The position numbers were made by a program, and so were the translations under genes. Positions 1-64,000 of a DNA stretch of 64,000 nucleotides are shown piece by piece. Below the pieces are notes generated by a model. It saw only the letters and a list, made by a program, of their open reading frames with translations. It did not search any database and was not told the origin of the DNA. How positions within the stretch are numbered: position 1 is the stretch's first letter; every line of letters starts with the position of its first letter. Where the stretch lies: contig CAJXJW010000003.1 of NCBI GenBank assembly GCA_913055625.1, positions 186,001 to 250,000 of the forward strand. Direction: 5' to 3'. Source of the DNA: an uncultured Pseudomonadota bacterium. Its GTDB lineage: Bacteria; Pseudomonadota; Gammaproteobacteria; Steroidobacterales; Woeseiaceae.

Positions 1-999
1 GTTCGTCGTGTGCCACTCGCCGTCCTTGCCCAGCACCTCGTCCTGCACGTTCGTCCAGATCGGCCGCGTCTCTTCCTCGAGGAACCACTTCTCCTTGCGC
101 GGCGTGTACAGCTCGTAGCGCCCGCCCCATCCGCCCCAATCCGGCCGTTCGGGATGATTCAGGCCGTTGTTCACGAGGTACAGGAACGAGGGTGTGTCGC
201 CCTCCATCATGAATTCCCAGTGTGGGTACTCGGCGCCGAGTGGCCCTTTCTCACGGACGTGGCGGTCGAGCCATTCATTCGTCACCAGGTCGAAGTCGGC
301 GCCGCCGAAGCGGCCGTGAAACTTGTCGCCGCCGATCGCGATCCACGTGGCGTGGTGGAAGCCGCCGCCGGCATTGATGCCCGGCGTCACGATATAAAAC
401 AGGCCCGGGAAGTGCTTGCGGATCCAGGGCCCGCTGTTGTCCTGGTCCGAAATCGCGTACACGCGCAGCTTGGCGACGAACGCGTCGAGTTCCTCCGCCG
501 AGCGCGTTTCCCGTACTTTCCACAGCGCCTGTGCCAGTACACTCGGACCACCCCAGACGTTGACCCAGACGGGCCGCGGGTCGTCGCGGTCGACCGCGCG
601 GATCAGCAACTCCGAGCCCGGCGAGTCCATATCCTCGCCGACACCCTCGACGCCGTCGACGACCGGACCGTACGAAATGCGCTCCCGAAGATGCTCCGCC
701 GAGGGAAAGCCCGGTTCGTGTTTTTCGAGGTTGTCGCGCACCTCGCCGTACGCACCAACGACCTTGTCGATGAGCTGGGGATTGACCGCGTCGTTGACCG
801 ACGTCGCCACCAGGCCCTCGATGTCGAAATGGTTCGCGTACACGAGCAGCCGGACCATCGACATCTTGTCGTCCGGGTCGCCGCCGATGTCGGTGAGCAC
901 GAACAGGCGCGGCCTGTCGTCGGCGAGGACGGCCGCGGAGAACAGCAGGATGGCGGCAATTGCGGCGCGCAACAGGCGCCGGACATACGAAACTGGCAT
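1..999 (-). CDS. DUF1593 nucleoside-hydrolase-like exported protein, 3'-truncated by the window edge
   Basis: The frame is open from the ATG at 997-999 to base 1, so the C-terminus lies outside the window (333 codons seen). Residues 1-26 form a Sec signal peptide (RR, then an [14 protein letters not shown] core). The mature start carries an Asp-rich motif, TDIGGDPDD at about 36-44, like the Ca2+/ribose-binding loop of inosine-uridine nucleoside hydrolases. Further in are [15 protein letters not shown] and [11 protein letters not shown], both typical of the DUF1593 family. Members are found in polysaccharide-utilisation settings and are presumed glycoside or nucleoside hydrolases; the substrate is unknown. 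A GGGGGGAAAG Shine-Dalgarno stretch precedes the ATG. A perfect 14-bp palindrome lies 16 bp upstream and may be its operator. The next gene is divergent. Confidence 0.82.
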
Positions 1000-1014
1000 T
1001 CTTTCCCCCCAGGT

Positions 1015-1028
1015 TGACACCGGTGTCA
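1015..1028. promoter_or_regulatory. Perfect 14-bp palindrome, LacI-family-type operator candidate
   Basis: TGACACCGGTGTCA is its own reverse complement. It is centred on CG, the usual form of LacI/GalR-family operators. It sits 16 bp upstream of the DUF1593 gene and about 130 bp before the divergent dipeptidase gene. No LacI-family regulator is encoded in the window, so the cognate protein is unknown. Confidence 0.45.
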
Positions 1029-1159
1029 TCTGTTCACCGTAGCATTGCGCGCCACGCCCGTCCACGTCGAACCCGTTGCCTGGCCGGCAGGCGCCCCGCA
1101 GCGGGTGCGGCCGGGCATGACGCGTGATATACCCGGGTCCACAACGCCTGGAACACCCC

Positions 1160-2320
1160 ATGAGAAAACTCGGCCTCATCGTCGGCGTCCTGCTGCTACT
1201 CGCACTGGCATTCGTCCACTTCGTGCTCCCCGGACAGGTCGAGCGCAGACAGAATGCCGTCGTCGCACACGACGCGTACCCGGTCAGCGCGGCGGCCAGG
1301 ACGCTGCACGACTCCCTGTTCATCGCCGACCTGCATTCCGATTCGCTGCTCTGGAAACGCAACCTGCTCCGACGCTCGTCGACCGGCCACATGGACCTGC
1401 CGCGGCTCCGCGAGGGCAACGTGGCGCTGCAGGTCTTCAGCGCGACGACGAAGAGCCCGTCCGGACTGAACTACGAGCGCAACGAGGCGAGCTCCGACGA
1501 CATCACGCTGCTGGCCATCGCGTCGTTCTGGCCACCGCGCACGTGGACCAGCATCTACGAGCGCGCCGTCTACCAGCTGCAGAAGCTCCAGCGACTCGCC
1601 GGGAACAGCGAGCTGCGACTGATCACGACGAGTGAGCAGTTTCGCAAACTCGTCGCCGACCGCGACGCGGGCGAGCGCCCGATCGGCGCCGTTTACCTGA
1701 TCGAGGGCGCGCACCCGCTGGAAGGCGACATCGAGAAACTCGACGCCCTGTTCGAGCAAGGCCTGCGCATCGCCGGCCTGACGCACTTCTTCGACAACGA
1801 GACCGGCGGTTCGCTGCACGGCGTGAGCGGCGACGGGCTCAGCGACTTCGGGCGTGACGTCGTCCGCCGCGCCGATGAACTCGGCCTCATCATCGACGTG
1901 GCGCACGCGTCGCCCGCCATGGTCGACGAGGTACTGGCACTGACGCGGCGGCCGGTGATCCTGTCGCACGGCGGCGTGCGCGGCACCTGTAACACCGCGC
2001 GCAACCTGGCCGACGAGCAGATGCGCCGGATTGCCGCGGCGGGCGGCCTCGTGGGGATCGGCTACTGGGACGCCGCCGTGTGCGACATCACGCCGGCGGG
2101 CGTCGTGCGCTCGATCCGCCATGCCATCGACCTGCTCGGTGCCGAGCACGTCGCGCTCGGGTCGGACTACGACGGCGCCACGACGGTCGCGTTCGACACG
2201 TCGGAGCTGTCGGCACTGACACAGGCCATGCTCGACGCCGGTTTCAGCGAGCAGGAGATCCGTCTCGTCATGGGCGAAAACGTCAAACGCTTCCTGCTAC
2301 AGTACCTGCCCGAATCCTGA
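1160..2320 (+). CDS. Membrane dipeptidase (peptidase family M19)
   Basis: Renal-dipeptidase-type zinc peptidase of 386 aa that would hydrolyse dipeptides, or act as a D-aminoacylase-like amidohydrolase, on the periplasmic side. I chose the ATG at 1160 because it gives an N-terminal hydrophobic segment (about residues 4-24) with a basic start; an upstream ATG at 1124 adds 12 uncharacteristic residues. Metal-site motifs are DLHSD (His59, Asp61), IEGAHPLEG (Glu182), DVAHAS (His249) and ILSHGGVRG (His270). GSDYDGA near the C-terminus matches the family GSDFDG. No cleavage site is obvious, so it may be membrane-anchored. The next gene follows 18 bp later and is probably cotranscribed. Confidence 0.88.
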
Positions 2321-2338
2321 TTCCGCGCCGGAGCCGCC

Positions 2339-3439
2339 ATGACACGACGCCTGCTCATTCTCGCCGGTCTTCTGCTGCTCGCCGGCACGCTGCCGGCCGT
2401 CGCCGAACCGACGATCGACGAGGTCATCGACGACGCGGGCCTGACCGAAGGCCCGATGGCGATGCGCGACCGCGACAACTGGCAGGCGCCGCGAAAAATC
2501 GTCGTTCGCGACGGTTACGGCATCGTCGAAAGGCTCACCGCGGCGTTTCCGGAGCTCGAGGTCGTTGGCGTCCGTTCCGCGGCCGAAGCTGCCGGCGCCG
2601 CCGCCGACGCCGACGCGATCATCGGCTTCTGCAACGACGACATTGCCACGCGCGGCAAGCGCCTGTCGTGGATCCAGATCTTCAGTTCGGGTGCGGAAGG
2701 CTGCCTCGAAGTCGACGCCGTACACAACGACAAGATCCTGCTGACGAACATGCAGAAGATGGCGTCGCCGGTCATCGGCGAACACGCGGTCGCGATGATG
2801 ATGAGCCTCGCGCGCGGTCTCGTGCCCTATGCCAAAGCAATGCCGGAGGGACAGTGGGATCGGCAGCCGGCTTCCGGCGACGCGATGCGCTCGCTGTCCG
2901 GCAAGACGGTGCTGGTTGTCGGACTCGGCGGTATCGGCACGGCCGTCGCCCGCCGCGCCGACGGGCTCGGCATGCGCGTCCTGGCCACGCGCAACAGCTC
3001 GCGCGAAGGGCCGGCGTTCGTCGATTACGTCGGTCTTTCCGGCGAACTGTTCGAACTCGCTGCGCAAGCCGACGTCGTCGTCAACGCGCTGCCGCTGACG
3101 CCCGCCACGACCAACCTGTTCGACGAGGCGTTCTTCGATGCCGTGAAACCGGGCGCACTGTTCGTGAACGTCGCCCGAGGCGCGAGCGTCGATACCGACG
3201 ACCTCGTCGCCGCGCTCGAGGACGGCCGGCTCGCCGGTGCCGGCCTCGACGTGACGGAACCGGAACCGCTGCCGTCCGACCACGGACTCTGGCGCATGGA
3301 CAACGTCATCATCACGCCGCACGTGGCGGGCGCGGGGAGCGAGCGGGACCACTACCCGGTAGTGTTCGAGGAAAACGTACGCCGGTTCATCGCGGGAGAC
3401 GCGCTCCTGAACGTCGTGGACCCGGCGCGGGGATACTGA
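2339..3439 (+). CDS. Exported D-2-hydroxyacid dehydrogenase family protein
   Basis: NAD-binding D-isomer-specific 2-hydroxyacid dehydrogenase fold, 366 aa. The Rossmann motif GLGGIG is at 195-200. The catalytic triad appears intact: Arg280 in VNVARG, Glu309 in LDVTEPEPLP and His328 in TPHVAG. Residues 1-23 (MTRRLL, leucine-rich core, PAVAEP) look like a cleavable Sec signal peptide. That is unusual, because the enzyme class needs cytoplasmic NAD(P)H. A CGGAG ribosome-binding site lies 5 nt before the ATG. It follows the dipeptidase by 18 bp, so the pair may act together on peptide-derived or hydroxy-acid products, but no substrate can be named. Confidence 0.83.
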   Translation: MTRRLLILAGLLLLAGTLPAVAEPTIDEVIDDAGLTEGPMAMRDRDNWQAPRKIVVRDGYGIVERLTAAFPELEVVGVRSAAEAAGAAADADAIIGFCNDDIATRGKRLSWIQIFSSGAEGCLEVDAVHNDKILLTNMQKMASPVIGEHAVAMMMSLARGLVPYAKAMPEGQWDRQPASGDAMRSLSGKTVLVVGLGGIGTAVARRADGLGMRVLATRNSSREGPAFVDYVGLSGELFELAAQADVVVNALPLTPATTNLFDEAFFDAVKPGALFVNVARGASVDTDDLVAALEDGRLAGAGLDVTEPEPLPSDHGLWRMDNVIITPHVAGAGSERDHYPVVFEENVRRFIAGDALLNVVDPARGY

Positions 3440-3545
3440 GCGCTCGCGGACGCCGTCCAACCCGTTGTTTCGCTGAAAGTTATTTCCGTTGCTTTCCGCA
3501 ACGGAGAGCGCGGAAAATTCCGGCGATTTGCTCCCGGAGTTCCGT

Positions 3546-4355
3546 ATGCACAAGCCCCTGACCATCGCCCTGGTCTTGCTGGCCGCAACCGCGGCCGCGG
3601 AACTGGCGCCTTACCAGCAAGTGGCCCTCGACCGCATCCTCGCGACGATGGATGCCGAGTCGCAACAGTATGCGCAGCCGCAACTCGAGGCGATGCTCGC
3701 GACGATGAACGAAGCCCAGGTGAACATGATCGTCCAGTCCATGCTGGAGCAGGCGCCCGACAATCCGCAGGAGGAGGAGGAGCCAGCCGACGTGTACGAC
3801 ACGGTAGCGACGCCCGAGGACCTCGAATACAACCGCCGCCAGTTCGAACCCGCGCTGCGCGAAGCCTGGCGCGCGGGCAAGGAGTTTGACGAGTTCGTCG
3901 ACGCGACGCTGGCCGCGCGCTGCCCGGCCGCGGGCGCCTATGCGGTGTACGGGTCTGCATGGCGCTACGAGCCGATGGCGATGCAACCCTACTGGACGCG
4001 CACGTCCAACAGTGCGGACATCGACGTGCAGGTCCTCGGCTCGTCCTACGCGCCGCAGGACGGCCGCTACCGCTTCGACTTCTCGGGCGCACGCAATACG
4101 TTCGACCGCAACGCCGTGGACGGAGCGATCACCCGGGCATGCAACGATTATCGTGCCATCGGCGAGGAGTTCCTGGCATCGGCACGGCGCGGCATCAGCA
4201 ATGGTTTTCTGCCGAACGGCGATGCGCTCGAGAATGCCGCGAACGCGCGCGTATCGCCGCTCGTGACCGCGCTCGGCGAGCAGTTGCAGGCACTGGCCCC
4301 GACCGGTAACGCCACGATTTTGAACGCCCTGCTGAACGGCACGCGCGTGAACTGA
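3546..4355 (+). CDS. Exported protein of unknown function
   Basis: 269 aa from the ATG at 3546, which follows CCCGGAG and starts a clear signal peptide (MHKPLTIALVLLAATAAAE); an in-frame ATG at 3489 would bury that signal. The mature N-terminal third is Gln/Glu/Met-rich and helical (repeated LATM..ESQQYAQPQLEAMLATM), followed by an acidic EEEEP linker at about residue 80. The C-terminal half contains two cysteines, in ARCPAAGAY and ITRACNDYRAIGEE, that could form a disulfide. I do not recognise a family. A short hairpin (3485-3505) lies in its leader. It is on the same strand as the dehydrogenase upstream, with a gap of about 105 bp. Confidence 0.6.
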   Translation: MHKPLTIALVLLAATAAAELAPYQQVALDRILATMDAESQQYAQPQLEAMLATMNEAQVNMIVQSMLEQAPDNPQEEEEPADVYDTVATPEDLEYNRRQFEPALREAWRAGKEFDEFVDATLAARCPAAGAYAVYGSAWRYEPMAMQPYWTRTSNSADIDVQVLGSSYAPQDGRYRFDFSGARNTFDRNAVDGAITRACNDYRAIGEEFLASARRGISNGFLPNGDALENAANARVSPLVTALGEQLQALAPTGNATILNALLNGTRVN

Positions 4356-4417
4356 AAATGCTGTGATATCTTTCCGGGCTTGAATTTTCCGCAACGACAA
4401 CGCCCGGTAGCACGGAC

Positions 4418-5638
4418 ATGACAGCGACGCACACGAACGGCCACACGAACATCGACGACCTGATCGCCGCGCACAAGCCCGGCCATTCGCTCGACCAGCG
4501 CTTCTACGTCGACCCCGACGTGTACGAGCTGGAGCTCGAGCGCATCATCAACCGCAACTGGATTCTCGCGGGGCACCAGTCGCAGTTGCCGAACGCAGGC
4601 GACTACAAGGTCATGAAGGTCGGCCGCGAGTCCGCGATCATCGTGCGCGGGAAGGACGGCGATATCCGGGCGTTCGCGAACGTGTGCCGTCACCGCGGCT
4701 CGCTCGTGTGCCTCGAGGCGCACGGCAACACCCGCAAATTCACGTGCCCGTATCACGGCTGGGTCTACGACACCGACGGCAAGCTCATAGGCGCCCGCGA
4801 CATGCCGGAAGACTTCGACTGGGACGCCCACGGCCTGCTGCCGGTGTCCTGCGAGGTCATACACGGCCTGATCTTCCTGAGTTTCTCGGACAACCCGCCG
4901 TCCGTCGAGAACTGCCGGAAGGAACTCGCCGAGCCGATGGGCCAATTCGACTTCCCGAACCTCAAGGTCGCGGCCTACAAGGAATACCCGATCCCGGCGA
5001 ACTGGAAGCTCTCCATCGAGAATTACCAGGAGTGCTACCACTGCGCGACCGCGCACCCGGACTACGCGCGCATGCACACGCTGATGCTCGACCGCAAGAA
5101 GCGCGAGCGCGTGCAGGGTCACATGAAGGAGCGCATGGAGGCCTGCGGCCTGCGGGACATCTACATCGACCGGATCGACACGGCTGCACGGCCCGGGGAG
5201 ATCGGCTACGGCTACAGCCGCACCGCGCTGTTCGACGGCTACAAGACCGGCAGCCGCGACGGGTCACCGGTTGCGCCGTTGCTGGGCGAACTCACCGACT
5301 ACGACGGCGGCGCGTCCGACTTCTCGTTCGGCGCGTTTTCGTTCCTGCTCGCGTACTCCGACCACGTCGTCGCCTACGTCTTCTCGCCCGTCGACAAGGA
5401 CAATTCCCGCTGCGACATCTACTGGCTCGTGCGCGGCGACGCCGAGGAAGGCAAGGATTACGACGTGGACGAGCTCACGTGGCTGTGGGACGTCACGACC
5501 GAGGCCGACAAGACGATCATCGTCAACAACTTCAAGGGCGTGCGCTCGCGATTCTACCGGCCGGGGCCCTTCTCCGGCATGGAGAGAGCCGAGAAGACCT
5601 ACGTCGACTGGCTGTTGCAGGAACTCGCGCGGCCCTGA
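4418..5638 (+). CDS. Rieske non-heme iron oxygenase, alpha subunit (betaine/choline monooxygenase-like)
   Basis: 406-aa aromatic-ring-hydroxylating/N-demethylating type oxygenase. The [2Fe-2S] Rieske ligands are Cys90-x-His92 and Cys110-x2-His113 (CRHRGS..CPYHGW). The mononuclear iron site follows the pattern ENYQECYHCATAHP (His208, His213, with Glu201/Glu205 as electron bridge). In this family close relatives hydroxylate methyl groups of choline, glycine betaine, stachydrine or carnitine, giving N-demethylation. No ferredoxin or reductase partner is encoded nearby, so electrons must come from elsewhere. The gene converges on the ABC transporter operon, with only 3 bp between the two stop codons. 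Its location beside a BetI-like regulator supports a quaternary-amine substrate, but the exact substrate is not deducible. Confidence 0.85.
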   Translation: MTATHTNGHTNIDDLIAAHKPGHSLDQRFYVDPDVYELELERIINRNWILAGHQSQLPNAGDYKVMKVGRESAIIVRGKDGDIRAFANVCRHRGSLVCLEAHGNTRKFTCPYHGWVYDTDGKLIGARDMPEDFDWDAHGLLPVSCEVIHGLIFLSFSDNPPSVENCRKELAEPMGQFDFPNLKVAAYKEYPIPANWKLSIENYQECYHCATAHPDYARMHTLMLDRKKRERVQGHMKERMEACGLRDIYIDRIDTAARPGEIGYGYSRTALFDGYKTGSRDGSPVAPLLGELTDYDGGASDFSFGAFSFLLAYSDHVVAYVFSPVDKDNSRCDIYWLVRGDAEEGKDYDVDELTWLWDVTTEADKTIIVNNFKGVRSRFYRPGPFSGMERAEKTYVDWLLQELARP

Positions 5639-5641
5639 TCG

Positions 5642-6436
5642 TCACGCCCGCCGTCGCGTCGCCAGCCAGGCGGCCAGCACGCCGACGCTTACGAACGCGA
5701 TGATCAGCGTCGCGAGCGCATTGATGTCGGGCGACACGCCGAGCTTCACCTTCGAGAAGATGTACATCGGCAGCGTGCTGCTGCCGGGGCCGGACACGAA
5801 GCTCGCGATCACGAGGTCGTCGAGCGACAGCGTGAACGCGAGCAGCCAGCCGGCGGTCATCGCGGGCGCGATCAGCGGCAGCGTGATGTCGAACACGACG
5901 CGCAGTGGCCGGCCGCCGAGATCCATCGCCGCCTCTTCCAGCGACTCGTCCATCGCCGCGAGCCGCGAGCGCACGATGACGGCGACGTAGGCCATCGAGA
6001 ACGTCGTGTGCGCGATCGTAATCGTCGAGAAACCGCGCTGTCCCGGCCAGCCGGTGAGTTGCTGCAGGCTGACGAACAGCAGCAGCAGCGACAGCCCCGT
6101 GATGACCTCGGGCATGACCATCGGTGAGGTAATCATTCCGGAGAACAGCGTGCGGCCCCGAAACCGCCCGAAGCGGGCGAGCGCGAGCCCGGCCATCGTG
6201 CCGAGGATCGTCGCGAGCGTCGCCGACGTCGCGGCGATGCGCAGGCTGAGCCAGGCGGCATCCAGCACCTGGTCGTTGCGCAGCAGCTCGCCGTACCAGC
6301 GCGTCGAGAAGCCACCCCAGATCGTCGCGATGCGCGAATCGTTGAACGAGTAGACGACGACCAGCACCAGCGGCACGTACAGGAACGCGTAGCCGAACGC
6401 GAGCATCGTGAGCGAGAACCGGCCGGACTTCTTCAA
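5642..6436 (-). CDS. ABC transporter permease, polyamine (PotC/PotI) type
   Basis: 264-aa inner-membrane permease with about six transmembrane helices, matching the length of PotC. The binding-protein-dependent EAA loop reads ESLEEAAMDLGGRPLRVVF. The start is a TTG at 6434-6436 that overlaps the stop of the preceding permease (TTGA), giving LKKSGRFSL; the first ATG would delete part of the first helix region. It is last in the leftward series regulator, acyl-CoA dehydrogenase, binding protein, ATPase, permease, permease, which is the potFGHI gene order. Family members import putrescine, spermidine or other cationic amines; the substrate here may be a methylated amine. Confidence 0.87.
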   Translation of the reverse strand: MKKSGRFSLTMLAFGYAFLYVPLVLVVVYSFNDSRIATIWGGFSTRWYGELLRNDQVLDAAWLSLRIAATSATLATILGTMAGLALARFGRFRGRTLFSGMITSPMVMPEVITGLSLLLLFVSLQQLTGWPGQRGFSTITIAHTTFSMAYVAVIVRSRLAAMDESLEEAAMDLGGRPLRVVFDITLPLIAPAMTAGWLLAFTLSLDDLVIASFVSGPGSSTLPMYIFSKVKLGVSPDINALATLIIAFVSVGVLAAWLATRRRA

Positions 6437-7332
6437 GCCGCGCCCTCCTCGTCCCTGGCCTGGTTGCGCTGCAGGAACACGATCGGCACGACGAGCAGCA
6501 ACAGCAGCACCACCGCGACCGCGGACGCGAGCGGCCAGTCGCGGTTCGCGAAGAATTCGTCGAACAGCACGCGGCCGATGAGCAGCGAGTCCGGACCGCC
6601 GAGCAGGTACGGGATCACGTACTCGCCGATCGCCGGGATGAACACGAGCAGGCAGCCCGCGATCACGCCGGGCCGGGCGAGCGGCCACGTAATGTCCCAG
6701 AACGCGCGGGTCGACGACGCGCCGAGGTCCTGCGCCGCCTCGACGAGGTCCGGGTCCATGCGCTCGAGCGTCGCGTACAGCGGCAGGATCATGAACGGCA
6801 GGTACGAGTACGTCAGGCCGACGAAGACGGCGAAGTCCGTGTACATGAGCTGCAGCGGCGCGTCGATGATGCCGAGCGCCAGCAGCACGTTGTTGATCGC
6901 GCCGTGGTTGTTCATCAGGCCCATCCATGCGTACACGCGCAGCAGGAAAGAGATCCAGAACGGCAGCACGATCAGCAGCAGCAACAGGCCGCGCACCTCC
7001 TCGCGCGCGCGCGCGATCCCGTACGCCATCGGGAACCCGATTGCGAGGCACAGCAGGGTCGCGATCACCGCCATGACGACCGAGCGCAGGTACGTGATCG
7101 CGTACAGCTTGTCGGTCAGCAGGAACGTGAAACTGTCGAACGTGAGATCGAGCCTGCCGGCGTCGTCGAACGCCGGCGTGAACGGCGGCTGCGCGATGAC
7201 CGGGTCCGCGAGGCTGATCTTCAGGATGATCGCAAACGGGACGAGGAAGAACAGCAGCAGCCACAGGTACGGCGTCGCGATGGCGATGTTCTGCCAGACG
7301 AGGTCGCGGCGGTGTGCGTTGACGCGGTTCAC
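6433..7332 (-). CDS. ABC transporter permease, polyamine (PotB/PotH) type
   Basis: 299-aa inner-membrane permease with six predicted transmembrane segments and a large first periplasmic loop (SLADPVIAQPPFTPAFDDAG). The EAA motif reads LVEAAQDLGASSTRAFWDI. The start is GTG (7330-7332), one base after the ATPase stop codon, and the stop overlaps the TTG of the second permease, so translation is probably coupled. It forms the heterodimeric channel with the 5642-6436 permease. Family members serve polyamine uptake; nothing in the sequence fixes the ligand. Confidence 0.87.
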   Translation of the reverse strand: MNRVNAHRRDLVWQNIAIATPYLWLLLFFLVPFAIILKISLADPVIAQPPFTPAFDDAGRLDLTFDSFTFLLTDKLYAITYLRSVVMAVIATLLCLAIGFPMAYGIARAREEVRGLLLLLIVLPFWISFLLRVYAWMGLMNNHGAINNVLLALGIIDAPLQLMYTDFAVFVGLTYSYLPFMILPLYATLERMDPDLVEAAQDLGASSTRAFWDITWPLARPGVIAGCLLVFIPAIGEYVIPYLLGGPDSLLIGRVLFDEFFANRDWPLASAVAVVLLLLLVVPIVFLQRNQARDEEGAA

Positions 7333-7333
7333 C

Positions 7334-8467
7334 TCAGTCGACGAGCACCACCGCGCTCAGCGGCTGCCACGTGATCCACACCCGGTCCTGCCACTCGAGG
7401 AAGCGCGTGACGGAGCGGCGCCGGTTCTGCGAACTGACCTGCACGACCTTGCCGCCCGGCAATTTCACCCGGTACAGCGAGCGGTTGCCGAGGTAGCCGA
7501 GATCGTCGACGACGCCCTGCAGCCGCACGCCACCGTCATCCGGCGGCTCTTCCTTGCTCACGAATATCTTTTCGGGTCGAACCGCGATCTCCACCTCGTC
7601 GCCGACGCCGAGTAAGTGCCGGCCGAGTGCGACCAGGTCGCAACCGGCGGCCTCGCAGGCTACGACGACGCGTTCTTCCTCCACCGCCGTCACGCGCCCC
7701 TTGAAGGTATTGATCGTGCCGATGAACTCGGCGACGAAGCGGCTTTGCGGAAATTCGTAGACTTCCTTCGGCGTGCCCACCTGGTGGAAGCGGCCCTTGT
7801 TCATCACCGCGATCCGGTTCGACAGCGTCATCGCCTCTTCCTGGTCGTGCGTGACGACCACGAACGTGATGCCGGTCTCGTACTGGATGCCGGTCAGCTC
7901 GAACTGCGTGTGCTCGCGCAGCTTCTTGTCGAGGGCAGCGAGCGGCTCGTCGAGCAGCAACACCTTCGGCTTCTTGATCAGCGCGCGAGCCAGGGCCACA
8001 CGCTGTCGTTGCCCGCCCGACAACTGTGCCGGCTTGCGTTTCCGGAAGTCGCCGAGCTGCACGAGTGACAGCATCTCGTCGACGCGCGCCGCGATGACGC
8101 TCTTTGCGGCACCGTCCTTGACGAGGCCGTAGGCGATGTTCTTCTCGACCGTCATGTGCGGGAACAGCGCGTAGGACTGGAACATCATGTTCACCGGGCG
8201 CTCGTACGGCGGCAGTGCGGTCACGTCCTGCCCATCGATCTCGATGCTGCCCGCGGTCGGCACCTCGAAGCCCGCCAGCATGCGCAGCAGCGTCGACTTG
8301 CCGCAGCCCGATCCGCCGAGGATGGAGAACAGCTCCCCCTTACCGATATCGAGGCTGACGTCGTCCACCGCCGTGAAATCGCCGAAGCACTTCGTCACGT
8401 TGCGGATGCGGATGAAGCCGTCCTCGATCGGCCGGCCGTTCGCGGGATTCTCGCCGTTGGCGGCCAC
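7334..8467 (-). CDS. ABC transporter ATP-binding protein, polyamine (PotA/PotG) type
   Basis: 377 aa, the usual PotA/PotG length. Walker A is GGSGCGKST (51-59), the Q-loop MMFQSYALFPHM is at about 94-105, the signature LSGGQ is at 149-153 and Walker B LLLDE is at 170-174. The C-terminal third carries the TOBE domain (IAVRPEKIFV) of this importer subfamily. The stop codon sits one base before the permease start, and the ATG abuts the binding-protein stop, so the four transporter genes read as one unit. It energises uptake of the ligand bound by the 8467-9558 lipoprotein. Confidence 0.9.
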   Translation of the reverse strand: MAANGENPANGRPIEDGFIRIRNVTKCFGDFTAVDDVSLDIGKGELFSILGGSGCGKSTLLRMLAGFEVPTAGSIEIDGQDVTALPPYERPVNMMFQSYALFPHMTVEKNIAYGLVKDGAAKSVIAARVDEMLSLVQLGDFRKRKPAQLSGGQRQRVALARALIKKPKVLLLDEPLAALDKKLREHTQFELTGIQYETGITFVVVTHDQEEAMTLSNRIAVMNKGRFHQVGTPKEVYEFPQSRFVAEFIGTINTFKGRVTAVEEERVVVACEAAGCDLVALGRHLLGVGDEVEIAVRPEKIFVSKEEPPDDGGVRLQGVVDDLGYLGNRSLYRVKLPGGKVVQVSSQNRRRSVTRFLEWQDRVWITWQPLSAVVLVD

Positions 8468-9558
8468 TAGAGACCGCTCTTCGCGCGGGCGAACGCGCGC
8501 GTGCGCGGCCGCTCGGCCTTCGGGTCGACGGGCAGCACCGGGAACAGCAGGTCCCAGGCCGCCGCGTCAGGAAAGATCGACGGGTCCTCGAGGATCTCGG
8601 GGAGCACCTCCGGCCAGGACGCCCCGTTCGCGTTCGCGTACCAGGTCAGGTTCGAGTTCGCGGCCGCGACGTCGGCGCGCAGCAGGAAATCGATGAAGCG
8701 ATACGCGTTGTCGACGTGCGGCGCATCCGTCGGGATGAACAGCCCGTCGATCCAGAGTCCGGAGCCCTCCCTCGGCATCGTGTAGCGCAGGTCGACGTCG
8801 ATGCCCGCCTCTTCCGCGCGCGCGGCCGCCTGCGCGAAGTCGCCGGACCAGCTCATCGCGAGGCAGACTTCGCGGTTCGGCAGGTCGGAAATCATCTTCT
8901 GGTTGCTGAAGTACAGGACGTGCGGGCGTACGGACTCGAGCACGGCTTCCGCGTCCGCGAGGTCGTCGAGGTCGATCGAGTTGGGCTCACGGCCGAGGTA
9001 GGCCATGACCATCGGCAGCACGTCGGTCGGGCTGTCGAGAAAGGACACGCCGCAGTCGGCAAGCTTCGAGATGACCGCCGGGTCGAATAACACGTCGGCC
9101 GAGTCCATCGGATGGTCGGGCAGGCGCTTGCGTACCAGGTCGGCATTCCACGCATAGCCCGTGGAGCCCCAGTGGTACGGCACCGTGTAGCCGCGGACCG
9201 CGGGATACAGGTCCAGGCGCCGCATCAGATCCGGGTCGAGGTTGCCGATGTTCGAGAGCCGCGATACGTCGATCGGCTGGTACACGCCGACCGGGACGAG
9301 CCGCGCCGAGAACTGGTAGCTGTGCACGACGACGTCGTAGCCGCTGTTGCCGGTCAGCATCTTGACGTCGACCACTTCGGAGGAGTCGTAGATGTCGTAG
9401 TTGACGCGGATGCCGGTCTCCTCCTCGAAGCGCCTGAGCATCTCCGGCGAGACGTAGTCGGCCCAGTTGTAGACGTTGACGACGTTCGCCGGGTCCGAGT
9501 CGCTGCTTTTGGGCGAGCAGCCCGCGACCGGCACGGCGAGTACCAGCATCAGGGTCAC
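8467..9558 (-). CDS. Polyamine-type extracellular solute-binding lipoprotein (PotD/PotF family)
   Basis: 363 aa from the GTG at 9556-9558. A lipobox VAGC with Cys14 predicts a lipid-anchored periplasmic binding protein, and VVNVYNWADYVSPEML is the hallmark PotD/PotF N-terminal strand. The GTG start gives a very short signal with no positive charge. A CTG six codons upstream (9574-9576) is in frame, lies 10 nt after GGAG and would give an N-terminus with Lys (LTKPALV), so it may be the true start. The acyl-CoA dehydrogenase gene ends about 46 bp upstream on the same strand. Family ligands are putrescine and spermidine; in this context a methylated or quaternary amine is equally possible. Confidence 0.86.
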   Translation of the reverse strand: MTLMLVLAVPVAGCSPKSSDSDPANVVNVYNWADYVSPEMLRRFEEETGIRVNYDIYDSSEVVDVKMLTGNSGYDVVVHSYQFSARLVPVGVYQPIDVSRLSNIGNLDPDLMRRLDLYPAVRGYTVPYHWGSTGYAWNADLVRKRLPDHPMDSADVLFDPAVISKLADCGVSFLDSPTDVLPMVMAYLGREPNSIDLDDLADAEAVLESVRPHVLYFSNQKMISDLPNREVCLAMSWSGDFAQAAARAEEAGIDVDLRYTMPREGSGLWIDGLFIPTDAPHVDNAYRFIDFLLRADVAAANSNLTWYANANGASWPEVLPEILEDPSIFPDAAAWDLLFPVLPVDPKAERPRTRAFARAKSGL

Positions 9559-9604
9559 GAGGGCGGGCTTGGTCAGGACGGCGCTTCTCCGGCGTTTGCC
9601 CCCC

Positions 9605-10765
9605 TTACATACCGTCGAGGCCGCGCTTGAGCAAGGCCCGCGCGATGATGAGCCGCTGGATCTCGCTCGTGCCTTCCCAGATCCGGTCGACGCGCAGCTC
9701 GCGGAAGAAGCGCTCGGCCACGTTCTCGCGCATGTAGCCTCGGCCGCCGAAGATCTGCAGGGCGCGGTCCGCGACCCGGTTCGCCATCTCCGACACGTAG
9801 AGTTTCACCATCGAGCAGCGGGCGTGCTGCTTCTTCAGGTCCTCGCCGCGATCGCTGGCACGCGCCGCCTCGAACGTCATGAGCCGGGACGCGTACAGCT
9901 CGGTGACGCAGTCCGCGAGCATGGCCTGGATGAGCTGCTTCTCGGCGAGCGGTGCGCCGTCGACGATGCGGTTCTGCGCGAACTCGGTGGCGTCCTCGAT
10001 CAGCCGGGCCGCGGCCCCGCAGCTCCGGGCGCCGATCATCAGCCGTTCGTGCCGGAACCAGCTGTGCGTGAACGCCATGCCGTCGCCCGGCTTGCCGACC
10101 CGGTGGTTCGCCGGCACGCGCACGTCGCGGAACGCGATCGTCGGGTGGTGCGCGGCATAGGTGTGGCTGAACAGCGGCGTCTCCAGCACCTCGATGCCCG
10201 GCGTGCCCTGGTCGACGAAGAAGAACGCGTCCTCGTCCTCGTCGGTGATGCGTGCCTGGAAGAAATAGAAATCGGCCAGGTTCGCGCTGGTCACGTACCA
10301 CTTCTCGCCGTTCAGCAGGTAATCGCCATCGACTTTCTCGGCGGTTGCGTCGAGACCCGCGACGTCGGAGCCCGGGCCGGCCTCCGTGATCGCGTAGCAG
10401 TCCTTACGCTCACCACGCGTCATCGGCAGGATCCAGCGCTCGAGCTGTTCCTCCGTGCAGGCCTCGAACATCCAGCTCTGCGCTTCCGGGAAGCACCAGG
10501 ACAGCGCGTTCGTGACCCTACCCAGCTGCTCCCAGATCGCGGCCTGCTCCTCCATCGAGAGCTCCAGCCCTCCGTGCGACTTCGGCACGTCGATCCGCGT
10601 GAAGCCGAGCTCGATCGCGCGCGCCTTGTTGCGCTTCGTAATCGCCGCCGGCAGTTCGCCGCCGTTCAGCTCCGCTTCGACCTCGTGCGGCTTCAGGTAC
10701 TCGTCCGCGTACGCGCGGGCGATGGACTGCCACTCGCGGGCAGATTCACTCAGGTGGATGTTCAC
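9605..10765 (-). CDS. Acyl-CoA dehydrogenase family flavoprotein
   Basis: 386-aa FAD-dependent acyl-CoA dehydrogenase. The YAITEAGPGSD motif (about 128-138) and the C-terminal RIWEGTSEIQR with catalytic-base candidate Glu364 place it with short/medium-chain acyl-CoA dehydrogenases. The start is GTG (10763-10765) inside the 3' end of the TetR gene, overlapping by 20 bp, so it is cotranscribed with the regulator. Gene context suggests oxidation of a CoA-activated carboxylate made during catabolism of the transported compound, with the NDP-forming ligase at 17.3 kb as a possible supplier of the thioester. A crotonobetainyl/butyrobetainyl-type substrate would suit but cannot be shown. Confidence 0.87.
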   Translation of the reverse strand: MNIHLSESAREWQSIARAYADEYLKPHEVEAELNGGELPAAITKRNKARAIELGFTRIDVPKSHGGLELSMEEQAAIWEQLGRVTNALSWCFPEAQSWMFEACTEEQLERWILPMTRGERKDCYAITEAGPGSDVAGLDATAEKVDGDYLLNGEKWYVTSANLADFYFFQARITDEDEDAFFFVDQGTPGIEVLETPLFSHTYAAHHPTIAFRDVRVPANHRVGKPGDGMAFTHSWFRHERLMIGARSCGAAARLIEDATEFAQNRIVDGAPLAEKQLIQAMLADCVTELYASRLMTFEAARASDRGEDLKKQHARCSMVKLYVSEMANRVADRALQIFGGRGYMRENVAERFFRELRVDRIWEGTSEIQRLIIARALLKRGLDGM

Positions 10766-11405
10766 GGTTGGCCGGGCTCCGGAAGTGGTCGGGAAAAACC
10801 TGGGACAGGTAGCTGCGAATGGCGTCGAGGCCCTGGCGGCGATCCCAGGACTGCGGGCTGATCAGGCACGACAGCCACAGGCCGTTCGTCATCGCCGTGA
10901 GCGCCGTCGCCGCCTGCAATGCCGTGACGTGCGTGTACCCGCCGTCTTCGATGATCTCGGCGCACAGGCGCTCGACGACGGTGTCGTAGTAGCGGTCGAT
11001 CTCGTCACAGATCCTGCGGTACGTCGGCCGCGACTTGACCTCGCCCCAGAACGCGAACCAGACCGCGAGTTTCGCCGGCTGGCAGATGCCGGGGCTCAGG
11101 TCGAGTTCCATCAGTGCCAGCAGGCCGGCAGCCGGGGATTCGCTGGCACGCTCCAGCGCCCGCTCGAAGTTCGCGCGGTACTCCCCGGCGAGAGACTCGA
11201 GCGTCTCCCGTAACAGGTTGTCCTTGCTCTGGAAGTGCAGGTTGACGATGCCCTGCGACAGGCCGGCCTCGCGGGCCACGTCCGCCAGCGTCGTGCCGCC
11301 GATGCCCTTCCGCCCGATGCATTTCATCGTCGCGTCGATGAGCTGCCGGCGCCGTTTCACGCGCGCTTCCGCGCGCCCGGCGGACGCCTTAACCACTTGT
11401 GCCAT
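10746..11405 (-). CDS. TetR-family transcriptional regulator, BetI-like
   Basis: 219 aa. The N-terminal HTH (about residues 18-64) contains RRRQLIDAT and TLADVAREAGLSQGIVNLHF, closely resembling the corresponding parts of BetI, the choline-responsive repressor of betaine genes. The ligand domain also shares the BetI-like WFAFWGEVKSRPTYRR and MTNGLWLSCLIS segments. A GGAG site lies 5 nt before the ATG. It is first in a leftward operon with the acyl-CoA dehydrogenase and transporter genes and is divergent from the aminotransferase operon. A perfect TetR-type palindrome sits between the two starts, so it probably represses both arms until a quaternary-amine-like ligand or CoA intermediate binds. 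Confidence 0.87.
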   Translation of the reverse strand: MAQVVKASAGRAEARVKRRRQLIDATMKCIGRKGIGGTTLADVAREAGLSQGIVNLHFQSKDNLLRETLESLAGEYRANFERALERASESPAAGLLALMELDLSPGICQPAKLAVWFAFWGEVKSRPTYRRICDEIDRYYDTVVERLCAEIIEDGGYTHVTALQAATALTAMTNGLWLSCLISPQSWDRRQGLDAIRSYLSQVFPDHFRSPANREHPPE

Positions 11406-11479
11406 GCAAACTCCGGAGCCTCGACTTCGCCGTCAATCGCCTGATTTCAGGCGGGTTTCCGACCATCATCATGCCACAC

Positions 11480-11501
11480 AATGAATGAATACTCATTCAT
11501 T
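11480..11501. promoter_or_regulatory. TetR/BetI-type operator palindrome
   Basis: Arms AATGAATGA and TCATTCATT (9 bp, perfect) are separated by ATAC. This is the size and ATGAATGA..TCATTCAT form common for TetR/AcrR/BetI operators. It lies about 75 bp upstream of the regulator and about 60 bp upstream of the aminotransferase, so one site could control both divergent operons. Confidence 0.75.
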
Positions 11502-11560
11502 TTTCTGGACCGCCTGCGCCCTTCCGTGGGACCATACGCCCCTTGGCAACAGGAGGCTAT

Positions 11561-12886
11561 ATGCGGTGCCTGGCAAATTCCAATGCGCATTTTCAGAAGG
11601 CCTACAGCAAGTTACCGCTGGGCGTTTCGTCCAATTTCCGTTACTGGGGTGACCAGAAGACGATCTACATCGAGCGCGGCCAGGGCGGCCGCGTCTGGGA
11701 CATCGACGGCAACGAGTACATCGATTACCGGCTCGCCTACGGGCCGATCATCCTCGGCTACGCGGACCCCCGCGTCGATGCGGCCGCCCGCGACGGGATG
11801 AACGTCGGCGGCGTGTTCGCGCTGTCCACCGAGCTCGAGTACGAGGTCGCCTGCCGGGTGACCCGGATGGTTCCGTCGGCCGAGCTCGTGCGTTTCTCTA
11901 ACTCGGGCACCGAGGCCGTGATGGCGGCGTTGCGCGTCGCGCGCGCCTACACCGGCAAGGACGCACACGTCGTCGTCGAGGGCGGCTACCACGGCGTGTT
12001 CAGCGAAGTCATGTGGTACACCGAGATCGAGGACTGGGACCCGAAGGACGGCGCACCGCCGATCATGCCCTACGGCGACGGCGTCCCGGCCGTGACCAAG
12101 CGCCTGTACCACACGGTGCCGCTGAACGACGCGAACGCTGTCGAGGACCTCCTGCGCGAGCACCACAACGACATCGGCGCATTCCTGGTCGAACCGATCA
12201 TGGGCAACTGCTGCGGCATTACCGCGACGAAGGAATACCTGCAGGCGGTGCGCGAGCTCTGCGACCGCTACAACGTCGTGCTCGTCATCGACGAGGTGAA
12301 AACCGGGTTCCGCGTCGCCAAGGGCGGCGTCCAGGAACTGTTCGGCGTACAGGCCGACGTCTGCACGTTCGCGAAGGCGCTCGGCAACGGCTACCCGATC
12401 GCGATCGTCGCCGGGCGCGAGGACATCATGCGCCACTTCGGCGACGGCGTCGTGCACGGCGGCACGTTCACCGGGCACTCCGTGTCGCTGGCCGCCGCAA
12501 ACAGGACGCTCGAGATACTTGACGAAACCTCGGCGCTGGCCGACATTGCCGAACACGGCCGGCAGTTGCAGGCCGGCATCAGCCGCATACTGACGGCGCG
12601 GGACATCGAGCACAGCTTCACCGGGCACCCGGCGCTGATGGGCCTGTTCTTCGCCGAGTCGCCACCGTCGGACTACCGCGGATGGCTGGAGTCGGACTAC
12701 GACTTCTACGACGCGCTGGCGCCGAACCTGCACGACGAGGGTGTCCTGGTCGAGCCGGACTCGCGGGAACCATGGTTCATCTGCGAGGCCCATGCGGTCG
12801 ACTGCCTGGAACCGACGCTGGCCGGGTTCGAGCGGGCCGTGGACAAGACGCTGGATGCAGCAAAGAAGCAGGCGGCGACAGCCTGA
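11561..12886 (+). CDS. Class III PLP-dependent aminotransferase, glutamate-1-semialdehyde aminomutase-like
   Basis: 441-aa fold-type I enzyme. PLP contacts are visible: NSGTEAVMAALRVARA (phosphate cup, about 114-129), VLVIDEVKTGFR (Asp244) and TFAKALGNGYP (Schiff-base Lys272), with the GSA-aminomutase-like GGTFTGHSVSLAAA later. I chose the ATG at 11561 because AGGAGG precedes it at 11551-11556; a TTG at 11543 is in frame but has no such site. As the first gene of a rightward catabolic operon it is unlikely to be the heme-pathway HemL. It more likely transaminates, or shifts an amino group on, an intermediate of the degraded compound. The flavoprotein gene starts 22 bp after its stop. Confidence 0.84.
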   Translation: MRCLANSNAHFQKAYSKLPLGVSSNFRYWGDQKTIYIERGQGGRVWDIDGNEYIDYRLAYGPIILGYADPRVDAAARDGMNVGGVFALSTELEYEVACRVTRMVPSAELVRFSNSGTEAVMAALRVARAYTGKDAHVVVEGGYHGVFSEVMWYTEIEDWDPKDGAPPIMPYGDGVPAVTKRLYHTVPLNDANAVEDLLREHHNDIGAFLVEPIMGNCCGITATKEYLQAVRELCDRYNVVLVIDEVKTGFRVAKGGVQELFGVQADVCTFAKALGNGYPIAIVAGREDIMRHFGDGVVHGGTFTGHSVSLAAANRTLEILDETSALADIAEHGRQLQAGISRILTARDIEHSFTGHPALMGLFFAESPPSDYRGWLESDYDFYDALAPNLHDEGVLVEPDSREPWFICEAHAVDCLEPTLAGFERAVDKTLDAAKKQAATA

Positions 12887-12908
12887 CGACCGGAGTTACA
12901 GACAAAGA

Positions 12909-14525
12909 ATGAGAACTTACGACGCGATCGTCGTCGGTGCCGGCCACAACGGCCTGACGACGGCAGCTTTCCTCGCGCGCGCCGGGCTGGATGTCGTGTG
13001 CGTCGAGAAGAACGACTACATCGGCGGCGCGGCGGTCAGCCGCAACCTGTACAAGGACTGGATCTACTCGAACTGTTCCTACGTGTGCAGCCTGTTGCGC
13101 CCGGAGATTTTCCGCGAACTCGAGCTGCACCGGCACGGCCTGCAGGTCACGCCGTACGGCGGTTCGGTCACGTTCATGCAGAACGGCGACTACTTCGGCT
13201 CGTATCACGACGACGAGGTGATGTACCGCGAGATGTGCCGCTTCTCCCGGCACGACGCGGACGCGTACAAGGCCTACTCCGCCGACACGATGCGGCAGTG
13301 CCGATTCATCCGCGAGTTCCTGCTGTCGACCGCGCCGGACCCGACGTCGTTCAAGCCTTCGGACATCCGCGAGCTGATGAAGATCGGCGGCAAGTTCCTC
13401 GAGATGAGCGAGGACCGGATGTACGAGACGATCCGCTTCTGGACGATGAGCGTCGCCGAGTACCTCGACGAGTACTACGAGACCGACGTCATCAAGGCGG
13501 CGTTTTCCGGCAGCGGCATCATCGGCACGGCGCTCGGCATTCATTCGCCGGGCACCGCGTACGTGCTGCTCCACCACTACATGGGTGAGGTAGACGGCAA
13601 CGTCGGCAGCTGGGGCTACGCCCGCGGCGGCATGGGCGCGGTGTCGAAAGCCATCGCCGGCGCGTTCCAGGCGGCCGGCGGCGAGCTGCGCACCGAGGCC
13701 GGCGTCGACCAGATCATCGTGAAGAACGGCAAGGTCACTGGCGTCGCGCTGGAAAACGGCGAGGAGATCCGCGGCAACCTCGTCGTGTCGGCGATGGACG
13801 TGAAGCGCACGTTCCTGAACTGCATGCAGGAGTCCGACCTGCCGTCCGACTTCTACCGGCGCGTGAAGAACTTCAAGATCCGTGGCTCGTCCGGCAAGCT
13901 GAACATCGCGCTCGACGGGCTGCCGACGTTCACGGCGCTGCCGAAGGGTTCGCCGCTGATCCATAGCGACATGCATTTCATCGACTCGATGGAGCGCATG
14001 GAACGCGCCTACGACGACTGGAAGGACGGTACGTGGTCGAAGGACCCGTACGTCGACATGGTCATCCCGACGCTGAACGACCCGACGATGGCGCCGCCCG
14101 GCAAGCACTTCATGAGCTGCTTCGTGCAGTACTGCCCGCACCAGATCGAGGGGCGCCGCTGGACGGACGCGGAACGCGAGGCGTTCGGCAAGACCGTGAT
14201 CGACCAGATCGCGAACTACAGCCCGGACTTCAAGGACCTGATCCTGCACGCCGAAATCCGCACGCCGCAGGACATCGAGGACCAGATCGGCATCACCGAG
14301 GGCAACATCTTCCACGGCGAGCTGACAATGGACCAGCTCCTGTTCAACCGCCCCGTTCCCGGCTACGCGCAGTACCGCGGCCCGGTCGCAGGCCTGTACC
14401 TGTGCGGTTCGAGCAACCATCCCGGCGGCGGCGTGATGGCCGCACCGGGCGCGAACGCCGCCCGCGAGATCCTCGCGGACCTGAAGCGGCCCAACACGGT
14501 TCCGGAGAATTTCGGTGACGACTGA
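12909..14525 (+). CDS. FAD-dependent oxidoreductase, phytoene-desaturase/PYROXD2-like (copy 1)
   Basis: 538 aa. The ATG at 12909 begins MRTYDAIVVGAGHNG, a dinucleotide-binding GxGxxG at 10-15, followed by GGAAVSR, the GG motif of the CrtI/amine-oxidase superfamily. SWGYARGGMGAVSKAIAGAF and the C-terminal YLCGSSNHPGGGV are typical of COG1233 proteins related to human PYROXD2 rather than true carotenoid desaturases, and no carotenoid gene is present. The stop overlaps the GTG of a second paralogue by 11 bp, so the two may form a heteromer. In this operon an amine or N-methyl dehydrogenase/desaturase role is plausible; the reaction is unproven. Confidence 0.84.
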   Translation: MRTYDAIVVGAGHNGLTTAAFLARAGLDVVCVEKNDYIGGAAVSRNLYKDWIYSNCSYVCSLLRPEIFRELELHRHGLQVTPYGGSVTFMQNGDYFGSYHDDEVMYREMCRFSRHDADAYKAYSADTMRQCRFIREFLLSTAPDPTSFKPSDIRELMKIGGKFLEMSEDRMYETIRFWTMSVAEYLDEYYETDVIKAAFSGSGIIGTALGIHSPGTAYVLLHHYMGEVDGNVGSWGYARGGMGAVSKAIAGAFQAAGGELRTEAGVDQIIVKNGKVTGVALENGEEIRGNLVVSAMDVKRTFLNCMQESDLPSDFYRRVKNFKIRGSSGKLNIALDGLPTFTALPKGSPLIHSDMHFIDSMERMERAYDDWKDGTWSKDPYVDMVIPTLNDPTMAPPGKHFMSCFVQYCPHQIEGRRWTDAEREAFGKTVIDQIANYSPDFKDLILHAEIRTPQDIEDQIGITEGNIFHGELTMDQLLFNRPVPGYAQYRGPVAGLYLCGSSNHPGGGVMAAPGANAAREILADLKRPNTVPENFGDD

Positions 14526-16059
14526 CAAGTACGATGCCATCGTCGTCGGCGCGGGGCACAACGGGCTCGTCTGCGCCGCCCTGCTCGCGAAAGCCGGCAA
14601 GCGCGTGCTGGTGCTCGAAGCGAACGACCAGGTGGGCGGCGCGGCGGTGACCCGCCCGTTCGCCGACGGCTACTCGACCTCGGCCTGCGCACACCTGCTG
14701 TACCAGCTGCAGCCCGCGGTCCGCAAGGACCTGGGGCTGAAGCCCGCACTCGCCCGCGACGAGCTCGCAACGATCGCGCTGGCCGAGTCCGGCGAACACG
14801 TGCGCCTCGACGGCAACTCGGTGAGCGGCGTGTCCGACGAGGACGCCGCCGAATACCGTGCGTTCCGCAAACGCGTGAACCGCTACGCCGACCTGCTCGA
14901 GACCTACCTGAACATGGCGCCGCCGCGGCTCGGCACGAAGGACAAGCGCGACCTGGTGACGCTGGCGCGCCTCGGCTTCGACATCCGCCGGCTCGGCAAG
15001 ACCGAGATGCGCGAGTTCCTGCGCATCATCGGCATGAACATCTTCGACGAGGTCGTCGAGCGATTCGACAGCGGCCTGCTGAAGGGCGCCATCAGCCTGG
15101 ACGCGGTCCTCGGCACGCACCTCGGACCGCGCTCGCCGAACACCATGCTCACGTACCTGTACCGCCTGGCGGGCGGGCACGGCCGGATGGCGATAGCCGC
15201 CGGTGGCCTCGGCGCCGTCAGCGACGAACTCGCCCACGTGGCGCGCGGCGCAGGCGTGACGATACGCACCGGCATGCCGGTGCGCCGCATCGTCGTCGAG
15301 AACGGGCGCGTCGCCGGCGTCGAAACGGAGGACGGCACCCGCTTTTCGAGTTTCACCGTCATCTCGAACGCCGACCCGAAACGAACGATTCTCGACCTCG
15401 TCGGGGCTCGACACTTCGAAACCGGGTTCGCACGGCGCGCCACGCACCTGCGCGCGAAGGGTAACGCCGCGAAACTGCACCTCGCGCTCGACGCGCTGCC
15501 GGAGTTCCGTGACCTGTCGAAGAAAGAGCTCGGCCAGCGCCTCGTGATCGCGCCCGACGAGAACTACGTCGAGCGCGCATTCAACCCGGCAAAGTACGGC
15601 GAGACCTCGCCGGCGCCCGTCGTGGAGATCACGATCCCGAGCCTCGCCGACGACACACTGGCCCCGACCGGCAAGCACGTGCTGTCCGCCGTCGTGCAGT
15701 ACGCGCCGCACGCGCTGCGCGAGGGTTGGTCCGACGGCACGAAGGCCGCGTTCGAGCAAACCGTCATCGAGACGATCGCGCGCTATGCGCCGGGCCTCGG
15801 CAAGCTGATCATCGGCAGCGAGCTGCTGACGCCGGCCGACATCGAGCGCGAATTCCACATCACCGGCGGGCACTGGCACCACGCGGAGCTCACGCTCGAC
15901 CAGTTCCTGTTCGTCCGGCCGTTGAACGGCGCGGCGCAGTACGCGCTGCCGCTCGACGGCCTGTACCTGTGCGGCGCGGGTTCGCACCCCGGCGGCGGCG
16001 TCAGCGGCGCGCCGGGCCGCAACGCCGCGCGCGCCATCCTCGCAAGGGGCATCGAATGA
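14515..16059 (+). CDS. FAD-dependent oxidoreductase, phytoene-desaturase/PYROXD2-like (copy 2)
   Basis: 514 aa, starting at a GTG overlapping the previous gene by 11 bp. The FAD-binding motif VVGAGHNGLVCAALLAKAG (GxGxxG at 12-17), VGGAAVTRPF and YLCGAGSHPGGGVSGAPG are conserved. It is clearly paralogous to copy 1 but diverged through the central substrate domain. Its stop overlaps the ATG of the GcvT-like gene (ATGA), pointing to tight translational coupling. Two unequal paralogues in a row suggest either successive oxidations in one pathway or a heterodimer. Confidence 0.84.
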   Translation: MTTDKYDAIVVGAGHNGLVCAALLAKAGKRVLVLEANDQVGGAAVTRPFADGYSTSACAHLLYQLQPAVRKDLGLKPALARDELATIALAESGEHVRLDGNSVSGVSDEDAAEYRAFRKRVNRYADLLETYLNMAPPRLGTKDKRDLVTLARLGFDIRRLGKTEMREFLRIIGMNIFDEVVERFDSGLLKGAISLDAVLGTHLGPRSPNTMLTYLYRLAGGHGRMAIAAGGLGAVSDELAHVARGAGVTIRTGMPVRRIVVENGRVAGVETEDGTRFSSFTVISNADPKRTILDLVGARHFETGFARRATHLRAKGNAAKLHLALDALPEFRDLSKKELGQRLVIAPDENYVERAFNPAKYGETSPAPVVEITIPSLADDTLAPTGKHVLSAVVQYAPHALREGWSDGTKAAFEQTVIETIARYAPGLGKLIIGSELLTPADIEREFHITGGHWHHAELTLDQFLFVRPLNGAAQYALPLDGLYLCGAGSHPGGGVSGAPGRNAARAILARGIE

Positions 16060-17252
16060 ACCCGACACAGGTAGCGCAGGGTCGCCTGCACACGCCGTTC
16101 CATTCGCGGATCGCGGCACTCGACACGCTGAACAACTGGCACACGTGGAAGGGCTACACGACGCCCGACGCGCTGTACTGCGCGGACCTCGAGTACTTCG
16201 CGATCCGCAACGCGACCGCGGTGTTCGACCTCACGCCGATGACGAAGTACCGCATCACCGGTCCGGACGCCGAGGCCTACGTAAACCGCCTCGTCACGCG
16301 CGACATGACGAAGATCCGGCCGGGTCGCGTCGCTTACGCCGTGTGGTGCGACGACGCCGGCCAGGTGCTCGACGACGGCACGATCTTCCACCTGCGCCCC
16401 GGCGAGTACCGCCTGTGCAGCCAGGAGCGGCACTTCGCCTGGCTGACCGCGGCGACGATCGGCTTCGACGTCACCGTGAAGCACGAGACCGCCGACGTCG
16501 CGGCGCTGGCCGTGCAGGGGCCGACATCGTTCAGCGTGCTGAAAGCGATGGGCTACCCCGAACTCGGCGAGCTCAAGCCGTTCGGACTCGCGCACGTCGA
16601 TTTCCAGGGCGCGGAACTGATGGTGTCGCGCACCGGCTATACCGGCGACCTCGGCTACGAGCTATGGATCGAGCCCGGCAAGGCGGAAGCGCTATGGGAT
16701 GCGCTGTTCGAGGCCGGCCGGCTGTACGGCATCCGCGCAATCGGCACCGAAGCGCTGGAACACGCGCGCATCGAGGCAGGCTTCCTCGCCGCGTACCACG
16801 AGTTCCTCCCGGCCGACGAGACGATCCGCACCGGGCGTTCGCGCTCGCCGCTCGAACTCGGCCTGGAATGGACCGTCGACTTCAAGAAGCCGGTGTTCAA
16901 CGGCCGGCGCGCGCTCGCCGAGGAAGCGAAGCGCGGCTCGACCTGGCGCCTCGTGAAACTCGACATCGAGGGCAACAAGCCGGCGCACAATTCCTACATC
17001 TTCGCGAAACCGAAGAACAACCGCGAGGCGATCGGCTTCATCACGTCCGCGGCCTGGTCGCCGGTCTGCAAGCAGAACATCGCGCTCGGCACGGTGCGCA
17101 CCCCGCACGGTAAGCCGGGCGACACCGTCTGGGTGGAGATCTACTACCAGCGCGAGATGCACTGGAGCCGCAAGATGGCGCGGGCGACCGTCGTCGACAA
17201 GCCGTTCTGGTTCCCGGAGCGCCGCGGCGCGACGCCCCCCGGCCCTTACTGA
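16056..17252 (+). CDS. GcvT-family aminomethyltransferase / folate-dependent demethylase-like protein
   Basis: 398 aa. The ATG at 16056 overlaps the upstream stop. The protein matches the GcvT folate-binding fold: TAVFDLTPMTKYRITGPDAE near the N-terminus, SRTGYTGDLGYELWI in the middle and a C-terminal beta-barrel (AAWSPVCKQNIALGTV). Relatives include the glycine-cleavage T-protein, dimethylglycine/sarcosine dehydrogenase C-domains and the DMSP demethylase DmdA, which all pass one-carbon groups to tetrahydrofolate. Placed after two flavoproteins and near a Rieske oxygenase, it is a good candidate for accepting a methyl or methylene group released from an N-methyl substrate. It could instead act as a non-catalytic folate-dependent factor. 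Confidence 0.84.
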   Translation: MNPTQVAQGRLHTPFHSRIAALDTLNNWHTWKGYTTPDALYCADLEYFAIRNATAVFDLTPMTKYRITGPDAEAYVNRLVTRDMTKIRPGRVAYAVWCDDAGQVLDDGTIFHLRPGEYRLCSQERHFAWLTAATIGFDVTVKHETADVAALAVQGPTSFSVLKAMGYPELGELKPFGLAHVDFQGAELMVSRTGYTGDLGYELWIEPGKAEALWDALFEAGRLYGIRAIGTEALEHARIEAGFLAAYHEFLPADETIRTGRSRSPLELGLEWTVDFKKPVFNGRRALAEEAKRGSTWRLVKLDIEGNKPAHNSYIFAKPKNNREAIGFITSAAWSPVCKQNIALGTVRTPHGKPGDTVWVEIYYQREMHWSRKMARATVVDKPFWFPERRGATPPGPY

Positions 17253-19363
17253 CGCGGGCACCCGCCATCAACCGCCCGACGCCGCACCGGCTCGACCCGC
17301 TGTTGCGGCCGCGCTCCGTCGCGGTCGTCGGCGCGTCCGGCCGGGCCGACTCGATGGGCGAATGGGCGCTCGTCAACCTCGTCAAGGGCGGCTACAGCGG
17401 CACGATCTATCCCGTCAATCCCGGCTACGACACGCTGCGCGACCTGCGCTGCTACCGCTCGCTGGACGACTTGCCGGAGGTGCCCGACCTCGCGATCTTC
17501 GCGGTCGGCGACGCGCGCATCGAGGCGGCGCTGGACGAGGCCGTCGCGGCCGGCGTGCCCGCCGCGGTGATCATGTCGACGCTCACGCTCGACGACGACA
17601 CCGCCCCTTTCCTGCGCGAACGCGTGCAGACGAAGCTGCGCGCCGCCGGCATGCTCGCCTGCGGCGCGAACGGCATGGGCTTCTACAACGTGCGGGATCG
17701 GGTGTGGGCCTGCGGCTTCGACAGCGCTGACCATCCGCCGCCCGGCAACGTCGCAATCATCAGCCACTCCGGCTCCGGCATGTCCGGCATCATCGACTGC
17801 GAGGAACGGCTCGAGATCAACTTCGCCGTCTCCACCGGGAACGAGCTCGCCGTCTCGATGGACGAGTACCTGGACTTCGTCCTCGATCTGCCCGAGACGC
17901 GCGTCGTCGGGCTGTTCATCGAGACGGCACGCAACCCGGACGGCTTCCGCGCCGCGCTGGCCAAAGCGGCGGACAAGGGCATCCCCATCGTCGCGCTGAA
18001 GACCGGCCGCACCACGCGCGCCGCGGAACTCGCGGTATCGCATTCCGGCGCGCTCGCCGGTGACGATGCGGCCTACGACGCCCTGTTCGACCGCTACGGC
18101 GTGCAGCGGGCCCGCGACCAGGACGAGTGGACGACAATGCTCGTGCTGTTCGCGCAGCTCCACCCGGTGGGACAGGGCGGGCTCGTCACGCTGCACGACT
18201 CCGGCGGCGAACGGCAACTCATGGTCGACCTCGCGGACGAGGCCGGCGTGCCGCTCACCGCCATTACGCCCGCGACCACCGCGGCGCTGGAGAAAGCCCT
18301 GCCCCCGGAGCTGCCAGCGGTGAACCCGCTGGACGCCTGGAGCCGCGGCGGGCCCGGCGCCGGCGACAACATGGCGAACTGTTTCGCGCTGTTGCTGTCC
18401 GACCCGGGCGCCGCGATCGGCGCGGTCGTGCACGACCGTGCGCCCTACGGCAAGGTGTACTCGAGCTACATCCGCTACCTGCGCAAGGCGCGCGAGCGCA
18501 CGAACAAGCCGGTCGCCCTCGTCGCTGCCCGGCAGGGCACGGGGCACGACCCGCAGGTCGCCGCGGCCACGCACTCGGGCCTGCCCGTGCTGGACGGCGT
18601 GTGGTCATTCCTCGGCGGCGTGCGCGCGCTGTTCGCCTACCGGGACTTTCTCGCCCGCAACAGCACGGCGCCACCGACGGCGGACCCGGCGCTGACCGAC
18701 AACTGGCGCGATCGTCTCGCCGGCATGACCGCGATTGATGAAGCGGGCTCGCTGGCGCTGCTCGAACATTTCGGCGTGCGCACGTCGCGGCCAATCGCCG
18801 CCGACAGCGATGCTGCCGCCCGGGACGCGGCGAAACAGCTCGGTTACCCGGTCGTGCTGAAGTCGGCACTGCCGGGCCTCGCGCACAAGACGGATCGCGG
18901 CGGCGTCATCACGGGCATTGCGGACGAAGCGGCGCTGCTCGACGGCTACGAACGACTGCGCAAGTCGCTGGGTCCGGACGTGCTGGTCGCGCCGATGATC
19001 CACGGCGGCGTCGAGCTGATGCTCGGCGCACGCACCGACCCGCAGTTCGGGCCGGTCGTACTGATCGGCTTCGGCGGAATTCTCGCCGAGACACTGAAAG
19101 ACGTCACGTTCGCGCTGCCCCCGTTTGCACCGGCTGACGCCCGACGCTGTGTCGACCGTTTGCGGCTGCGCCCGCTGCTCGACGGGGCGCGCGGCCAGCC
19201 GGCGGCCAACATCGACGCGTTCTGCGAGCTGGCCTCGCGCTTCTCGGTACTGTGCCATGCCCTCGGCGGCGCCATCGCCGAGATCGACGTCAACCCGGTG
19301 ATCGTGACGCCGAACGAAGCGGTGGCCGTGGACGCGCTGGTCGTTCCCGCGCTTACTTCCTGA
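17249..19363 (+). CDS. NDP-forming acyl-CoA synthetase (acetate--CoA ligase ADP-forming family)
   Basis: Single-chain alpha-beta fusion. A CoA-binding Rossmann domain (RSVAVVGASG) is followed by succinyl-CoA-synthetase-like domains with the phosphohistidine loop VSHSGALAG (His247 counting from the TTG at 17303). A C-terminal ATP-grasp domain (YPVVLKSALPGLAHKTDRGG) completes the chain. The start is unclear: TTG at 17303 trims the conserved pre-Rossmann segment LDPLLRPRSV, while a CTG at 17249 overlaps the GcvT stop and keeps it; no ATG or GTG is available. It makes a CoA thioester from a carboxylate with ATP. It probably activates the carbon skeleton left after nitrogen removal, feeding the acyl-CoA dehydrogenase. 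Its tail overlaps the convergent amidohydrolase by 11 bp. Confidence 0.84.
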   Translation: MTRAPAINRPTPHRLDPLLRPRSVAVVGASGRADSMGEWALVNLVKGGYSGTIYPVNPGYDTLRDLRCYRSLDDLPEVPDLAIFAVGDARIEAALDEAVAAGVPAAVIMSTLTLDDDTAPFLRERVQTKLRAAGMLACGANGMGFYNVRDRVWACGFDSADHPPPGNVAIISHSGSGMSGIIDCEERLEINFAVSTGNELAVSMDEYLDFVLDLPETRVVGLFIETARNPDGFRAALAKAADKGIPIVALKTGRTTRAAELAVSHSGALAGDDAAYDALFDRYGVQRARDQDEWTTMLVLFAQLHPVGQGGLVTLHDSGGERQLMVDLADEAGVPLTAITPATTAALEKALPPELPAVNPLDAWSRGGPGAGDNMANCFALLLSDPGAAIGAVVHDRAPYGKVYSSYIRYLRKARERTNKPVALVAARQGTGHDPQVAAATHSGLPVLDGVWSFLGGVRALFAYRDFLARNSTAPPTADPALTDNWRDRLAGMTAIDEAGSLALLEHFGVRTSRPIAADSDAAARDAAKQLGYPVVLKSALPGLAHKTDRGGVITGIADEAALLDGYERLRKSLGPDVLVAPMIHGGVELMLGARTDPQFGPVVLIGFGGILAETLKDVTFALPPFAPADARRCVDRLRLRPLLDGARGQPAANIDAFCELASRFSVLCHALGGAIAEIDVNPVIVTPNEAVAVDALVVPALTS

Positions 19364-20651
19364 CGACGACCCCGCCCTTCACGACGACATCGATGTCCTC
19401 GAGCAGGCGGATGTTGCCCAGTGGATCGCCGCTCACGGCGACGAGGTCGCCGTAGCGCCCGGCTTCCAATGCGCCGACGTCGTCCGCGATGCCCAGTTCG
19501 TGGGCGGCGACCGACGTCGCGGCTTGAATCGCGTCCATCGGCGCCATCCCGCGCCCGACCATGATCGCGAACTGGCGGCCGTTCATGCCGTGCGGCAGCA
19601 CGGCGGCATCCGTGCCGTAGGTGAGCGGCACGCCGGCGGCGTAGGCCTTCTCGAAAACGACGCGCTGCGCCTCGGTCGTCTCGTCGTTCTTGCGCATGAA
19701 CTCCTCGGGGTAGCCGAGTTCCTCGCCGACTTCCGCCGTGTAGGTGCCGTTGTAGACGTCCATCGAGAATGCGACGCTCCGCTCGGCCGCGAGCGCGATG
19801 GCTTCATCGTCGGCGAGCGACGCGTGCTCGATCGAGTCGACGCCGGCCAGGATCGCGTCCTTGATCGACTCTGCGCTGTGCGCATGGGCCGTCACCTTGA
19901 CGCCGTTTGCATGACCCACCTCGACGACGGCGGCGATTTCCTCGCGCGTCATTTCCGGCGCGCCCGGCACCCCGCCGAATGCGAATACCGCGCCGGATGC
20001 AATGACCTTCAGATGATCCGCGCCGGCATCGATGGCCGCCTGCGCCCGCTCCGCGAACTGCACCGGACCGCGGGCGACACCGAGACGCGCCTCGGCCGGG
20101 ATCGTCGACGCGTCGACGCCGGGAATCACCAGGTCGCCGCCGCCGGCGGGGATCGTCAGGTAAGGCCCGGCGGTGAGTATGCGCGGCCCGGCCAGCTCAC
20201 CGGCATCGATGCGTCGCTTGATGTCGCGCACTACCGACGGGAAGTAGTCGCCGACGTTGCGCACGGTCGTGAAACCGATGTCCAGCGTGGTGCGGGCATT
20301 CGCCTCGGCAATGGCCGTCGTGTCCGCGATGCTGCGCCGGTAGATCGCCTGCATGTCGGAGGAGTCGGCCGCGCGGCTCGCGAGGTGCACGTGCGTGTCG
20401 ATGAGGCCGGGCAGGCAGGTATAGTCCGACAGGTCGAGCAACGGCGCGTCCGGCGTCACCGGTGCCGCGCCGACGGCGACGATCCGGCCGGCGCGGATCG
20501 ACACGACACGGCGCGTCGCCGGCGCGTCCGCCACGCCGTCGATCAGCGACCCGCACAGGACATCGACGTCGCCGGTATCGAACCCGGGCGCCTCGGGCGC
20601 GGCACAGGCCGCGAGCAGCAGCCCGGCCATCGCTACCCAGAAATGTCTCAT
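19353..20651 (-). CDS. Amidohydrolase lipoprotein (imidazolonepropionase-like, M38 superfamily)
   Basis: 432 aa. The ATG at 20651 follows GGAG by 6 nt and begins a lipoprotein signal with lipobox LAAC (Cys16). Metal-dependent amidohydrolase motifs are GLIDTHVHL (HxH), HLKVIASG (carboxylated-Lys position), VTAHAHS, DSIEHAS and LTYGTDAAV. The C-terminal composite barrel ends GRYGDLVAVSGDPL. Members hydrolyse cyclic amides, dipeptides or Xaa-Pro-type bonds, and many exported ones are prolidase-like; the substrate is undetermined. Longer in-frame starts upstream have no signal peptide. It is convergent with the acyl-CoA synthetase and divergent from the hydroxylase-like gene. Confidence 0.85.
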   Translation of the reverse strand: MRHFWVAMAGLLLAACAAPEAPGFDTGDVDVLCGSLIDGVADAPATRRVVSIRAGRIVAVGAAPVTPDAPLLDLSDYTCLPGLIDTHVHLASRAADSSDMQAIYRRSIADTTAIAEANARTTLDIGFTTVRNVGDYFPSVVRDIKRRIDAGELAGPRILTAGPYLTIPAGGGDLVIPGVDASTIPAEARLGVARGPVQFAERAQAAIDAGADHLKVIASGAVFAFGGVPGAPEMTREEIAAVVEVGHANGVKVTAHAHSAESIKDAILAGVDSIEHASLADDEAIALAAERSVAFSMDVYNGTYTAEVGEELGYPEEFMRKNDETTEAQRVVFEKAYAAGVPLTYGTDAAVLPHGMNGRQFAIMVGRGMAPMDAIQAATSVAAHELGIADDVGALEAGRYGDLVAVSGDPLGNIRLLEDIDVVVKGGVVVRK

Positions 20652-20712
20652 CTTGCTCTCCACGGCGAATTCCATTGCAATGTCCCCGGCGAAGCGACAC
20701 AGAGTGTAACGT

Positions 20713-21270
20713 ATGGACATCGACACACCACTGCGCGAACTCGGCCCTGTCGACAGCGCGGCGCTGCGCGATGCGATCCTGGCCCAGGAAGACGAAGCCT
20801 GGTTCGAGGACAAATACCGGCAGGAAGCGTTCGAGGTGCACCACGCCACGCAGTCGATCGTCATGCTGTTCGTCGACCTCGAGCGCTGGCCCGAGGTGGT
20901 CGTGAAACGCGAGCCCGGCTGGCCGCGACTCGCCGACGCCGCCCTGCCCGTCATGAACGACATCCTCAGCCGCTACTACCCGCCCGGCGGCACCGTGATC
21001 CGCGCGATGGCCGCGAAACTCCTTGCCGGGGCGAAGATCACGCCGCACACGGACAAGCACCCGTCCTTCCACCGAGGCCACCGCATCCACGTGCCGATCA
21101 CGACGAATCCACGCGTGCGCTTCATGATCGACGGCCGACCGTACCAGTTCAAGGTGGGCGAGGCCTACGAGATCAACAACCAGAAGACGCATTCCGTGAT
21201 GAACAAGGGCGGCGAGGACCGCATTACGTTCATCTTCGACTACGTCCCGCCGGAGCAGATCAGCGCGTAA
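20713..21270 (+). CDS. Aspartyl/asparaginyl beta-hydroxylase-like 2-oxoglutarate oxygenase
   Basis: 185-aa cytosolic protein with the double-stranded beta-helix iron site: His112-x-Asp114 in ITPHTDKHPSF, RIHVPITTN, distal His160 in KTHSVMN and Arg170 (GGEDRITFIFD) to bind 2-oxoglutarate. The length matches stand-alone AspH-domain proteins rather than the membrane enzyme. Such proteins recur next to TPR-sulfotransferases and TonB-dependent receptors, as here (22.1-27.0 kb), although the partner and target residue are unknown. Its 3' end overlaps the convergent MetF-like gene by 11 bp. Confidence 0.82.
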   Translation: MDIDTPLRELGPVDSAALRDAILAQEDEAWFEDKYRQEAFEVHHATQSIVMLFVDLERWPEVVVKREPGWPRLADAALPVMNDILSRYYPPGGTVIRAMAAKLLAGAKITPHTDKHPSFHRGHRIHVPITTNPRVRFMIDGRPYQFKVGEAYEINNQKTHSVMNKGGEDRITFIFDYVPPEQISA

Positions 21271-22138
21271 GCCCGGCTGCCTCGATCGCGGCGCTGATCG
21301 ACGCGAGTCTGCGCGTGGCGACCAGGTGGGCGCCACGAACGCCGGGAATGTCGGCGAGCGTCCGAAGCTGCTCGGCGGCGATCGCGATGCCCTCGGCCTC
21401 CGGATCCGCCGCGGCATCGAGCCTTTCGATCAACGCCTCCGGGATCGTGTGACTGCGCCGGATTTCGCGGAGAAAGCGCGCGTCATCGGCGGAGCCCAGG
21501 ACGGCGAGCGTGATGAAGACGTTGAGGCGGCGCGGCACGCCGGCAGCCACCAGCGGCCGCAGGAAACCCCGAACGACGTCCGTGTTCATGCAAAGGCTCG
21601 ACAGAACGAACTGCGCGCCGGCGTCCGCCTTCGCGAGCAGCTTGCGCGGCGTCCAGTCCGGCTTCGGCCGGTGCACGGTGAGGACGCTGCCGAGGAACAG
21701 CTCCGGCAGGTGCACGAGGTTGTCCTCCTGCTTGATGCGGCTTGCCATCTCGAGGAGCTCCACGACGTCGACATCGAGAACGGCCTTCGGACGCGGGTCG
21801 AACCCGTCGGGCACCGCCCGGCCGCGCACGAGCTGGACGCTCGATACACCGATCGCCGCCGCGCCCAGCAGCTCGGCGAAGAGCGCGACGCGGTTCCGGT
21901 TGCGGGTGGACAACTGGACGATGGGGTCGCTGCCACTGGCCAGCACCACGCCGGCTGCGGCCACCGGTGACAGGTGCAGTCGGCCGCCCTGGTTGTCCGT
22001 CAACAGGATGCCGTCGACGTGATCGCGCAGCAGTTCCGTCTGCGCGGCGATAGTTTCCGCGTTGCTTTCCGGCCGCAGGAACAGCTCCGCGGTGACCGAG
22101 AAATCCTTTTGCCTGACCGCGTCCCGGAACGTCGTCAT
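21260..22138 (-). CDS. Methylenetetrahydrofolate reductase (MetF)-like protein
   Basis: 292 aa from the ATG at 22136-22138, near the normal MetF length of about 296. Family features are the N-terminal strand FSVTAELFLRPES (replacing SFEFFPPK), GILLTDN, LSPVAAAG, PIVQLSTRNRNRVALFAELLGA and VQLVRGR. These are closer to catabolic MetF2-type homologues than to biosynthetic MetF, whose SFEFFPP and GGST motifs are altered. It may interconvert methyl- and methylene-THF. The GcvT-like demethylase candidate lies 4 kb away. The only visible promoter element, TAGTAT, ends 5 nt before the ATG, so a leaderless message is possible. Confidence 0.76.
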   Translation of the reverse strand: MTTFRDAVRQKDFSVTAELFLRPESNAETIAAQTELLRDHVDGILLTDNQGGRLHLSPVAAAGVVLASGSDPIVQLSTRNRNRVALFAELLGAAAIGVSSVQLVRGRAVPDGFDPRPKAVLDVDVVELLEMASRIKQEDNLVHLPELFLGSVLTVHRPKPDWTPRKLLAKADAGAQFVLSSLCMNTDVVRGFLRPLVAAGVPRRLNVFITLAVLGSADDARFLREIRRSHTIPEALIERLDAAADPEAEGIAIAAEQLRTLADIPGVRGAHLVATRRLASISAAIEAAGLTR

Positions 22139-22149
22139 CGTGCATACTA
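22139..22149 (-). promoter_or_regulatory. Candidate leaderless -10 element for the MetF-like gene
   Basis: Reading leftward, TAGTAT is followed by GCACG and then ATG. A start point about 5-7 nt after the hexamer would place the first transcribed base on or beside the start codon, and no Shine-Dalgarno sequence is visible. Confidence 0.35.
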
Positions 22150-24185
22150 CCGTCGGTGCCGGCCGCGAGACGCCGGCGAAGTGGAGCACGAAGATTACCG
22201 GATCAGCACGCCCCCAGGAATTTTTCCGCGAAGCGACGGCCAGGCTGCGCGCCGGGGACGCCCCCGGGGCGGCGGCGCATTGCGAACAGGCGCTCGCGGC
22301 CTACCCCGACGACGCGAACATTCTGTGTCTCGCCGCCCGGTCCAACCTCGCGCTGCGAAATTTCGACACGGCGCGCGAGCAGGTCGACAGGGCGCTCGCG
22401 CTGTTCCCCGCGTTCGCGGCGGCGCACGACGTGCTGGGCGACCTGCTGCTCGTCGAACAGGATGCGGATGGCGCGCGGTCAGCCTACGAGCGCGCCCTGG
22501 AGCTCGAACCCGGCCGTCCCGCCACACCGAAGAAGCTGGCCCGCGCCAGGGCGATGGCCGGCGCAGGGCGGCGGCGCAAGCATCCCGCCTTCGCCGAGGA
22601 ACTCCGGCGGGCGGCGCACCACCAGCGCGATGGCGAACAGGACAAGGCCGAGGCGATTTACCGGAAGATCCTCAAGGCAGACCCCGACCACGTCGAGGCA
22701 TCGCGACTCCTGGCCGGCATCGCGACCGCTCACGACCGTTACCGCGAGGCGGAGATTTTCCTGAAGCGCGCCGTCGAACTCGCGCCCGACTACACCCGGG
22801 CCTGGGTGGACCTGTCCAATGTGCAGCGTCACCTCGATCGCTACGATGACGCGATCGCGAGCGCGGAGCGCGTCGTAGAATTATCGCCGGAGCAGGCGGA
22901 ATCGTACATGGTGTTGGCAAGCGCCCAGGGCGTCGGTGGGCGGCACGACGAAGCCATAGGAACGTTCGAGTACGTACTCGAGAAGAACCCGGGCAAGACC
23001 GCCGCGTTGTGCGCGATGGCCCACCACCTGAAGACGGTGGGCCGCAGCGACGAGGCCGTCGCCCGGTACCGCGACTGCATTGCGATCGAACCGGGGCACG
23101 GGGAAGCCTGGTGGAGCCTCGCGAACCTGAAGACGTTCCGTTTCGAAGACGGCGAGATCGACGCGATGGTGGAGCAACTCGCGGGGGACGCACTGGACGA
23201 CGATGCGCGCCTGCAAATGCACAATGCGCTCGGGCTTGCGTTCGAGGGACGCAAGGACTATGCCCGCGCCTTCGAGCACTTCTCGAGCTGCAATCTCATT
23301 CGTCGTCAAAAGGAGTCGTACGACCCGGTCGACACCGAGAGCACGCACGATCGCATCATTGAGCTGTTCAACGACGAGTTCCTGTCGCAGGACCCGGGCA
23401 GCGGCGTCGCTCCTGTCCCGATCTTCGTGGTCGGATTGCCGCGCTCCGGATCGACGTTGATCGAGCAGATCCTCGCCAGCCACAGCCAGGTCGAGGGGAC
23501 TCACGAGCTGACGGATCTCGCGAAGGTCATTCGGGACGTGCGTCGCGCATCGCGCACGGACATGCGTTTCCCGGAAGCCGTGGCACACATCAAGTCCGGC
23601 GGCTGGTCGGCGATCGGCACGCAGTATCTCGAGCGCACAGCGCAATACCGCAGCGGCGCGGCGCACTTCATCGACAAGAACCCGAACAACTTCGTCTTCG
23701 CCGGCCTGGTCCGGCTGGCGATGCCGAACGCGAAGATCATCAATGCACGACGTCACCCGCTAGACAGCTGCCTCGGCACGTTCAAGCAGCTCTTTGCGAG
23801 TGGCCAGCCGTTCAGCTACGACATGGTGGAACTCGGCGAGTACTACCTGCAGTACCAGCGCCTGATGGATCATTACCACGCGGTCATGCCGGGCTTCATT
23901 CTCGACGTGCACTACGAGCAGGTCGTCGGTGATCTCGAGGGACAGGTGCGCCGCATTCTCGACTTCTGCGGACTTCCGTTCGAGGATGCTTGCCTGCGCT
24001 TTCACGAGACGGAACGGGCCGTGAGAACCGCCAGTTCCGAGCAGGTCCGCCGGCCGATCTACTCGAGCTCCGTCAATTTGTGGCGCAACTACGAAGAAGA
24101 CCTCGGTGAACTCGTCGAGGTTCTTGAACCGCTGCTGCTGAATATGGTCCCTGAGGATCGCCCCAAAGTGCTGCAGGACCGTTAG
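22140..24185 (+). CDS. TPR-repeat sulfotransferase
   Basis: About 681 aa from the GTG at 22140; GTG at 22092 and TTG at 22062 are alternative starts. The N-terminal 380 residues are tetratricopeptide repeats (ARSNLALRNFDTAREQVDRA, GRSDEAVARYRDCIAIEPGH). The C-terminal third is a PAPS-dependent sulfotransferase domain with the 5'-phosphosulfate loop GLPRSGSTLIEQIL and 3'-phosphate motif RRHPLDSCLGTFKQLF. This architecture resembles soluble TPR-sulfotransferases of unknown acceptor that neighbour TonB receptors. The start codon lies within 1 bp of the divergent MetF-like start, so at least one of the two starts, or a shared leaderless arrangement, needs mapping. Confidence 0.84.
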   Translation: MHTTVGAGRETPAKWSTKITGSARPQEFFREATARLRAGDAPGAAAHCEQALAAYPDDANILCLAARSNLALRNFDTAREQVDRALALFPAFAAAHDVLGDLLLVEQDADGARSAYERALELEPGRPATPKKLARARAMAGAGRRRKHPAFAEELRRAAHHQRDGEQDKAEAIYRKILKADPDHVEASRLLAGIATAHDRYREAEIFLKRAVELAPDYTRAWVDLSNVQRHLDRYDDAIASAERVVELSPEQAESYMVLASAQGVGGRHDEAIGTFEYVLEKNPGKTAALCAMAHHLKTVGRSDEAVARYRDCIAIEPGHGEAWWSLANLKTFRFEDGEIDAMVEQLAGDALDDDARLQMHNALGLAFEGRKDYARAFEHFSSCNLIRRQKESYDPVDTESTHDRIIELFNDEFLSQDPGSGVAPVPIFVVGLPRSGSTLIEQILASHSQVEGTHELTDLAKVIRDVRRASRTDMRFPEAVAHIKSGGWSAIGTQYLERTAQYRSGAAHFIDKNPNNFVFAGLVRLAMPNAKIINARRHPLDSCLGTFKQLFASGQPFSYDMVELGEYYLQYQRLMDHYHAVMPGFILDVHYEQVVGDLEGQVRRILDFCGLPFEDACLRFHETERAVRTASSEQVRRPIYSSSVNLWRNYEEDLGELVEVLEPLLLNMVPEDRPKVLQDR

Positions 24186-24422
24186 CCGGCTGGGCCGAAA
24201 TGGCGCGACGCGCCGGATTCCGTCCGCATATGTGGGCGCAAAGCAACAATCTGCCTCCGGAGCCGGAATTTCTTGGAATTGGCTTCAAACGGCGGTTTTC
24301 GCACTGGCAGCCGACCTCGGGGAGTGCCAATCAAAGCCCTTGTGGTTCTCCCGCGACTGCAATAGATTCGGGAATGCGGTCATGCCACCGGCACTTCCAA
24401 CGACATCAACGCGGGGTCGCTT

Positions 24423-27020
24423 ATGAATGCGGAGCAGAAAGTCGTCCTGACACCCATCGCCGCTGCCATTGCAGCAGCGCTCACGCCGGGCCAGGCGGCC
24501 CAGGCGCAGAGCGAAGGCGCCAGCGGCGGACCCAAGGTCCTCGAGGAGATCACGGTCACCGCGCGAAAACGCGAGGAGTCCGTGCAGGACGTGCCCATCG
24601 CGATCCAGGCCCTCTCGCAGGAGTCGCTCGAAGCGATCGGCGCCCGCGCCATGGAAGACTACGCACGCTTCACCCCGTCGGTGAACGTCGTCACCTACTC
24701 GAACAGTTCCAGCGTCGTCGTCTTCCGCGGCGCGATTACCGGCCCCGGCTACATTGCCCAGTCGACATCGTCGGTGTACCTCGACGAGATTTCGATCACG
24801 ACGACCGGCGCGCAGCCGAGCGTCCGCGTCGTCGACATCGAACGCGTCGAGGCGCTGTCCGGTCCGCAGGGCACACTTTACGGCTCCGATGCCCAGGCCG
24901 GCACGATGCGCATCGTCACGAACAAGCCGGACACGACCGCGTACTCAACCATCTTCGACGGCGAACTTCGAGGCGGCTCGGAAGGCGAGATGAGTTACCG
25001 CGGCTCCCTCGTGTTCAACGCACCGCTCATTGAAGACAAGCTCGCAATTCGCCTGGTCGGCTACCAGGACCGGGATGGCGGCTTTATCGACAACGTGCCC
25101 GGCAACACGCCGGACCAGTCGGCACTGAAGGGCCCGGGCTTTTACCCGGCAGAGTTCGGCACGCTGGACAACTCTGCCTCGGTCGAGGATGACTGGAACG
25201 ACTCCGAGATCACCGGCGCGCGGGCGAGCCTCCAGTGGCACATGACCGACAGCGTCTCCGCCCTGCTCGCCTACACGTGGCAGGACACGGAGATCGGTGC
25301 CGACAACTATTACGACCCGTATGTCGGCGACCTGCAAACGGTACGATTCCACGACGAGTGGAATACGGACGAGTTCAGCGTGCTGTCCCTGACGCTCGAT
25401 ATCGACCTCGGCTTCGCTCAGCTCGTTTCCGCAACGTCTTACTACGAGCGCGAGAACAGCTATCTGTACGACGTCACGGTGTATGCGCATTACTGGGCTG
25501 CGGCGTACTGCCATGACGGCGCGTACACCGTCGAGTACATGCAGAACAACCCGGCCTATTTCCCGTACGCGAACTACTACTTCGCAAACCCGGACACCGG
25601 TTATGTGATCTGGTGGCCGGTGTATTGCCAGGGCCCGACGGTCGACAGCGATTTCTTCCAGGGCTCGTTCCTGAACGCACAGCAGGACAAGTTCTCGCAG
25701 GAACTCCGCCTTTCCGCGCAAGGTGACACGCTGGACTGGCTCGTCGGCCTCTATTACGAGGAGTCGAACGACGACTGGCAGTCCTCGTTCGCCGGGCCAA
25801 CCAACGGCGGCGACGGCAGCGCCAACCTGTTCCACGATTCCGTTTCGGCCCGGTACTACGAGTTCGTTACCGGCGCGCCGCTCAATCCGCTGGCCCGGTC
25901 GCACTGGTACTCGCAGAACGAGACGGACTGGGAAAACAAGGCGATCTTCGGCGAAGTCACGTGGCACGTGAATGATGCCGTCGACATCACTGCCGGCGGC
26001 CGCTACTACGAGCGGACGAACACGAACAAGTACTTCGTGAATCACCCGGGCGGCTTCGGCGTGCCGGAATACGGCGACGAACCGTTCCGCACGAACGTCG
26101 ACGAGGAATTCATTCCGAAGGTCAGCGTGAACTACGCGTTCGGCGACCGCGACGCCAAGATGATCTACGGCCTGTACACGCGCGGCAAACGCCCGGGCGG
26201 CGTCAACCGGCAGCGCGGTGAGCCGTTCCTGCCGGGAACCTACGTGTCCGACCTGATGGACAACTACGAGTTCGGCTACAAGTCGTTGTTCGCCGGCGGC
26301 GCCGGCCGATTCAACGTGACCGGCTATTTCATGGACTGGTCGGACTACCAGCTCGAGCTCGTCGACCCGTCCAGCGTTCCCTGCCTGGTCGATGGTGTCG
26401 AAGACCCGACCGTCTCCATACCGGGCGAGTGCGGCCAGCCCTGGCAGGTCGTCGTGGCCAACGCCGGCCAGGCGCACATCACTGGCGTCAACGTCGAGGT
26501 GGATTATGCGCCCGGCGACAACTGGACGCTCGGGTTCAATGCGGAGTGGATGGAGGCCGAAACGGATACCCAGGGTGACCTGAACGGCGACGGCATCGAT
26601 GACCTGTTCAAGGGGCTGCGATTGCCACTGGTGCCTGAATACAAGGCCGCCGCATGGGCTGAATACCATTGGCCCGTCAACTGGTTTGGACCGAACGCAG
26701 CCTTCATCCGGACACAATGGTCCTACCAGGGCGACAGTTTCAACGTCCTGGAGCCGACCGACGCAGATGACCCGAATCCGAAGCAAATGAACTCGGCTTA
26801 CACCATCGGTGACCTGCGCTTCGGCCTGCAGGGCGACGACTGGGAGGCCTCGATCTTCATCAACAACCTGACGGACGAGCGCGCGGAGTACACGATCAAC
26901 ACCGGTCAGTTCGAGTACGGTGCCGCGCAGATCTCCGAAGGGCGGGCGCACCACCAGCGCATATTCGTCAACCGTCCCCGTGAGATGGGTGTCCGCTTCA
27001 TGAAACGTTGGGGGGGCTGA
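24423..27020 (+). CDS. TonB-dependent outer-membrane receptor
   Basis: 865 aa. The signal peptide ends at AQAQS (about residue 29), followed by the TonB-box region LEEITVTARKREESVQDVPI and a plug domain (VVVFRGAITGPGY). The barrel, rich in aromatic strand ends, closes with NRPREMGVRFMKRWGG. No N-terminal FecA-like signalling domain is present. It resembles the large receptor class used for plant or algal oligosaccharides and other bulky nutrients; the ligand is not inferable. About 235 bp of non-coding DNA precede it and a strong intrinsic terminator follows. The upstream sulfotransferase and beta-hydroxylase-like genes commonly accompany such receptors. Confidence 0.9.
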   Translation: MNAEQKVVLTPIAAAIAAALTPGQAAQAQSEGASGGPKVLEEITVTARKREESVQDVPIAIQALSQESLEAIGARAMEDYARFTPSVNVVTYSNSSSVVVFRGAITGPGYIAQSTSSVYLDEISITTTGAQPSVRVVDIERVEALSGPQGTLYGSDAQAGTMRIVTNKPDTTAYSTIFDGELRGGSEGEMSYRGSLVFNAPLIEDKLAIRLVGYQDRDGGFIDNVPGNTPDQSALKGPGFYPAEFGTLDNSASVEDDWNDSEITGARASLQWHMTDSVSALLAYTWQDTEIGADNYYDPYVGDLQTVRFHDEWNTDEFSVLSLTLDIDLGFAQLVSATSYYERENSYLYDVTVYAHYWAAAYCHDGAYTVEYMQNNPAYFPYANYYFANPDTGYVIWWPVYCQGPTVDSDFFQGSFLNAQQDKFSQELRLSAQGDTLDWLVGLYYEESNDDWQSSFAGPTNGGDGSANLFHDSVSARYYEFVTGAPLNPLARSHWYSQNETDWENKAIFGEVTWHVNDAVDITAGGRYYERTNTNKYFVNHPGGFGVPEYGDEPFRTNVDEEFIPKVSVNYAFGDRDAKMIYGLYTRGKRPGGVNRQRGEPFLPGTYVSDLMDNYEFGYKSLFAGGAGRFNVTGYFMDWSDYQLELVDPSSVPCLVDGVEDPTVSIPGECGQPWQVVVANAGQAHITGVNVEVDYAPGDNWTLGFNAEWMEAETDTQGDLNGDGIDDLFKGLRLPLVPEYKAAAWAEYHWPVNWFGPNAAFIRTQWSYQGDSFNVLEPTDADDPNPKQMNSAYTIGDLRFGLQGDDWEASIFINNLTDERAEYTINTGQFEYGAAQISEGRAHHQRIFVNRPREMGVRFMKRWGG

Positions 27021-27052
27021 TTCGCCACTTCTTGGGGGTGAATCGCTCGAAG

Positions 27053-27091
27053 AGCGGCGGTCGATCGGCATGGTCGGCCGCCGCTTTTTTT
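27053..27091 (+). terminator. Rho-independent terminator of the TonB-dependent receptor gene
   Basis: AGCGGCGG (27053-27060) pairs with CCGCCGCT (27078-27085), extended by one G-U and one A-U pair, and runs directly into seven T residues. It lies about 33 bp after the receptor stop codon. Confidence 0.82.
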
Positions 27092-27172
27092 GTGCCCGCG
27101 CAAGCCGCCGCGGCTGACGCCCCGCCCGCGACGTTCGGTTGACCGCCCGGGCGCCTGGTCGCGGGACAGGCG

Positions 27173-28318
27173 CTAGACGGACTGCAACAGCGTGAGCAGG
27201 CGGCGATCGAGAGCGTAGCCGTACCAGTCCTCGTAGACGACGTCACGGCGCCGCGAATCGAGGATGCCGAAGTCTCCGCGGAGCTCCCACAACGCGACGC
27301 CGATTCCGCGACCGGCCAGCACGTCGACGACGTCACCGAACCAGCCGAGGAACACGTCGTGCGGCGTTTCCCGGTAGCAGCCGGACTCGCCGCAGTGCAC
27401 GCCGACGCCGGCCTCCTGCAGGGCGAACCAGGGCGCATAGAAGTCCTCGAGCCAGGCCCGGTTCGCGTGCGGCCCGTCTGGCCACCTGGGCACCGGCAGG
27501 TTCGACGGATCGCGATGCACCCACGGCGCCTTGAAATGTGAAATGTTGAACGGCGCGTAGCCGCGGCAGCTCTGGGCGATGCCGAGATCGGCGAGCTCCG
27601 GCACGGCAACGTGCCCGCCGTTGTTGCCGTCGGCGATGATCAGCGCGTCCGGCTTGGCGGCCCGGATCGCGTTGGTGGCCGCCTCGGCCACACGGCGATA
27701 GATCGCCGGCGGCAGCGCCTCTCGCTTGCCGAACTGGTCGTTCATGTCCTCGCGCAGGCTCGGCTCGTTGACCAGGTCGAAGCTGACCTGCTCCGCCGGA
27801 AGAGAGGCATAGCGTTTCGCCCACATCTGCCAATGAGCACAGAACGCCTCCAGCGCCTCGTCGTCGTACCAGAGATTGTATGGCTCGTGAAACCCGGCGT
27901 TGATGCAATAGCCCGGCGCGCGGTGCAGGTTCAGGCTCACGTGGAGGCCGCGCTCCAGCGCAGCGGCGACCAGCGCGTCGACTTTGGCGATCTTCGCCTC
28001 GTCGAAGCGATAGACCATCTCCGGCGTGATCGGGCGCGAGTAGTCGATGTCGAGGTACGCCGGGTAGGCCATCGGCACGCGCACGAAGTCGAAGCCCCAG
28101 TCGCGCATCCAGTCGAAGAACACGCCTGGCGTCGCAGGCCGCGCACGCGAGGGGTCCGGGTTGAAGAAATCGAGGAAGTTGAAGCCTTTCCATGGCGGAA
28201 GGCGGTTGCTCGCGGGCAGCGGCGTTTCGGTCGCCCCGACCGGCAGTGCGGCGAGAGCTGCCGCCGCGCCGGCCCCGATCGCCTCGCGCCGGGTCAGTTT
28301 CTTTTGCGCTCCCCCCAT
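27173..28318 (-). CDS. Tat-exported glycoside hydrolase family 5 enzyme
   Basis: 381 aa. The N-terminus KKLTRREAIGAGAAAALAAL is a twin-arginine signal. The catalytic barrel has the GH5 acid/base in DLVNEPS (Asn184-Glu185) and the nucleophile in VHCGESGC (Glu311). HVSLNLHRAPGY and the C-terminal ALWELRGDFGILDS (the conserved substrate-binding Trp strand) also fit. Activity would be an endo-beta-glucanase, mannanase or exo-beta-glucosidase; the subfamily cannot be fixed. There is no Shine-Dalgarno before the ATG, but TAGTCT lies 6 nt upstream. It is convergent with the TonB receptor. Confidence 0.85.
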   Translation of the reverse strand: MGGAQKKLTRREAIGAGAAAALAALPVGATETPLPASNRLPPWKGFNFLDFFNPDPSRARPATPGVFFDWMRDWGFDFVRVPMAYPAYLDIDYSRPITPEMVYRFDEAKIAKVDALVAAALERGLHVSLNLHRAPGYCINAGFHEPYNLWYDDEALEAFCAHWQMWAKRYASLPAEQVSFDLVNEPSLREDMNDQFGKREALPPAIYRRVAEAATNAIRAAKPDALIIADGNNGGHVAVPELADLGIAQSCRGYAPFNISHFKAPWVHRDPSNLPVPRWPDGPHANRAWLEDFYAPWFALQEAGVGVHCGESGCYRETPHDVFLGWFGDVVDVLAGRGIGVALWELRGDFGILDSRRRDVVYEDWYGYALDRRLLTLLQSV

Positions 28319-28330
28319 GCCGGGAGACTA
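28319..28330 (-). promoter_or_regulatory. Candidate leaderless -10 element for the GH5 gene
   Basis: Reading leftward, TAGTCT is followed by CCCGGC and then ATG. The 6-nt spacing puts the expected transcription start at the initiation codon, in agreement with the missing ribosome-binding site. Confidence 0.3.
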
Positions 28331-28370
28331 GCACGAACCGCCCGTCCGCCTGCGCGTGGCACCGGTCGGA

Positions 28371-29303
28371 CTAATACGGCCAGACCTCGAGGCCGTGAAT
28401 CGCGTTTCGGATGTCCATGGACAGGTTCACGAAGCCGACGCGCTGGTTCGTCGCGAGATCGTAGATCGAAATCGTCGAGGGTGACGAACCGCCGATGACG
28501 AAGCGGTCCATCCAGGTCGTGAGCCCGCGGCCGAAGCCCTGTCGCGCGACTTTCGAGTCGTCCACGCCCATGAACTGCAGATCCGACTCATCGTAGGTAT
28601 GAACCTTGAATGCCTTCTCGGCACCGTTGCGCGCAACGTAGCGCACGCAGTCGCTCGCCGTGTCGTTGAACAGGACGCCGTCGCGCCAGGGCCGCGCATT
28701 GTGCGTCCCGGTCGGCATGTCGCAGAACGGGGAGACCTCGCGCTGGCCGTTGACGTGCAGCAGCGCGCCGGTCTTCAGGCCACTCAGGAAAATGCCGCGG
28801 TCATCCACGTGCACCATGTTGATGTGGAAGTCGTTTACCGGCGCCGGGCCGACGTCGGTGCGCGGGTCGTACGCGAAGCCGCTCCACGCGTCATACGGCC
28901 GCTGCAGGTGAAACGCCCAGTCGAAGCGCCTCTCGGCGAGATTGAAGCCCAGGAGGCTGTCGAACCCGGTCGACGTCAGGAACAGGTAGCCGTCCTTGAT
29001 GCAAATCTCGTGGCAGTGCTTGAGATAGCGGTTGCGGAACGACTCCCGGATCTCGAAGTTGCGGTCGTAGCGGTACAGCTCGTCGCTTGCCGCGATCCAG
29101 ATGTCGTCGCTATCGAACGCGATACCGCGCAGGCCGCGGTCGGCCCCGCGCCCGGTGAAGTCGATCTTGCTGGTGTTCCAGTCGACGACCTGCTCGCCGG
29201 TGCGTGCGTGGAAGTCCACGAGGTAGATGCCGCCGTGACTCTCACCCTGCTGGCTGCCACGGACCACGGACGTGGCGATGACGGTGGGTAGTTGAATACT
29301 CAT
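28371..29303 (-). CDS. Beta-propeller-like protein of unknown function
   Basis: 310 aa, with no signal peptide and no membrane segment. Repeated blade-like units are visible: GGIYLVDFHARTGEQVVDW, LRGIAFDSDDIWIAASDEL, DGYLFLTSTGFDSLLGFNL, VDDRGIFLSGLKTGALLHV and STISIYDLATNQRVGFVNL. The conserved His/Asn residues in KHCHEICIKDG, NDFHINMVHVDD and THNARPW could line a metal or ligand site. The overall pattern recalls uncharacterised propeller proteins of the TIGR03032/DUF4915 kind, but I cannot assign a reaction. It is divergent from the serine hydrolase gene. Confidence 0.65.
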   Translation of the reverse strand: MSIQLPTVIATSVVRGSQQGESHGGIYLVDFHARTGEQVVDWNTSKIDFTGRGADRGLRGIAFDSDDIWIAASDELYRYDRNFEIRESFRNRYLKHCHEICIKDGYLFLTSTGFDSLLGFNLAERRFDWAFHLQRPYDAWSGFAYDPRTDVGPAPVNDFHINMVHVDDRGIFLSGLKTGALLHVNGQREVSPFCDMPTGTHNARPWRDGVLFNDTASDCVRYVARNGAEKAFKVHTYDESDLQFMGVDDSKVARQGFGRGLTTWMDRFVIGGSSPSTISIYDLATNQRVGFVNLSMDIRNAIHGLEVWPY

Positions 29304-29400
29304 GCGTGGGCGGTTCGTCCTTGTCCGGCGGGCGCTGTACGCCGGGGATCATAGTATGCTTCGGGTGACCCCGTCACTGACCGCACCGGAGACGATACCC

Positions 29401-30600
29401 GTGAGCCATGACCATTGGTTTTCCCGCGCCCTGGCGATCGCCGCCGCGCTGTTATCGGCGCCGGCCGTCGGCCAGGAGTATCCGCATGCCAACGAACCGA
29501 TCGGCACGGTACGCGAGGTATACGACGGGAGGCTGTATCCCGACGTGCAGGTCAACACGTTCCGCAACATCGACCGCCTGTTCCCGACGCGCGCGGTGCG
29601 TGCAGGCGAGACGGTCCGCGAACTGCCCGTCGAGCCGATGGACTTCGCCGACTTCCGCTTCACCGTCGGAAAGAATACCTACGATCTGTACGACATCATC
29701 GCGCTGAACCGCGTGACGGGCATGCTCGTCATCCAGGACGGCGCGATACGCTTCGAGAAATACTTCCTGGGCAACGGGCCGGACACGCGCTGGATGTCGA
29801 TGTCGGTGGTCAAGTCGATGACCGCCACGCTGATCGGCGCCGCGATCCAGGACGGGCATATCGACAGCATCGATGACCCGATCGTGAAGTACCTGCCGCG
29901 CTTCGAGGGCAGCGCCTACGACGGCGTGACCGTGCGCCACCTGCTGCAGATGGCCTCCGGCGTGCAGTGGAACGAGACCTACACGGACCCCGCCTCGGAC
30001 CGGCGCGCGATGCTCGAGGCGCAGATCGGGCAGCAGCCCGGCGCGATCCTCGACCTGATGGCCTCGTTGCCGCGCGCGGCCGAACCCGGCACGCGCTGGA
30101 ACTACAGCACCGGCGAGACGCACGTGGCCGGCGCGCTGGTGCGGGCCGCGGTCGGCAAGCCCGTTGCAGACTACCTGTCCGAGAAAATCTGGATTCCGGC
30201 GGGCATGGCGTCGGATGCGAACTGGTGGCTCGAGTCGCCGGACGGTCTCGAGGTCGGCGGCAGCGGCCTGTCGGCCACGTTGCGCGACTACGCGCGCTTC
30301 GGCCTGTTCCTGCTGGAGGACGGCGTCGTCGGCGACCGGCGCATCCTGCCGGAGGGCTGGATGGCGGAGGCCGGGTCACGCAAGGTCGTCGGCGGCCGCG
30401 AGGTCGAGTACGGCTACATGCTCTGGCCGCTGCACGGCAGGAGCTACGCCGCGATCGGCATCTTCGGCCAGTTCGTGTTCGTCGATCCGGACCGTGACCT
30501 CGTCGTCGCGATGTGGGGCGCGCAGCCGAAGCCGGTCGGCAAGGACGGCGTGGACGAGTACGTGTTCTTCGAGGCGCTGTCGGCGTACTTCGACGACTAG
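29401..30600 (+). CDS. Serine hydrolase, beta-lactamase/penicillin-binding-protein fold (class C-like)
   Basis: 399 aa from the GTG at 29401, which follows GGAG by 9 nt and gives a signal peptide cleaved near AVGQ. Catalytic motifs are Ser135-Val-Val-Lys138 (SVVK) and Tyr235-Ser (WNYSTGE). A C-terminal strand region, YAAIGIFGQFVFVDP, stands in for the KTG motif. The family includes esterases, D-aminopeptidases and 6-aminohexanoate-dimer hydrolases, and the sequence is no evidence for antibiotic resistance. Alternative starts at 29356 (ATG) and 29365 (GTG) lengthen the signal. The stop overlaps the convergent VOC gene by 4 bp. Confidence 0.83.
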   Translation: MSHDHWFSRALAIAAALLSAPAVGQEYPHANEPIGTVREVYDGRLYPDVQVNTFRNIDRLFPTRAVRAGETVRELPVEPMDFADFRFTVGKNTYDLYDIIALNRVTGMLVIQDGAIRFEKYFLGNGPDTRWMSMSVVKSMTATLIGAAIQDGHIDSIDDPIVKYLPRFEGSAYDGVTVRHLLQMASGVQWNETYTDPASDRRAMLEAQIGQQPGAILDLMASLPRAAEPGTRWNYSTGETHVAGALVRAAVGKPVADYLSEKIWIPAGMASDANWWLESPDGLEVGGSGLSATLRDYARFGLFLLEDGVVGDRRILPEGWMAEAGSRKVVGGREVEYGYMLWPLHGRSYAAIGIFGQFVFVDPDRDLVVAMWGAQPKPVGKDGVDEYVFFEALSAYFDD

Positions 30601-30944
30601 GGCACGCGCGGCTTGTTGCCGTCCATCTCCACCAGCCCCATCGGGTTTCCGGCCGGGTCGCGGAACAGGCCGAGCACGACGACGCCCGGCACCTCGAAAC
30701 GCGGCACGTCGACCGAGCCGCCTGCCGCCTCGATGGCCGTCAGCGTCGCCGCCACGTCCACTACGCCGATATAGAGACGTTTCTCGGCCGGATCCCGGCG
30801 TATCGCGCCGTGAATCGGCGTCTCGGCCGGCGCCTCGAACTTGCCGTCGTCGCCCGCATCCCATTCGAACACGGTCGAGTAGAACTGTTTCAGTGCCCCG
30901 TCATCGGGCCCCGCGATATCGACGAACACTATCGGTGCCGGCAT
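30597..30944 (-). CDS. VOC-superfamily (glyoxalase/bleomycin-resistance-like) protein
   Basis: 115 aa starting at the ATG at 30942-30944 (MPAPIVFVDIAGPD), which is 10 nt after AGGAG; an ATG three codons upstream (30953) lies only 1 nt from that site. The sequence shows the paired beta-alpha-beta-beta-beta modules: LKQFYSTVFEWDA, KRLYIGVVDVAATLTAIEAAGG and GVVVLGLFRDPAGNPMGLVE. The C-terminal Glu of GLVE is a typical metal ligand. Members bind divalent metals and act as lyases, isomerases or dioxygenases; the substrate is unknown. Confidence 0.8.
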   Translation of the reverse strand: MPAPIVFVDIAGPDDGALKQFYSTVFEWDAGDDGKFEAPAETPIHGAIRRDPAEKRLYIGVVDVAATLTAIEAAGGSVDVPRFEVPGVVVLGLFRDPAGNPMGLVEMDGNKPRVP

Positions 30945-31090
30945 ACTGCTCATGCTCCTGTTGATCCGATTGACGTCCGCCTGACGGTCGCCGGTGTTGC
31001 GACCCGGCAGGCTTTCTCCAGCGATCGACGAGGGTAGCATGACGGCTCGTCGCGCACTGGTGCGGACGGCCAACGGGGAGACGCCAGATC

Positions 31091-31435
31091 ATGAAGCAGT
31101 TCGTACTACACATCGTGCTGACGGCCGTTGCGCTGCTCGTCGTCGGCAATCTCGTCAGCGGTATACACATCGACGGTATCGGCTACGCGCTCGTGGCTGC
31201 CGTGATTCTCGGCCTCGTAAACGCATTCGTCCGGCCCATCATGGTCATACTGACGCTGCCGCTTACGCTCGTCACTCTTGGCCTGTTCCTGCTGGTCGTC
31301 AACGCGCTGATGCTCTGGCTCGCCAGTGCGCTGGTGCCCGGGTTCGACGTTGGGGGCTTTCTTCCGGCACTGCTCGGCAGCCTGTTGCTCGCGATCCTGA
31401 ACCTTCTCATCGCGCGCCTCGTGCCGAAAGACTGA
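31091..31435 (+). CDS. Small four-helix membrane protein, phage-holin superfamily IV (PF04020-like)
   Basis: 114 aa, almost entirely hydrophobic, with four predicted transmembrane segments. The YALVAAVILGLVNAFVRPI and LTLPLTLVTLGLFLLVVNAL segments are characteristic of the widespread YvlD-type family named after a mycobacteriophage holin. Chromosomal copies are not lytic phage genes, and no phage genes are nearby; the role in the membrane is unknown. GGGGAG precedes the ATG by 10 nt. Confidence 0.85.
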   Translation: MKQFVLHIVLTAVALLVVGNLVSGIHIDGIGYALVAAVILGLVNAFVRPIMVILTLPLTLVTLGLFLLVVNALMLWLASALVPGFDVGGFLPALLGSLLLAILNLLIARLVPKD

Positions 31436-31477
31436 CCTCACCACTGGCCCTCGATTCACACACTGAGCGGTACCCCG

Positions 31478-32944
31478 ATGTCGAAGACCTGCCTGCCTCC
31501 TGTGCTGCTCGGCCTGTTGCTGGCTCCGTTGTGTGCCAGCGGCGGCGACCGCCTGTTCATTCGCGACGCCCGGATCGTCGATGCTGTCGACGGCAGCGTC
31601 GGCGCGCGTCAGGACGTGCGGATCGAGGGCGGGCGAATAGCAGCGATTGGCGACCTGGAGCCGGGCGACGCCGCGGTCATCGACGGTGACGGGCTCTACC
31701 TGGTTCCCGGCCTGATCGACGGCCACGTCCATCTCGACGGCGTGCCGGGCATGGACTGGGATCAGGCGCAGGCGAACCCCGAACTCGTCGCGGAAGCACT
31801 GCAGCAGATTCCCCGCGCCTGGCTCTACCACGGCTTCACGACGCTGGTGGACCTGAACAGCAATGCGGAACGACTCGCTGCCTGGAACGCGGAAGCCGTT
31901 GCGCCGACGGCCTACCACTGCGGCGCCGCGCCGGTCATGGACGGCTATCCGACGCGGTTCCTGCCGGAGGCCATCCGCTATCGCGTCGCCCCATGGTTCC
32001 TGGTCGACCCCGCCGCCAATCGGCCGATCCCCGAGGGCATCGACCCCGCGGAACACACGCCGGCCGCCGTGGCGCAAGCGATCGCCGACGACGGTGCAGT
32101 CTGCATCAAGACCCACTGGGAAGACGGCTTCGGCGCGCGCAACGACTGGCCGGTGCCGTCGGACGACCTGCTGCGGGCGCTCGTCGAGGCCGGCGCGGCG
32201 CACGGCATGCCGGTCCTGCTGCACGCCAATTCCCTGCCGGCTCAGGCGGCCGGCGCGCGCAGCGGCGTCGGCGCGCTGGTGCACGGACTCTGGGCCTGGG
32301 AAGAGGTTGACGGCACGACGCCGACCGGCGCCGTGCTCGACACGCTGAAATTGCTGGCCGAGAAAGGCATCCCGGTTCAGCCGACGGTCCAGGTGCTGTA
32401 CGGCGAACGCGACCTGCTCGACCCGCATTACCTGGAGCAGCCCGCGCTGGCCGCCGTGCTGCCGGCATCGCTGCTCGACTGGTATGCCGGCGAGGGGGGA
32501 CAGGCACTCGGGGAGCGCCTGCGCGGCTACCCCGGGTTCGCGGACAAGATCGACAACGAAGGCTGGCAGGCGCCGTTCGTACCGGGAATCGCCCGCGTGG
32601 TCGCGGCGACGCGCTGGCTGAACGAGAACAGCGGCGTTCTGCTGTTCGGCAGCGACACGCCGAGCGACCTCACCTACGCAAACCCGCCCGGCCTGAACGC
32701 GCGCATGGAAATGGACCGCTGGATCGAGGCCGGCGTCGCGCCGGCACGGCTGCTGCGCGCGATGACTCACGACAACGCCGAATTCTTCGGCTTCGACGAC
32801 CTGGGCACCGTCGCACCCGGCAAGCAGGCGGATCTGCTGTTGCTCGCCGCGGACCCGACGAAAGATGTCTCGGCCTGGGACCGCATCGAATGGGTGATCC
32901 TGGACGGGGTGCCGATCGGGCGCGACTCGCTGTCTGCCCAATGA
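31478..32944 (+). CDS. Exported amidohydrolase family protein
   Basis: 488 aa with a cleavable signal peptide (MSKTCLPPVLLGLLLAPLCA). The composite beta-sandwich begins DRLFIRDARIVDAVDG. Metal motifs are GLIDGHVHLDG (HxH), VCIKTHWEDGF (Lys-His strand), VLLHANS and LFGSDTPSD (metal Asp). The C-terminal LGTVAPGKQADLLLLAADPT closes the composite domain. It is distinct from the amidohydrolase at 19.4 kb in length and metal-ligand spacing. Possible activities are imidazolonase-, dihydroorotase- or dipeptidase-like. It follows the small membrane protein by 42 bp on the same strand. Confidence 0.83.
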   Translation: MSKTCLPPVLLGLLLAPLCASGGDRLFIRDARIVDAVDGSVGARQDVRIEGGRIAAIGDLEPGDAAVIDGDGLYLVPGLIDGHVHLDGVPGMDWDQAQANPELVAEALQQIPRAWLYHGFTTLVDLNSNAERLAAWNAEAVAPTAYHCGAAPVMDGYPTRFLPEAIRYRVAPWFLVDPAANRPIPEGIDPAEHTPAAVAQAIADDGAVCIKTHWEDGFGARNDWPVPSDDLLRALVEAGAAHGMPVLLHANSLPAQAAGARSGVGALVHGLWAWEEVDGTTPTGAVLDTLKLLAEKGIPVQPTVQVLYGERDLLDPHYLEQPALAAVLPASLLDWYAGEGGQALGERLRGYPGFADKIDNEGWQAPFVPGIARVVAATRWLNENSGVLLFGSDTPSDLTYANPPGLNARMEMDRWIEAGVAPARLLRAMTHDNAEFFGFDDLGTVAPGKQADLLLLAADPTKDVSAWDRIEWVILDGVPIGRDSLSAQ

Positions 32945-33040
32945 ACGCCAGTGACTGGCGGCCGGCCGCGCCGCGACACTACCGGCGCGCAGTGCCTGCC
33001 CTTGATGTCCGGACAGGCAGGCCCCGCGCCGCCAGCGCTC

Positions 33041-33967
33041 TCACCGTTTGCGTTTGCTGATCCAGACGCCGCCGCTGCCGTAGACCAGGCGTTCGCCGTC
33101 CCACGACAGTGACGGGCGTGTCTCGCCGGCATCGACGGTATCGAACGGCACCGTCTCGCTCAGGTTCACTGCTTGTCGCCAGCGGCCAAAGATCGAGTGT
33201 CTTTTCGCGTAGAAAATGTCGAAGCCCGTGCTGTCGCCGTCGAAGCTCGGTCGATCGGATGCGAACACGATCTTGCGGCCGTCCTGGCTGACGTTCGGTT
33301 GCCGGTCGTCGTACTCGGTGTTGACCGGCCAGCTCAGGCGCACCGGTTTCGTGAAGGTGCCATCGGACCGCATCCGGCTCCGATAGATATCCTGGTTGCC
33401 GGTAAAGTAATCCGTCGAGAAGAACAGGAACGTGCCCCAGCCGGTGTCCACCAGCGAAGGGCTGAACTCCACACCCGGCGTATTCGGGCCATCCGGGTAG
33501 CAGCCGAGATTCTGCGGCTCGCTCCAGCCGGTCGCAGGATCCTGCACCGTGCGGTACATGTCGGCATCGCCGCAGCCGCCGCCGCGACGCGACACGAAAT
33601 AGAGCCCGCCGTCGGGTAACGGCGTCGGGCAGAAATCGTCCGCGAGACCGGGATCATTCACGGGCGCAGGCAGGGAGTTGCCGGGTTCGAACGGCTGCCC
33701 GATTGCGGGTCGCTGGTTTGCGTAGATGTCGATTCCGGTGCCGGGGTTTCGAGCGGTGAATATGAAACGGCCGCCCGGCGACTCGATCGGGCACCCGCCG
33801 GGCACCTGCGTACCGTCCGTCTGCTCGAGGGGTTTCGCGCTGCGCCATTCTCCGTGACGGCCGCCGGCTGTCGCTGATCCGGCGAACCCGATCACCAGTG
33901 TGGTGCCGATGGTCAGTGCGGCCGCCATGGCCGCAGCGCCCCGGCACGTTGCAGTTACTGTCGTCAT
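33041..33967 (-). CDS. Exported PD40/WD40-like beta-propeller protein
   Basis: 308 aa with a long N-terminal signal (AAAMAAALTIGTTLVIGFAG..ATA). TolB-type PD40 repeats are evident: CPIESPGGRFIFTARNPG, DDFCPTPLPDGGLYFVSRRG, NVSQDGRKIVFASDRPSFD and RPSLSWDGERLVYGSG. Paired cysteines (GGCP, DDFCP, GGGCGD, LGCYP) suggest disulfides in the periplasm. A strong AAGGAGG lies 7 nt before the ATG. Function is unknown; family members serve as protein scaffolds. It is divergent from the CadC-like regulator at 34.1 kb. Confidence 0.76.
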   Translation of the reverse strand: MTTVTATCRGAAAMAAALTIGTTLVIGFAGSATAGGRHGEWRSAKPLEQTDGTQVPGGCPIESPGGRFIFTARNPGTGIDIYANQRPAIGQPFEPGNSLPAPVNDPGLADDFCPTPLPDGGLYFVSRRGGGCGDADMYRTVQDPATGWSEPQNLGCYPDGPNTPGVEFSPSLVDTGWGTFLFFSTDYFTGNQDIYRSRMRSDGTFTKPVRLSWPVNTEYDDRQPNVSQDGRKIVFASDRPSFDGDSTGFDIFYAKRHSIFGRWRQAVNLSETVPFDTVDAGETRPSLSWDGERLVYGSGGVWISKRKR

Positions 33968-34142
33968 TGTCGTTCCTCCTTCCTATATAGAGGTGGTGTG
34001 TTCAACGCCGGCAGCACGATTTGTCCGCCGCGGCATCCGATGCTAGTGATGCAGCCAACGCCCTTCATGAAACTCGGCCCAAGGAAGCGGTAAGATTCCC
34101 CAAAACCACGGAAAATGACGTAGAGGACGGCGCCCGACGCTG

Positions 34143-35960
34143 ATGTCCGACCCACGCAAGAACCCGCCCGTTCGTTATCGAATCAAGGACCTCGTCCTCG
34201 ATACGGGCTCCCGGCGCGTCACGCGTGGCGACAAGAGGCTGTCGATGGGCGGACTGACCTTCGACCTGCTGCTCGCGCTGGCGCAGGTGTCCCCGGCAAT
34301 GCTGGGCCACGACGAACTCGCGGAACGAGTGTGGAAGGGTCGCCCCGTTTCGCCTGAGACCCTGGGCCAGCGCGTGAAGATGTTGCGCGACGCGCTGTCA
34401 GACGACGCAAGTGCGCCTCGCTACGTCGAGGCCATTCGCGGACAGGGCTATCGCCTGTTGGTACCGGCCGAGATCCTGACCGGGAGTACCGGCCCGCGGG
34501 CGCGGTACGGCCGCGCCGGTCTCGCGTTGGCGACGGCGGGCGCTGTCGCCCTGCTGCTAGGCGGTGCGTGGTGGCTGCGCAACGTTGCGCCCGCGCCGTC
34601 GGTGGCCGTGCTTCCGTTCGCGGACATGAGCCCGTCCGGCGACCAGCAATACCTTGCCGACGGGTTCGCCGAGGAGCTGATCAACCAGCTTTCCCGGCTC
34701 GACGGTCTCGATGTCGCCAGCCGCACGGAATCGTTCTACTACCCTCAGTCAACCACGGACCTCGATACCATCGGCGAGAAGCTCAGCGTAACCGCGATTC
34801 TCGAAGGCAGTGTGCGACGCTCCGCCGATGAGATTCGGGTCACCGTACAGCTCATCGACATCGACAGCGGCTTCCACCTCTGGTCCGATCATTTCGACCG
34901 CAGGCTCGAGGACACGTTTGCCATCCAGGAGGACATTGCCCGCTCGGTAGCCGGCGCACTCGGGATCACGCTCGGGGTCGGCGCCGTGAACGAGTTTCCA
35001 GGTGCGGGAACGCGCAGCTTTCCGGCCTACGAAGCGTACCTTCAGGGCGACTACGAAAAGGCAATGGAGCTCGACGGCGAATATGCCGCGGCATGGGGCG
35101 CGCGCGGCATCGAGATTGCCTCAACGATGTGGGAGTCGCCGCCGGACGCTGCGCCAGCCATCATTCAACGATCGTACGAGCATGTGGCCCGGTCAGTGGA
35201 ACTCGACCCGGGATCCGCACAGGCACACGCGAATTTCGCCACGCTGATTTATGCGACGATGGACTGGGTACAAGCCGAGCAATCGTTCGCGCGGGCTTTA
35301 ACACTCCGACGCAACGCGTATACGCTGGGGCACTACGCGAACATGATGATGCGTGCGGGCCGAAGCCGCCGCGCGCATGCCTTGCACGAGGAGCGTGACG
35401 CCCTTCTGCGGGTGCCCGAAGGATCGTCGGTTTTGCGGGCAAATGTCGAAATCGCACTCGGCAACCTGGACGCCGCCCGACTGGGACTGGAGTCGGTCCC
35501 GGACCAGTACCGTGGCTATCTGCACCTGGCGATCGCCTACAACCAGGCCTCTATCGACGAGATCAGCACCCTGATTTCGACACTGCCGCACGACAGCATC
35601 CCCTATCGTGAACTCTATGGCCCGCTCTCGGCGGTGTTGCACGATCGAGAAGCCGCCCTCGCCTTTCTACGCGGCCTCGCCGACGATCCAGACAGGCACT
35701 GGCCGAACAAGTACCGCGACATCGCGCTTGCTGCCGCATACCTCGGCGACGCTCCGCTGGCATTCGAGGTTTTCCGCCGGGAGCTTACGTACACCACGAT
35801 TCGATTCGGCTCGCTCTGGTTCCCCGTGATGTCCGACGTGCGCAAGCTGTCTGCATTCAAGACGTTTGTGCGCGACGTCAACCTCGACGATTACTGGCGC
35901 AAGCACGGCTGGTCGGACTTCTGTCGACCGCGCGGCAAGGATGATTTCGTCTGTGAATAG
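34143..35960 (+). CDS. CadC-type membrane-bound winged-helix regulator with TolB-N-like and TPR domains
   Basis: 605 aa. Residues 12-108 form an OmpR/CadC winged helix (RRVTRGDKRLSMGGLTFDLL, ending YVEAIRGQGYRLL). One transmembrane helix at about 127-145 (LALATAGAVALLLGGAWWL) follows. The periplasmic part starts SVAVLPFADMSPSGDQQYLADGFAEE, the TolB-N/FlgO-like domain seen in adenylate-cyclase-type TPR proteins, and continues into TPR helices (AWGARGIE, SAQAHANFATLIY). This is a one-component sensor that binds DNA from the membrane; its target is probably local but not identifiable. The start lacks a clear ribosome-binding site. The gene at 61.6 kb shares its periplasmic architecture without the DNA-binding domain. 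Confidence 0.83.
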   Translation: MSDPRKNPPVRYRIKDLVLDTGSRRVTRGDKRLSMGGLTFDLLLALAQVSPAMLGHDELAERVWKGRPVSPETLGQRVKMLRDALSDDASAPRYVEAIRGQGYRLLVPAEILTGSTGPRARYGRAGLALATAGAVALLLGGAWWLRNVAPAPSVAVLPFADMSPSGDQQYLADGFAEELINQLSRLDGLDVASRTESFYYPQSTTDLDTIGEKLSVTAILEGSVRRSADEIRVTVQLIDIDSGFHLWSDHFDRRLEDTFAIQEDIARSVAGALGITLGVGAVNEFPGAGTRSFPAYEAYLQGDYEKAMELDGEYAAAWGARGIEIASTMWESPPDAAPAIIQRSYEHVARSVELDPGSAQAHANFATLIYATMDWVQAEQSFARALTLRRNAYTLGHYANMMMRAGRSRRAHALHEERDALLRVPEGSSVLRANVEIALGNLDAARLGLESVPDQYRGYLHLAIAYNQASIDEISTLISTLPHDSIPYRELYGPLSAVLHDREAALAFLRGLADDPDRHWPNKYRDIALAAAYLGDAPLAFEVFRRELTYTTIRFGSLWFPVMSDVRKLSAFKTFVRDVNLDDYWRKHGWSDFCRPRGKDDFVCE

Positions 35961-36041
35961 TCGGAAGCCCGGCCGTCGAGAACGAAGGATTGCCTGCGCC
36001 CTGGTGGTTCCCGCTGGCCGTCGGGTCGGATCGGCAAGGAA

Positions 36042-37241
36042 TCAGTCCATCGCCCGAAGCAAAAAATCCTGCATCAGCCTGTACGGCGCGTCGGCACCCG
36101 GCGTTCCGTAGTTCCGGCCGGTTACCGCGACGCCCAGGCGCCGCGACGGCACGACGAATATGTTCTGCCCGCCGAAGCCACGCGTCGAGTACGACTCGAT
36201 CAGCTCGCCGCCGACGAGGAACCGGTCGATCCACCATTGGTACCCGTAGCCACTCGTTATGGCGTCCGAGTAGTCCGCGTGCGGTTGTGTCGACCGAATG
36301 ACCCATTCCTCGCTGATGACGCGCTCGCCGTGCCACACACCGCCATCCAGGTACAGCTGCCCGAACTTGAGCATCTCGCGTGTTGTCAGGAACAGCCCGC
36401 TGCCGCCGTTCGGCAGCCCCGTCGGCGTCTCTGTCCAGTCGACATCCTGTATCTGCAGCGGCGCGAACAGGTATTGGTCGGCGAAATTCTCGAGCGGCAC
36501 ACCGATGACGTGCTCCAGCGCCTGCCCGAGGCTGATCGTGCCGGCCGTGTTGTACACGAACATGGTACCGGGCGTCCGGACGACCCGTTGGTCCAGCAAA
36601 CCCTTCGAGACGTCGACGTGGGCCTGGAACAGGTCCCACAGCGAGTTCCCGGGCTGCCCGTAGGGCACCGACCATTCATCCCAAGCGAATCCGAAGCGCA
36701 TGGTCAGCGCATCCTCGAGCGTCATCCCGGCCTTCGCGAGGCTCCAGTTGTCGTAGCCGCCGTAGGTGAACAGGTCGTAGTAGAGTACGTCGACGTCTCG
36801 GATGTAGCCCTGGTCGATCGCGATACCGGTGAGCGCCGAAACGAAACTCTTGGTCGTCGAGTGCATGACGTGGCGGTCGAGCCGGGTATTCGACACCCAG
36901 CCGTCATACTCGTCCAGTCGCGTCCGGAGGTCCTCGTTGAGGATCAGCACGTTGTTTCGCACGGCGGAGATCGCGTCGACGCCGGGAATGTCCTCGTTGA
37001 CGACCGCGTCCATCATGGACTGGATGACCTGCATGTCGGCGCCGTGGTCCTGCAGGTGGCCGACGGCCCAGCCGTCGGCGAGGTCCGCGGGCGCGGTGTA
37101 CGTGTAGGTCTTGCGCGGTGGCGGGTTCGTGACGGCATCGTCACCGCCACCACCGCCGCATGCGGCAAGCGCGAAGAGCGCCAGCGCGACCAGCGGCCGG
37201 CAGCGGAAGCCCTTTCGCCCGGCGGACCCGACCGGCGTCAT
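36042..37241 (-). CDS. Serine hydrolase lipoprotein, beta-lactamase fold
   Basis: 399 aa. The ATG at 37239-37241 overlaps the stop of the upstream flavoprotein gene (ATGA). The lipobox LAAC (Cys28) is followed by a run of glycines. Catalytic motifs are Ser128-Thr-Thr-Lys131 (STTK) and Tyr230-Asn-Thr (YNT), and a C-terminal YSTRGFGGQNIFVVP strand is in the KTG position. It resembles the esterase-like/6-aminohexanoate hydrolase group (PF00144). Coupling to the PYROXD2-like gene suggests it belongs to the second catabolic island, perhaps releasing a substrate from an ester or amide outside the cytoplasm. Confidence 0.84.
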   Translation of the reverse strand: MTPVGSAGRKGFRCRPLVALALFALAACGGGGGDDAVTNPPPRKTYTYTAPADLADGWAVGHLQDHGADMQVIQSMMDAVVNEDIPGVDAISAVRNNVLILNEDLRTRLDEYDGWVSNTRLDRHVMHSTTKSFVSALTGIAIDQGYIRDVDVLYYDLFTYGGYDNWSLAKAGMTLEDALTMRFGFAWDEWSVPYGQPGNSLWDLFQAHVDVSKGLLDQRVVRTPGTMFVYNTAGTISLGQALEHVIGVPLENFADQYLFAPLQIQDVDWTETPTGLPNGGSGLFLTTREMLKFGQLYLDGGVWHGERVISEEWVIRSTQPHADYSDAITSGYGYQWWIDRFLVGGELIESYSTRGFGGQNIFVVPSRRLGVAVTGRNYGTPGADAPYRLMQDFLLRAMD

Positions 37242-38836
37242 CACGATTCTCGCAGTATCCGGCGGGCCGCGTTGTAACCTGGCGCTCCTGTCACGCCGCC
37301 GCCCGGGTGCGTGCCCGCGCCGCACAGGTAAAGGCTTCCGATCGGTGTCGCGTACTGCGACCACCTCGGTAGCGGCCGCATGAAGAACATCTGCTCCAGC
37401 GAGATGTCGCCGTGGAAGATGTTGCCCTCGGTGATGCCGAAGCGCTCCTCGAGGTCGGGCGGCGCCAGCACGCAACGCGCCAGGACCGAGCCCGGCACGT
37501 TCGGGGCGTACTCGGCAATCACTTCCGTCACCTTGTCGCCCAGCGCCTCGCGATGCGAATCCCAACCGCCGTTCAGCCGGTACGGCAGGTACTGGACGAA
37601 GCAGGTCAGCATGTGCCGCCCCCCGGGTGCCAGCGTGTCGTCCACGTTCGAGGCCAGCACGCAGTCCACCCACAGGCGCTCGGGCAACTCGCCCGTGCGC
37701 GAGCGGTTGTAGTTAGCCTCCGCCTCGGCGAGCGTCGGGATCAGCGTGAACAACGAACGCTGCTCGCGCGTGCGGTCCGCCGGCATGCCTCTAACCTGCG
37801 GCTCCTCCGACAGCACGAAGTTCACCTTGCCGGCCGGGCCGTCCATGCGGATGTCCGCGACGGAACGCCGGAAGTCGGCGTCGAGCTCGCTCGCTTCCAC
37901 GAGCGTGAGGAACGTGCGCTTGGGGTCCGCGTTCGAGACGACCGTCGTTGCATCCAGCACCTCGCCGGACCCGAGCGTCACGCCCGTCGCCTTGCCGTTC
38001 ACAATATTGACCTTTGCCACCGGCGCATCGGTGCGCACGGTCACGCCGAGACTTTCGCAGGCGCCCTTCAGCGCCTGCGCGATGGCCCCCATGCCACCGA
38101 TGACGTGCCCCTGCCAGGCCTGCTGGTCCGCATCGCCGCCCGACAGCAGGTGGAACAGCAGGCCCATCGCCGTGCCGGGCTGGTACGGCCCGCCGTGCTT
38201 GCCGTACAGGCTGTTCGACAGGATCAGGCGCTTCAGCTTGTCCGACTCGAAGCGCTTGTCGAGGAACTCGCCGAGCGAGCCCGTCAGGAAGCGCAACAGC
38301 TCCGCCACCTGGTCGCCCGAGATGCCGCGGAAGCGCTTGTACAGGCGCAGCCCTTCGGCCAGCTTCGCGAAGCCGCGTGCGTGCACGTCGGGAGGCGGCT
38401 CCAGGAAGAAGGGCTGCAGGTAGGCAGCAAGTTTTTTCAGTTCCTCTTCGGTCTCGAAAAAGCGCTCGACGTCGTTCGGCGCGATGCGCTGCAACTCTGC
38501 CCGCATGCGGTCGTGTTCCGACCACCACGCAGCGACGTCACCCCCGTCCTCCCGGAACGCCGCCTGCACCCCCGGGTCGCAGGCCACCATGCGCAGCCCG
38601 AAGTCGGCAAGCTTCAGGTCGCGAATGATCGTCGGGCGCAGCATGCTCGCGATATAGGACGCGGTGGACACCCGGCAACCCGGTGTCCGCACCGGATCCA
38701 CCTCCTCCGTGACCGCGCAGCCGCCCACGACGGAACGGCGTTCCAGCACCAGCACCCGGCGTCCGGCTTTGGCCAGGTAGGCCGCGGTGGTCAGGCCGTT
38801 GTGCCCGGCCCCGATAACGATCACATCGTATTGCAT
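37241..38836 (-). CDS. FAD-dependent oxidoreductase, phytoene-desaturase/PYROXD2-like (copy 3)
   Basis: 531 aa from the ATG at 38836 (MQYDVIVIGAGHNG, GxGxxG at 9-14; a TTG four codons upstream is also open). GGCAVTEEV, VIGGMGAIAQALKGACES and YLCGAGTHPGGGVTGAPG match copies 1 and 2 at 12.9-16.1 kb. It is divergent from a Rieske oxygenase gene with only 21 bp between start codons, an arrangement that demands overlapping promoters. The family is often misnamed phytoene dehydrogenase; there are no carotenoid genes here, so an amine or heterocycle oxidation is more likely. Confidence 0.84.
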   Translation of the reverse strand: MQYDVIVIGAGHNGLTTAAYLAKAGRRVLVLERRSVVGGCAVTEEVDPVRTPGCRVSTASYIASMLRPTIIRDLKLADFGLRMVACDPGVQAAFREDGGDVAAWWSEHDRMRAELQRIAPNDVERFFETEEELKKLAAYLQPFFLEPPPDVHARGFAKLAEGLRLYKRFRGISGDQVAELLRFLTGSLGEFLDKRFESDKLKRLILSNSLYGKHGGPYQPGTAMGLLFHLLSGGDADQQAWQGHVIGGMGAIAQALKGACESLGVTVRTDAPVAKVNIVNGKATGVTLGSGEVLDATTVVSNADPKRTFLTLVEASELDADFRRSVADIRMDGPAGKVNFVLSEEPQVRGMPADRTREQRSLFTLIPTLAEAEANYNRSRTGELPERLWVDCVLASNVDDTLAPGGRHMLTCFVQYLPYRLNGGWDSHREALGDKVTEVIAEYAPNVPGSVLARCVLAPPDLEERFGITEGNIFHGDISLEQMFFMRPLPRWSQYATPIGSLYLCGAGTHPGGGVTGAPGYNAARRILRES

Positions 38837-38857
38837 ACGCCCTGCCAAACGGGTTGA

Positions 38858-39967
38858 ATGGACGAAGAATACATGAGTTCACAACCGCACCAGCTCGAAG
38901 CCACGCTCCCCGGGTCCTACTACCTGGACCCCGATCATTTAGAGCTCGAACGCGACCGGATTTTCCGCCGCGAATGGTTCTGCGTGGGCCGCGCAGAAGG
39001 ACTGGAACAGAAAGGCGACTATCGCCTCGTGAACGTGGCGGGCGATAGCCTGCTGCTGGTCATGAGCGACGAACTGCGCGCGTTCCACAACGTGTGCCGC
39101 CACCGCGGTTCCGAGCTGGTCATGAGCCCGGACGGCAGCGAGCAGCGCGGCCGCTTCCAGGCGGGCATCCGCTGCCCGTACCATTCGTGGAACTACAAGC
39201 TGAACGGCGAGCTGCACAGCACGCCGCACATCGACGTCGACAAGGCCTGCTTCTCGCTGCACCGGGTCGAGCTCGACACCTGGGGCGGGTTCGTGTTCGT
39301 GCGCGTCGCCCCGGGCACGCAGTCGCTGGCCGACATGCTCGCGGTTTCCGCGGCGCGCATCCGCCGCTACCCGCTCGCAGACCTCGCGAGCGGCTGGCGC
39401 ATCGACTACTCGGTCGCCGCGAACTGGAAGGTCATCCTCGAGAACTACAACGAGTGTTACCACTGCGCGGGCGTGCACCCGGAGCTGTGCAAGATCGTCC
39501 CGGCGTTCCGCGTGAACGGCGGCGCCGACCTCGACTGGGAGGAAGGCATCCCGCAGAAGGACGGCACGAACACGTTTTCTTTCACCGGCCTCACGAAGCG
39601 CGCGCCGTTCCCGGGCCTCGACGACAACGAGAAGATTCGCCACAAGGGCGAGCTCATTTACCCGAACCTGATGCTGAGCCTGTCCATGGACCACGCCGCC
39701 GCGTTCACGCTGTGGCCGCGCTCGCCGCAGCGCACGGACATCATCTGCGAGTTCCTTTTTCACCCGGACGAAATGGCGAAGGACGACTTCGACCCGTCCG
39801 ACGCGGTGGAATTCTGGGACCTCGTGAACCGCCAGGACTGGGCCATCTGCGAATCGGTCCAGCGCGGCATGAATTCCAGTGTCTTCGAGTCCGGTTTCTA
39901 CGGACCGATGGAGGACTGGAGCCTCGACATCCGCAACTACGTCCGGGAGCGGCTGGCCGAAGAATAA
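38858..39967 (+). CDS. Rieske non-heme iron oxygenase, alpha subunit (second copy)
   Basis: 369 aa. Rieske ligands are Cys80-x-His82 and Cys106-x2-His109 (CRHRGS..CPYHSW). The catalytic iron motif is ENYNECYHCAGVHP (His202, His207, bridge Glu195/Glu199). It is related to the oxygenase at 4.4 kb but shorter and divergent in the C-terminal pocket, so it likely has a different substrate. An ATG at 38873 is an alternative start; neither has a strong ribosome-binding site. The symporter gene begins about 42 bp downstream. As with the first copy, no reductase is encoded alongside. Confidence 0.85.
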   Translation: MDEEYMSSQPHQLEATLPGSYYLDPDHLELERDRIFRREWFCVGRAEGLEQKGDYRLVNVAGDSLLLVMSDELRAFHNVCRHRGSELVMSPDGSEQRGRFQAGIRCPYHSWNYKLNGELHSTPHIDVDKACFSLHRVELDTWGGFVFVRVAPGTQSLADMLAVSAARIRRYPLADLASGWRIDYSVAANWKVILENYNECYHCAGVHPELCKIVPAFRVNGGADLDWEEGIPQKDGTNTFSFTGLTKRAPFPGLDDNEKIRHKGELIYPNLMLSLSMDHAAAFTLWPRSPQRTDIICEFLFHPDEMAKDDFDPSDAVEFWDLVNRQDWAICESVQRGMNSSVFESGFYGPMEDWSLDIRNYVRERLAEE

Positions 39968-40009
39968 GAACGACGGGACGCGGGCGGTCCCTGCAGCGGG
40001 GAGAGGTTC

Positions 40010-41389
40010 ATGCTCGACATCATCGTGTTCGGGGCCTACATCGGGCTCGTGCTTGCGATCGGCCGCTACTGGTCGAAGCGCGTGCACAGCACCGAGGACT
40101 TCCATCTCTGCGGCCGCGAACTGGGCCCGGTGCCCGCCTCGTTGTCGCTCGCCGCGACCGAGTTCTCCGGTTCCGGCCTGATCGGCGGCGCGGGCCTCGC
40201 CTACGCGATCGGCGTGTCCGGCATCTACTGGAACTACGGCGCGATACCCGCCTACTTTTTCATCGGGCTGTTCATCGCGCCGCGCCTGCGCAAGCTGCAG
40301 CTCACGACCATCCCCGAGTACATCGGCAACGTGTTCGGCGTCGAGACACGCAGGCTGACGGCCGTGTTGCAGATCCTCGAGGCGGTCGCGTTCGTCGCCG
40401 TGCAGATCCTCGTGTCGGCGATCCTGCTGTCCGCACTGTTCGACCTCACGATCGCGCAGTCGTCGATCATCATCACGGCCGCGTTCGCGATCTACACGAT
40501 GATGGGCGGTCTCTGGGCCGTGGTCTGGACGGACGCGCTGCAGTACGTCGTGCTGATGACCGGCGTGATCCTCGCGGTCGTGCTCGCCTGGATCGCGGTC
40601 GGCGGCATCGGCGGCCTGCAGTCAGCATTGCCCGAGTCCTATTTCGACCCGACCGCGCTCGGCTTCTGGACGCCGCTCGCGTGGTCCGCGCTCGCGCTCT
40701 ACAGCTACGGCGTCGACCAGGCGTACATGCAACGCGCGCTGGCCGCGAAGGACCCGGCCACGGCGCGTTTCGCGTACCTGTTCACCGGCTGCAACTACGT
40801 CGTGTTCGGCGCCTGCGTCGCGTTCCTCGGCATGGCGGCCGCCGCACTGCTGCCGGGCCTCGAAAGCCAGGACGAGGCGCTGCCGGAACTCGTGGCGCAG
40901 GTGCTGCCGGAGGGCGTACGCTCGCTGATCATGACCGCGATCATGGCCGCCACGATGTCCACGTCCTCGTCGTTCCTCGCCGCCGCGTCCTCGCTCGCCG
41001 TACAGGACCTGTACGAGCCGATGTTCGGGCACAATTCGAGTGACGCGAGGCAGATCTTCCATTCGCGCGTCATCACCGCCGTGCTGGCCGCGGTCGCGCT
41101 GTCCATTTCCCTGGTGTTCCCCGGCGTCGTCAGCCTCGTCGTGTTCGCGACGCTGCTCGCGCCCGCCGCGATCTTTGTGCCGTTCATCCTGTCGGTCTTC
41201 TGGAAGCACACGCCCCGGCATGTGGGCTTCTGGGCGATCCTCGTGTCGGCGGCAGCCGGCTGTGCGTCGCAGCTGTTCGTCTACGACCAGGTCGATGGCT
41301 GGCCCGGCGCGATCCACCCGATGTTTGTCGCGCCGGTCGCGGCGCTGGCCGTGATGCTGCCGGCCGCATGGTTCCGGCGCGCACCGTGA
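40010..41389 (+). CDS. Sodium:solute symporter (SSS) family transporter
   Basis: 459-aa inner-membrane protein with about 13 transmembrane helices. SSS hallmarks are DFHLCGRELGPVPASLSLAA near the N-terminus, GGLWAVVWTDALQYVVLMTG, and SLIMTAIMAATMSTSSSFLA (the helix with Na+-site serines/threonines). GGAGAGG precedes the ATG. The stop codon overlaps the GTG start of the DAO flavoprotein, so uptake and oxidation genes are coupled. Relatives carry proline, pantothenate, betaines or sugars; with a Rieske and two flavoproteins beside it, a betaine-like zwitterion is a reasonable guess. Confidence 0.87.
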   Translation: MLDIIVFGAYIGLVLAIGRYWSKRVHSTEDFHLCGRELGPVPASLSLAATEFSGSGLIGGAGLAYAIGVSGIYWNYGAIPAYFFIGLFIAPRLRKLQLTTIPEYIGNVFGVETRRLTAVLQILEAVAFVAVQILVSAILLSALFDLTIAQSSIIITAAFAIYTMMGGLWAVVWTDALQYVVLMTGVILAVVLAWIAVGGIGGLQSALPESYFDPTALGFWTPLAWSALALYSYGVDQAYMQRALAAKDPATARFAYLFTGCNYVVFGACVAFLGMAAAALLPGLESQDEALPELVAQVLPEGVRSLIMTAIMAATMSTSSSFLAAASSLAVQDLYEPMFGHNSSDARQIFHSRVITAVLAAVALSISLVFPGVVSLVVFATLLAPAAIFVPFILSVFWKHTPRHVGFWAILVSAAAGCASQLFVYDQVDGWPGAIHPMFVAPVAALAVMLPAAWFRRAP

Positions 41390-42729
41390 CGGACCGTGTC
41401 GTCCACAGCACCTGGGAGCGGCCGGTCGCGTCGCCCTCGTCCATGCCGGTATCGGCCGACGTCGTCGTCATCGGCGGCGGCATCATCGGCATCTCGACGG
41501 CGTGGTTCCTCGCCCGGCAGGGCGTCAACGTCGTCGTCTGCGAGAAAGGCCACGTCGCCGGCGAACAGTCCGGCCGCAACTGGGGCTGGGTGCGGCAACA
41601 AGGACGCGACACGCGCGAGCTGCCGATGGCGATGGCGGCAAACCGCATCTGGCGCACACTGGAAGACGACATCGGCGAGCGCGTCGGCTTTCGCCAGGGC
41701 GGCTGCCTGTTCGTCGCGCGCAAAGAAGCCGAGCTCGGCGCGTTCGAAGACTGGGTGCAGATCGCCCGCGAACACGGCCTCGACACGGAGCTGATCGGCC
41801 GGCACCGGCTGGCCGAACTGGTGCGTGGCGGCGGCATCGACTGGCCCGGTGCGATGTACACGGCCAGCGACGCCCGCGCCGAACCGCACAAGGCCGCGCC
41901 GGCAGTTGCCCGTGCCGTCGAGCGCGCGGGTGGCGCGGTCCTCACCGGCTGCGCCGTGCGCGGCCTGGACCTCGAAGCGGGCCGCGTCGCCGGCGTCGTG
42001 ACCGAGCACGGCCGCATACGCGCCGCCGCGGTGCTGTGCGCGGGCGGTGCGTGGACATCGATGTTCTGCCGTTCAGTCGGCGTCGCACTGCCGCAGCTCC
42101 GCGTGCGCGGCACCGTCGTGCGTACCGCTCCGGGACCGGACATACTCGACGGCACACTGTTCGACGAACGCATCGGCATCCGCCGGCGCGACGACGGCGG
42201 CTACACGATCGCACCCGGCATGCTGCTCGACCACGCGCTGACGCCGGCCTCGTTCCGCTGGTTCGCGAAGTTCCTCCCGGCGCTGAAGATGGACTGGCGC
42301 ATGCTTCGCCTGTCGTTCGGCCGCGAGTTTTTCGACGAGCTCCGCGCACCGCGGCGGTGGTCCCTCGACGCCCCCTCGCCGTTCGAGGCCACCCGCGTCC
42401 TGGACCCGGCGCCGAACCCGAAGGCCGTCGCCGTGCTGCGCCGCGACCTGGCGACCGTGTTCCCGGCGCTGGCCGACGTCGCATTCGTCGAGACCTGGGC
42501 CGGCATCATCGAGTCGACGCCGGACGTCATCCCGGCCATCGGCGAGACGCATATCCCCGGCTTCCACGTCGCTACCGGCTTCAGCGGCCACGGCTTCGGC
42601 ATCGGCCCGGGCGCCGGCATGGCGATCGCCGGCCTGCTGACCGGCCACGACACCGGCATCGACCTCGAACCCCTGCGGCTCGGGCGCTTCTTCGACGGCA
42701 CGCCGATGACGCCGCAGTCGTCAATTTGA
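41386..42729 (+). CDS. FAD-dependent oxidoreductase, D-amino-acid/glycine oxidase (DAO) family
   Basis: 447 aa from the GTG at 41386, which overlaps the symporter stop (GTGA); an in-frame ATG at 41443 (MPVSADVVVIGGGI) is the alternative. The ADP-binding motif VVVIGGGIIGIS, the EQSGRNWGWVRQQGRD segment (similar to the covalent-flavin region of sarcosine/dimethylglycine-type enzymes) and the C-terminal GFHVATGFSGHGFGIGPGAG define the family. It would oxidise a secondary or tertiary amine such as an N-methyl amino acid. It completes an import, N-oxidation and demethylation gene set with the Rieske and PYROXD2-like genes. Confidence 0.85.
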   Translation: MTDRVVHSTWERPVASPSSMPVSADVVVIGGGIIGISTAWFLARQGVNVVVCEKGHVAGEQSGRNWGWVRQQGRDTRELPMAMAANRIWRTLEDDIGERVGFRQGGCLFVARKEAELGAFEDWVQIAREHGLDTELIGRHRLAELVRGGGIDWPGAMYTASDARAEPHKAAPAVARAVERAGGAVLTGCAVRGLDLEAGRVAGVVTEHGRIRAAAVLCAGGAWTSMFCRSVGVALPQLRVRGTVVRTAPGPDILDGTLFDERIGIRRRDDGGYTIAPGMLLDHALTPASFRWFAKFLPALKMDWRMLRLSFGREFFDELRAPRRWSLDAPSPFEATRVLDPAPNPKAVAVLRRDLATVFPALADVAFVETWAGIIESTPDVIPAIGETHIPGFHVATGFSGHGFGIGPGAGMAIAGLLTGHDTGIDLEPLRLGRFFDGTPMTPQSSI

Positions 42730-42745
42730 TGAGGACCGCCTCGCC

Positions 42746-43708
42746 ATGCTTCGACTGACCATTGTCCTGCTCGTCGCATTGTCGGCGTGCGGCACGGAAG
42801 AACCACCCGAACCGAAAGCCGTGTTCATCATCCTCGACGGCATCCCCGCCGACGTCATCGAGCGCGTGCCGACGCCGCAGCTCGATGCGCTCGCCGCCGA
42901 GGGCGGCTACACGCGGAGCTTCGTCGGCGGCGAGATCGGCGGCGAATCGGAAAGTCCGACGGTCTCGGCCGTCGGCTACCAGAGCCTGATCACCGGCACC
43001 TGGGCGAACAAGCACAACGTGTATGACAACGACGTGACGAACCCGGACTACGGCTACTGGGACATCTTCCGGATCGCGAAGCACCACGACCCGGCGCTTG
43101 CCACTGCCGTGTTCTCGACCTGGGAAGACAACCGGACGAAGCTGCTCGGTGACGGCCTGCCCGCGGCCGGCGGGCACAAGATCGACACCGCGCTCGACGG
43201 CCTGGAGCGCGACACCGCGCGCTACCCGCACGAGGGCGGCGACCCGGATCTCGACGAATTCATCAGCGACATCGACGACGCCGTTGCCGCCGAGGCGGCC
43301 CGCTATCTACGCCTGGAGGGCCCGAACCTCACCTGGGTTTACCTGCAGTACACCGACGACGCGGGGCATCGCTACGGCGACAGCCCTGAAATGGACGCCG
43401 CGGTGCGGGCGATGGACCGGCGCGTCGGCCAGATCACCGATGCGCTGTCACAGCGACAGGGCGAGGACTGGCTGGTCGTCGTCACGACCGACCACGGCCG
43501 CGACGCCGTCGACGGGCGCGAACACGGGGAGCAAACGACGCGCGAACGGACGACATGGATCGTGACGAACAGCCGGCGGCTCAACGCCCGCTTCGCGCAG
43601 TCGCCACCCATTGTCGATATCCTGCCGTCGATCGCCGCGCACCTGGGCCTCGACATACCGGCGGACATCGCCGCCCGGCTGGACGGCCGGACGTTCATCG
43701 ACCCCTGA
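42746..43708 (+). CDS. Alkaline-phosphatase-superfamily phosphodiesterase lipoprotein
   Basis: 320 aa. The lipobox LSAC (Cys15) gives a lipid-anchored periplasmic enzyme. Superfamily metal motifs are FIILDGIP (Asp), SESPTVSAVGYQSLITG (nucleophile Thr/Ser region), YTDDAGHRYG (Asp/His) and VTTDHGRD (Asp-His). It resembles nucleotide pyrophosphatase/phosphodiesterases, though a phosphatase or sulfatase-like activity is possible. GAGGA lies 10 nt before the ATG, 17 bp after the DAO gene, so it may share that operon. Its 3' end overlaps the convergent SpoIIAA-like gene by 14 bp. Confidence 0.82.
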   Translation: MLRLTIVLLVALSACGTEEPPEPKAVFIILDGIPADVIERVPTPQLDALAAEGGYTRSFVGGEIGGESESPTVSAVGYQSLITGTWANKHNVYDNDVTNPDYGYWDIFRIAKHHDPALATAVFSTWEDNRTKLLGDGLPAAGGHKIDTALDGLERDTARYPHEGGDPDLDEFISDIDDAVAAEAARYLRLEGPNLTWVYLQYTDDAGHRYGDSPEMDAAVRAMDRRVGQITDALSQRQGEDWLVVVTTDHGRDAVDGREHGEQTTRERTTWIVTNSRRLNARFAQSPPIVDILPSIAAHLGLDIPADIAARLDGRTFIDP

Positions 43709-44435
43709 CCCACTCCATCGCGGCGTCGCGATCGTCGAAATCGAAGTGCCGCACCTCGGCGTCGATCAGCAGGCGCGCGAACTTCGGCATCGCCGAGAGG
43801 AACCGGCTGCCAGTCACGAGCGCGACCCGGCGCAGGTACTTCCGGTGATCGCGGACGAAGCGCAGGTGCGACAGGAATGCCGCGAGATCATCCCAGCCGG
43901 GAAAGTCCTCGGCGACGACCACGAGTCCCGAGAGACCGCCCGTGCGCTCGATGAACGGGTCGACGACGCGCTCCAGCCGTTCGAAGTCGCCGACTTCCAG
44001 CTCGTCGTGCGGCTCGAGCACCAGCACGCTGTCGTCTTCGTGCAGCTCGAACTCGAGCTCGCCGGGCGACGACGGCGCCGAGACCCATTCGCGGGCGTCA
44101 TGCTCCTCGTCGTTCACGTACACGCGCACGTCGCCGGGCAGCAGGATGCCGAACGCCTTGACCATTCGCACCACCCATTCGTGGTCGCTGACGACCGCGA
44201 CCCGCTCGAACGCGGTGAAGTGCCGCATGCCGATTTTCGCGTCCTCCCAGGCCGCCGCCCCGGTATAGCCGTCGAACTCATCACCGAGCACGTACAGGAG
44301 CCGCAGCCGCCGGTGGCGCGACAGGGCATCCTCGACGGCGGGCACCAGCACGTCGAGATAATCCGTTTCGGTCACCTTGCCGCGGGCGCGTATGCCGACA
44401 ACGCCGTCGGGCAGGCCCTCGATTCTTTCGAGCAT
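43695..44435 (-). CDS. Tandem SpoIIAA-like (STAS-related) domain protein
   Basis: 246 aa from the ATG at 44433-44435, which is 5 nt after AGGAGG. The protein is an internal duplication: residues 1-115 and about 125-246 each look like a SpoIIAA-like domain (PF11964). The first copy reads VVGIRARGKVTETDYLDVLV...FERVAVVSDHEWVV, the second has FERLERVVDPFIERTGGLSG...LRRVALVTGSRFLSA. Single-domain relatives are cytosolic proteins of unknown function that may bind lipids. It lies 63 bp downstream of the decarboxylase gene and probably ends that operon. Confidence 0.76.
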   Translation of the reverse strand: MLERIEGLPDGVVGIRARGKVTETDYLDVLVPAVEDALSRHRRLRLLYVLGDEFDGYTGAAAWEDAKIGMRHFTAFERVAVVSDHEWVVRMVKAFGILLPGDVRVYVNDEEHDAREWVSAPSSPGELEFELHEDDSVLVLEPHDELEVGDFERLERVVDPFIERTGGLSGLVVVAEDFPGWDDLAAFLSHLRFVRDHRKYLRRVALVTGSRFLSAMPKFARLLIDAEVRHFDFDDRDAAMEWVRGR

Positions 44436-44497
44436 GTCGTCCTCCTGCAGGTGCTTCGGGCCGACCATTGTCGCAGAGCCGCCGCGACAGCGGTATG

Positions 44498-45652
44498 TCA
44501 GTCGCAGGGCGGCGCTCCGCCGCGAACGACGACCAGCTCGTTGCTGCAGAATCCGTTGAAGTCGGTACGGCCGGTCAGGCTGTAGGCACCGAGGCTGCCG
44601 AACTCGAGGATGTCGCCCGGGCGCACGTCGGCCGGCAGGCTCACGTCGCCCGGCAGGGCGTCGGACGAGTCGCAGGTCGGGCCGAAGAGCCGGAAACGCG
44701 CGGTCGCGCCGGCGTGACGTTCGCCATTGCGCCAGCAGCGAACCGGGAAGCGCTCGTGGCCGCGGAAGCGCAGTTCCCAGAAAACGCCGTACATGCCGTC
44801 GTTGAGGAACAGCCGGTCTTCCTTGCGCAGCAGTACCTCGACCAGCGCCGACATGCCCGGCGCCGCCAGCGCCCGGCCCGGCTCCACCAGGATCTCGCCG
44901 CCGTGCGCCAAAGGCAGGCTCGCAATCGCGTCACGGACCGCCGCGAAGAAATCGGCCAGCGGCGGCACATCGTAGCCGGGGTAGCGCAGCGGAAAGCCGC
45001 CGCCGATGTCCACGAGCCGGACGCGGAACGGCAGCGACGACAGGACGTTCCGCGCCACGCCGATCGAGTGGCGGTACGCGTCGGGGCTGACGACGTTGGA
45101 GCCCACGTTGAACGCCAGCGCCGGCTCCGCGCCGGCATCCCGGATAGCCTCCAGCAGACGGGGGATGTCGGCGGGCGGCGCGCCGAAGCGCACCGACAGG
45201 TCCGCCATTGCCGATTCGTGGTGCACCGCCATCCGCGCAAAAATCACCGCGCGTTCGGCGTCGATCTCGCCGAGCAAGGGCGCCAGCCCGCTCGCGTGAT
45301 CGATGAGAAAGTGGCGGACGCCGTGTTTCCGAAACGCGGTGCCGGCCGCGCCGCGCAGCCGCACCGGGGTCATGAAACAGCAGGCGGCATCCGGTGACAC
45401 CCGCCGGGCGAGCTCGACCTCCGGGAGGGAAGCACAGTCGAAATGCGCCACGCCACCGTCTGCGAGCGCGCGCAGGACCGCCGGGTGACTGTTGGCCTTG
45501 ACGGCGTAGAGCACGCGCCCCGGGAATGCAGTGACGAAATCTTGCGCGCCCCGGCGATAGACGTCCGGGTACAGGCAATACACGGGCTGCTCGCGAACGT
45601 GTCCGCGTACGACGTCGGCCACGTCGTCATACTCGGGCAGATTGTCGTTCAC
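44498..45652 (-). CDS. Ornithine/lysine decarboxylase-like PLP enzyme (fold type III)
   Basis: 384 aa from the GTG at 45652 (AGGA 5 nt upstream). Alanine-racemase-fold decarboxylase features are Lys52 in YAVKANSHP for PLP, VDIGGGFP, ILVEPGRAL and catalytic Cys327 in FGPTCDSSD, with GAYSLTGRTDFNGF near the end. This is the eukaryotic/bacterial type III ornithine decarboxylase pattern, making putrescine from ornithine, though lysine or diaminopimelate-type specificity cannot be excluded. It follows two outer-membrane-type proteins in the same operon. A polyamine-type importer also occurs in the window (5.6-9.6 kb). Confidence 0.84.
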   Translation of the reverse strand: MNDNLPEYDDVADVVRGHVREQPVYCLYPDVYRRGAQDFVTAFPGRVLYAVKANSHPAVLRALADGGVAHFDCASLPEVELARRVSPDAACCFMTPVRLRGAAGTAFRKHGVRHFLIDHASGLAPLLGEIDAERAVIFARMAVHHESAMADLSVRFGAPPADIPRLLEAIRDAGAEPALAFNVGSNVVSPDAYRHSIGVARNVLSSLPFRVRLVDIGGGFPLRYPGYDVPPLADFFAAVRDAIASLPLAHGGEILVEPGRALAAPGMSALVEVLLRKEDRLFLNDGMYGVFWELRFRGHERFPVRCWRNGERHAGATARFRLFGPTCDSSDALPGDVSLPADVRPGDILEFGSLGAYSLTGRTDFNGFCSNELVVVRGGAPPCD

Positions 45653-45679
45653 GCAGGTCCTGTCGCGATGGCTGCCCGG

Positions 45680-46570
45680 CTAGAAGCTGAGCGTCAGCTT
45701 CAGCCCGACGGCCGGGTCTGGCAGCACCCGGCGGGCATACGGCCGGGCGTACGGGTCGTGGAACGCGGGCGTCGCGACGAAATACGGCATGAAACTGACG
45801 TCCGTCTCGATGCCGAACAGCTTGTCCACCTGCCGGTTCAGGCTGCCGAGCGGATCGGTCAGCACCCAGATCCACTTGTCGCCGGTGGATCGATAACCGC
45901 GATCGGCCGTTCTCTCGCGAACGCCTTCCCGGACATCCATGAACCAGAGCCCGACCAGCGACCCGAGCACCGGCGTGAAGACCAGGTCCTGGTACGACGG
46001 TTCCTCGGCGAGCGCCTCCGCACCAAACTCGAACATCGTCGACAACAACACCGAGTACCAGAAGGACTCGCCATTCGAATAGCCGCGCTCGCGGGCCCGA
46101 ACGAAATACGACGCGCCCCAGTACGGGTGGATGATGTAGTTCAGGTAGAAGTCGTCGGAGTCGACCTGCGGGTTCGTGACGTTGTTCCAGTACTTCGAGA
46201 AGCTGTAGTCCTGCTTGTCTTCCTCGGTCCAGTTCGTCACGCTTTCGGGCATCGCGTAGAGGATCGCCACCGCGGCGAACTGGTAGCCGGCGAAGTACAG
46301 CGTATCGCGTCGCAGCCCGTCGGCGTCCTTTGCCGGCTCGTCCGGCAGCAGCAACGCGCCCTGCTCGTCGACACCGGAAAACGGTTGGTCCGCAAACGTG
46401 TGGAAGCCCGACTGCCCGCAGCACGAGAGTGGCATCGACGCGTCGAGCGACGCGCGCGTGCGCGGATCGAGGTCGTCCACGCCGAATCGCGGCTGCGCGT
46501 CGGCAGGCAACGCATACCCGGCGGCAAGCATCACCGCGGCGACGCCGACAGCCAACCGACGGCGCATCAC
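45680..46570 (-). CDS. DUF3943 family exported protein
   Basis: 296 aa with a signal peptide ending ADAQP. The body carries the recurrent DUF3943 features MPESVTNWTEEDKQDYS, NYIIHPYWGASYFVRARERG, SFWYSVLLSTMFEFGAEALA and SYQDLVFTPVLGSLVGLWF. The start overlaps the stop of the DUF3187 gene (ATGA), so the two are translationally coupled. An N-terminal Cys pair (SCCGQ) is unusual. Function is unknown; it is predicted to sit at the outer membrane or in the periplasm. Confidence 0.82.
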   Translation of the reverse strand: MMRRRLAVGVAAVMLAAGYALPADAQPRFGVDDLDPRTRASLDASMPLSCCGQSGFHTFADQPFSGVDEQGALLLPDEPAKDADGLRRDTLYFAGYQFAAVAILYAMPESVTNWTEEDKQDYSFSKYWNNVTNPQVDSDDFYLNYIIHPYWGASYFVRARERGYSNGESFWYSVLLSTMFEFGAEALAEEPSYQDLVFTPVLGSLVGLWFMDVREGVRERTADRGYRSTGDKWIWVLTDPLGSLNRQVDKLFGIETDVSFMPYFVATPAFHDPYARPYARRVLPDPAVGLKLTLSF

Positions 46571-47562
46571 TTGCCGCCCATCCCGCCGTGGATCGCCAGC
46601 TGGAAGGCGAAATCGACGGTCGCATCGGAGAACAGTTCCTCGACGATGCCGAACGACATCGACAAGCCGCTGCCCGCGAAGCGGTAGTCACCACCGACCA
46701 TGAGCTGGAAGGAGCTTCCGCCGAACTCGTCGAGTGCGCTGTCGAAGTACGAGCCCTGCGCATACAGCGACGCCATCGCGCGCAGGCGCTGCCCGAAGCG
46801 CCAGTCCGCCGCGATACCGCCGAACGGTACCGCGGACTCCTGGATGTCGGCGAACAGGTCGCTGTCGCCGGTCACGAGCACGCCGGCGTGCGCCGTGAGG
46901 TCGAGACGCTCGAGCCCGAACGCGCGATCGACGGTGCCGTACACACCAATCGCGAGGTCGGTGCCGCCACTGCCCCGCAGGGCGTCGGCATCACCGGTCG
47001 GGAGCTTCAGCGTCGCGCGCACCGCGTACCGGTGACGATCGTCGTCGCCGAGGCCGAGCGGCACCGCCGCCGTCAGCCGGATGTCGCCAAGGCCGGCAGA
47101 GTCGTCCACGAGTGCGTACGGCTCCCGTCCGGCGCCCGCATAGCGAAACTCCAGGCGATTGCGCGGACCGGTGCGCTTCGAGTTCGTCATGCCGAAGACG
47201 TCGTGCCAACCCTCGATGACCGGATCGAGGACGCCGTTGGCGTGCGCGACCAGCGGCACGTCCACGCCGACTTCCAGCCACTCGGTCAGCCCGTGTCGCA
47301 CGCGGAAGTTCAGGTAGTAGCTCTCGCCGTCCAGGACGATCGATTCGCCGCCAGCGGCCGAGGCGTCGGCATGATTCGCGACGTCGAGCGTCGCGAGCCA
47401 GGTCGTCGTGCCGTCATCGATGCGTCCCGCGCCCTCGAACGTCGGCAGGCCGAAGATCTGCAGGAAGGGATTGTGCGTGCGCACCGGAAACCACGCCTCG
47501 TCCGTTGCCGCCGCGGCCGGCACCGCGCACAACGCACAGGACGCAATGACGGCACGCAGCAT
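46567..47562 (-). CDS. DUF3187 family outer-membrane-type protein
   Basis: 331 aa from the ATG at 47560-47562, which begins a signal peptide (MLRAVIASCALCAVPAAAA). The mature start VRTHNPFLQIFGLPTF is a DUF3187 hallmark. Alternating amphipathic strands (YYLNFRVRHGLTEWLEVGVD, RHRYAVRATLKLPTGDADAL) and the C-terminal aromatic strand suggest a small beta-barrel. It heads the operon with DUF3943, the decarboxylase and the SpoIIAA-like gene. A consensus TATAAT and a 14-bp palindrome lie in its upstream region. A GTG at 47652 would add 30 non-signal residues. Confidence 0.8.
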   Translation of the reverse strand: MLRAVIASCALCAVPAAAATDEAWFPVRTHNPFLQIFGLPTFEGAGRIDDGTTTWLATLDVANHADASAAGGESIVLDGESYYLNFRVRHGLTEWLEVGVDVPLVAHANGVLDPVIEGWHDVFGMTNSKRTGPRNRLEFRYAGAGREPYALVDDSAGLGDIRLTAAVPLGLGDDDRHRYAVRATLKLPTGDADALRGSGGTDLAIGVYGTVDRAFGLERLDLTAHAGVLVTGDSDLFADIQESAVPFGGIAADWRFGQRLRAMASLYAQGSYFDSALDEFGGSSFQLMVGGDYRFAGSGLSMSFGIVEELFSDATVDFAFQLAIHGGMGGK

Positions 47563-47586
47563 GCCGGTCCGGTCGATTGTCTGCCG

Positions 47587-47600
47587 GCGTGATATCACGC
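47587..47600. promoter_or_regulatory. Perfect 14-bp palindrome upstream of the DUF3187 operon
   Basis: GCGTGATATCACGC is self-complementary, with no spacer. It lies 25 bp before the DUF3187 start and downstream of its probable -10 box, in the divergent region shared with the GH2 gene. An operator is possible; no cognate regulator is known. Confidence 0.3.
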
Positions 47601-47702
47601 GTTTTCCCGTTCCCTGCAGCCGCCCGTTGTTGTCGCTCGTCCGGCGGCGCACCTTCCCCCGAATCCTGTCCCGTCCATCGTGCCGGCCGGGCCCGAGGAC
47701 GC

Positions 47703-47708
47703 ATTATA
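47703..47708 (-). promoter_or_regulatory. Consensus -10 box for the DUF3187 operon
   Basis: The reverse strand reads TATAAT exactly. No good -35 hexamer is seen at 16-18 bp. The expected start point leaves a leader of about 135 nt before the DUF3187 ATG, containing the palindrome at 47587-47600. Confidence 0.4.
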
Positions 47709-47749
47709 GGACACGAGCCGCCCGGCTCCGAGCGGCCGCGATCAGCGGT

Positions 47750-47761
47750 TACAATCGCCCG
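47750..47761 (+). promoter_or_regulatory. Candidate leaderless promoter of the GH2 gene
   Basis: TACAAT is followed by CGCCCG and then the ATG at 47762. There is no ribosome-binding site. The identical hexamer and 6-nt spacing recur before the gene at 53473. Confidence 0.45.
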
Positions 47762-50443
47762 ATGAACACTCGCATCCCGGCGCGGCCTGCGCCACTACTT
47801 CGTCGCTGCTCGGCAGCGGCCTGCCTTGCCATCCTGGCCGCCCTGCCGGCCGCCGCATCCGCGGCCGACGGCGGACAGGGCCTTCGGGAGCGCCTGCGGC
47901 TGGATACCGGCTGGCGCTTCCATCGCGGAGACCCCGGCGGAAGCGTCAGCCTGACTTACGACGTGCTGCCCCGGGAGGCGGGCGTCCCCACGCGGGACGA
48001 CCTGCCCGTCCTCAAGCCCTGGATCCTGCCGTCGGCCAATGCCTTCATCCGGGACCCCGACGCGAGGCACTCCCGGCCCGGCACGACGCCGCCGGGAAGC
48101 GACCTGACGTTCCTGGACGCCGATTTCGACGACAGCGCGTGGGAATCCGTGACGGTACCGCACGACTGGGCCATCCGCGGGCCGTTTCTCGACACCGGGC
48201 CCTACGGCGGCATGGGGCGTCTGCCGAGTTGGGGCGTCGGCTGGTACCGGCTCGACCTCGACATCCCGGCGGCGGACCAGGGGCGTTCGATCTTTCTCGA
48301 CATCGAAGGCGCCATGGCGTTCTCGACCGTGTGGTTGAACGGCGAACTGGTTGGCGGCTGGCCGTACGGCTACAACTCGTACCGGCTCGACCTGACGCCC
48401 TACGTCCGTCCCGGCGGCACGAACCTGCTGGCGGTGCGGCTCGACAACCTGCCGGATTCGGCGCGCTGGTACCCCGGCGGCGGCCTGTACCGCGACGCCT
48501 GGCTGGTGCGGACCGACCCTGTGCACGTGGCCCAGTGGGGCACACGCGTCACGACGCCCGAGGTTTCCGAGGAAGTGGCCGTCGTGCACGTCGCGGTGAC
48601 GATCGACAACGACACGTCGGAGGCGGTCAGCGCCGCCGCGTTCACGGAGATCTTCGACCTCGACGCCGCCGGCCAGGCCTACGGCGCCCCGGTTGCGACG
48701 ATCGAGCATCCGTCCGTCGCGCTGGCGGCGGGCGGGTCCGGCCTCGCGGCGGGCGAAACCGTCGTTCGCCGGCCACGGCTCTGGGGGCCGCCGCCGGACC
48801 AGGTACCGCACCGGTACCTGGCCGTCACCACCGTCCGCGCGGGCAACCGCGTCACCGACCGTTACGAGACCCGTTTCGGGATTCGCGACGTCCGCTTCGA
48901 CGCGGACCGGGGCCTCGTCGTGAACGGCAGGCCGGTCCCGTTGCGGGGCGTGAACAACCACCACGACCTCGGCGCGCTCGGCGCCGCGTTCAATGTGCGG
49001 GCGGCCGAGCGACAGCTCGAGATACTCCAGGGAATGGGGGCGAACGCCGTGCGGACGGCGCACAACCCGCCGGCGCCGGGCCTGCTCGAGCTGGCCGACC
49101 GCATGGGCATCCTCGTGGTCGACGAGATCTTCGACGTCTGGCAGCGTCGGAAAACGCCGCTCGACTTCCACCTCGTCTTCGACGACTGGCACGAGGCCGA
49201 CCTGCGCGCGTTCATCCGCCGCGATCGCAATCACCCGTCCGTCATCCTGTGGAGCGTGGGCAACGAGGTCGGCGAACAGCTCGCCGGTGAGGACGGCGCC
49301 GCCATCGCGCGGCGGCTCGTCGCGATCGCGCACGAGGAGGACCCGTCCCGCGCCGTCACCGCCGCGATGAACTGGTCGAACGCCGGCGATCCGCTCCCGG
49401 AGACGCTTGACGTCGTCAGCCTGAATTACCAGGGCGTCGGCATCCGTACGCTGCCGAGCGACTTCCCCGAGTACCGGGCGAGGCTGCCACAGAAACCGAT
49501 CTTCAGCAGCGAGAGCGCAGCGGCGCTCAGCAGCCGGGGCGAATACCAGTTCCCGGTCTTCGGCGGTCGCAGCGGCCCCGTGCGCCCGGGGGTCGGCGGC
49601 GATCCGGACACGCTGCAGGTCAGCGCGTACGAGCTCTATGCCGCGGACTTCGGCTCGTCGGCCGACAAGTCGTTCGCACTGCACGACCAGCACCCGTGGG
49701 TGGCGGGCGAGTTCGTGTGGTCCGGTTTCGACTACCTGGGCGAGCCGACGCCATATTACGACGCGCGGAGCGCCTACTACGGCATCGTCGACCTCGCGGG
49801 CCTGCCGAAGGACCGCTACTACCTGTACCAGTCCCGCTGGCGGTCCGAGCTGCCGATGGCGCACATCCTGCCGCATTGGACCTGGCCGGGCCGCGAGGGC
49901 GAGGTCACGCCGGTGCACGTGTTCACGTCCGGTGACGAGGCCGAGTTGTTCGTCAACGGGGAGTCCCACGGCCGCCGGAAGAAGGCACCCTACCAGTACC
50001 GGCTGCGCTGGGATGCCGTCGAATACGCGCCGGGCGAGCTCGAAGTCGTTGCCTACCGCGACGGTAAGGAATGGGCCCGGGCGCGCATGCCGACCGCCGG
50101 CGCCGCCGCCGGGCTCGAACTCACGGCGGACCGGGACCGGATCACCGCCGACGGCCGCGACCTCGTCTACGTCACCGTCCGAGTGACCGACGCGGACGGC
50201 CGCACGGTCCCGCGCGCGAAGCACGCCATCACCTTCAGCGTCGACGGGCCGGGCGAACTCGTCGCGACGGACAACGGCGACCCGACCAGCTTCGTGCCGT
50301 TCCCGTCGCCGGTCCGGGATGCATTCAACGGCTATGCCATCGCGATCGTCCGCGGCGTGCCGGGTCAACCGGGCGAGATTACCGTGCGCGCTGCGAGCGA
50401 CGGGCTGGCCGGCGCGGACGCCACGATCACGGCGGCCAACTGA
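47762..50443 (+). CDS. Glycoside hydrolase family 2 enzyme (beta-galactosidase-like)
   Basis: 893 aa, exported by a Sec signal ending ASAADG. In order come a jelly-roll sugar-binding domain (about 45-255, WGVGWYRLDLDIPA), an Ig-like domain (about 260-375) and the GH2 barrel, with acid/base Glu502 in WSVGNEVGE and nucleophile Glu584 in FSSESAA. Last are a DUF4982-type domain (YYLYQSRW) and a C-terminal Ig-like domain (DLVYVTVRVTDADGRTVPRA). NHHDLGALG matches the conserved His pair in the active site. Likely a beta-galactosidase or related exo-enzyme acting in the periplasm. The GH51 gene starts 71 bp downstream on the same strand. Confidence 0.88.
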   Translation: MNTRIPARPAPLLRRCSAAACLAILAALPAAASAADGGQGLRERLRLDTGWRFHRGDPGGSVSLTYDVLPREAGVPTRDDLPVLKPWILPSANAFIRDPDARHSRPGTTPPGSDLTFLDADFDDSAWESVTVPHDWAIRGPFLDTGPYGGMGRLPSWGVGWYRLDLDIPAADQGRSIFLDIEGAMAFSTVWLNGELVGGWPYGYNSYRLDLTPYVRPGGTNLLAVRLDNLPDSARWYPGGGLYRDAWLVRTDPVHVAQWGTRVTTPEVSEEVAVVHVAVTIDNDTSEAVSAAAFTEIFDLDAAGQAYGAPVATIEHPSVALAAGGSGLAAGETVVRRPRLWGPPPDQVPHRYLAVTTVRAGNRVTDRYETRFGIRDVRFDADRGLVVNGRPVPLRGVNNHHDLGALGAAFNVRAAERQLEILQGMGANAVRTAHNPPAPGLLELADRMGILVVDEIFDVWQRRKTPLDFHLVFDDWHEADLRAFIRRDRNHPSVILWSVGNEVGEQLAGEDGAAIARRLVAIAHEEDPSRAVTAAMNWSNAGDPLPETLDVVSLNYQGVGIRTLPSDFPEYRARLPQKPIFSSESAAALSSRGEYQFPVFGGRSGPVRPGVGGDPDTLQVSAYELYAADFGSSADKSFALHDQHPWVAGEFVWSGFDYLGEPTPYYDARSAYYGIVDLAGLPKDRYYLYQSRWRSELPMAHILPHWTWPGREGEVTPVHVFTSGDEAELFVNGESHGRRKKAPYQYRLRWDAVEYAPGELEVVAYRDGKEWARARMPTAGAAAGLELTADRDRITADGRDLVYVTVRVTDADGRTVPRAKHAITFSVDGPGELVATDNGDPTSFVPFPSPVRDAFNGYAIAIVRGVPGQPGEITVRAASDGLAGADATITAAN

Positions 50444-50514
50444 AAGCTTCTGCCACGGACCCGATTGCTGGTACGGTCCGGCGAAGCATGCCAGGAACAA
50501 CCAGGGGGATCCGG

Positions 50515-52041
50515 ATGCCACGCCACGTTCTTGCGGCCCTGCTCGTCGCCGCCTCGTTCACCGCCAACGCGGACACCGTCCGCATCGACATACGCACCGA
50601 TGCCCCGATCGGGCGCATCAACCCGAACGTGTACGGCCAGTTCGTCGAGCACCTCGGTCGCGGCATCTACGGCGGCATCTGGGTAGGGCCGGACTCCGAA
50701 ATTCCGAACCAGGACGGCTACCGGATCGACGTGTTACAGGCGCTGAAGGAACTCGAAGTGCCGCTGATGCGCTGGCCCGGTGGCTGCTTCGCCGACCAGT
50801 ATCACTGGCGCGACGGCATCGGCCCGGCCGATGCGCGCGTCGCGCGCCTGAACGCGAGCTGGGGCGGGGTCATCGAGCCGAACACGTTCGGCACGCACGA
50901 GTTTTTCAACCTGGCCGAGATTCTCGGTGCGCAGACCTACCTGAACTTCAACGTCGCAACCGGCACCGCGCGCGAAGCGATCGAGTGGCTCGAATACATC
51001 ACGTCGGATTCGGCCTCCGCGCTCGCGAACGAGCGTCGCGCGAACGGCCGCGACGAGCCGTGGAAGATCGACTACTACTCCATCGGCAACGAGACCTGGG
51101 GCTGCGGCGGCAACATGCGGCCGTCGTTCTACGCCGACGAGTACGCGCGCTTCGCCACGTTCCTGAACGTGCCCGGCGCCCAGCCGAAGCGAATCGTGTC
51201 CGGCTCGTACGAGGGCAATATCGACTACAGCCGGGAAATCCTCGAGAACAGGGGCGTGACCGACCGCGCCGAGGGCATCTCGGTGCACTTCTATACGCTG
51301 CCTACCGGCGACTGGGGCAAGAAAGGCGCCGGCATGGGCTTCCCCGAGGCCGAGTGGATTTCGACGATCGAGCGCACGCAGCGCATGGACGGGATCATCA
51401 CCGAACAGCTCGAGATGATCGATGCGGCCGATATCGACGGCGAGTTCCAGCTCTACGTCGACGAGTGGGGCATGTGGGTAGATCCGCCCGCCGACGGCCC
51501 CGGCGGCGTGCTGTACCAGCAGAACACGATTCGCGACGCCGTGGTCGCCGCCGTCAACCTGAACATCTTTCACGATTACGCCGATCGCGTGCCGATGACG
51601 AACATCGCGCAGATGGTGAACGTGCTGCAGGCCATGATCCTCACCGACGGGCCGCGCATGCTGCGCACGCCGACCTACCACGTCTTCAACCTGTACAAGC
51701 CGTTTCGAAACGCCGAGGCCCTGCCCGTCGCCGCGACCCCGCCCGCCTATAGACACGCGGAGACGTCTGTGCCCGCGCTCAGCATTTCCGCCGCTCGTCA
51801 CGACGACGGTCGGCTGGTACTGGCGATCGTCAACGTCGACCCGGGCACCGCGCACGAGATCGACCTCGGCGATACCTGGAACGTGATCTCGGCCAACGTG
51901 CTCGCCGGCGACGCGATGGACGCGCACAACACGTTCGAGGCGCCGGACAAGGTTCGGCCCGTGCGCGCGGAGGTCGGCGACCGGGCGCGCCGCATTCCGG
52001 CGCCTCCGGCCTCTGTGACCGTGCTGGAACTCGCGCGCTAG
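50515..52041 (+). CDS. Exported alpha-L-arabinofuranosidase (GH51)
   Basis: 508 aa. The ATG at 50515 follows AGGGGGA and starts a short signal peptide (VLAALLVAASFTANA). The GH51 barrel is recognised by NPNVYGQFVEHLGRGIYGG, MRWPGGCFADQYHW, acid/base Glu193 in SIGNETWGCGG and nucleophile Glu317 in YVDEWGMW. A C-terminal beta-sandwich follows. Periplasmic GH51 enzymes remove arabinose from arabinoxylan or arabinan oligosaccharides. With the GH2 enzyme upstream and the GH5 at 27 kb this supports use of hemicellulose-type glycans. Confidence 0.89.
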   Translation: MPRHVLAALLVAASFTANADTVRIDIRTDAPIGRINPNVYGQFVEHLGRGIYGGIWVGPDSEIPNQDGYRIDVLQALKELEVPLMRWPGGCFADQYHWRDGIGPADARVARLNASWGGVIEPNTFGTHEFFNLAEILGAQTYLNFNVATGTAREAIEWLEYITSDSASALANERRANGRDEPWKIDYYSIGNETWGCGGNMRPSFYADEYARFATFLNVPGAQPKRIVSGSYEGNIDYSREILENRGVTDRAEGISVHFYTLPTGDWGKKGAGMGFPEAEWISTIERTQRMDGIITEQLEMIDAADIDGEFQLYVDEWGMWVDPPADGPGGVLYQQNTIRDAVVAAVNLNIFHDYADRVPMTNIAQMVNVLQAMILTDGPRMLRTPTYHVFNLYKPFRNAEALPVAATPPAYRHAETSVPALSISAARHDDGRLVLAIVNVDPGTAHEIDLGDTWNVISANVLAGDAMDAHNTFEAPDKVRPVRAEVGDRARRIPAPPASVTVLELAR

Positions 52042-52047
52042 GCGGGC

Positions 52048-53364
52048 TCAGCCGCCGCTGATGAGCAGGTGCACCCAGACACTCGCCGCGTAACCGAGCG
52101 CGATGACCGGCGTCCAGACCAGGTGCGAAATGAAGGTGTACTGGCCGCGCGCCTGCCCCATCAGCGCCACGCCGGCCGCGGAGCCGATCGACAACAGGCT
52201 GCCGCCGACCCCCGCCGTCAGCGTGATCAGCAGCCATTGATCGAGGCCCATGGGCGGGTTCATCTCGAGGACCGCGATCATCAACGGGATGTTGTCCAGG
52301 ACCGCGGACAGGATGCCCACCAGCACGTTGGCCGTCGTCGGGCCCATCTCCCCGTACAGGTACACGGACACCTCGGCGAGATAGCCCACGAAGCTCAGGC
52401 CGCCGACGCACATGATGACGCCAAAGAAGAACAGCAGCGTATCCCACTCCACGCGCGCGACCTCGCGAAACGTGTCGAACGCCTGGATGTCACCCGCCGT
52501 CCCGTAGCCGGGTGTGTCTGACAGCTTGCGGGCGTGCGTTTGCTGCAGGTAGTAGCCGAACAGCTTCAGGTAGGCGAGGCCCGTGAGCATCCCGAGGAAC
52601 GGCGCCAGGTGCAGGAAATTGTGAAACGACACCGCGGTCATGATCGTCAGCACGAACAGGCCGACGATGCGTTTCGCGCCCCGCTTCAGCACGACCGGCA
52701 CGTCGTCGGCGGTGCCCCGGTCCCGCGGCACCGCGAGCGACATGATGGCGGCCGGCACGAGGTAGTTCACGACGGACGGCAGGAACAGCGCGAAGAACTC
52801 GGTGAACTGCACGTGTCCGCGCTGCCACACCATCAACGTCGTGATGTCGCCGAACGGGCTGAAGGCCCCGCCGGCATTCGCGGCGATGACGATGTTCACG
52901 CAGGCCGGCGCGACAAACCGCCGGTTGCCGTGCCCGATCGCGAGGACCACGGCGCACAACACCAGCGCCGTCGTCAGGTTATCGATCAGCGGCGACAGGA
53001 AGAACGCGCAGACGCCGGTGATCCAGAACACCTGCCGATAGCCGAATCGGCGCCGGATCAGCCACGACCGGAGCGCGGCGAACACGTTTCGCTCGCTCAT
53101 CGCGTTGATGTAGGTCATTGCCGTCAGCAGGAACAGGAACAGCTCCGCGAACTCGACGAGAAAGCGTTCCAGCGCCGCCTCGGTTTCGTGCACGTGGCCC
53201 TGCTGAACGTAGTAGCCGGCAATGATTGCCCAGATGACGCCGGCGGCCAGCAGCACGGGCACCGACTTGCGCATGTGGTTCATCTCCTCGGTGATGACCA
53301 CGGCATACGCCAGGATGAAGATGACGAGGGTCGCAAAGCCGACCCAATGCATGGTGAGATCCAT
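52048..53364 (-). CDS. nhaD: Na+/H+ antiporter, NhaD family
   Basis: 438 aa with about 12 transmembrane helices. Diagnostic NhaD segments are ITEEMNHMRKSVPVLLAAG, AELFLFLLTAMTYINAMSER, SPLIDNLTTALVL and NAGGAFSPFGDITTLMVWQ; the Asp residues in LIDNLT and GDITT are the likely cation site. It exchanges Na+/Li+ for protons, as in marine and alkaliphilic bacteria, and so fits the sodium-coupled symporter at 40 kb. The ATG at 53364 is close after GGGAG; a second ATG four codons on (53352) is possible. It is convergent with the GH51 gene, 6 bp apart, and divergent from the Asp-box lipoprotein. Confidence 0.88.
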   Translation of the reverse strand: MDLTMHWVGFATLVIFILAYAVVITEEMNHMRKSVPVLLAAGVIWAIIAGYYVQQGHVHETEAALERFLVEFAELFLFLLTAMTYINAMSERNVFAALRSWLIRRRFGYRQVFWITGVCAFFLSPLIDNLTTALVLCAVVLAIGHGNRRFVAPACVNIVIAANAGGAFSPFGDITTLMVWQRGHVQFTEFFALFLPSVVNYLVPAAIMSLAVPRDRGTADDVPVVLKRGAKRIVGLFVLTIMTAVSFHNFLHLAPFLGMLTGLAYLKLFGYYLQQTHARKLSDTPGYGTAGDIQAFDTFREVARVEWDTLLFFFGVIMCVGGLSFVGYLAEVSVYLYGEMGPTTANVLVGILSAVLDNIPLMIAVLEMNPPMGLDQWLLITLTAGVGGSLLSIGSAAGVALMGQARGQYTFISHLVWTPVIALGYAASVWVHLLISGG

Positions 53365-53460
53365 TGCTCCCGCTCGCGAGACATTCAAACCCGGCAAGGA
53401 TACGCCGCCTGTCGAAAGTTCAAAGCGCCGTGTGTCGAACGACGTTGCGCGCCGTTCGTA

Positions 53461-53472
53461 TACAATGCCGTC
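53461..53472 (+). promoter_or_regulatory. Candidate leaderless promoter of the Asp-box lipoprotein gene
   Basis: TACAAT is followed by GCCGTC and then the ATG at 53473. The hexamer and 6-nt spacing equal those before the GH2 gene, and no Shine-Dalgarno sequence is present. Confidence 0.45.
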
Positions 53473-54663
53473 ATGCATTCCCGTCAGACTTTCAGGCTGG
53501 CCGCCCTGCTCTGCGGCCTGTGCGTCGCGGGCTGCGGGTCCGGGGACCCGGGCACGCAAGCCGGTCCGCCAATCCGCGTCGTGGACGGCCTGCTCGACCA
53601 GTCGCAGCCGGAGACGCTCGGCCTCGCTTTCGCGCCGGGCGCCGAGACCCACACGATATTTCGCCCCGGCCCGGAGGACGAGTACTTCGCGCACGGCGTC
53701 GTGCTGATTCCGTTCAAGGGCCGGCTGTACGCGCAGTGGCAATCCTCCGCGCGGGACGAGGACGGTCCCGACACGCGCGTTCGCTACAGCGTGAGCGACG
53801 ACGGCGCGCACTGGTCGCCGCCGGCCGAGCTGGCACCGTCCATGGACGACGGTATCCGCACGAGCGGCGGCTGGTGGACCGACGGCGAGACGCTCGTCGC
53901 GTACATCAACACGTGGCCGGAGGCCGAAGGCCAGCCGGTCGGTGGGTACACAATGGCGCGCACGAGCACGGACGGCGAGAACTGGTCCGGTTTGCGCCCC
54001 GTCACCGATGCGGACGGGGAACCCGTCGCCGGCGTGATCGAGCAGGATCCCCACCCGTTGCCCGACGGACGCATCGTCTCCGCGTTCCACGTCCAGCCGG
54101 GCTTGATGCTGTCGCCCTGGTACACCGACGACCCGACCGGCCTCAGCGGCTGGACCCGGGGGCGGATGGACAACCTGCCGCACGCGGACAGCGGCATCAC
54201 CCGCGAGATCGAGCCGAGCTGGTTCCTGAAGCCCGACGGCAGCATCGTCATGGTCATGCGGGACCAGGCGGAGAGTTTTCACAAGCTTGCCGCCGTGAGC
54301 CGCGACCGGGGCGAGACCTGGTCCACGCCGGTCCTGACGAACGTGCCCGACTCCCGTTCGAAGCAGAGCGCCGGCAACCTGCCGGACGGCACGGCATACC
54401 TTGTCGGCAACCCGACCGACGACCGCGAACGCTTCCCCCTCGCGATCCTGCTGAGCGGCGACGGCACGACGTTCGATCGCGCGTGGCTGCTGCGCGGCGG
54501 CGGTGCCAACCTGCAACCGCGGCGCTACGAAGGCCAGTACAAGCGTGCCGGCTTCAGCTACCCGAAGAGCGTCCTGTGGGGCGACCATCTCTACGTCGCC
54601 TACGCGACGAACAAGGAAGACGTGGAACTGACGCGGGTTCCCGTGGCCGGCCTGGCGCGGTGA
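53473..54663 (+). CDS. Sialidase-like (BNR/Asp-box) lipoprotein
   Basis: 396 aa. The lipobox VAGC (Cys21) predicts a lipoprotein. The mature protein is a six-bladed-propeller candidate with Asp-box repeats SVSDDGAHW, STDGENW and SRDRGETW. Exo-alpha-sialidase-type propellers share this fold, but the arginine triad and Tyr/Glu nucleophile of true sialidases cannot be assigned confidently, so a carbohydrate-binding or other hydrolase role is open. Its stop overlaps the GTG of the next small gene. Confidence 0.78.
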   Translation: MHSRQTFRLAALLCGLCVAGCGSGDPGTQAGPPIRVVDGLLDQSQPETLGLAFAPGAETHTIFRPGPEDEYFAHGVVLIPFKGRLYAQWQSSARDEDGPDTRVRYSVSDDGAHWSPPAELAPSMDDGIRTSGGWWTDGETLVAYINTWPEAEGQPVGGYTMARTSTDGENWSGLRPVTDADGEPVAGVIEQDPHPLPDGRIVSAFHVQPGLMLSPWYTDDPTGLSGWTRGRMDNLPHADSGITREIEPSWFLKPDGSIVMVMRDQAESFHKLAAVSRDRGETWSTPVLTNVPDSRSKQSAGNLPDGTAYLVGNPTDDRERFPLAILLSGDGTTFDRAWLLRGGGANLQPRRYEGQYKRAGFSYPKSVLWGDHLYVAYATNKEDVELTRVPVAGLAR

Positions 54664-54977
54664 TTTTCGTCTTCGAGGTACGGGTTCGCCCGGGCTACCG
54701 GGCGGAGCAGTACGCCGGCGCCTGGGTCCGGGCCAGCGAGATCATCCAGCGCGCGCCGGGCGCGCGCGGCACCCGGCTGCACCGCAAGATCGGCGAGCCG
54801 GATCACCTACTCGCCATCGCGAGCTGGGACGACAAGGCGTCGCGCGACGCGATGGAGTCGCATCCGTCCGAGGAGGTTCGCCGCATCATCGCGAGCCAGG
54901 CGGAGTTCGTCGACATCCGCGTCGTCGGCGAATTCGAAGACCCGGACTGGGTCGTGTTGCCGTCCGGCGGGGACTGA
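54660..54977 (+). CDS. Small ABM-like (antibiotic biosynthesis monooxygenase domain) protein
   Basis: 105 aa. The GTG at 54660 overlaps the lipoprotein stop (GTGA). The pattern FVFEVRVRPGYRAEQYAGAW, GTRLHRKIGEPDHLLAIASW, then KASRDAMESHPSEEVRRII fits the dimeric alpha-beta barrel ABM/Dabb fold. Such proteins range from monooxygenases to structural or sensor proteins. It is too short and general to assign a reaction. Confidence 0.66.
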   Translation: MIFVFEVRVRPGYRAEQYAGAWVRASEIIQRAPGARGTRLHRKIGEPDHLLAIASWDDKASRDAMESHPSEEVRRIIASQAEFVDIRVVGEFEDPDWVVLPSGGD

Positions 54978-55006
54978 CACCCGGCTTATTCCCGGGCGCG
55001 CGATGC

Positions 55007-55019
55007 TACCATCCGCAGC
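55007..55019 (+). promoter_or_regulatory. Candidate leaderless -10 element for the quinone oxidoreductase gene
   Basis: TACCAT is followed by CCGCAGC and then the ATG at 55020. There is no Shine-Dalgarno sequence. The 7-nt spacing suggests a leaderless transcript. Confidence 0.35.
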
Positions 55020-55997
55020 ATGAAGACGACGGCGGTCAGGATCACCGAGTACGGCGGGCCCGAGGTATTGCGCTTCGAGACCGTCGAGCTGCCGGAACCG
55101 GGCCCCGGCGAAGCGCGCCTGCGGCAGACTGCCATCGGCCTGAATTTCATCGACGTCTATCACCGCACCGGCCTGTACCCGCCCGGCCTGCCGAGCGGGC
55201 TCGGCAGCGAGGCCGTGGGTGTCGTCGAAGCCGTCGGCAGCGACATGGGCGAACTGAAGGTCGGGGATCGCGTCGTCTATACCGGCGGCACGCTGGGCGC
55301 CTACGCCGTCCGCCGCAACCTGCCGGCCGACCTGCTCGTGCCGATACCGGACGACGTCGAGGACGCGACCGCGGCGGCCGTTTTCCTGAAGGGCCTGACG
55401 GCCTGGTACCTGTTACACCGCAGCTATCGCGTCCGGCGCGGCGACCCGATCCTGCTGTACGCCGCCGCGGGCGGCGTCGGTTCGATCGCGTCGCAGTGGG
55501 CGAAGACACTGGGCGCAATCGTCATCGGCGTCGTGGGTTCGCCGGACAAGGCCGGCCTCGCCCGGGAGCTGGGCTGCGATCACGTGCTGGCAGGCGACAG
55601 CGACGATCTCGCCGCCGAGGTGCGCGCACTGACGGAAGGGGCCGGGGTCGCCGCCGTCTACGACTCGGTCGGGCGCGATACGTTCATGACGTCACTCGAT
55701 TGCCTGCGGCCCCATGGCACGATGGTGACCTACGGGAATTCCTCGGGCCCGGTCGAGCCGTTCGCACCGGCGGAACTCGCGAAACGCGGTTCGCTGTACG
55801 TCACCCGCCCGACGCTCGCGCACTTCATCGGCACGCGGGCCGAGTTGCTGTACGCCGCGTCGGTACTGTTTTCGTTTCTGCGGGACGCGTCGCCGGTCAT
55901 CCGCATCGGCCAGCGCTACCCGCTCGCCGACGTGGCGGCGGCGCATCGCGCGCTCGAAGGACGGCACACGATCGGATCGACGATCCTGCTGCCCTGA
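55020..55997 (+). CDS. NADPH:quinone oxidoreductase (zinc-independent MDR family)
   Basis: 325 aa, the typical QOR length. The N-terminal GroES-like domain reads VRITEYGGPEVLRFETVELP and LNFIDVYHRTGLYPPGLPSG. The NADPH-binding motif AAAGGVGSIASQWAK is at about 142-156. There are no zinc-binding cysteines. Members perform one-electron quinone reduction or reduce enoyl/acryloyl compounds. It is not obviously linked to neighbours, and it ends 3 bp from the convergent dienelactone hydrolase. Confidence 0.86.
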   Translation: MKTTAVRITEYGGPEVLRFETVELPEPGPGEARLRQTAIGLNFIDVYHRTGLYPPGLPSGLGSEAVGVVEAVGSDMGELKVGDRVVYTGGTLGAYAVRRNLPADLLVPIPDDVEDATAAAVFLKGLTAWYLLHRSYRVRRGDPILLYAAAGGVGSIASQWAKTLGAIVIGVVGSPDKAGLARELGCDHVLAGDSDDLAAEVRALTEGAGVAAVYDSVGRDTFMTSLDCLRPHGTMVTYGNSSGPVEPFAPAELAKRGSLYVTRPTLAHFIGTRAELLYAASVLFSFLRDASPVIRIGQRYPLADVAAAHRALEGRHTIGSTILLP

Positions 55998-56000
55998 CCG

Positions 56001-56876
56001 TCAGGCCAGCTCGCGCTCGAACAACGCCAGCAGCCTCTCCCAGGCCCGCTCCGCCTGCGCTTCGTTGTAGACGTCCGAATCCGGTGGACACCAGCCGTGC
56101 AGCGTGCCGGCGTATACCTCGATCTCGGCCTCGACGTCGGCCGCGTCGAATGCCTCGCGCAGGTGCCGTTTCGCATCGGGCTCCTTCGCGTCGTCGTTCT
56201 CGGCGATCGCGACGAGGAAGCCGGCGCGCAGGCCGGGAGCGAGGCGGTGCGGGCTGTCTTCCGCGTCCGTCGCGAGGCCTCCGCCGTGAAACGACGCGCC
56301 GGCCCCGACGCGCCCCGGGTAGGCCGCCGCGAGCCGTATCGTGTAGGAGCCGGTCATGCAATAGCCCATCACGCCGATCGGGCGTGTCACGTCGACCGAG
56401 GGATGGGCGTCGAGGTACTCGATCAGCGCGCCGCCGTCCGCGACGCAGGTGTCGGGCGACAACGACCGCGCATGCGGCATCAGCCGTTCCCGCACGACGG
56501 GGTCGCGGAAGCTCTCGCCCTCGCTGATCAGCTCGCCGCGGTGCGTCCGGTAGTACGGGTTGACGACGACGACCGTGTAGCCTGACGCCGCGAGGCGCTT
56601 GCCCATCAGGCGAAACGCGGGACGGATCCCCTTGATGTCGGGCCACAGGATCACGCCGGGATGGCGGCCGGTGGCCGGGCGCGCGAGGAAGGCATCCATT
56701 TCGCCGTCCGGCATCGGCACCGTGACGTCGCCGGCTTCGACGTCGGCGGCGCCCGCGGCAGCGGGCAGCATCGCGGCCAGCGCCGTGGCACTCAGGCCGC
56801 GGCCGAATTCCCGTCGCGATAACCTGCCTTGGCGGTACGCCGCCTCCGCGTCGCGAACCGTCTCTTCATCACACAT
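56001..56876 (-). CDS. Tat-exported dienelactone hydrolase family protein
   Basis: 291 aa. An N-terminal twin-arginine signal (LSRREFGRGLSATALAAML, Arg21-Arg22) indicates folded export. The alpha/beta hydrolase has the DLH nucleophile Cys173 in MGYCMTGSY, an acidic residue in AENDDAKEP (about 228-229) and His260 in TLHGWCPP. GGAGG lies 6 nt before the ATG. The family hydrolyses dienelactones and other esters. An exported form suggests an ester or lactone substrate in the periplasm. A short hairpin and a GC palindrome repeat lie between it and the efflux operon upstream. Confidence 0.84.
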   Translation of the reverse strand: MCDEETVRDAEAAYRQGRLSRREFGRGLSATALAAMLPAAAGAADVEAGDVTVPMPDGEMDAFLARPATGRHPGVILWPDIKGIRPAFRLMGKRLAASGYTVVVVNPYYRTHRGELISEGESFRDPVVRERLMPHARSLSPDTCVADGGALIEYLDAHPSVDVTRPIGVMGYCMTGSYTIRLAAAYPGRVGAGASFHGGGLATDAEDSPHRLAPGLRAGFLVAIAENDDAKEPDAKRHLREAFDAADVEAEIEVYAGTLHGWCPPDSDVYNEAQAERAWERLLALFERELA

Positions 56877-56928
56877 GGCCTGCCTCCGATTGCCGGGAAC
56901 GTCCCGGAGACATTACCACGCGGCGCCG

Positions 56929-56948
56929 CCGGCGCGCCGGCGCGCCGG
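56929..56948. repeat. Two overlapping copies of a 12-bp GC palindrome
   Basis: CCGGCGCGCCGG occurs at 56929-56940 and again at 56937-56948. It sits directly after the last efflux permease stop codon. On the leftward transcript it can fold into a very stable stem, perhaps an attenuating or transcript-protecting hairpin; no T-run follows. Confidence 0.45.
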
Positions 56949-56950
56949 CG

Positions 56951-58162
56951 TCAGCCGGAGCGAGTCGCAATCGCCGGGGAAATCCGGCTCGCCCGCCGCG
57001 CCGGCCCGATGACCGCGGCCTGGCCCACGGACCACAGGACGACCATCGCAATCGGCACGATGTACCAGGCCATCGGTGCCATCGAGAAGGCATTGACCAT
57101 CAGCATGTTCAGGGCGACCGCCAGTACCGCGCCGACGCCGATGCCGAGTGCGCTGACCAGGAAATTCTCGACCTGGAAATAGCGCACGACCTGTGTCTTC
57201 GTGGCACCCAGCGCCCGGCGGATACCGATCTGCCGCGTCCGGCGGCTGACGTTGAAGCTCGCGAGCCCGACGATGCCGAGCCCGGTGATGACGAGCAGCA
57301 GTGTCACGATGAAAGCCAGCATCTTGATCATTGCCGAGTCGCCGAGGTAGGCCATGTAGCGCACCTCATCCATCGTTCGCATCGACTGGATGATCCGGTT
57401 CCGGTTGCTCTGTGCGAGAGCCTCCTCGACCTGCGGCATCACGACGTCGCGCATGCCCGGCTCGGTGCGCACGACGTAGCGCTGGAAATTGAAGTCACGG
57501 CGCTGCGGCACCAGCATCGCCCGCTCCACGCCGTCCCAGCCCTTCCACGGCGCCTGCAGCGTCTCGACCACGCCGGTGATCTGCACCGGCTTCGCCTGGT
57601 CCACGTACATCGTCTTGCCGACGTACGACCCCTCCTCGTCCGGGAACAGGGCCTCCGCGAAGGCACGGCTGACGATGACGGTACCGGCCCAGGCATCGCT
57701 GCCCTCCTCGGTCCAGGTCACCTCGTTCGGCGCGAAATTCGAGCCCTCGACCAGCATCAGGCCGAACGTCTCGATCGCGTGCTCGTCCGTGAAATACACG
57801 GCGGCGCCGACGTCGTCCTTGCCGGTGCCGGGCTCCGTCTGGAAGCCGCGCGACGAACCACCCTGCCGCAGCGGGAACGAGTTCGTTGCAATGGCGTCGA
57901 TGACACCCGGCGTCCGCCGGATCAGCTCGAGGTCTTCGTCGATGAGCGCGCGCATGTTCATGCCCGGCACGAAGGCCGTGCTCGACAGCGCGAAGATGTT
58001 CGGCTCGTCGAGCCCGCTGGGCCGGCCCATGTCGCGGGCGCGCTCCTGCATGATCGCGACCGCGTTGATCATGATCGCCATGGTGACCGCGATCTGCAGC
58101 GCGATCAGCAGGAAGCCGGCCTTGTTCTTCGACAGTGAACGCCAGATGGGTCCGAGTTCCAT
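56951..58162 (-). CDS. MacB/FtsX-type ABC permease (second of two)
   Basis: 403 aa. The ATG at 58160-58162 follows GGGGAGAAGG. There is one N-terminal transmembrane helix (FLLIALQIAVTMAIMI), a large periplasmic MacB-PCD domain (about 40-270) and three C-terminal helices in the FtsX domain, with the cytoplasmic motif RTRQIGIRRALGATKTQVVR. It pairs with the 58174-59493 permease, giving a heterodimer where MacB is usually a homodimer fused to its ATPase. It is the last gene of the efflux operon. Confidence 0.86.
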   Translation of the reverse strand: MELGPIWRSLSKNKAGFLLIALQIAVTMAIMINAVAIMQERARDMGRPSGLDEPNIFALSSTAFVPGMNMRALIDEDLELIRRTPGVIDAIATNSFPLRQGGSSRGFQTEPGTGKDDVGAAVYFTDEHAIETFGLMLVEGSNFAPNEVTWTEEGSDAWAGTVIVSRAFAEALFPDEEGSYVGKTMYVDQAKPVQITGVVETLQAPWKGWDGVERAMLVPQRRDFNFQRYVVRTEPGMRDVVMPQVEEALAQSNRNRIIQSMRTMDEVRYMAYLGDSAMIKMLAFIVTLLLVITGLGIVGLASFNVSRRTRQIGIRRALGATKTQVVRYFQVENFLVSALGIGVGAVLAVALNMLMVNAFSMAPMAWYIVPIAMVVLWSVGQAAVIGPARRASRISPAIATRSG

Positions 58163-58173
58163 GTCCTTCTCCC

Positions 58174-59493
58174 CTATTGGATGCGCAACTGGCTGGCCGG
58201 CGTCACGTTTGCCGCCCGCCACGTCGGGTAGAGTGCCGCGGCGAGCGCCGAGACGACCGCGAGACCGACGGCCAGCAGCACCATCACCCAGTCCATAGTC
58301 ACTAGCCGCTCCACGAAGTCGTAGCCCGCAAACAGGTTCTCGATGCCGCGCAGCCCGAGCCAGGTCAACGCGATGCCGAGCACGCCGCCGCCGATGCCGA
58401 TCAGCCCGGCTTCGACCACGTACTGGGCAAACAGTGTCTGCTTGCTCGCGCCCAGCGCGCGCCGCAGGCTGATGTCCTTGGTCCGCCGCATCACCTTTGC
58501 CAGCAGCAGCCCAATCGTGTTCAGCAGGCAGACGACGAGAAACAGGAACGCGAGGCCGAGCAACACGCTGACATCGTCGTCGACGACCTCGTTGTCCTGC
58601 ATCCACTCCATCACGTCGCTGAGTTCGTTGTGCATCTCACGCGGGAACCGGCCGAGCGTCTTCTGCTCCTCGACGTAGGCCGCGAGCAACTGCTCGAAAC
58701 GCGACTTGTCGGCGGCTGTCGGCAGCTCAGCCCACATCTGGAACCAGATGCATTCCGAGTTCAGGAATGCCTCGTAGCCCCCGGGAAACGGCTTCCAGCA
58801 GTTCGTGTTGCCGGCACTGTCGTGCTCGGCGGCCACGGCGACCGTCACCGGCAGGTAGGCCTCCTCCGGCTCCTCGTAGGGATTGTTCGTCACGTCGTAG
58901 AACTTCGGCACCGGCAACCAGGGCTCCAGGACTCCGACGACGCGGTAGACGTCGCCGTTCATCGTGACTGACTCGCCGACCGGGTTGCCGCCGCCGAACA
59001 GGCGCTCGTTCAACGCGCTCGACAGCACGACGACCTGCTCGCGGTTCCTGTCCGCTGCCGCATCCCAACTGGCGCCGTACCGGAACGGCAGCGCGAACAT
59101 CGAGAAGAAGCGAAACGACGTCGCCCGCGTCCGGACCTCGAACGGCAGGTCCGCACCGTCACCCGGCTGCAGGATGCGTGACGACTTGTACGACCAGACG
59201 ACCCGGAACTCGTCGCCCGCCGCGGCATCGATACCGGTGGCGTCGAGGTAGGTAAGCTGTTCGGGCAGTTCGTTCGGGCCGTTGTACTCGTTGTTCGGAT
59301 CCCAGCTGTCGATCTGTACGTAGTAAAGCGAGTCCGACTTCCCGGGGATCGGGTTGCCGCTCATCACGTGCTGGATCGTCATGATCGTCATGCAGGCGCC
59401 GATGCCGATGCCGATGGCCGCGACCATCAGCGCACTGAGCGCGGGATTCGCGCGAATGCTCAGCATGCCGAGTTTCAGGTAGTAGCGAAGCAT
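58174..59493 (-). CDS. MacB/FtsX-type ABC permease (first of two)
   Basis: 439 aa. An N-terminal helix (NPALSALMVAAIGIGIGACM), a periplasmic MacB-PCD domain and three C-terminal helices with the FtsX motif RTKDISLRRALGASKQTLFA and GGGVLGIALTWLGLRGIEN are all visible. The start is 4 bp from the ATPase stop and the gene ends 11 bp before the second permease. The two periplasmic domains differ greatly in sequence, implying an asymmetric pump. Confidence 0.86.
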   Translation of the reverse strand: MLRYYLKLGMLSIRANPALSALMVAAIGIGIGACMTIMTIQHVMSGNPIPGKSDSLYYVQIDSWDPNNEYNGPNELPEQLTYLDATGIDAAAGDEFRVVWSYKSSRILQPGDGADLPFEVRTRATSFRFFSMFALPFRYGASWDAAADRNREQVVVLSSALNERLFGGGNPVGESVTMNGDVYRVVGVLEPWLPVPKFYDVTNNPYEEPEEAYLPVTVAVAAEHDSAGNTNCWKPFPGGYEAFLNSECIWFQMWAELPTAADKSRFEQLLAAYVEEQKTLGRFPREMHNELSDVMEWMQDNEVVDDDVSVLLGLAFLFLVVCLLNTIGLLLAKVMRRTKDISLRRALGASKQTLFAQYVVEAGLIGIGGGVLGIALTWLGLRGIENLFAGYDFVERLVTMDWVMVLLAVGLAVVSALAAALYPTWRAANVTPASQLRIQ

Positions 59494-59497
59494 GGCC

Positions 59498-60202
59498 TCA
59501 CCCCTGTCCGCCGGCGGCGGCGAGGCGGAACTCCGGCGGGCCGTCGCTGACGCGGCCGTCGCGCACGAAGATGTTGCGCTTCGCCCGGTCGGCGAGCGTC
59601 AGTTCATGGGTCACCATGATGATCGTCGTGCCGTTGCCGTTGATCTCGTCGAGGAGGTCCAGCACGTTCGTGGCCATCTCCGTGTCGAGATTGCCGGTGG
59701 GTTCGTCGGCCAGCAGGAACCGCGGCTCGCCGGCCAGGGCGCGCGCGATCGCGACGCGTTGCTGCTGGCCGCCCGACAGCTGTGCCGGGTAGTGCTCCAT
59801 GCGGGACGCGAGGCCGACCATCTCCAGGCTGTTCTCGATGCGTTTCCGGCGGTCCGGCGCGGCGAACCCTCGGTAACGCAGCGGCACGTCGACGTTGTCG
59901 AAGATGTTGAGCTCGGGTATCAGGTTGAAGCTCTGGAAGATGAAGCCGATCTTTTCGTTGCGCACTTTCGAGCGCTCGCGGTCGCTCAGCGCGGAGATGT
60001 CGCGCCCGTCGAGCTCGTACGTACCGCTCGTCAACTCCTCGAGAAGCCCCGCGATATTCAGGAACGTCGTCTTGCCGGAGCCCGACGGGCCGGTGACCGA
60101 CACGAACTCACCTTCCTGCACCTCGAGCGAGAATTCCCGCAGCGCGTGCGTCTCCACGGTGTCCGTGCGGTAGATCTTCGAAACCTTCGTCATCTTGAGC
60201 AT
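59498..60202 (-). CDS. MacB/LolD-type ABC transporter ATPase
   Basis: 234 aa. Walker A GPSGSGKTT is at 38-46, the Q-loop FIFQSFNLIPEL at about 87-98, the signature LSGGQ at 142-146, Walker B FLLADE at 162-167, and the H-loop His follows in MVTHELTL. It belongs to the MacB/LolD mechanotransmission class, which drives periplasmic conformational changes rather than transport through the membrane. It lies 24 bp after the adaptor gene and 4 bp before the first permease. Confidence 0.89.
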   Translation of the reverse strand: MLKMTKVSKIYRTDTVETHALREFSLEVQEGEFVSVTGPSGSGKTTFLNIAGLLEELTSGTYELDGRDISALSDRERSKVRNEKIGFIFQSFNLIPELNIFDNVDVPLRYRGFAAPDRRKRIENSLEMVGLASRMEHYPAQLSGGQQQRVAIARALAGEPRFLLADEPTGNLDTEMATNVLDLLDEINGNGTTIIMVTHELTLADRAKRNIFVRDGRVSDGPPEFRLAAAGGQG

Positions 60203-60226
60203 GCCGTGCCCCTTCGTGTACTTGCC

Positions 60227-61510
60227 TCAATCGGTCAAAAGAACCGTCTCGGCGCTGCGAAACGGGTCGATGTTGGATATGACGATGCGGTCACCGGCGT
60301 CGAGCCCGTTGACGATCTCGACGGCGGCGAGGCTGCGCGCGCCGGTCTCGATCGAGCGCCGGACGGCAAGTCCGTCCTCGCCGATGACGTAAGCCACGCG
60401 TCCGCCGCTGCTTTCCAGGAACTGGCCCCGCTGCACCATCAGGACGTCCGGGTGCTCGGCCAGCAGGATGCGGGTGGTGAGCCGCTGGTTCTGGCGCAAG
60501 CCCGCGGGCGCATCGCCGGTAAACCGAACGCGGCCGCTGACCTGGTTGTTGACGATTTCCGGTGAGACGGCGACGAGCTCGCCTGCGTAGCGAGTGTTGC
60601 CCTGCATGACCTCGGCCTGCATGCCGACCGCGAGGTCGTCCGCGTAGCTCTCGGGGACCTGCACGTCGATTTCGAAGCGCGTCAGGTCCACGACGGCCAT
60701 CACCGGCGTGTCCTTCGCCACGGCCTGCTTCTGCACGACCAGCAGGTCGCCGACGATGCCACTCACCGGGGAGCGGATCGTGAGTTGCTCGACCTGGCGT
60801 TGCAGTTCGGCCAGCGCGAGTTCCTGCTGGCGCAGCTCGAACTCGGTCGCCCTGAGCTCGAACGCTGCGCGCTCGTCGAACAACTCCGCGTCCGCTTTCG
60901 CGTGACGGTGGGCTAGCTCGGCATTCTGCAGATCGTCGACGGCTTTCTCGTAATCGATCTTCGGGATGACACCGCGCTCGTCGGCCTGGTCCGCGCGCCG
61001 CTTCTCGCGGTTTGCAGCGGTCAATGCGACCGCAGCGAGATCGGCGACCTTGTGCTTCTCCAGCGCCTGTTGCCGCAGGTCGATGCGCTGGCGCTCGAGA
61101 TTCATCTGCCCCTGCTCATAGCCGCTCTCGAGCTGCCGGAAGCGGCTCGTCAGCTCGGGGCTGTCGATGATCGCGAGGACCTGCCCTTCCTCGACCTGCT
61201 CGCCCGCGACGACCTCGAGCGTGATGGTCCCCGGCGCGGATGCGTACAGCGTCGGGCTCACCGCGGCCACCACGCGCCCCTGCACGGAGACGTCGCGGAC
61301 CATGTCGCCCCGCGTCACGGTGGCGATGCGCACCCGGTCGAGCGGCACGGAAACCGTCGCATTGGCCCAGCGCTCGACGGCCGGCGCCGCGAGCCAGGCG
61401 CCCACGAGAAGCACCGCGGCGGAGCCGGCGATGACGATATTGCGCTTCGTCCGGCTCGGCGGCGCGAGCCGAACGTCCTGCGACGAAGTGTCGGCGATTT
61501 TCGGCGGCAA
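60227..61510 (-). CDS. Periplasmic adaptor (HlyD/MacA-like membrane-fusion protein)
   Basis: 427 aa from a TTG at 61508-61510, the only possible start after an in-frame stop. A membrane anchor lies at about 25-44 (VIAGSAAVLLVGAWLAAP). It is followed by a lipoyl half-motif (GTITLEVVAGEQVEEGQVLA), a long helical hairpin coiled coil rich in Glu/Arg/Gln (about 125-255) and the second lipoyl half SPVSGIVGDLLVVQKQA, then beta-barrel and membrane-proximal domains. It links the ABC pump to an outer-membrane channel; no TolC-like gene is in the window. A weak ribosome-binding site with the TTG suggests low expression. Confidence 0.85.
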   Translation of the reverse strand: MPPKIADTSSQDVRLAPPSRTKRNIVIAGSAAVLLVGAWLAAPAVERWANATVSVPLDRVRIATVTRGDMVRDVSVQGRVVAAVSPTLYASAPGTITLEVVAGEQVEEGQVLAIIDSPELTSRFRQLESGYEQGQMNLERQRIDLRQQALEKHKVADLAAVALTAANREKRRADQADERGVIPKIDYEKAVDDLQNAELAHRHAKADAELFDERAAFELRATEFELRQQELALAELQRQVEQLTIRSPVSGIVGDLLVVQKQAVAKDTPVMAVVDLTRFEIDVQVPESYADDLAVGMQAEVMQGNTRYAGELVAVSPEIVNNQVSGRVRFTGDAPAGLRQNQRLTTRILLAEHPDVLMVQRGQFLESSGGRVAYVIGEDGLAVRRSIETGARSLAAVEIVNGLDAGDRIVISNIDPFRSAETVLLTD

Positions 61511-61627
61511 ACCCTTGCTGGCCCCGTGTTATTCGAGTCTTGTGGGCATTAGATGCACGAAACGGGGATTTGGTTGACGCGGGGCACCGGCAGGACGCCG
61601 GTGCCGCCCGGGTGCCGCCGCTCGCGC

Positions 61628-63850
61628 CTAGTGCGCCGCGGCGGAAACGTCGGGAATTTCGCCCCGGGACTCCATGTCGCGGAGCGTGCCCAGCGCGCCT
61701 TCGCGCCGGCCGCGAAACACCTGCAGCCAGTCGCGGTAGCCGGGCGTTCCCGCCAGGCGCGTGAGCACGGGATTGATGTCGGGCGGCAGGCCGAAGATGT
61801 CGTCCGCCAGGTAGCCGTCGCCGGGCAGCTCGAGCGTGGCCGCGAGTTCCTGCACCGCGCCGGCGTCATCGCCGGCAAGGGACAGCACCATCGCCCGGAG
61901 GTAGCGGGTGTAGCGAAGGCTGTTGCCGGCGATCAGCGACCAGCTGCCGGTTTCCGCTGCCAGAGCGCCGAGCTGTGCCCCATCCCGCTGCTCCGGCGCC
62001 AGCGCGGCGTTGCGCAGCACGGCGATGCACACGGCGTAGCGATACGCCGCAACGTTGCGTGCCGCCATTTCTTCCAGGCGGCCCAGCCAGCGCTCCATCG
62101 TTTCCGCCTGGTCCGAGAGACACCGGGCGTCGCCCTGCAGAAGGCAGGCGCCGGCGATCGCCGTCGCGCGATCGAGCATGAAGTTTGGTGATTCCGGGAC
62201 GGCTTCCACGCCGGCGCGTGCCGCTGCCGGATCGCCGGCGATGTTTCGCAGCGCGGCGCGGCGCTCGACCACCTGCGGCAGCCCCGGGAAGTTTTCCTCG
62301 ACGTGGTCGAGCCAGGCGTCGGCACGCTCCGCGTCGCCCGCATTGAGCCACACGGACGCCATCACCAACGGCCCGACGGCGCTGCGCGGGTCTGACTCGA
62401 CGATGCGCGCGCCCCAGCGCGCAGCGTCGACCGGCCGTCCGAGCCCATCGCCATAGACGCCCGCGAGATCGGCGAGCAACAACGTGCTGTTCGGGTGGCG
62501 GGCCGTGCCGTCTTCGAGCACCGCCACCGCCTCCTCGAGCCGGCCCAGCCGGGCCAGCGCGTAGAACAGGTGCCGGTAGACGAACTCCGATTGCGGGTCG
62601 AGTTCGCGAATACGCGAGAAAATACCGTACGCGAGTTCCGGGTCGTCCGTGAGTTCGACGAGCCCCAGCCCGCTGAGCGCCAGCGTATCGCCGGGATCCC
62701 GCTCGATCGCCTGCAACAGGTACTCCTTCGCCCTGGCATTGTTCTGCTCGCGCCGGTAGGTCGAGCCCATGGCACGGTAGCCGCCGCTGTAGGTCGGATC
62801 CGCGTCGATGGCCGTCTGCGCGGCCTCCCGCGCCGCGGCCAGGTACTCGTCGAAGCGTGCGGTATCGGCATCGACGAACAGGGCGTCGGTGTATCGCTCG
62901 GCACGCGCTGTCCAGGCCTGCGCGTACTCCGGGTCGAGCGCGAGCGCACGATCGATCAGCAGGAGCACGTCGTCGGTCGCCGGATCGAACGGCCGCTGGG
63001 CGAGGTCCATCGGCAAACGGGTGGCGCGCATCAGCATGTCGTAGGCCTCGACACTGTCCGTGCCGTTTCGCAACACCCGGCGCCGGTCGAGATCGGAGAT
63101 CGAGATCTGGAGCTGCTCCATGATCGCGCTCGCCACGCGATCCTGGAGCTCGAAGATGTTCTCGAACGCGTCGTCGAACGTGCCGGACCAGATGTGCGAA
63201 CCGTCGGACGTGTCAATAAGCTGCGCGATGATCCGAACCTGCCCGCCCTGCCGCTGCACCGTACCTTCGAGCAGCGCGTCGACGTCAAGAACGTCGCCGA
63301 TCTCGCGGGTATCGCGGTTCGTGCCGCGGAACTGGAACGAGGAGTTGCGCGCGATGACCTTGAGGGACCGCAATTGCGCGAGCTTGTGCAGCAGCGTATC
63401 GGCGAGCCCGTCCGCGAAATACACGTCGTCCGCGACGCTCGACAGGTTTTCGAACGGCAACACCGCGATGGACTCGATGCGCCCGACCTCGGCGGCAGGT
63501 GTTTCTTCGCCGGCCCGGATCGCCGTGTCGTAGAGCGCCCAGCCGAGCCAGCCGAGGACGGCGAGGCTGACACCGACCACGAGCAGCGTGAATGCCCGGC
63601 TCCGTGCCGGTACCGCGCGGATGCCCGCCGGCGTGATATCGAACGCCCAGGCCAGGACCAGCGCGAGCGGAAAACCGATGGCCAGCACCGCCATGACCAG
63701 CAACATGATCCAGCGGGGCGCCTCGATATTCTCCAACACCAGGTCGAAGAACTGCAGCGTCACCCAGGCGCCGACGATGTACGCCGCAGCAACGCGAATC
63801 ACTTTTCGCTGCCGGAGTTCCGTGTAGAAGGATTTCGGCTCGTCGGCCAT
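61628..63850 (-). CDS. Membrane-anchored TolB-N/TPR protein
   Basis: 740 aa from the ATG at 63848-63850 (MADEPKSFYTELRQRKV). Three transmembrane helices lie in the first 106 residues (VAAAYIVGAWVTLQFFDLVL, LLVMAVLAIGFPLALVLAW, LLVVGVSLAVLGWLGWAL). A TolB-N/FlgO-like domain beginning SIAVLPFENLSSVADDVYFA and a long TPR array (YRAMGSTYRREQNNARAKEY) follow. The ELRQRKVIRVAAAYIVGAWV N-terminus is a recognisable family; there is no DNA-binding or cyclase domain. It may be a sensor or scaffold partner. Its promoter would lie in the last 150 bp of the window, where I see no other gene. Confidence 0.82.
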   Translation of the reverse strand: MADEPKSFYTELRQRKVIRVAAAYIVGAWVTLQFFDLVLENIEAPRWIMLLVMAVLAIGFPLALVLAWAFDITPAGIRAVPARSRAFTLLVVGVSLAVLGWLGWALYDTAIRAGEETPAAEVGRIESIAVLPFENLSSVADDVYFADGLADTLLHKLAQLRSLKVIARNSSFQFRGTNRDTREIGDVLDVDALLEGTVQRQGGQVRIIAQLIDTSDGSHIWSGTFDDAFENIFELQDRVASAIMEQLQISISDLDRRRVLRNGTDSVEAYDMLMRATRLPMDLAQRPFDPATDDVLLLIDRALALDPEYAQAWTARAERYTDALFVDADTARFDEYLAAAREAAQTAIDADPTYSGGYRAMGSTYRREQNNARAKEYLLQAIERDPGDTLALSGLGLVELTDDPELAYGIFSRIRELDPQSEFVYRHLFYALARLGRLEEAVAVLEDGTARHPNSTLLLADLAGVYGDGLGRPVDAARWGARIVESDPRSAVGPLVMASVWLNAGDAERADAWLDHVEENFPGLPQVVERRAALRNIAGDPAAARAGVEAVPESPNFMLDRATAIAGACLLQGDARCLSDQAETMERWLGRLEEMAARNVAAYRYAVCIAVLRNAALAPEQRDGAQLGALAAETGSWSLIAGNSLRYTRYLRAMVLSLAGDDAGAVQELAATLELPGDGYLADDIFGLPPDINPVLTRLAGTPGYRDWLQVFRGRREGALGTLRDMESRGEIPDVSAAAH

Positions 63851-64000
63851 GCATTCGTTCGATCGGGGCGAAGACGACAGGATAGCAAGGCCGCGACGAG
63901 CGACGCGAGCTAACGCGCCGGCCCGGACATACGTGGCGCCCGCTATTGCGGCGACGTGACACATTGCCGATACTCCCGCTCGCCGGGCGCCCGATGCCCG

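Follow-up and report, generated by a model that had tools for sequence, protein, structure and literature searches.

In dimethylglycine dehydrogenase and sarcosine oxidase, the oxidation of N-methyl groups by a flavoprotein is coupled to a folate protein of the GcvT fold, and the flavoprotein partner has the DAO fold. In the TMAO demethylase Tdm, the folate domain is C-terminal and fused to DUF1989. DmmD of the dmmDABC system is a free-standing GcvT-like folate protein near an N-demethylating enzyme, a dimethylamine monooxygenase, beside which it is argued to relieve formaldehyde stress (PMC5520151, in excerpt). Among the group V Rieske oxygenases CntA and Stc2, E205 of CntA is the bridging glutamate (PMC10952381, in excerpt). 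PotF, the binding protein of the PotFGHI importer, grips the amines of putrescine and spermidine via acidic pocket residues (PMC8666671, in excerpt). Finally, variants of human PYROXD2 track N6-methyllysine, dimethyllysine, N-methylpipecolate and urinary trimethylamine, and in one cohort half of the variation in plasma N6-methyllysine is explained by a single variant (PMC8109053, in excerpt); further association data are given in PMC13352909 (in excerpt).

The locus described here lies in a window of 64,000 nucleotides from an uncultured member of the Woeseiaceae. According to the ORFs and domain profiles, twelve genes fill positions 4418-19363, with divergent operons of six and five genes and a convergent Rieske gene. 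This agrees with an earlier note on this DNA, which had described eleven genes in two divergent operons plus a convergent Rieske gene; all are present with the claimed domains (Pfam, NCBIfam). The overlapping or near-zero spacing it reported is also borne out by the coordinates, with overlaps of 20 nt (TetR/ACAD), 11 nt (PYR1/PYR2) and 4 nt (PYR2/GcvT), and 3 nt between the end of the Rieske gene and the last permease gene. The start of PYR1 is corrected to 12909. The aminotransferase most likely starts at the ATG at 11561, behind AGGAGG, rather than at the TTG at 11543, while the start of the CoA ligase is uncertain, the TTG at 17303 being the first listed. The features are:

4418..5638, + strand: Rieske non-heme iron oxygenase alpha subunit, group V type, with the ECYHC motif (PF00355/PF00848; motif NWKLSIENYQECYHCATAH)
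5642..6448, - strand: PotI/PotC-like importer permease (profile matches)
6433..7332, - strand: PotH/PotB-like importer permease (profile matches)
7334..8467, - strand: PotG/PotA-like importer ATPase (TIGR01187 potA, 394 bits, exceeding the cut-off of 355.6)
8467..9558, - strand: PotF-like solute-binding protein with diamine pocket residues kept (profiles, pocket alignment)
9605..10765, - strand: acyl-CoA dehydrogenase (ACAD), accessory, accompanying this aminotransferase subtype (profiles, locus comparison)
10746..11405, - strand: TetR regulator with a BetI-type C-terminal domain (PF13977, PF00440; under the BetI cut-offs)
11482..11499, no strand: predicted palindromic operator TGAATGAATACTCATTCA between the divergent operons (palindrome search)
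11561..12886 (ORF opens at 11543), + strand: class III aminotransferase, GSA-aminotransferase-like subtype (profiles; AGGAGG-ATG start)
12909..14525, + strand: PYR1, flavoprotein of the CrtI/amine-oxidase fold, labelled PYROXD2-like (profiles, fold model)
14515..16059, + strand: PYR2, second flavoprotein of the same family (profiles)
16056..17252, + strand: free-standing GcvT-like folate protein with the DD motif kept (profiles, structure-library and identity comparisons)
17303..19363, + strand: ADP-forming acyl-CoA ligase, accessory, start uncertain (profiles, locus comparison)
37241..38848, - strand: PYR3, third flavoprotein of the PYR family (profiles, relatives' loci)
38858..39967, + strand: second ECYHC-type Rieske oxygenase, divergent from PYR3 (motif, relatives' loci)

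The label PYROXD2-like for PYR1 and PYR2 follows the earlier note and stands for a putative kinship with the human protein. Among the names suggested by the profiles, GntE was dropped, its score being under the curated cut-off.

The conserved core of the island, PYR1-PYR2-GcvT, comprises fewer genes than the set in the earlier note and has a wider distribution. In the best 80 of 141 PYR1-side matches, whose loci were fetched, the three genes follow each other in this order in 72 of the 74 loci with room for them; many of the 80 are closely related, Mesorhizobium above all, and the counts are therefore not independent. A search from the GcvT side in 398 genomes finds PYR1 and PYR2 adjoining GcvT in all ten non-self matches. 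In the plasmid collection, the same seven records contain PYR1 (at 59.8-65.3%) and GcvT (at 46-51%), about 1.6 kb apart, and among the 60 plasmid GcvT matches listed the next ones are near 36% or less and mostly DUF1989 (Tdm-like) proteins. The conservation across genomes that the earlier note had proposed to examine is thus found for this core. No description of the module was found in the literature searched (titles and abstract openings).

The other genes are found less regularly. A TetR gene and a class III aminotransferase gene are each present in 58 of the 80 loci, a binding-protein gene in 51 and a Rieske gene in 32, the last count being low partly because contigs end. The CoA ligase and ACAD genes do not belong to the core: each occurs in 12 of the 80 loci, where they accompany one aminotransferase subtype. 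The arrangement also varies. In L007, L010, L013, L014 and L015 the Rieske gene is just upstream of PYR1, L011 has the order Rieske-ACAD-AT-PYR1-PYR2-GcvT-CoA ligase on one strand, and L016 and L017 have PYR1 at 75% without PYR2 or GcvT alongside. Over 72 loci, the distances of the three core proteins are correlated. After de-replication to 18 loci, PYR1-PYR2 gives an r of 0.006 and the pairs with GcvT give 0.27-0.30, and TetR-PYR2 and TetR-GcvT are the only pairs above all 999 permutations. Strict co-inheritance is therefore not shown, and co-divergence is not used as support.

The GcvT-like protein has 398 aa, and its DD motif is retained in 70 of 72 loci. Among the proteins compared, its nearest relative is the folate domain of TMAO demethylase (including structure 9q5a); an alignment of 405 columns with a Tdm-like protein from Paracoccus shows 36% identity. 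However, Pfam gives GCV_T and GCV_T_C only, without the DUF1989 that is fused in Tdm, and the Tdm NCBIfam model is missed (261 vs a cut-off of 1100). The protein also matches chains of dimethylglycine dehydrogenase and heterotetrameric sarcosine oxidase, but here it is a separate polypeptide, and two free flavoproteins of the CrtI/amine-oxidase fold take the place of the DAO-fold partner. It resembles DmmD in being free-standing, but is only 28% identical to the DmmD-like protein of Paracoccus aminophilus, and no dmmABC domains occur among the cluster's genes (Pfam/NCBIfam). GcvT with CoA ligase and ACAD recalls DmdABC; DMSP demethylation is ruled out as the DmdA score is far under its cut-off (148.3 vs 410 bits).

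PYR2 is 37-38% identical to PYR1, and Pfam DAO covers the N-terminal parts alone of both. PYR3 sits close to the PYR1 cluster in several relatives. More distant PYR homologues exist on plasmids. Among eight annotated neighbourhoods (H8, H10, H23, H24, H25, H27, H29 and H30), gcvT is alongside only in H8, and the link to GcvT therefore seems specific for the subfamily.

The Rieske protein of the island has ENYQECYHC in the catalytic helix, including the counterpart of the bridging glutamate. The cysteine pair of group V enzymes (C206/C209 in CntA, C202/C205 in Stc2) is found in both Rieske proteins of the window as E-C-Y-H-C, while the rhizobial Rieske proteins lack it. The two in the window are the only PF00848 oxygenases of the genome, and both are in clusters with PYR-type genes. 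The nearest solved structures to the 4418-5638 protein are 3n0q, 3vca and 4qup, of which we take the last two to be the stachydrine demethylase Stc2. The likeness to group V has limits, as the best NCBIfam model, GbcA, is missed (296.8 vs 670 bits) and its name was not adopted, and no linked reductase was found. The cluster's genes contain no Rieske reductase (Pfam/NCBIfam). Elsewhere in the genome there is no clear one in the two PF00970 places, which read as Paa-type and NqrF-type, or in the two examined of eight PF00111 places.

All four PotFGHI importer genes are present, but the PotF, PotG, PotH and PotI cut-offs are all missed, and the name PotF was dropped for the binding protein (321.3 vs 636 bits). 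In the pocket, D39, D247, D278, W37 and W244 of PotF are retained, E185 is Asp and F276 is Trp. The same three Asp and three Trp are present in 15 of 15 PotF-like rows (14 proteins), where E185 is Asp in 11 and Ser or Thr in 4. By alignment, the pocket is less acidic in the rhizobial clusters: in all 33 rows of rhizobial-type binding proteins D39, D247 and D278 are replaced by G, T/A/V and C, with the three Trp retained. The retained acidic residues favour a dicationic amine as the substrate of the version in the window, and given these replacements and the variable E185, the clusters may not all share a single class of substrate.

The earlier note had also proposed one shared TetR operator, a prediction supported by the palindrome TGAATGAATACTCATTCA at 11482-11499. 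With as many as 2 mismatches allowed, it is the sole match in the window, against 0.03 expected and a match in 3 of 100 shuffles, and the 3.6 Mb genome has one exact copy and one further place with 1 mismatch. The latter, outside the window, adjoins an efflux-type gene and a transporter gene, as far as the ORFs can be read. In 94 other loci (1.80 Mb, TetR detected in 73), there are 14 occurrences of TGAATG-N6-CATTCA, of which 12 lie no more than 400 bp from the TetR 5' end; this form is absent from the rhizobial loci of the scan. BetI-like control did not hold up. The TetR misses both NCBI BetI models (107.2 vs 201.3 and 106.8 vs 118 bits), so the label was dropped and choline sensing is not implied.

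On balance, we suggest that the island probably serves the catabolism of a quaternary or N-methylated amine under TetR control, in this version most likely an N-methylated diamine or polyamine. Natural compounds of this kind include diatom long-chain polyamines and N-methylputrescine; the words "methylated" and "quaternary" are both absent from PMC6356823. The N-methylated metabolites tracked by human PYROXD2 variants (PMC8109053, in excerpt) speak for this reading, whereas the limited occurrence of the Rieske gene, the lack of the cysteine pair in rhizobial Rieske proteins, the less acidic rhizobial pocket and the solitary PYR1 of L016 and L017 speak against it. We infer the reactions, their order and their regulation as follows. 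The amine would enter via the PotFGHI-like importer and relieve TetR at the palindrome, so that both divergent operons open. The Rieske oxygenase would take one methyl off the quaternary nitrogen, and the tandem PYR1 and PYR2 would oxidise the remaining N-methyl groups to the iminium, from which the GcvT-like protein could pass the one-carbon unit to tetrahydrofolate as in dimethylglycine dehydrogenase and sarcosine oxidase. The freed primary amine would be removed by the aminotransferase. An aldehyde dehydrogenase encoded elsewhere, followed by the ADP-forming CoA ligase and the ACAD, would finish the carbon skeleton. From the complete betaine route of the earlier note, import and N-demethylation remain, given the Rieske site, the Tdm-like GcvT and the conserved core. 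Completeness does not, as an aldehyde dehydrogenase (none among the cluster's genes by Pfam/NCBIfam) and a Rieske reductase are missing from the cluster.

The note's substrate, a zwitterion or heterocyclic betaine, fits the window poorly, since the amine-gripping acidic residues of PotF are retained, with Asp in place of one Glu, and would face the carboxylate of such a ligand. Still, a zwitterionic amino-acid betaine (gamma-butyrobetaine, delta-valerobetaine, trimethyllysine or a carnitine-like compound) might enter through a repurposed polyamine transporter, be demethylated and transaminated, and then become a CoA ester. The quaternary-ammonium Rieske motif and its nearest structures are consistent with this, as are the methyllysines tracked by human PYROXD2 (PMC8109053, in excerpt) and the rhizobial-type pocket, with three Trp and without the amine-binding Asp, a composition suited to a monocationic or zwitterionic ligand. 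Among NCBIfam models, the ACAD scores best with crotonobetainyl-CoA dehydrogenase, though at 187 vs a cut-off of 540. In Shinella, a distant PYR homologue is beside gcvT, a 3-hydroxyacyl-CoA dehydrogenase and a 3-keto-5-aminohexanoate cleavage protein, presumably a link to carnitine. However, several relatives have neighbour genes that resemble polyamine rather than betaine genes. In the 92 loci that contain PYR1 as well as PYR2 (neighbours clustered, one representative scanned per named family; families such as F6 and F11, which resemble shadow ORFs, left out), a gamma-glutamylputrescine-synthetase-like family is downstream in 7, always on the strand of the triad, and a PuuC-like aldehyde dehydrogenase family is near 7, both matches being under curated cut-offs; an MAO-like amine oxidase family is near 28. 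For the single rhizobial aminotransferase that was searched, transaminases of 4-aminobutyrate, putrescine and polyamines rank behind an unnamed best match. We therefore regard a betaine as an unlikely substrate.

Plain polyamine catabolism without a methylated substrate would agree with the PotF-like pocket and with the role argued for DmmD (PMC5520151, in excerpt). In that case secondary amines would be the targets of the flavoproteins, and the GcvT-like and Rieske proteins would do no more than remove formaldehyde or handle side products. The PYR1 fold model (pLDDT 88) likewise matches putrescine oxidase and MAO (Z about 20-22) and the yeast polyamine oxidase FMS1. Yet unmethylated polyamines need neither the adjacent folate one-carbon protein of almost all loci nor the quaternary-ammonium-type Rieske protein of several clusters, which makes this quite improbable. 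The best structural match of the same model is the carotenoid desaturase 4rep (Z 31), and the top NCBIfam model of all three PYR proteins is CrtO; automatic names are crtI and CrtO, as if the flavoproteins were desaturases or ketolases of a biosynthetic cluster. With scores of 271, 226 and 288 against a cut-off of 1000, the CrtO label was dropped, and together with the neighbouring importer, aminotransferase, GcvT, Rieske, ACAD and CoA ligase genes this effectively rules out carotenoid biosynthesis.

Which substrate the island serves can be tested directly, given the conserved importer and triad and the predicted operator. It can be speculated, if tentatively, that PYR1-PYR2-GcvT is an undescribed class of folate-coupled N-demethylases across Alpha- and Gammaproteobacteria, built on CrtI/PYROXD2-type flavoproteins and not on the DAO fold, and that PYROXD2-type flavoproteins as a whole, human PYROXD2 among them, could be dehydrogenases of N-methyl(poly)amines or methyl-lysine. 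If true, this would explain the variance of N6-methyllysine that is tied to a PYROXD2 variant, and the bacterial enzymes would be tractable models for the function of human PYROXD2. It would also assign a role to some members of a large family of flavoproteins whose automatic names come from carotenoid enzymes, and add a folate-linked route of methylated-amine turnover in rhizobia and in Woeseiaceae, a family known from marine sediments.

All twelve genes that the earlier note had assigned to the island are present in the window (contig 3, 186001-250000), whose source genome comprises 3.63 Mb and is 99.45% complete. The main features are as follows.

4418-5638, plus: Rieske gene, convergent with the last permease gene of the minus operon
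Minus operon: TetR, acyl-CoA dehydrogenase (ACAD), PotF-like binding protein (8467-9558), ATPase, two permeases
11482-11499: palindrome TGAATGAATACTCATTCA between the divergent operons, predicted operator
Plus operon: class III aminotransferase, the flavoproteins PYR1 (12909-14525) and PYR2 (14515-16059), GcvT-like protein (16056-17252), ADP-forming CoA ligase
37241-38848, minus: PYR3, a third member of the flavoprotein family, divergent to the second Rieske gene
38858-39967, plus: second Rieske gene (Rieske2), with an ECYHC motif

The likely start codon of the aminotransferase is ATG 11561, with AGGAGG in front. An MTHFR-family protein (21260-22189, minus), a possible C1 outlet, is encoded 2 kb beyond the CoA ligase, with an amidohydrolase and a tRNA-Ser in between; none of the 14 stretches compared from relatives has a match to it, several of these stretches stopping early. 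A tetratricopeptide-repeat protein with a sulfotransferase domain is found at 22062-24185 (plus).

The PYR1 scan gave at least 141 relatives, and the best 80 of the 141 were used; many of the nearest come from Woeseiaceae records, the family to which the source genome probably belongs. PYR1, PYR2 and GcvT are ordered and near-contiguous in 72 of the 74 loci with at least 4.5 kb past the PYR1 start, which is the outcome of the neighbourhood comparison that the earlier note had proposed; the two exceptions (L016 and L017) are 75% PYR1 paralogues without PYR2 or GcvT alongside. Of the 80 loci, 58 had a detected TetR and 58 a class III aminotransferase; binding proteins and Rieske genes, the two types of each taken together, were detected in 51 and 32 loci, and ACAD and CoA ligase in 12 each; these counts are lower bounds, because many contigs stop inside the cluster, and the loci are not independent, because many are close relatives, Mesorhizobium above all. 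From the GcvT side, 398 genomes of the phylum yielded 11 with a match at E <= 1e-60, the source genome among them, and PYR1 and PYR2 adjoin GcvT in all 10 non-self genomes. In the plasmid collection, the same seven records carry PYR1 (59.8-65.3%) and GcvT (46-51%), while further GcvT matches are at about 36% or lower and mostly DUF1989 (Tdm-like) proteins (60 listed of 898 records). Of 61 Woeseiaceae genomes, the source genome counted, 56 contain a PYR1 match at E <= 1e-100; in one of the 56, G404, it is a 39% match only.

The PYR1, PYR2, GcvT and TetR distances are correlated across the 72 loci (r 0.68-0.92). Over 18 de-replicated loci, r falls to 0.006 for PYR1-PYR2, 0.27 for PYR1-GcvT and 0.30 for PYR2-GcvT, with TetR at -0.15 to PYR1 and 0.49-0.59 to GcvT and PYR2; its genes may thus change partners in the long run. 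On a Shinella sumterensis plasmid (L088), a lone distant PYR homologue (38%) adjoins gcvT, together with a 3-hydroxyacyl-CoA dehydrogenase-like gene, an acetate--CoA ligase and a 3-keto-5-aminohexanoate cleavage protein; the arrangement may be a variant of carnitine type.

The GcvT-like protein is nearest to the C-terminal domain of the TMAO demethylase Tdm, with 36% identity to a Paracoccus Tdm-like protein and 28% to a Paracoccus DmmD-like protein, and the DD motif is retained in 70 of 72 aligned members. The nearest functional precedent is DmmD, likewise a free-standing GcvT-like folate protein, which adjoins dimethylamine monooxygenase and is required for growth on trimethylamine (PMC5520151). 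The PYR1 model (30 sequences; mean pLDDT 88.2, pTM 0.89) matches best the carotenoid desaturase 4rep (Z 31.3, 472 residues, 3.1 A), followed by two uncharacterised oxidoreductases, a plant phytoene desaturase and renalase at Z 23-27, and by putrescine oxidase, cyclohexylamine oxidase and monoamine oxidases at Z 20-22; such a predicted likeness of fold is no proof of function. For a variant of human PYROXD2, explained variances of 50% (N6-methyllysine) and 48% (dimethyllysine) are reported, as is a tie to N-methylpipecolate and, through other work, to trimethylamine in urine (PMC8109053); N2-acetyl,N6,N6-dimethyllysine is a further metabolite tied to PYROXD2 (PMC13352909).

The nearest solved relatives of the Rieske protein are 3n0q, 3vca and 4qup, the latter two of which we take to be Stc2. 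The catalytic helix has the sequence ENYQECYHC, in agreement with the bridging Glu and the Cys pair described for CntA and with the Cys pair of Stc2 (PMC10952381); rhizobial Rieske proteins have NEGYHV at the same motif. In L011 the Rieske gene comes first in a one-strand run of Rieske, ACAD, aminotransferase, PYR1, PYR2, GcvT and CoA ligase, and in L007, L010, L013, L014 and L015 a Rieske gene precedes PYR1 by about 1.2-1.5 kb, both on one strand. The two PF00848 oxygenases of the genome are both inside the window. No obvious partner reductase was found in the genome's two PF00970 proteins, the two of its eight PF00111 places that were inspected; they read as phenylacetate-oxygenase and Na+-NQR types.

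A single TetR operator common to both operons, as the earlier note proposed, can be predicted for the gammaproteobacterial version. TGAATGAATACTCATTCA is the sole site in the window at up to two mismatches (0.03 expected) and the single exact site in the genome, with a one-mismatch version at one more place. In 94 other loci (1.80 Mb, TetR detected in 73), a search for TGAATG-N6-CATTCA found 14 sites, of which 12 lie no more than 400 bp from the 5' end of TetR; the form is absent from the rhizobial loci among those searched. By sequence, this uniqueness and recurrence near TetR make a shared operator well supported in that version.

The cluster exists in two versions. The GSA-type aminotransferase of the window occurs in 14 of the best 80 of 141 loci; of these 14, 11 also have ACAD and 10 CoA ligase, compared with 1 and 2 of the remaining 66. 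The CoA branch is therefore an accessory of this aminotransferase subtype, not the integral part of the route that the earlier note had made it. The other class III type is found in rhizobial clusters and one rhodobacterial cluster, together with a different type of binding protein; one rhizobial enzyme, searched against solved structures, matched best an unnamed aminotransferase and then 4-aminobutyrate, putrescine and polyamine:pyruvate transaminases. In Fuscovulum, a GSA-type aminotransferase and a PotF-like protein occur alongside two Rieske genes, one of them rhizobial-type.

Further neighbours were counted over 92 loci: a MAO-like flavin amine oxidase family in 28 (the 12 listed being alphaproteobacterial), a DAO-type oxidase family in 5, a gamma-glutamylputrescine synthetase-like family in 7, downstream of the triad and always on its strand, and a PuuC-like aldehyde dehydrogenase family also in 7. 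The synthetase-like and PuuC-like families are hints of polyamines only, since both matches, 211 bits (best match of the representative) and 539 bits, are below their cut-offs of 650 and 850. In L095 (10961-11218) and 26 other loci, rhizobial as far as listed, GcvT is followed by an 85-residue protein that matches no Pfam family. A SAM methyltransferase-like gene, an odd companion for a demethylation unit, is found in L041 (2033-2845) and 14 other loci; in most of the 12 listed, it stands between TetR and PYR1.

For the substrate, the earlier note had proposed an N-methylated zwitterion or heterocyclic betaine, and a betaine is the main rival to the N-methylated di- or polyamine that we favour for the window. 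PotF is described with a proximal amine site (S38, D39, D247), an aromatic box (W37, W244, F276) and a distal site (S85, S87, A182, E185, D278, L348) (PMC8666671). The window protein retains D39, D247 and D278, has Asp for E185 and three Trp as its box. These three Asp and three Trp are kept in all 15 PotF-like rows (14 proteins); position E185 is occupied by Asp in 11 rows and by Ser or Thr in the other 4. In 33 rhizobial-type rows (31 proteins), the three Trp remain; D39 is Gly, D247 is Thr, Ala or Val, and D278 is Cys. The pocket residues thus suggest a dicationic ligand in the window and one with fewer positive ends in the rhizobial version.

At the second locus (37241-42729), the genes after Rieske2 encode a sodium:solute symporter and a DAO flavoprotein; an ornithine/DAP/arginine decarboxylase-like protein lies nearby (44498-45652, minus). 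PYR3 is about 11.5-14.6 kb from PYR1 in five relatives (L112-L116), picked because both genes had already been seen close on one contig; Rieske2 is also present in L112 and L115 and was not found in L113, L114 and L116 within the stretch taken. The distance is about 8 kb in L005 (PYR3 at 54%), 24 kb in the window and 130 kb in the genome G447, so the two loci are neighbours in several relatives, not all.

The enzyme combination PYR1-PYR2-GcvT was not found described in the literature searched by title and abstract beginning; the type of mechanism is already known. Gene content, conservation, the palindrome and the motifs are observations; reactions, regulation and substrate we infer. The reading that fits best is an inducible pathway of N-demethylation: the Rieske oxygenase would take the quaternary step, and the new flavoprotein pair with its GcvT-like partner would take the later N-methyl groups, onto folate. 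The rhizobial version may differ in substrate.
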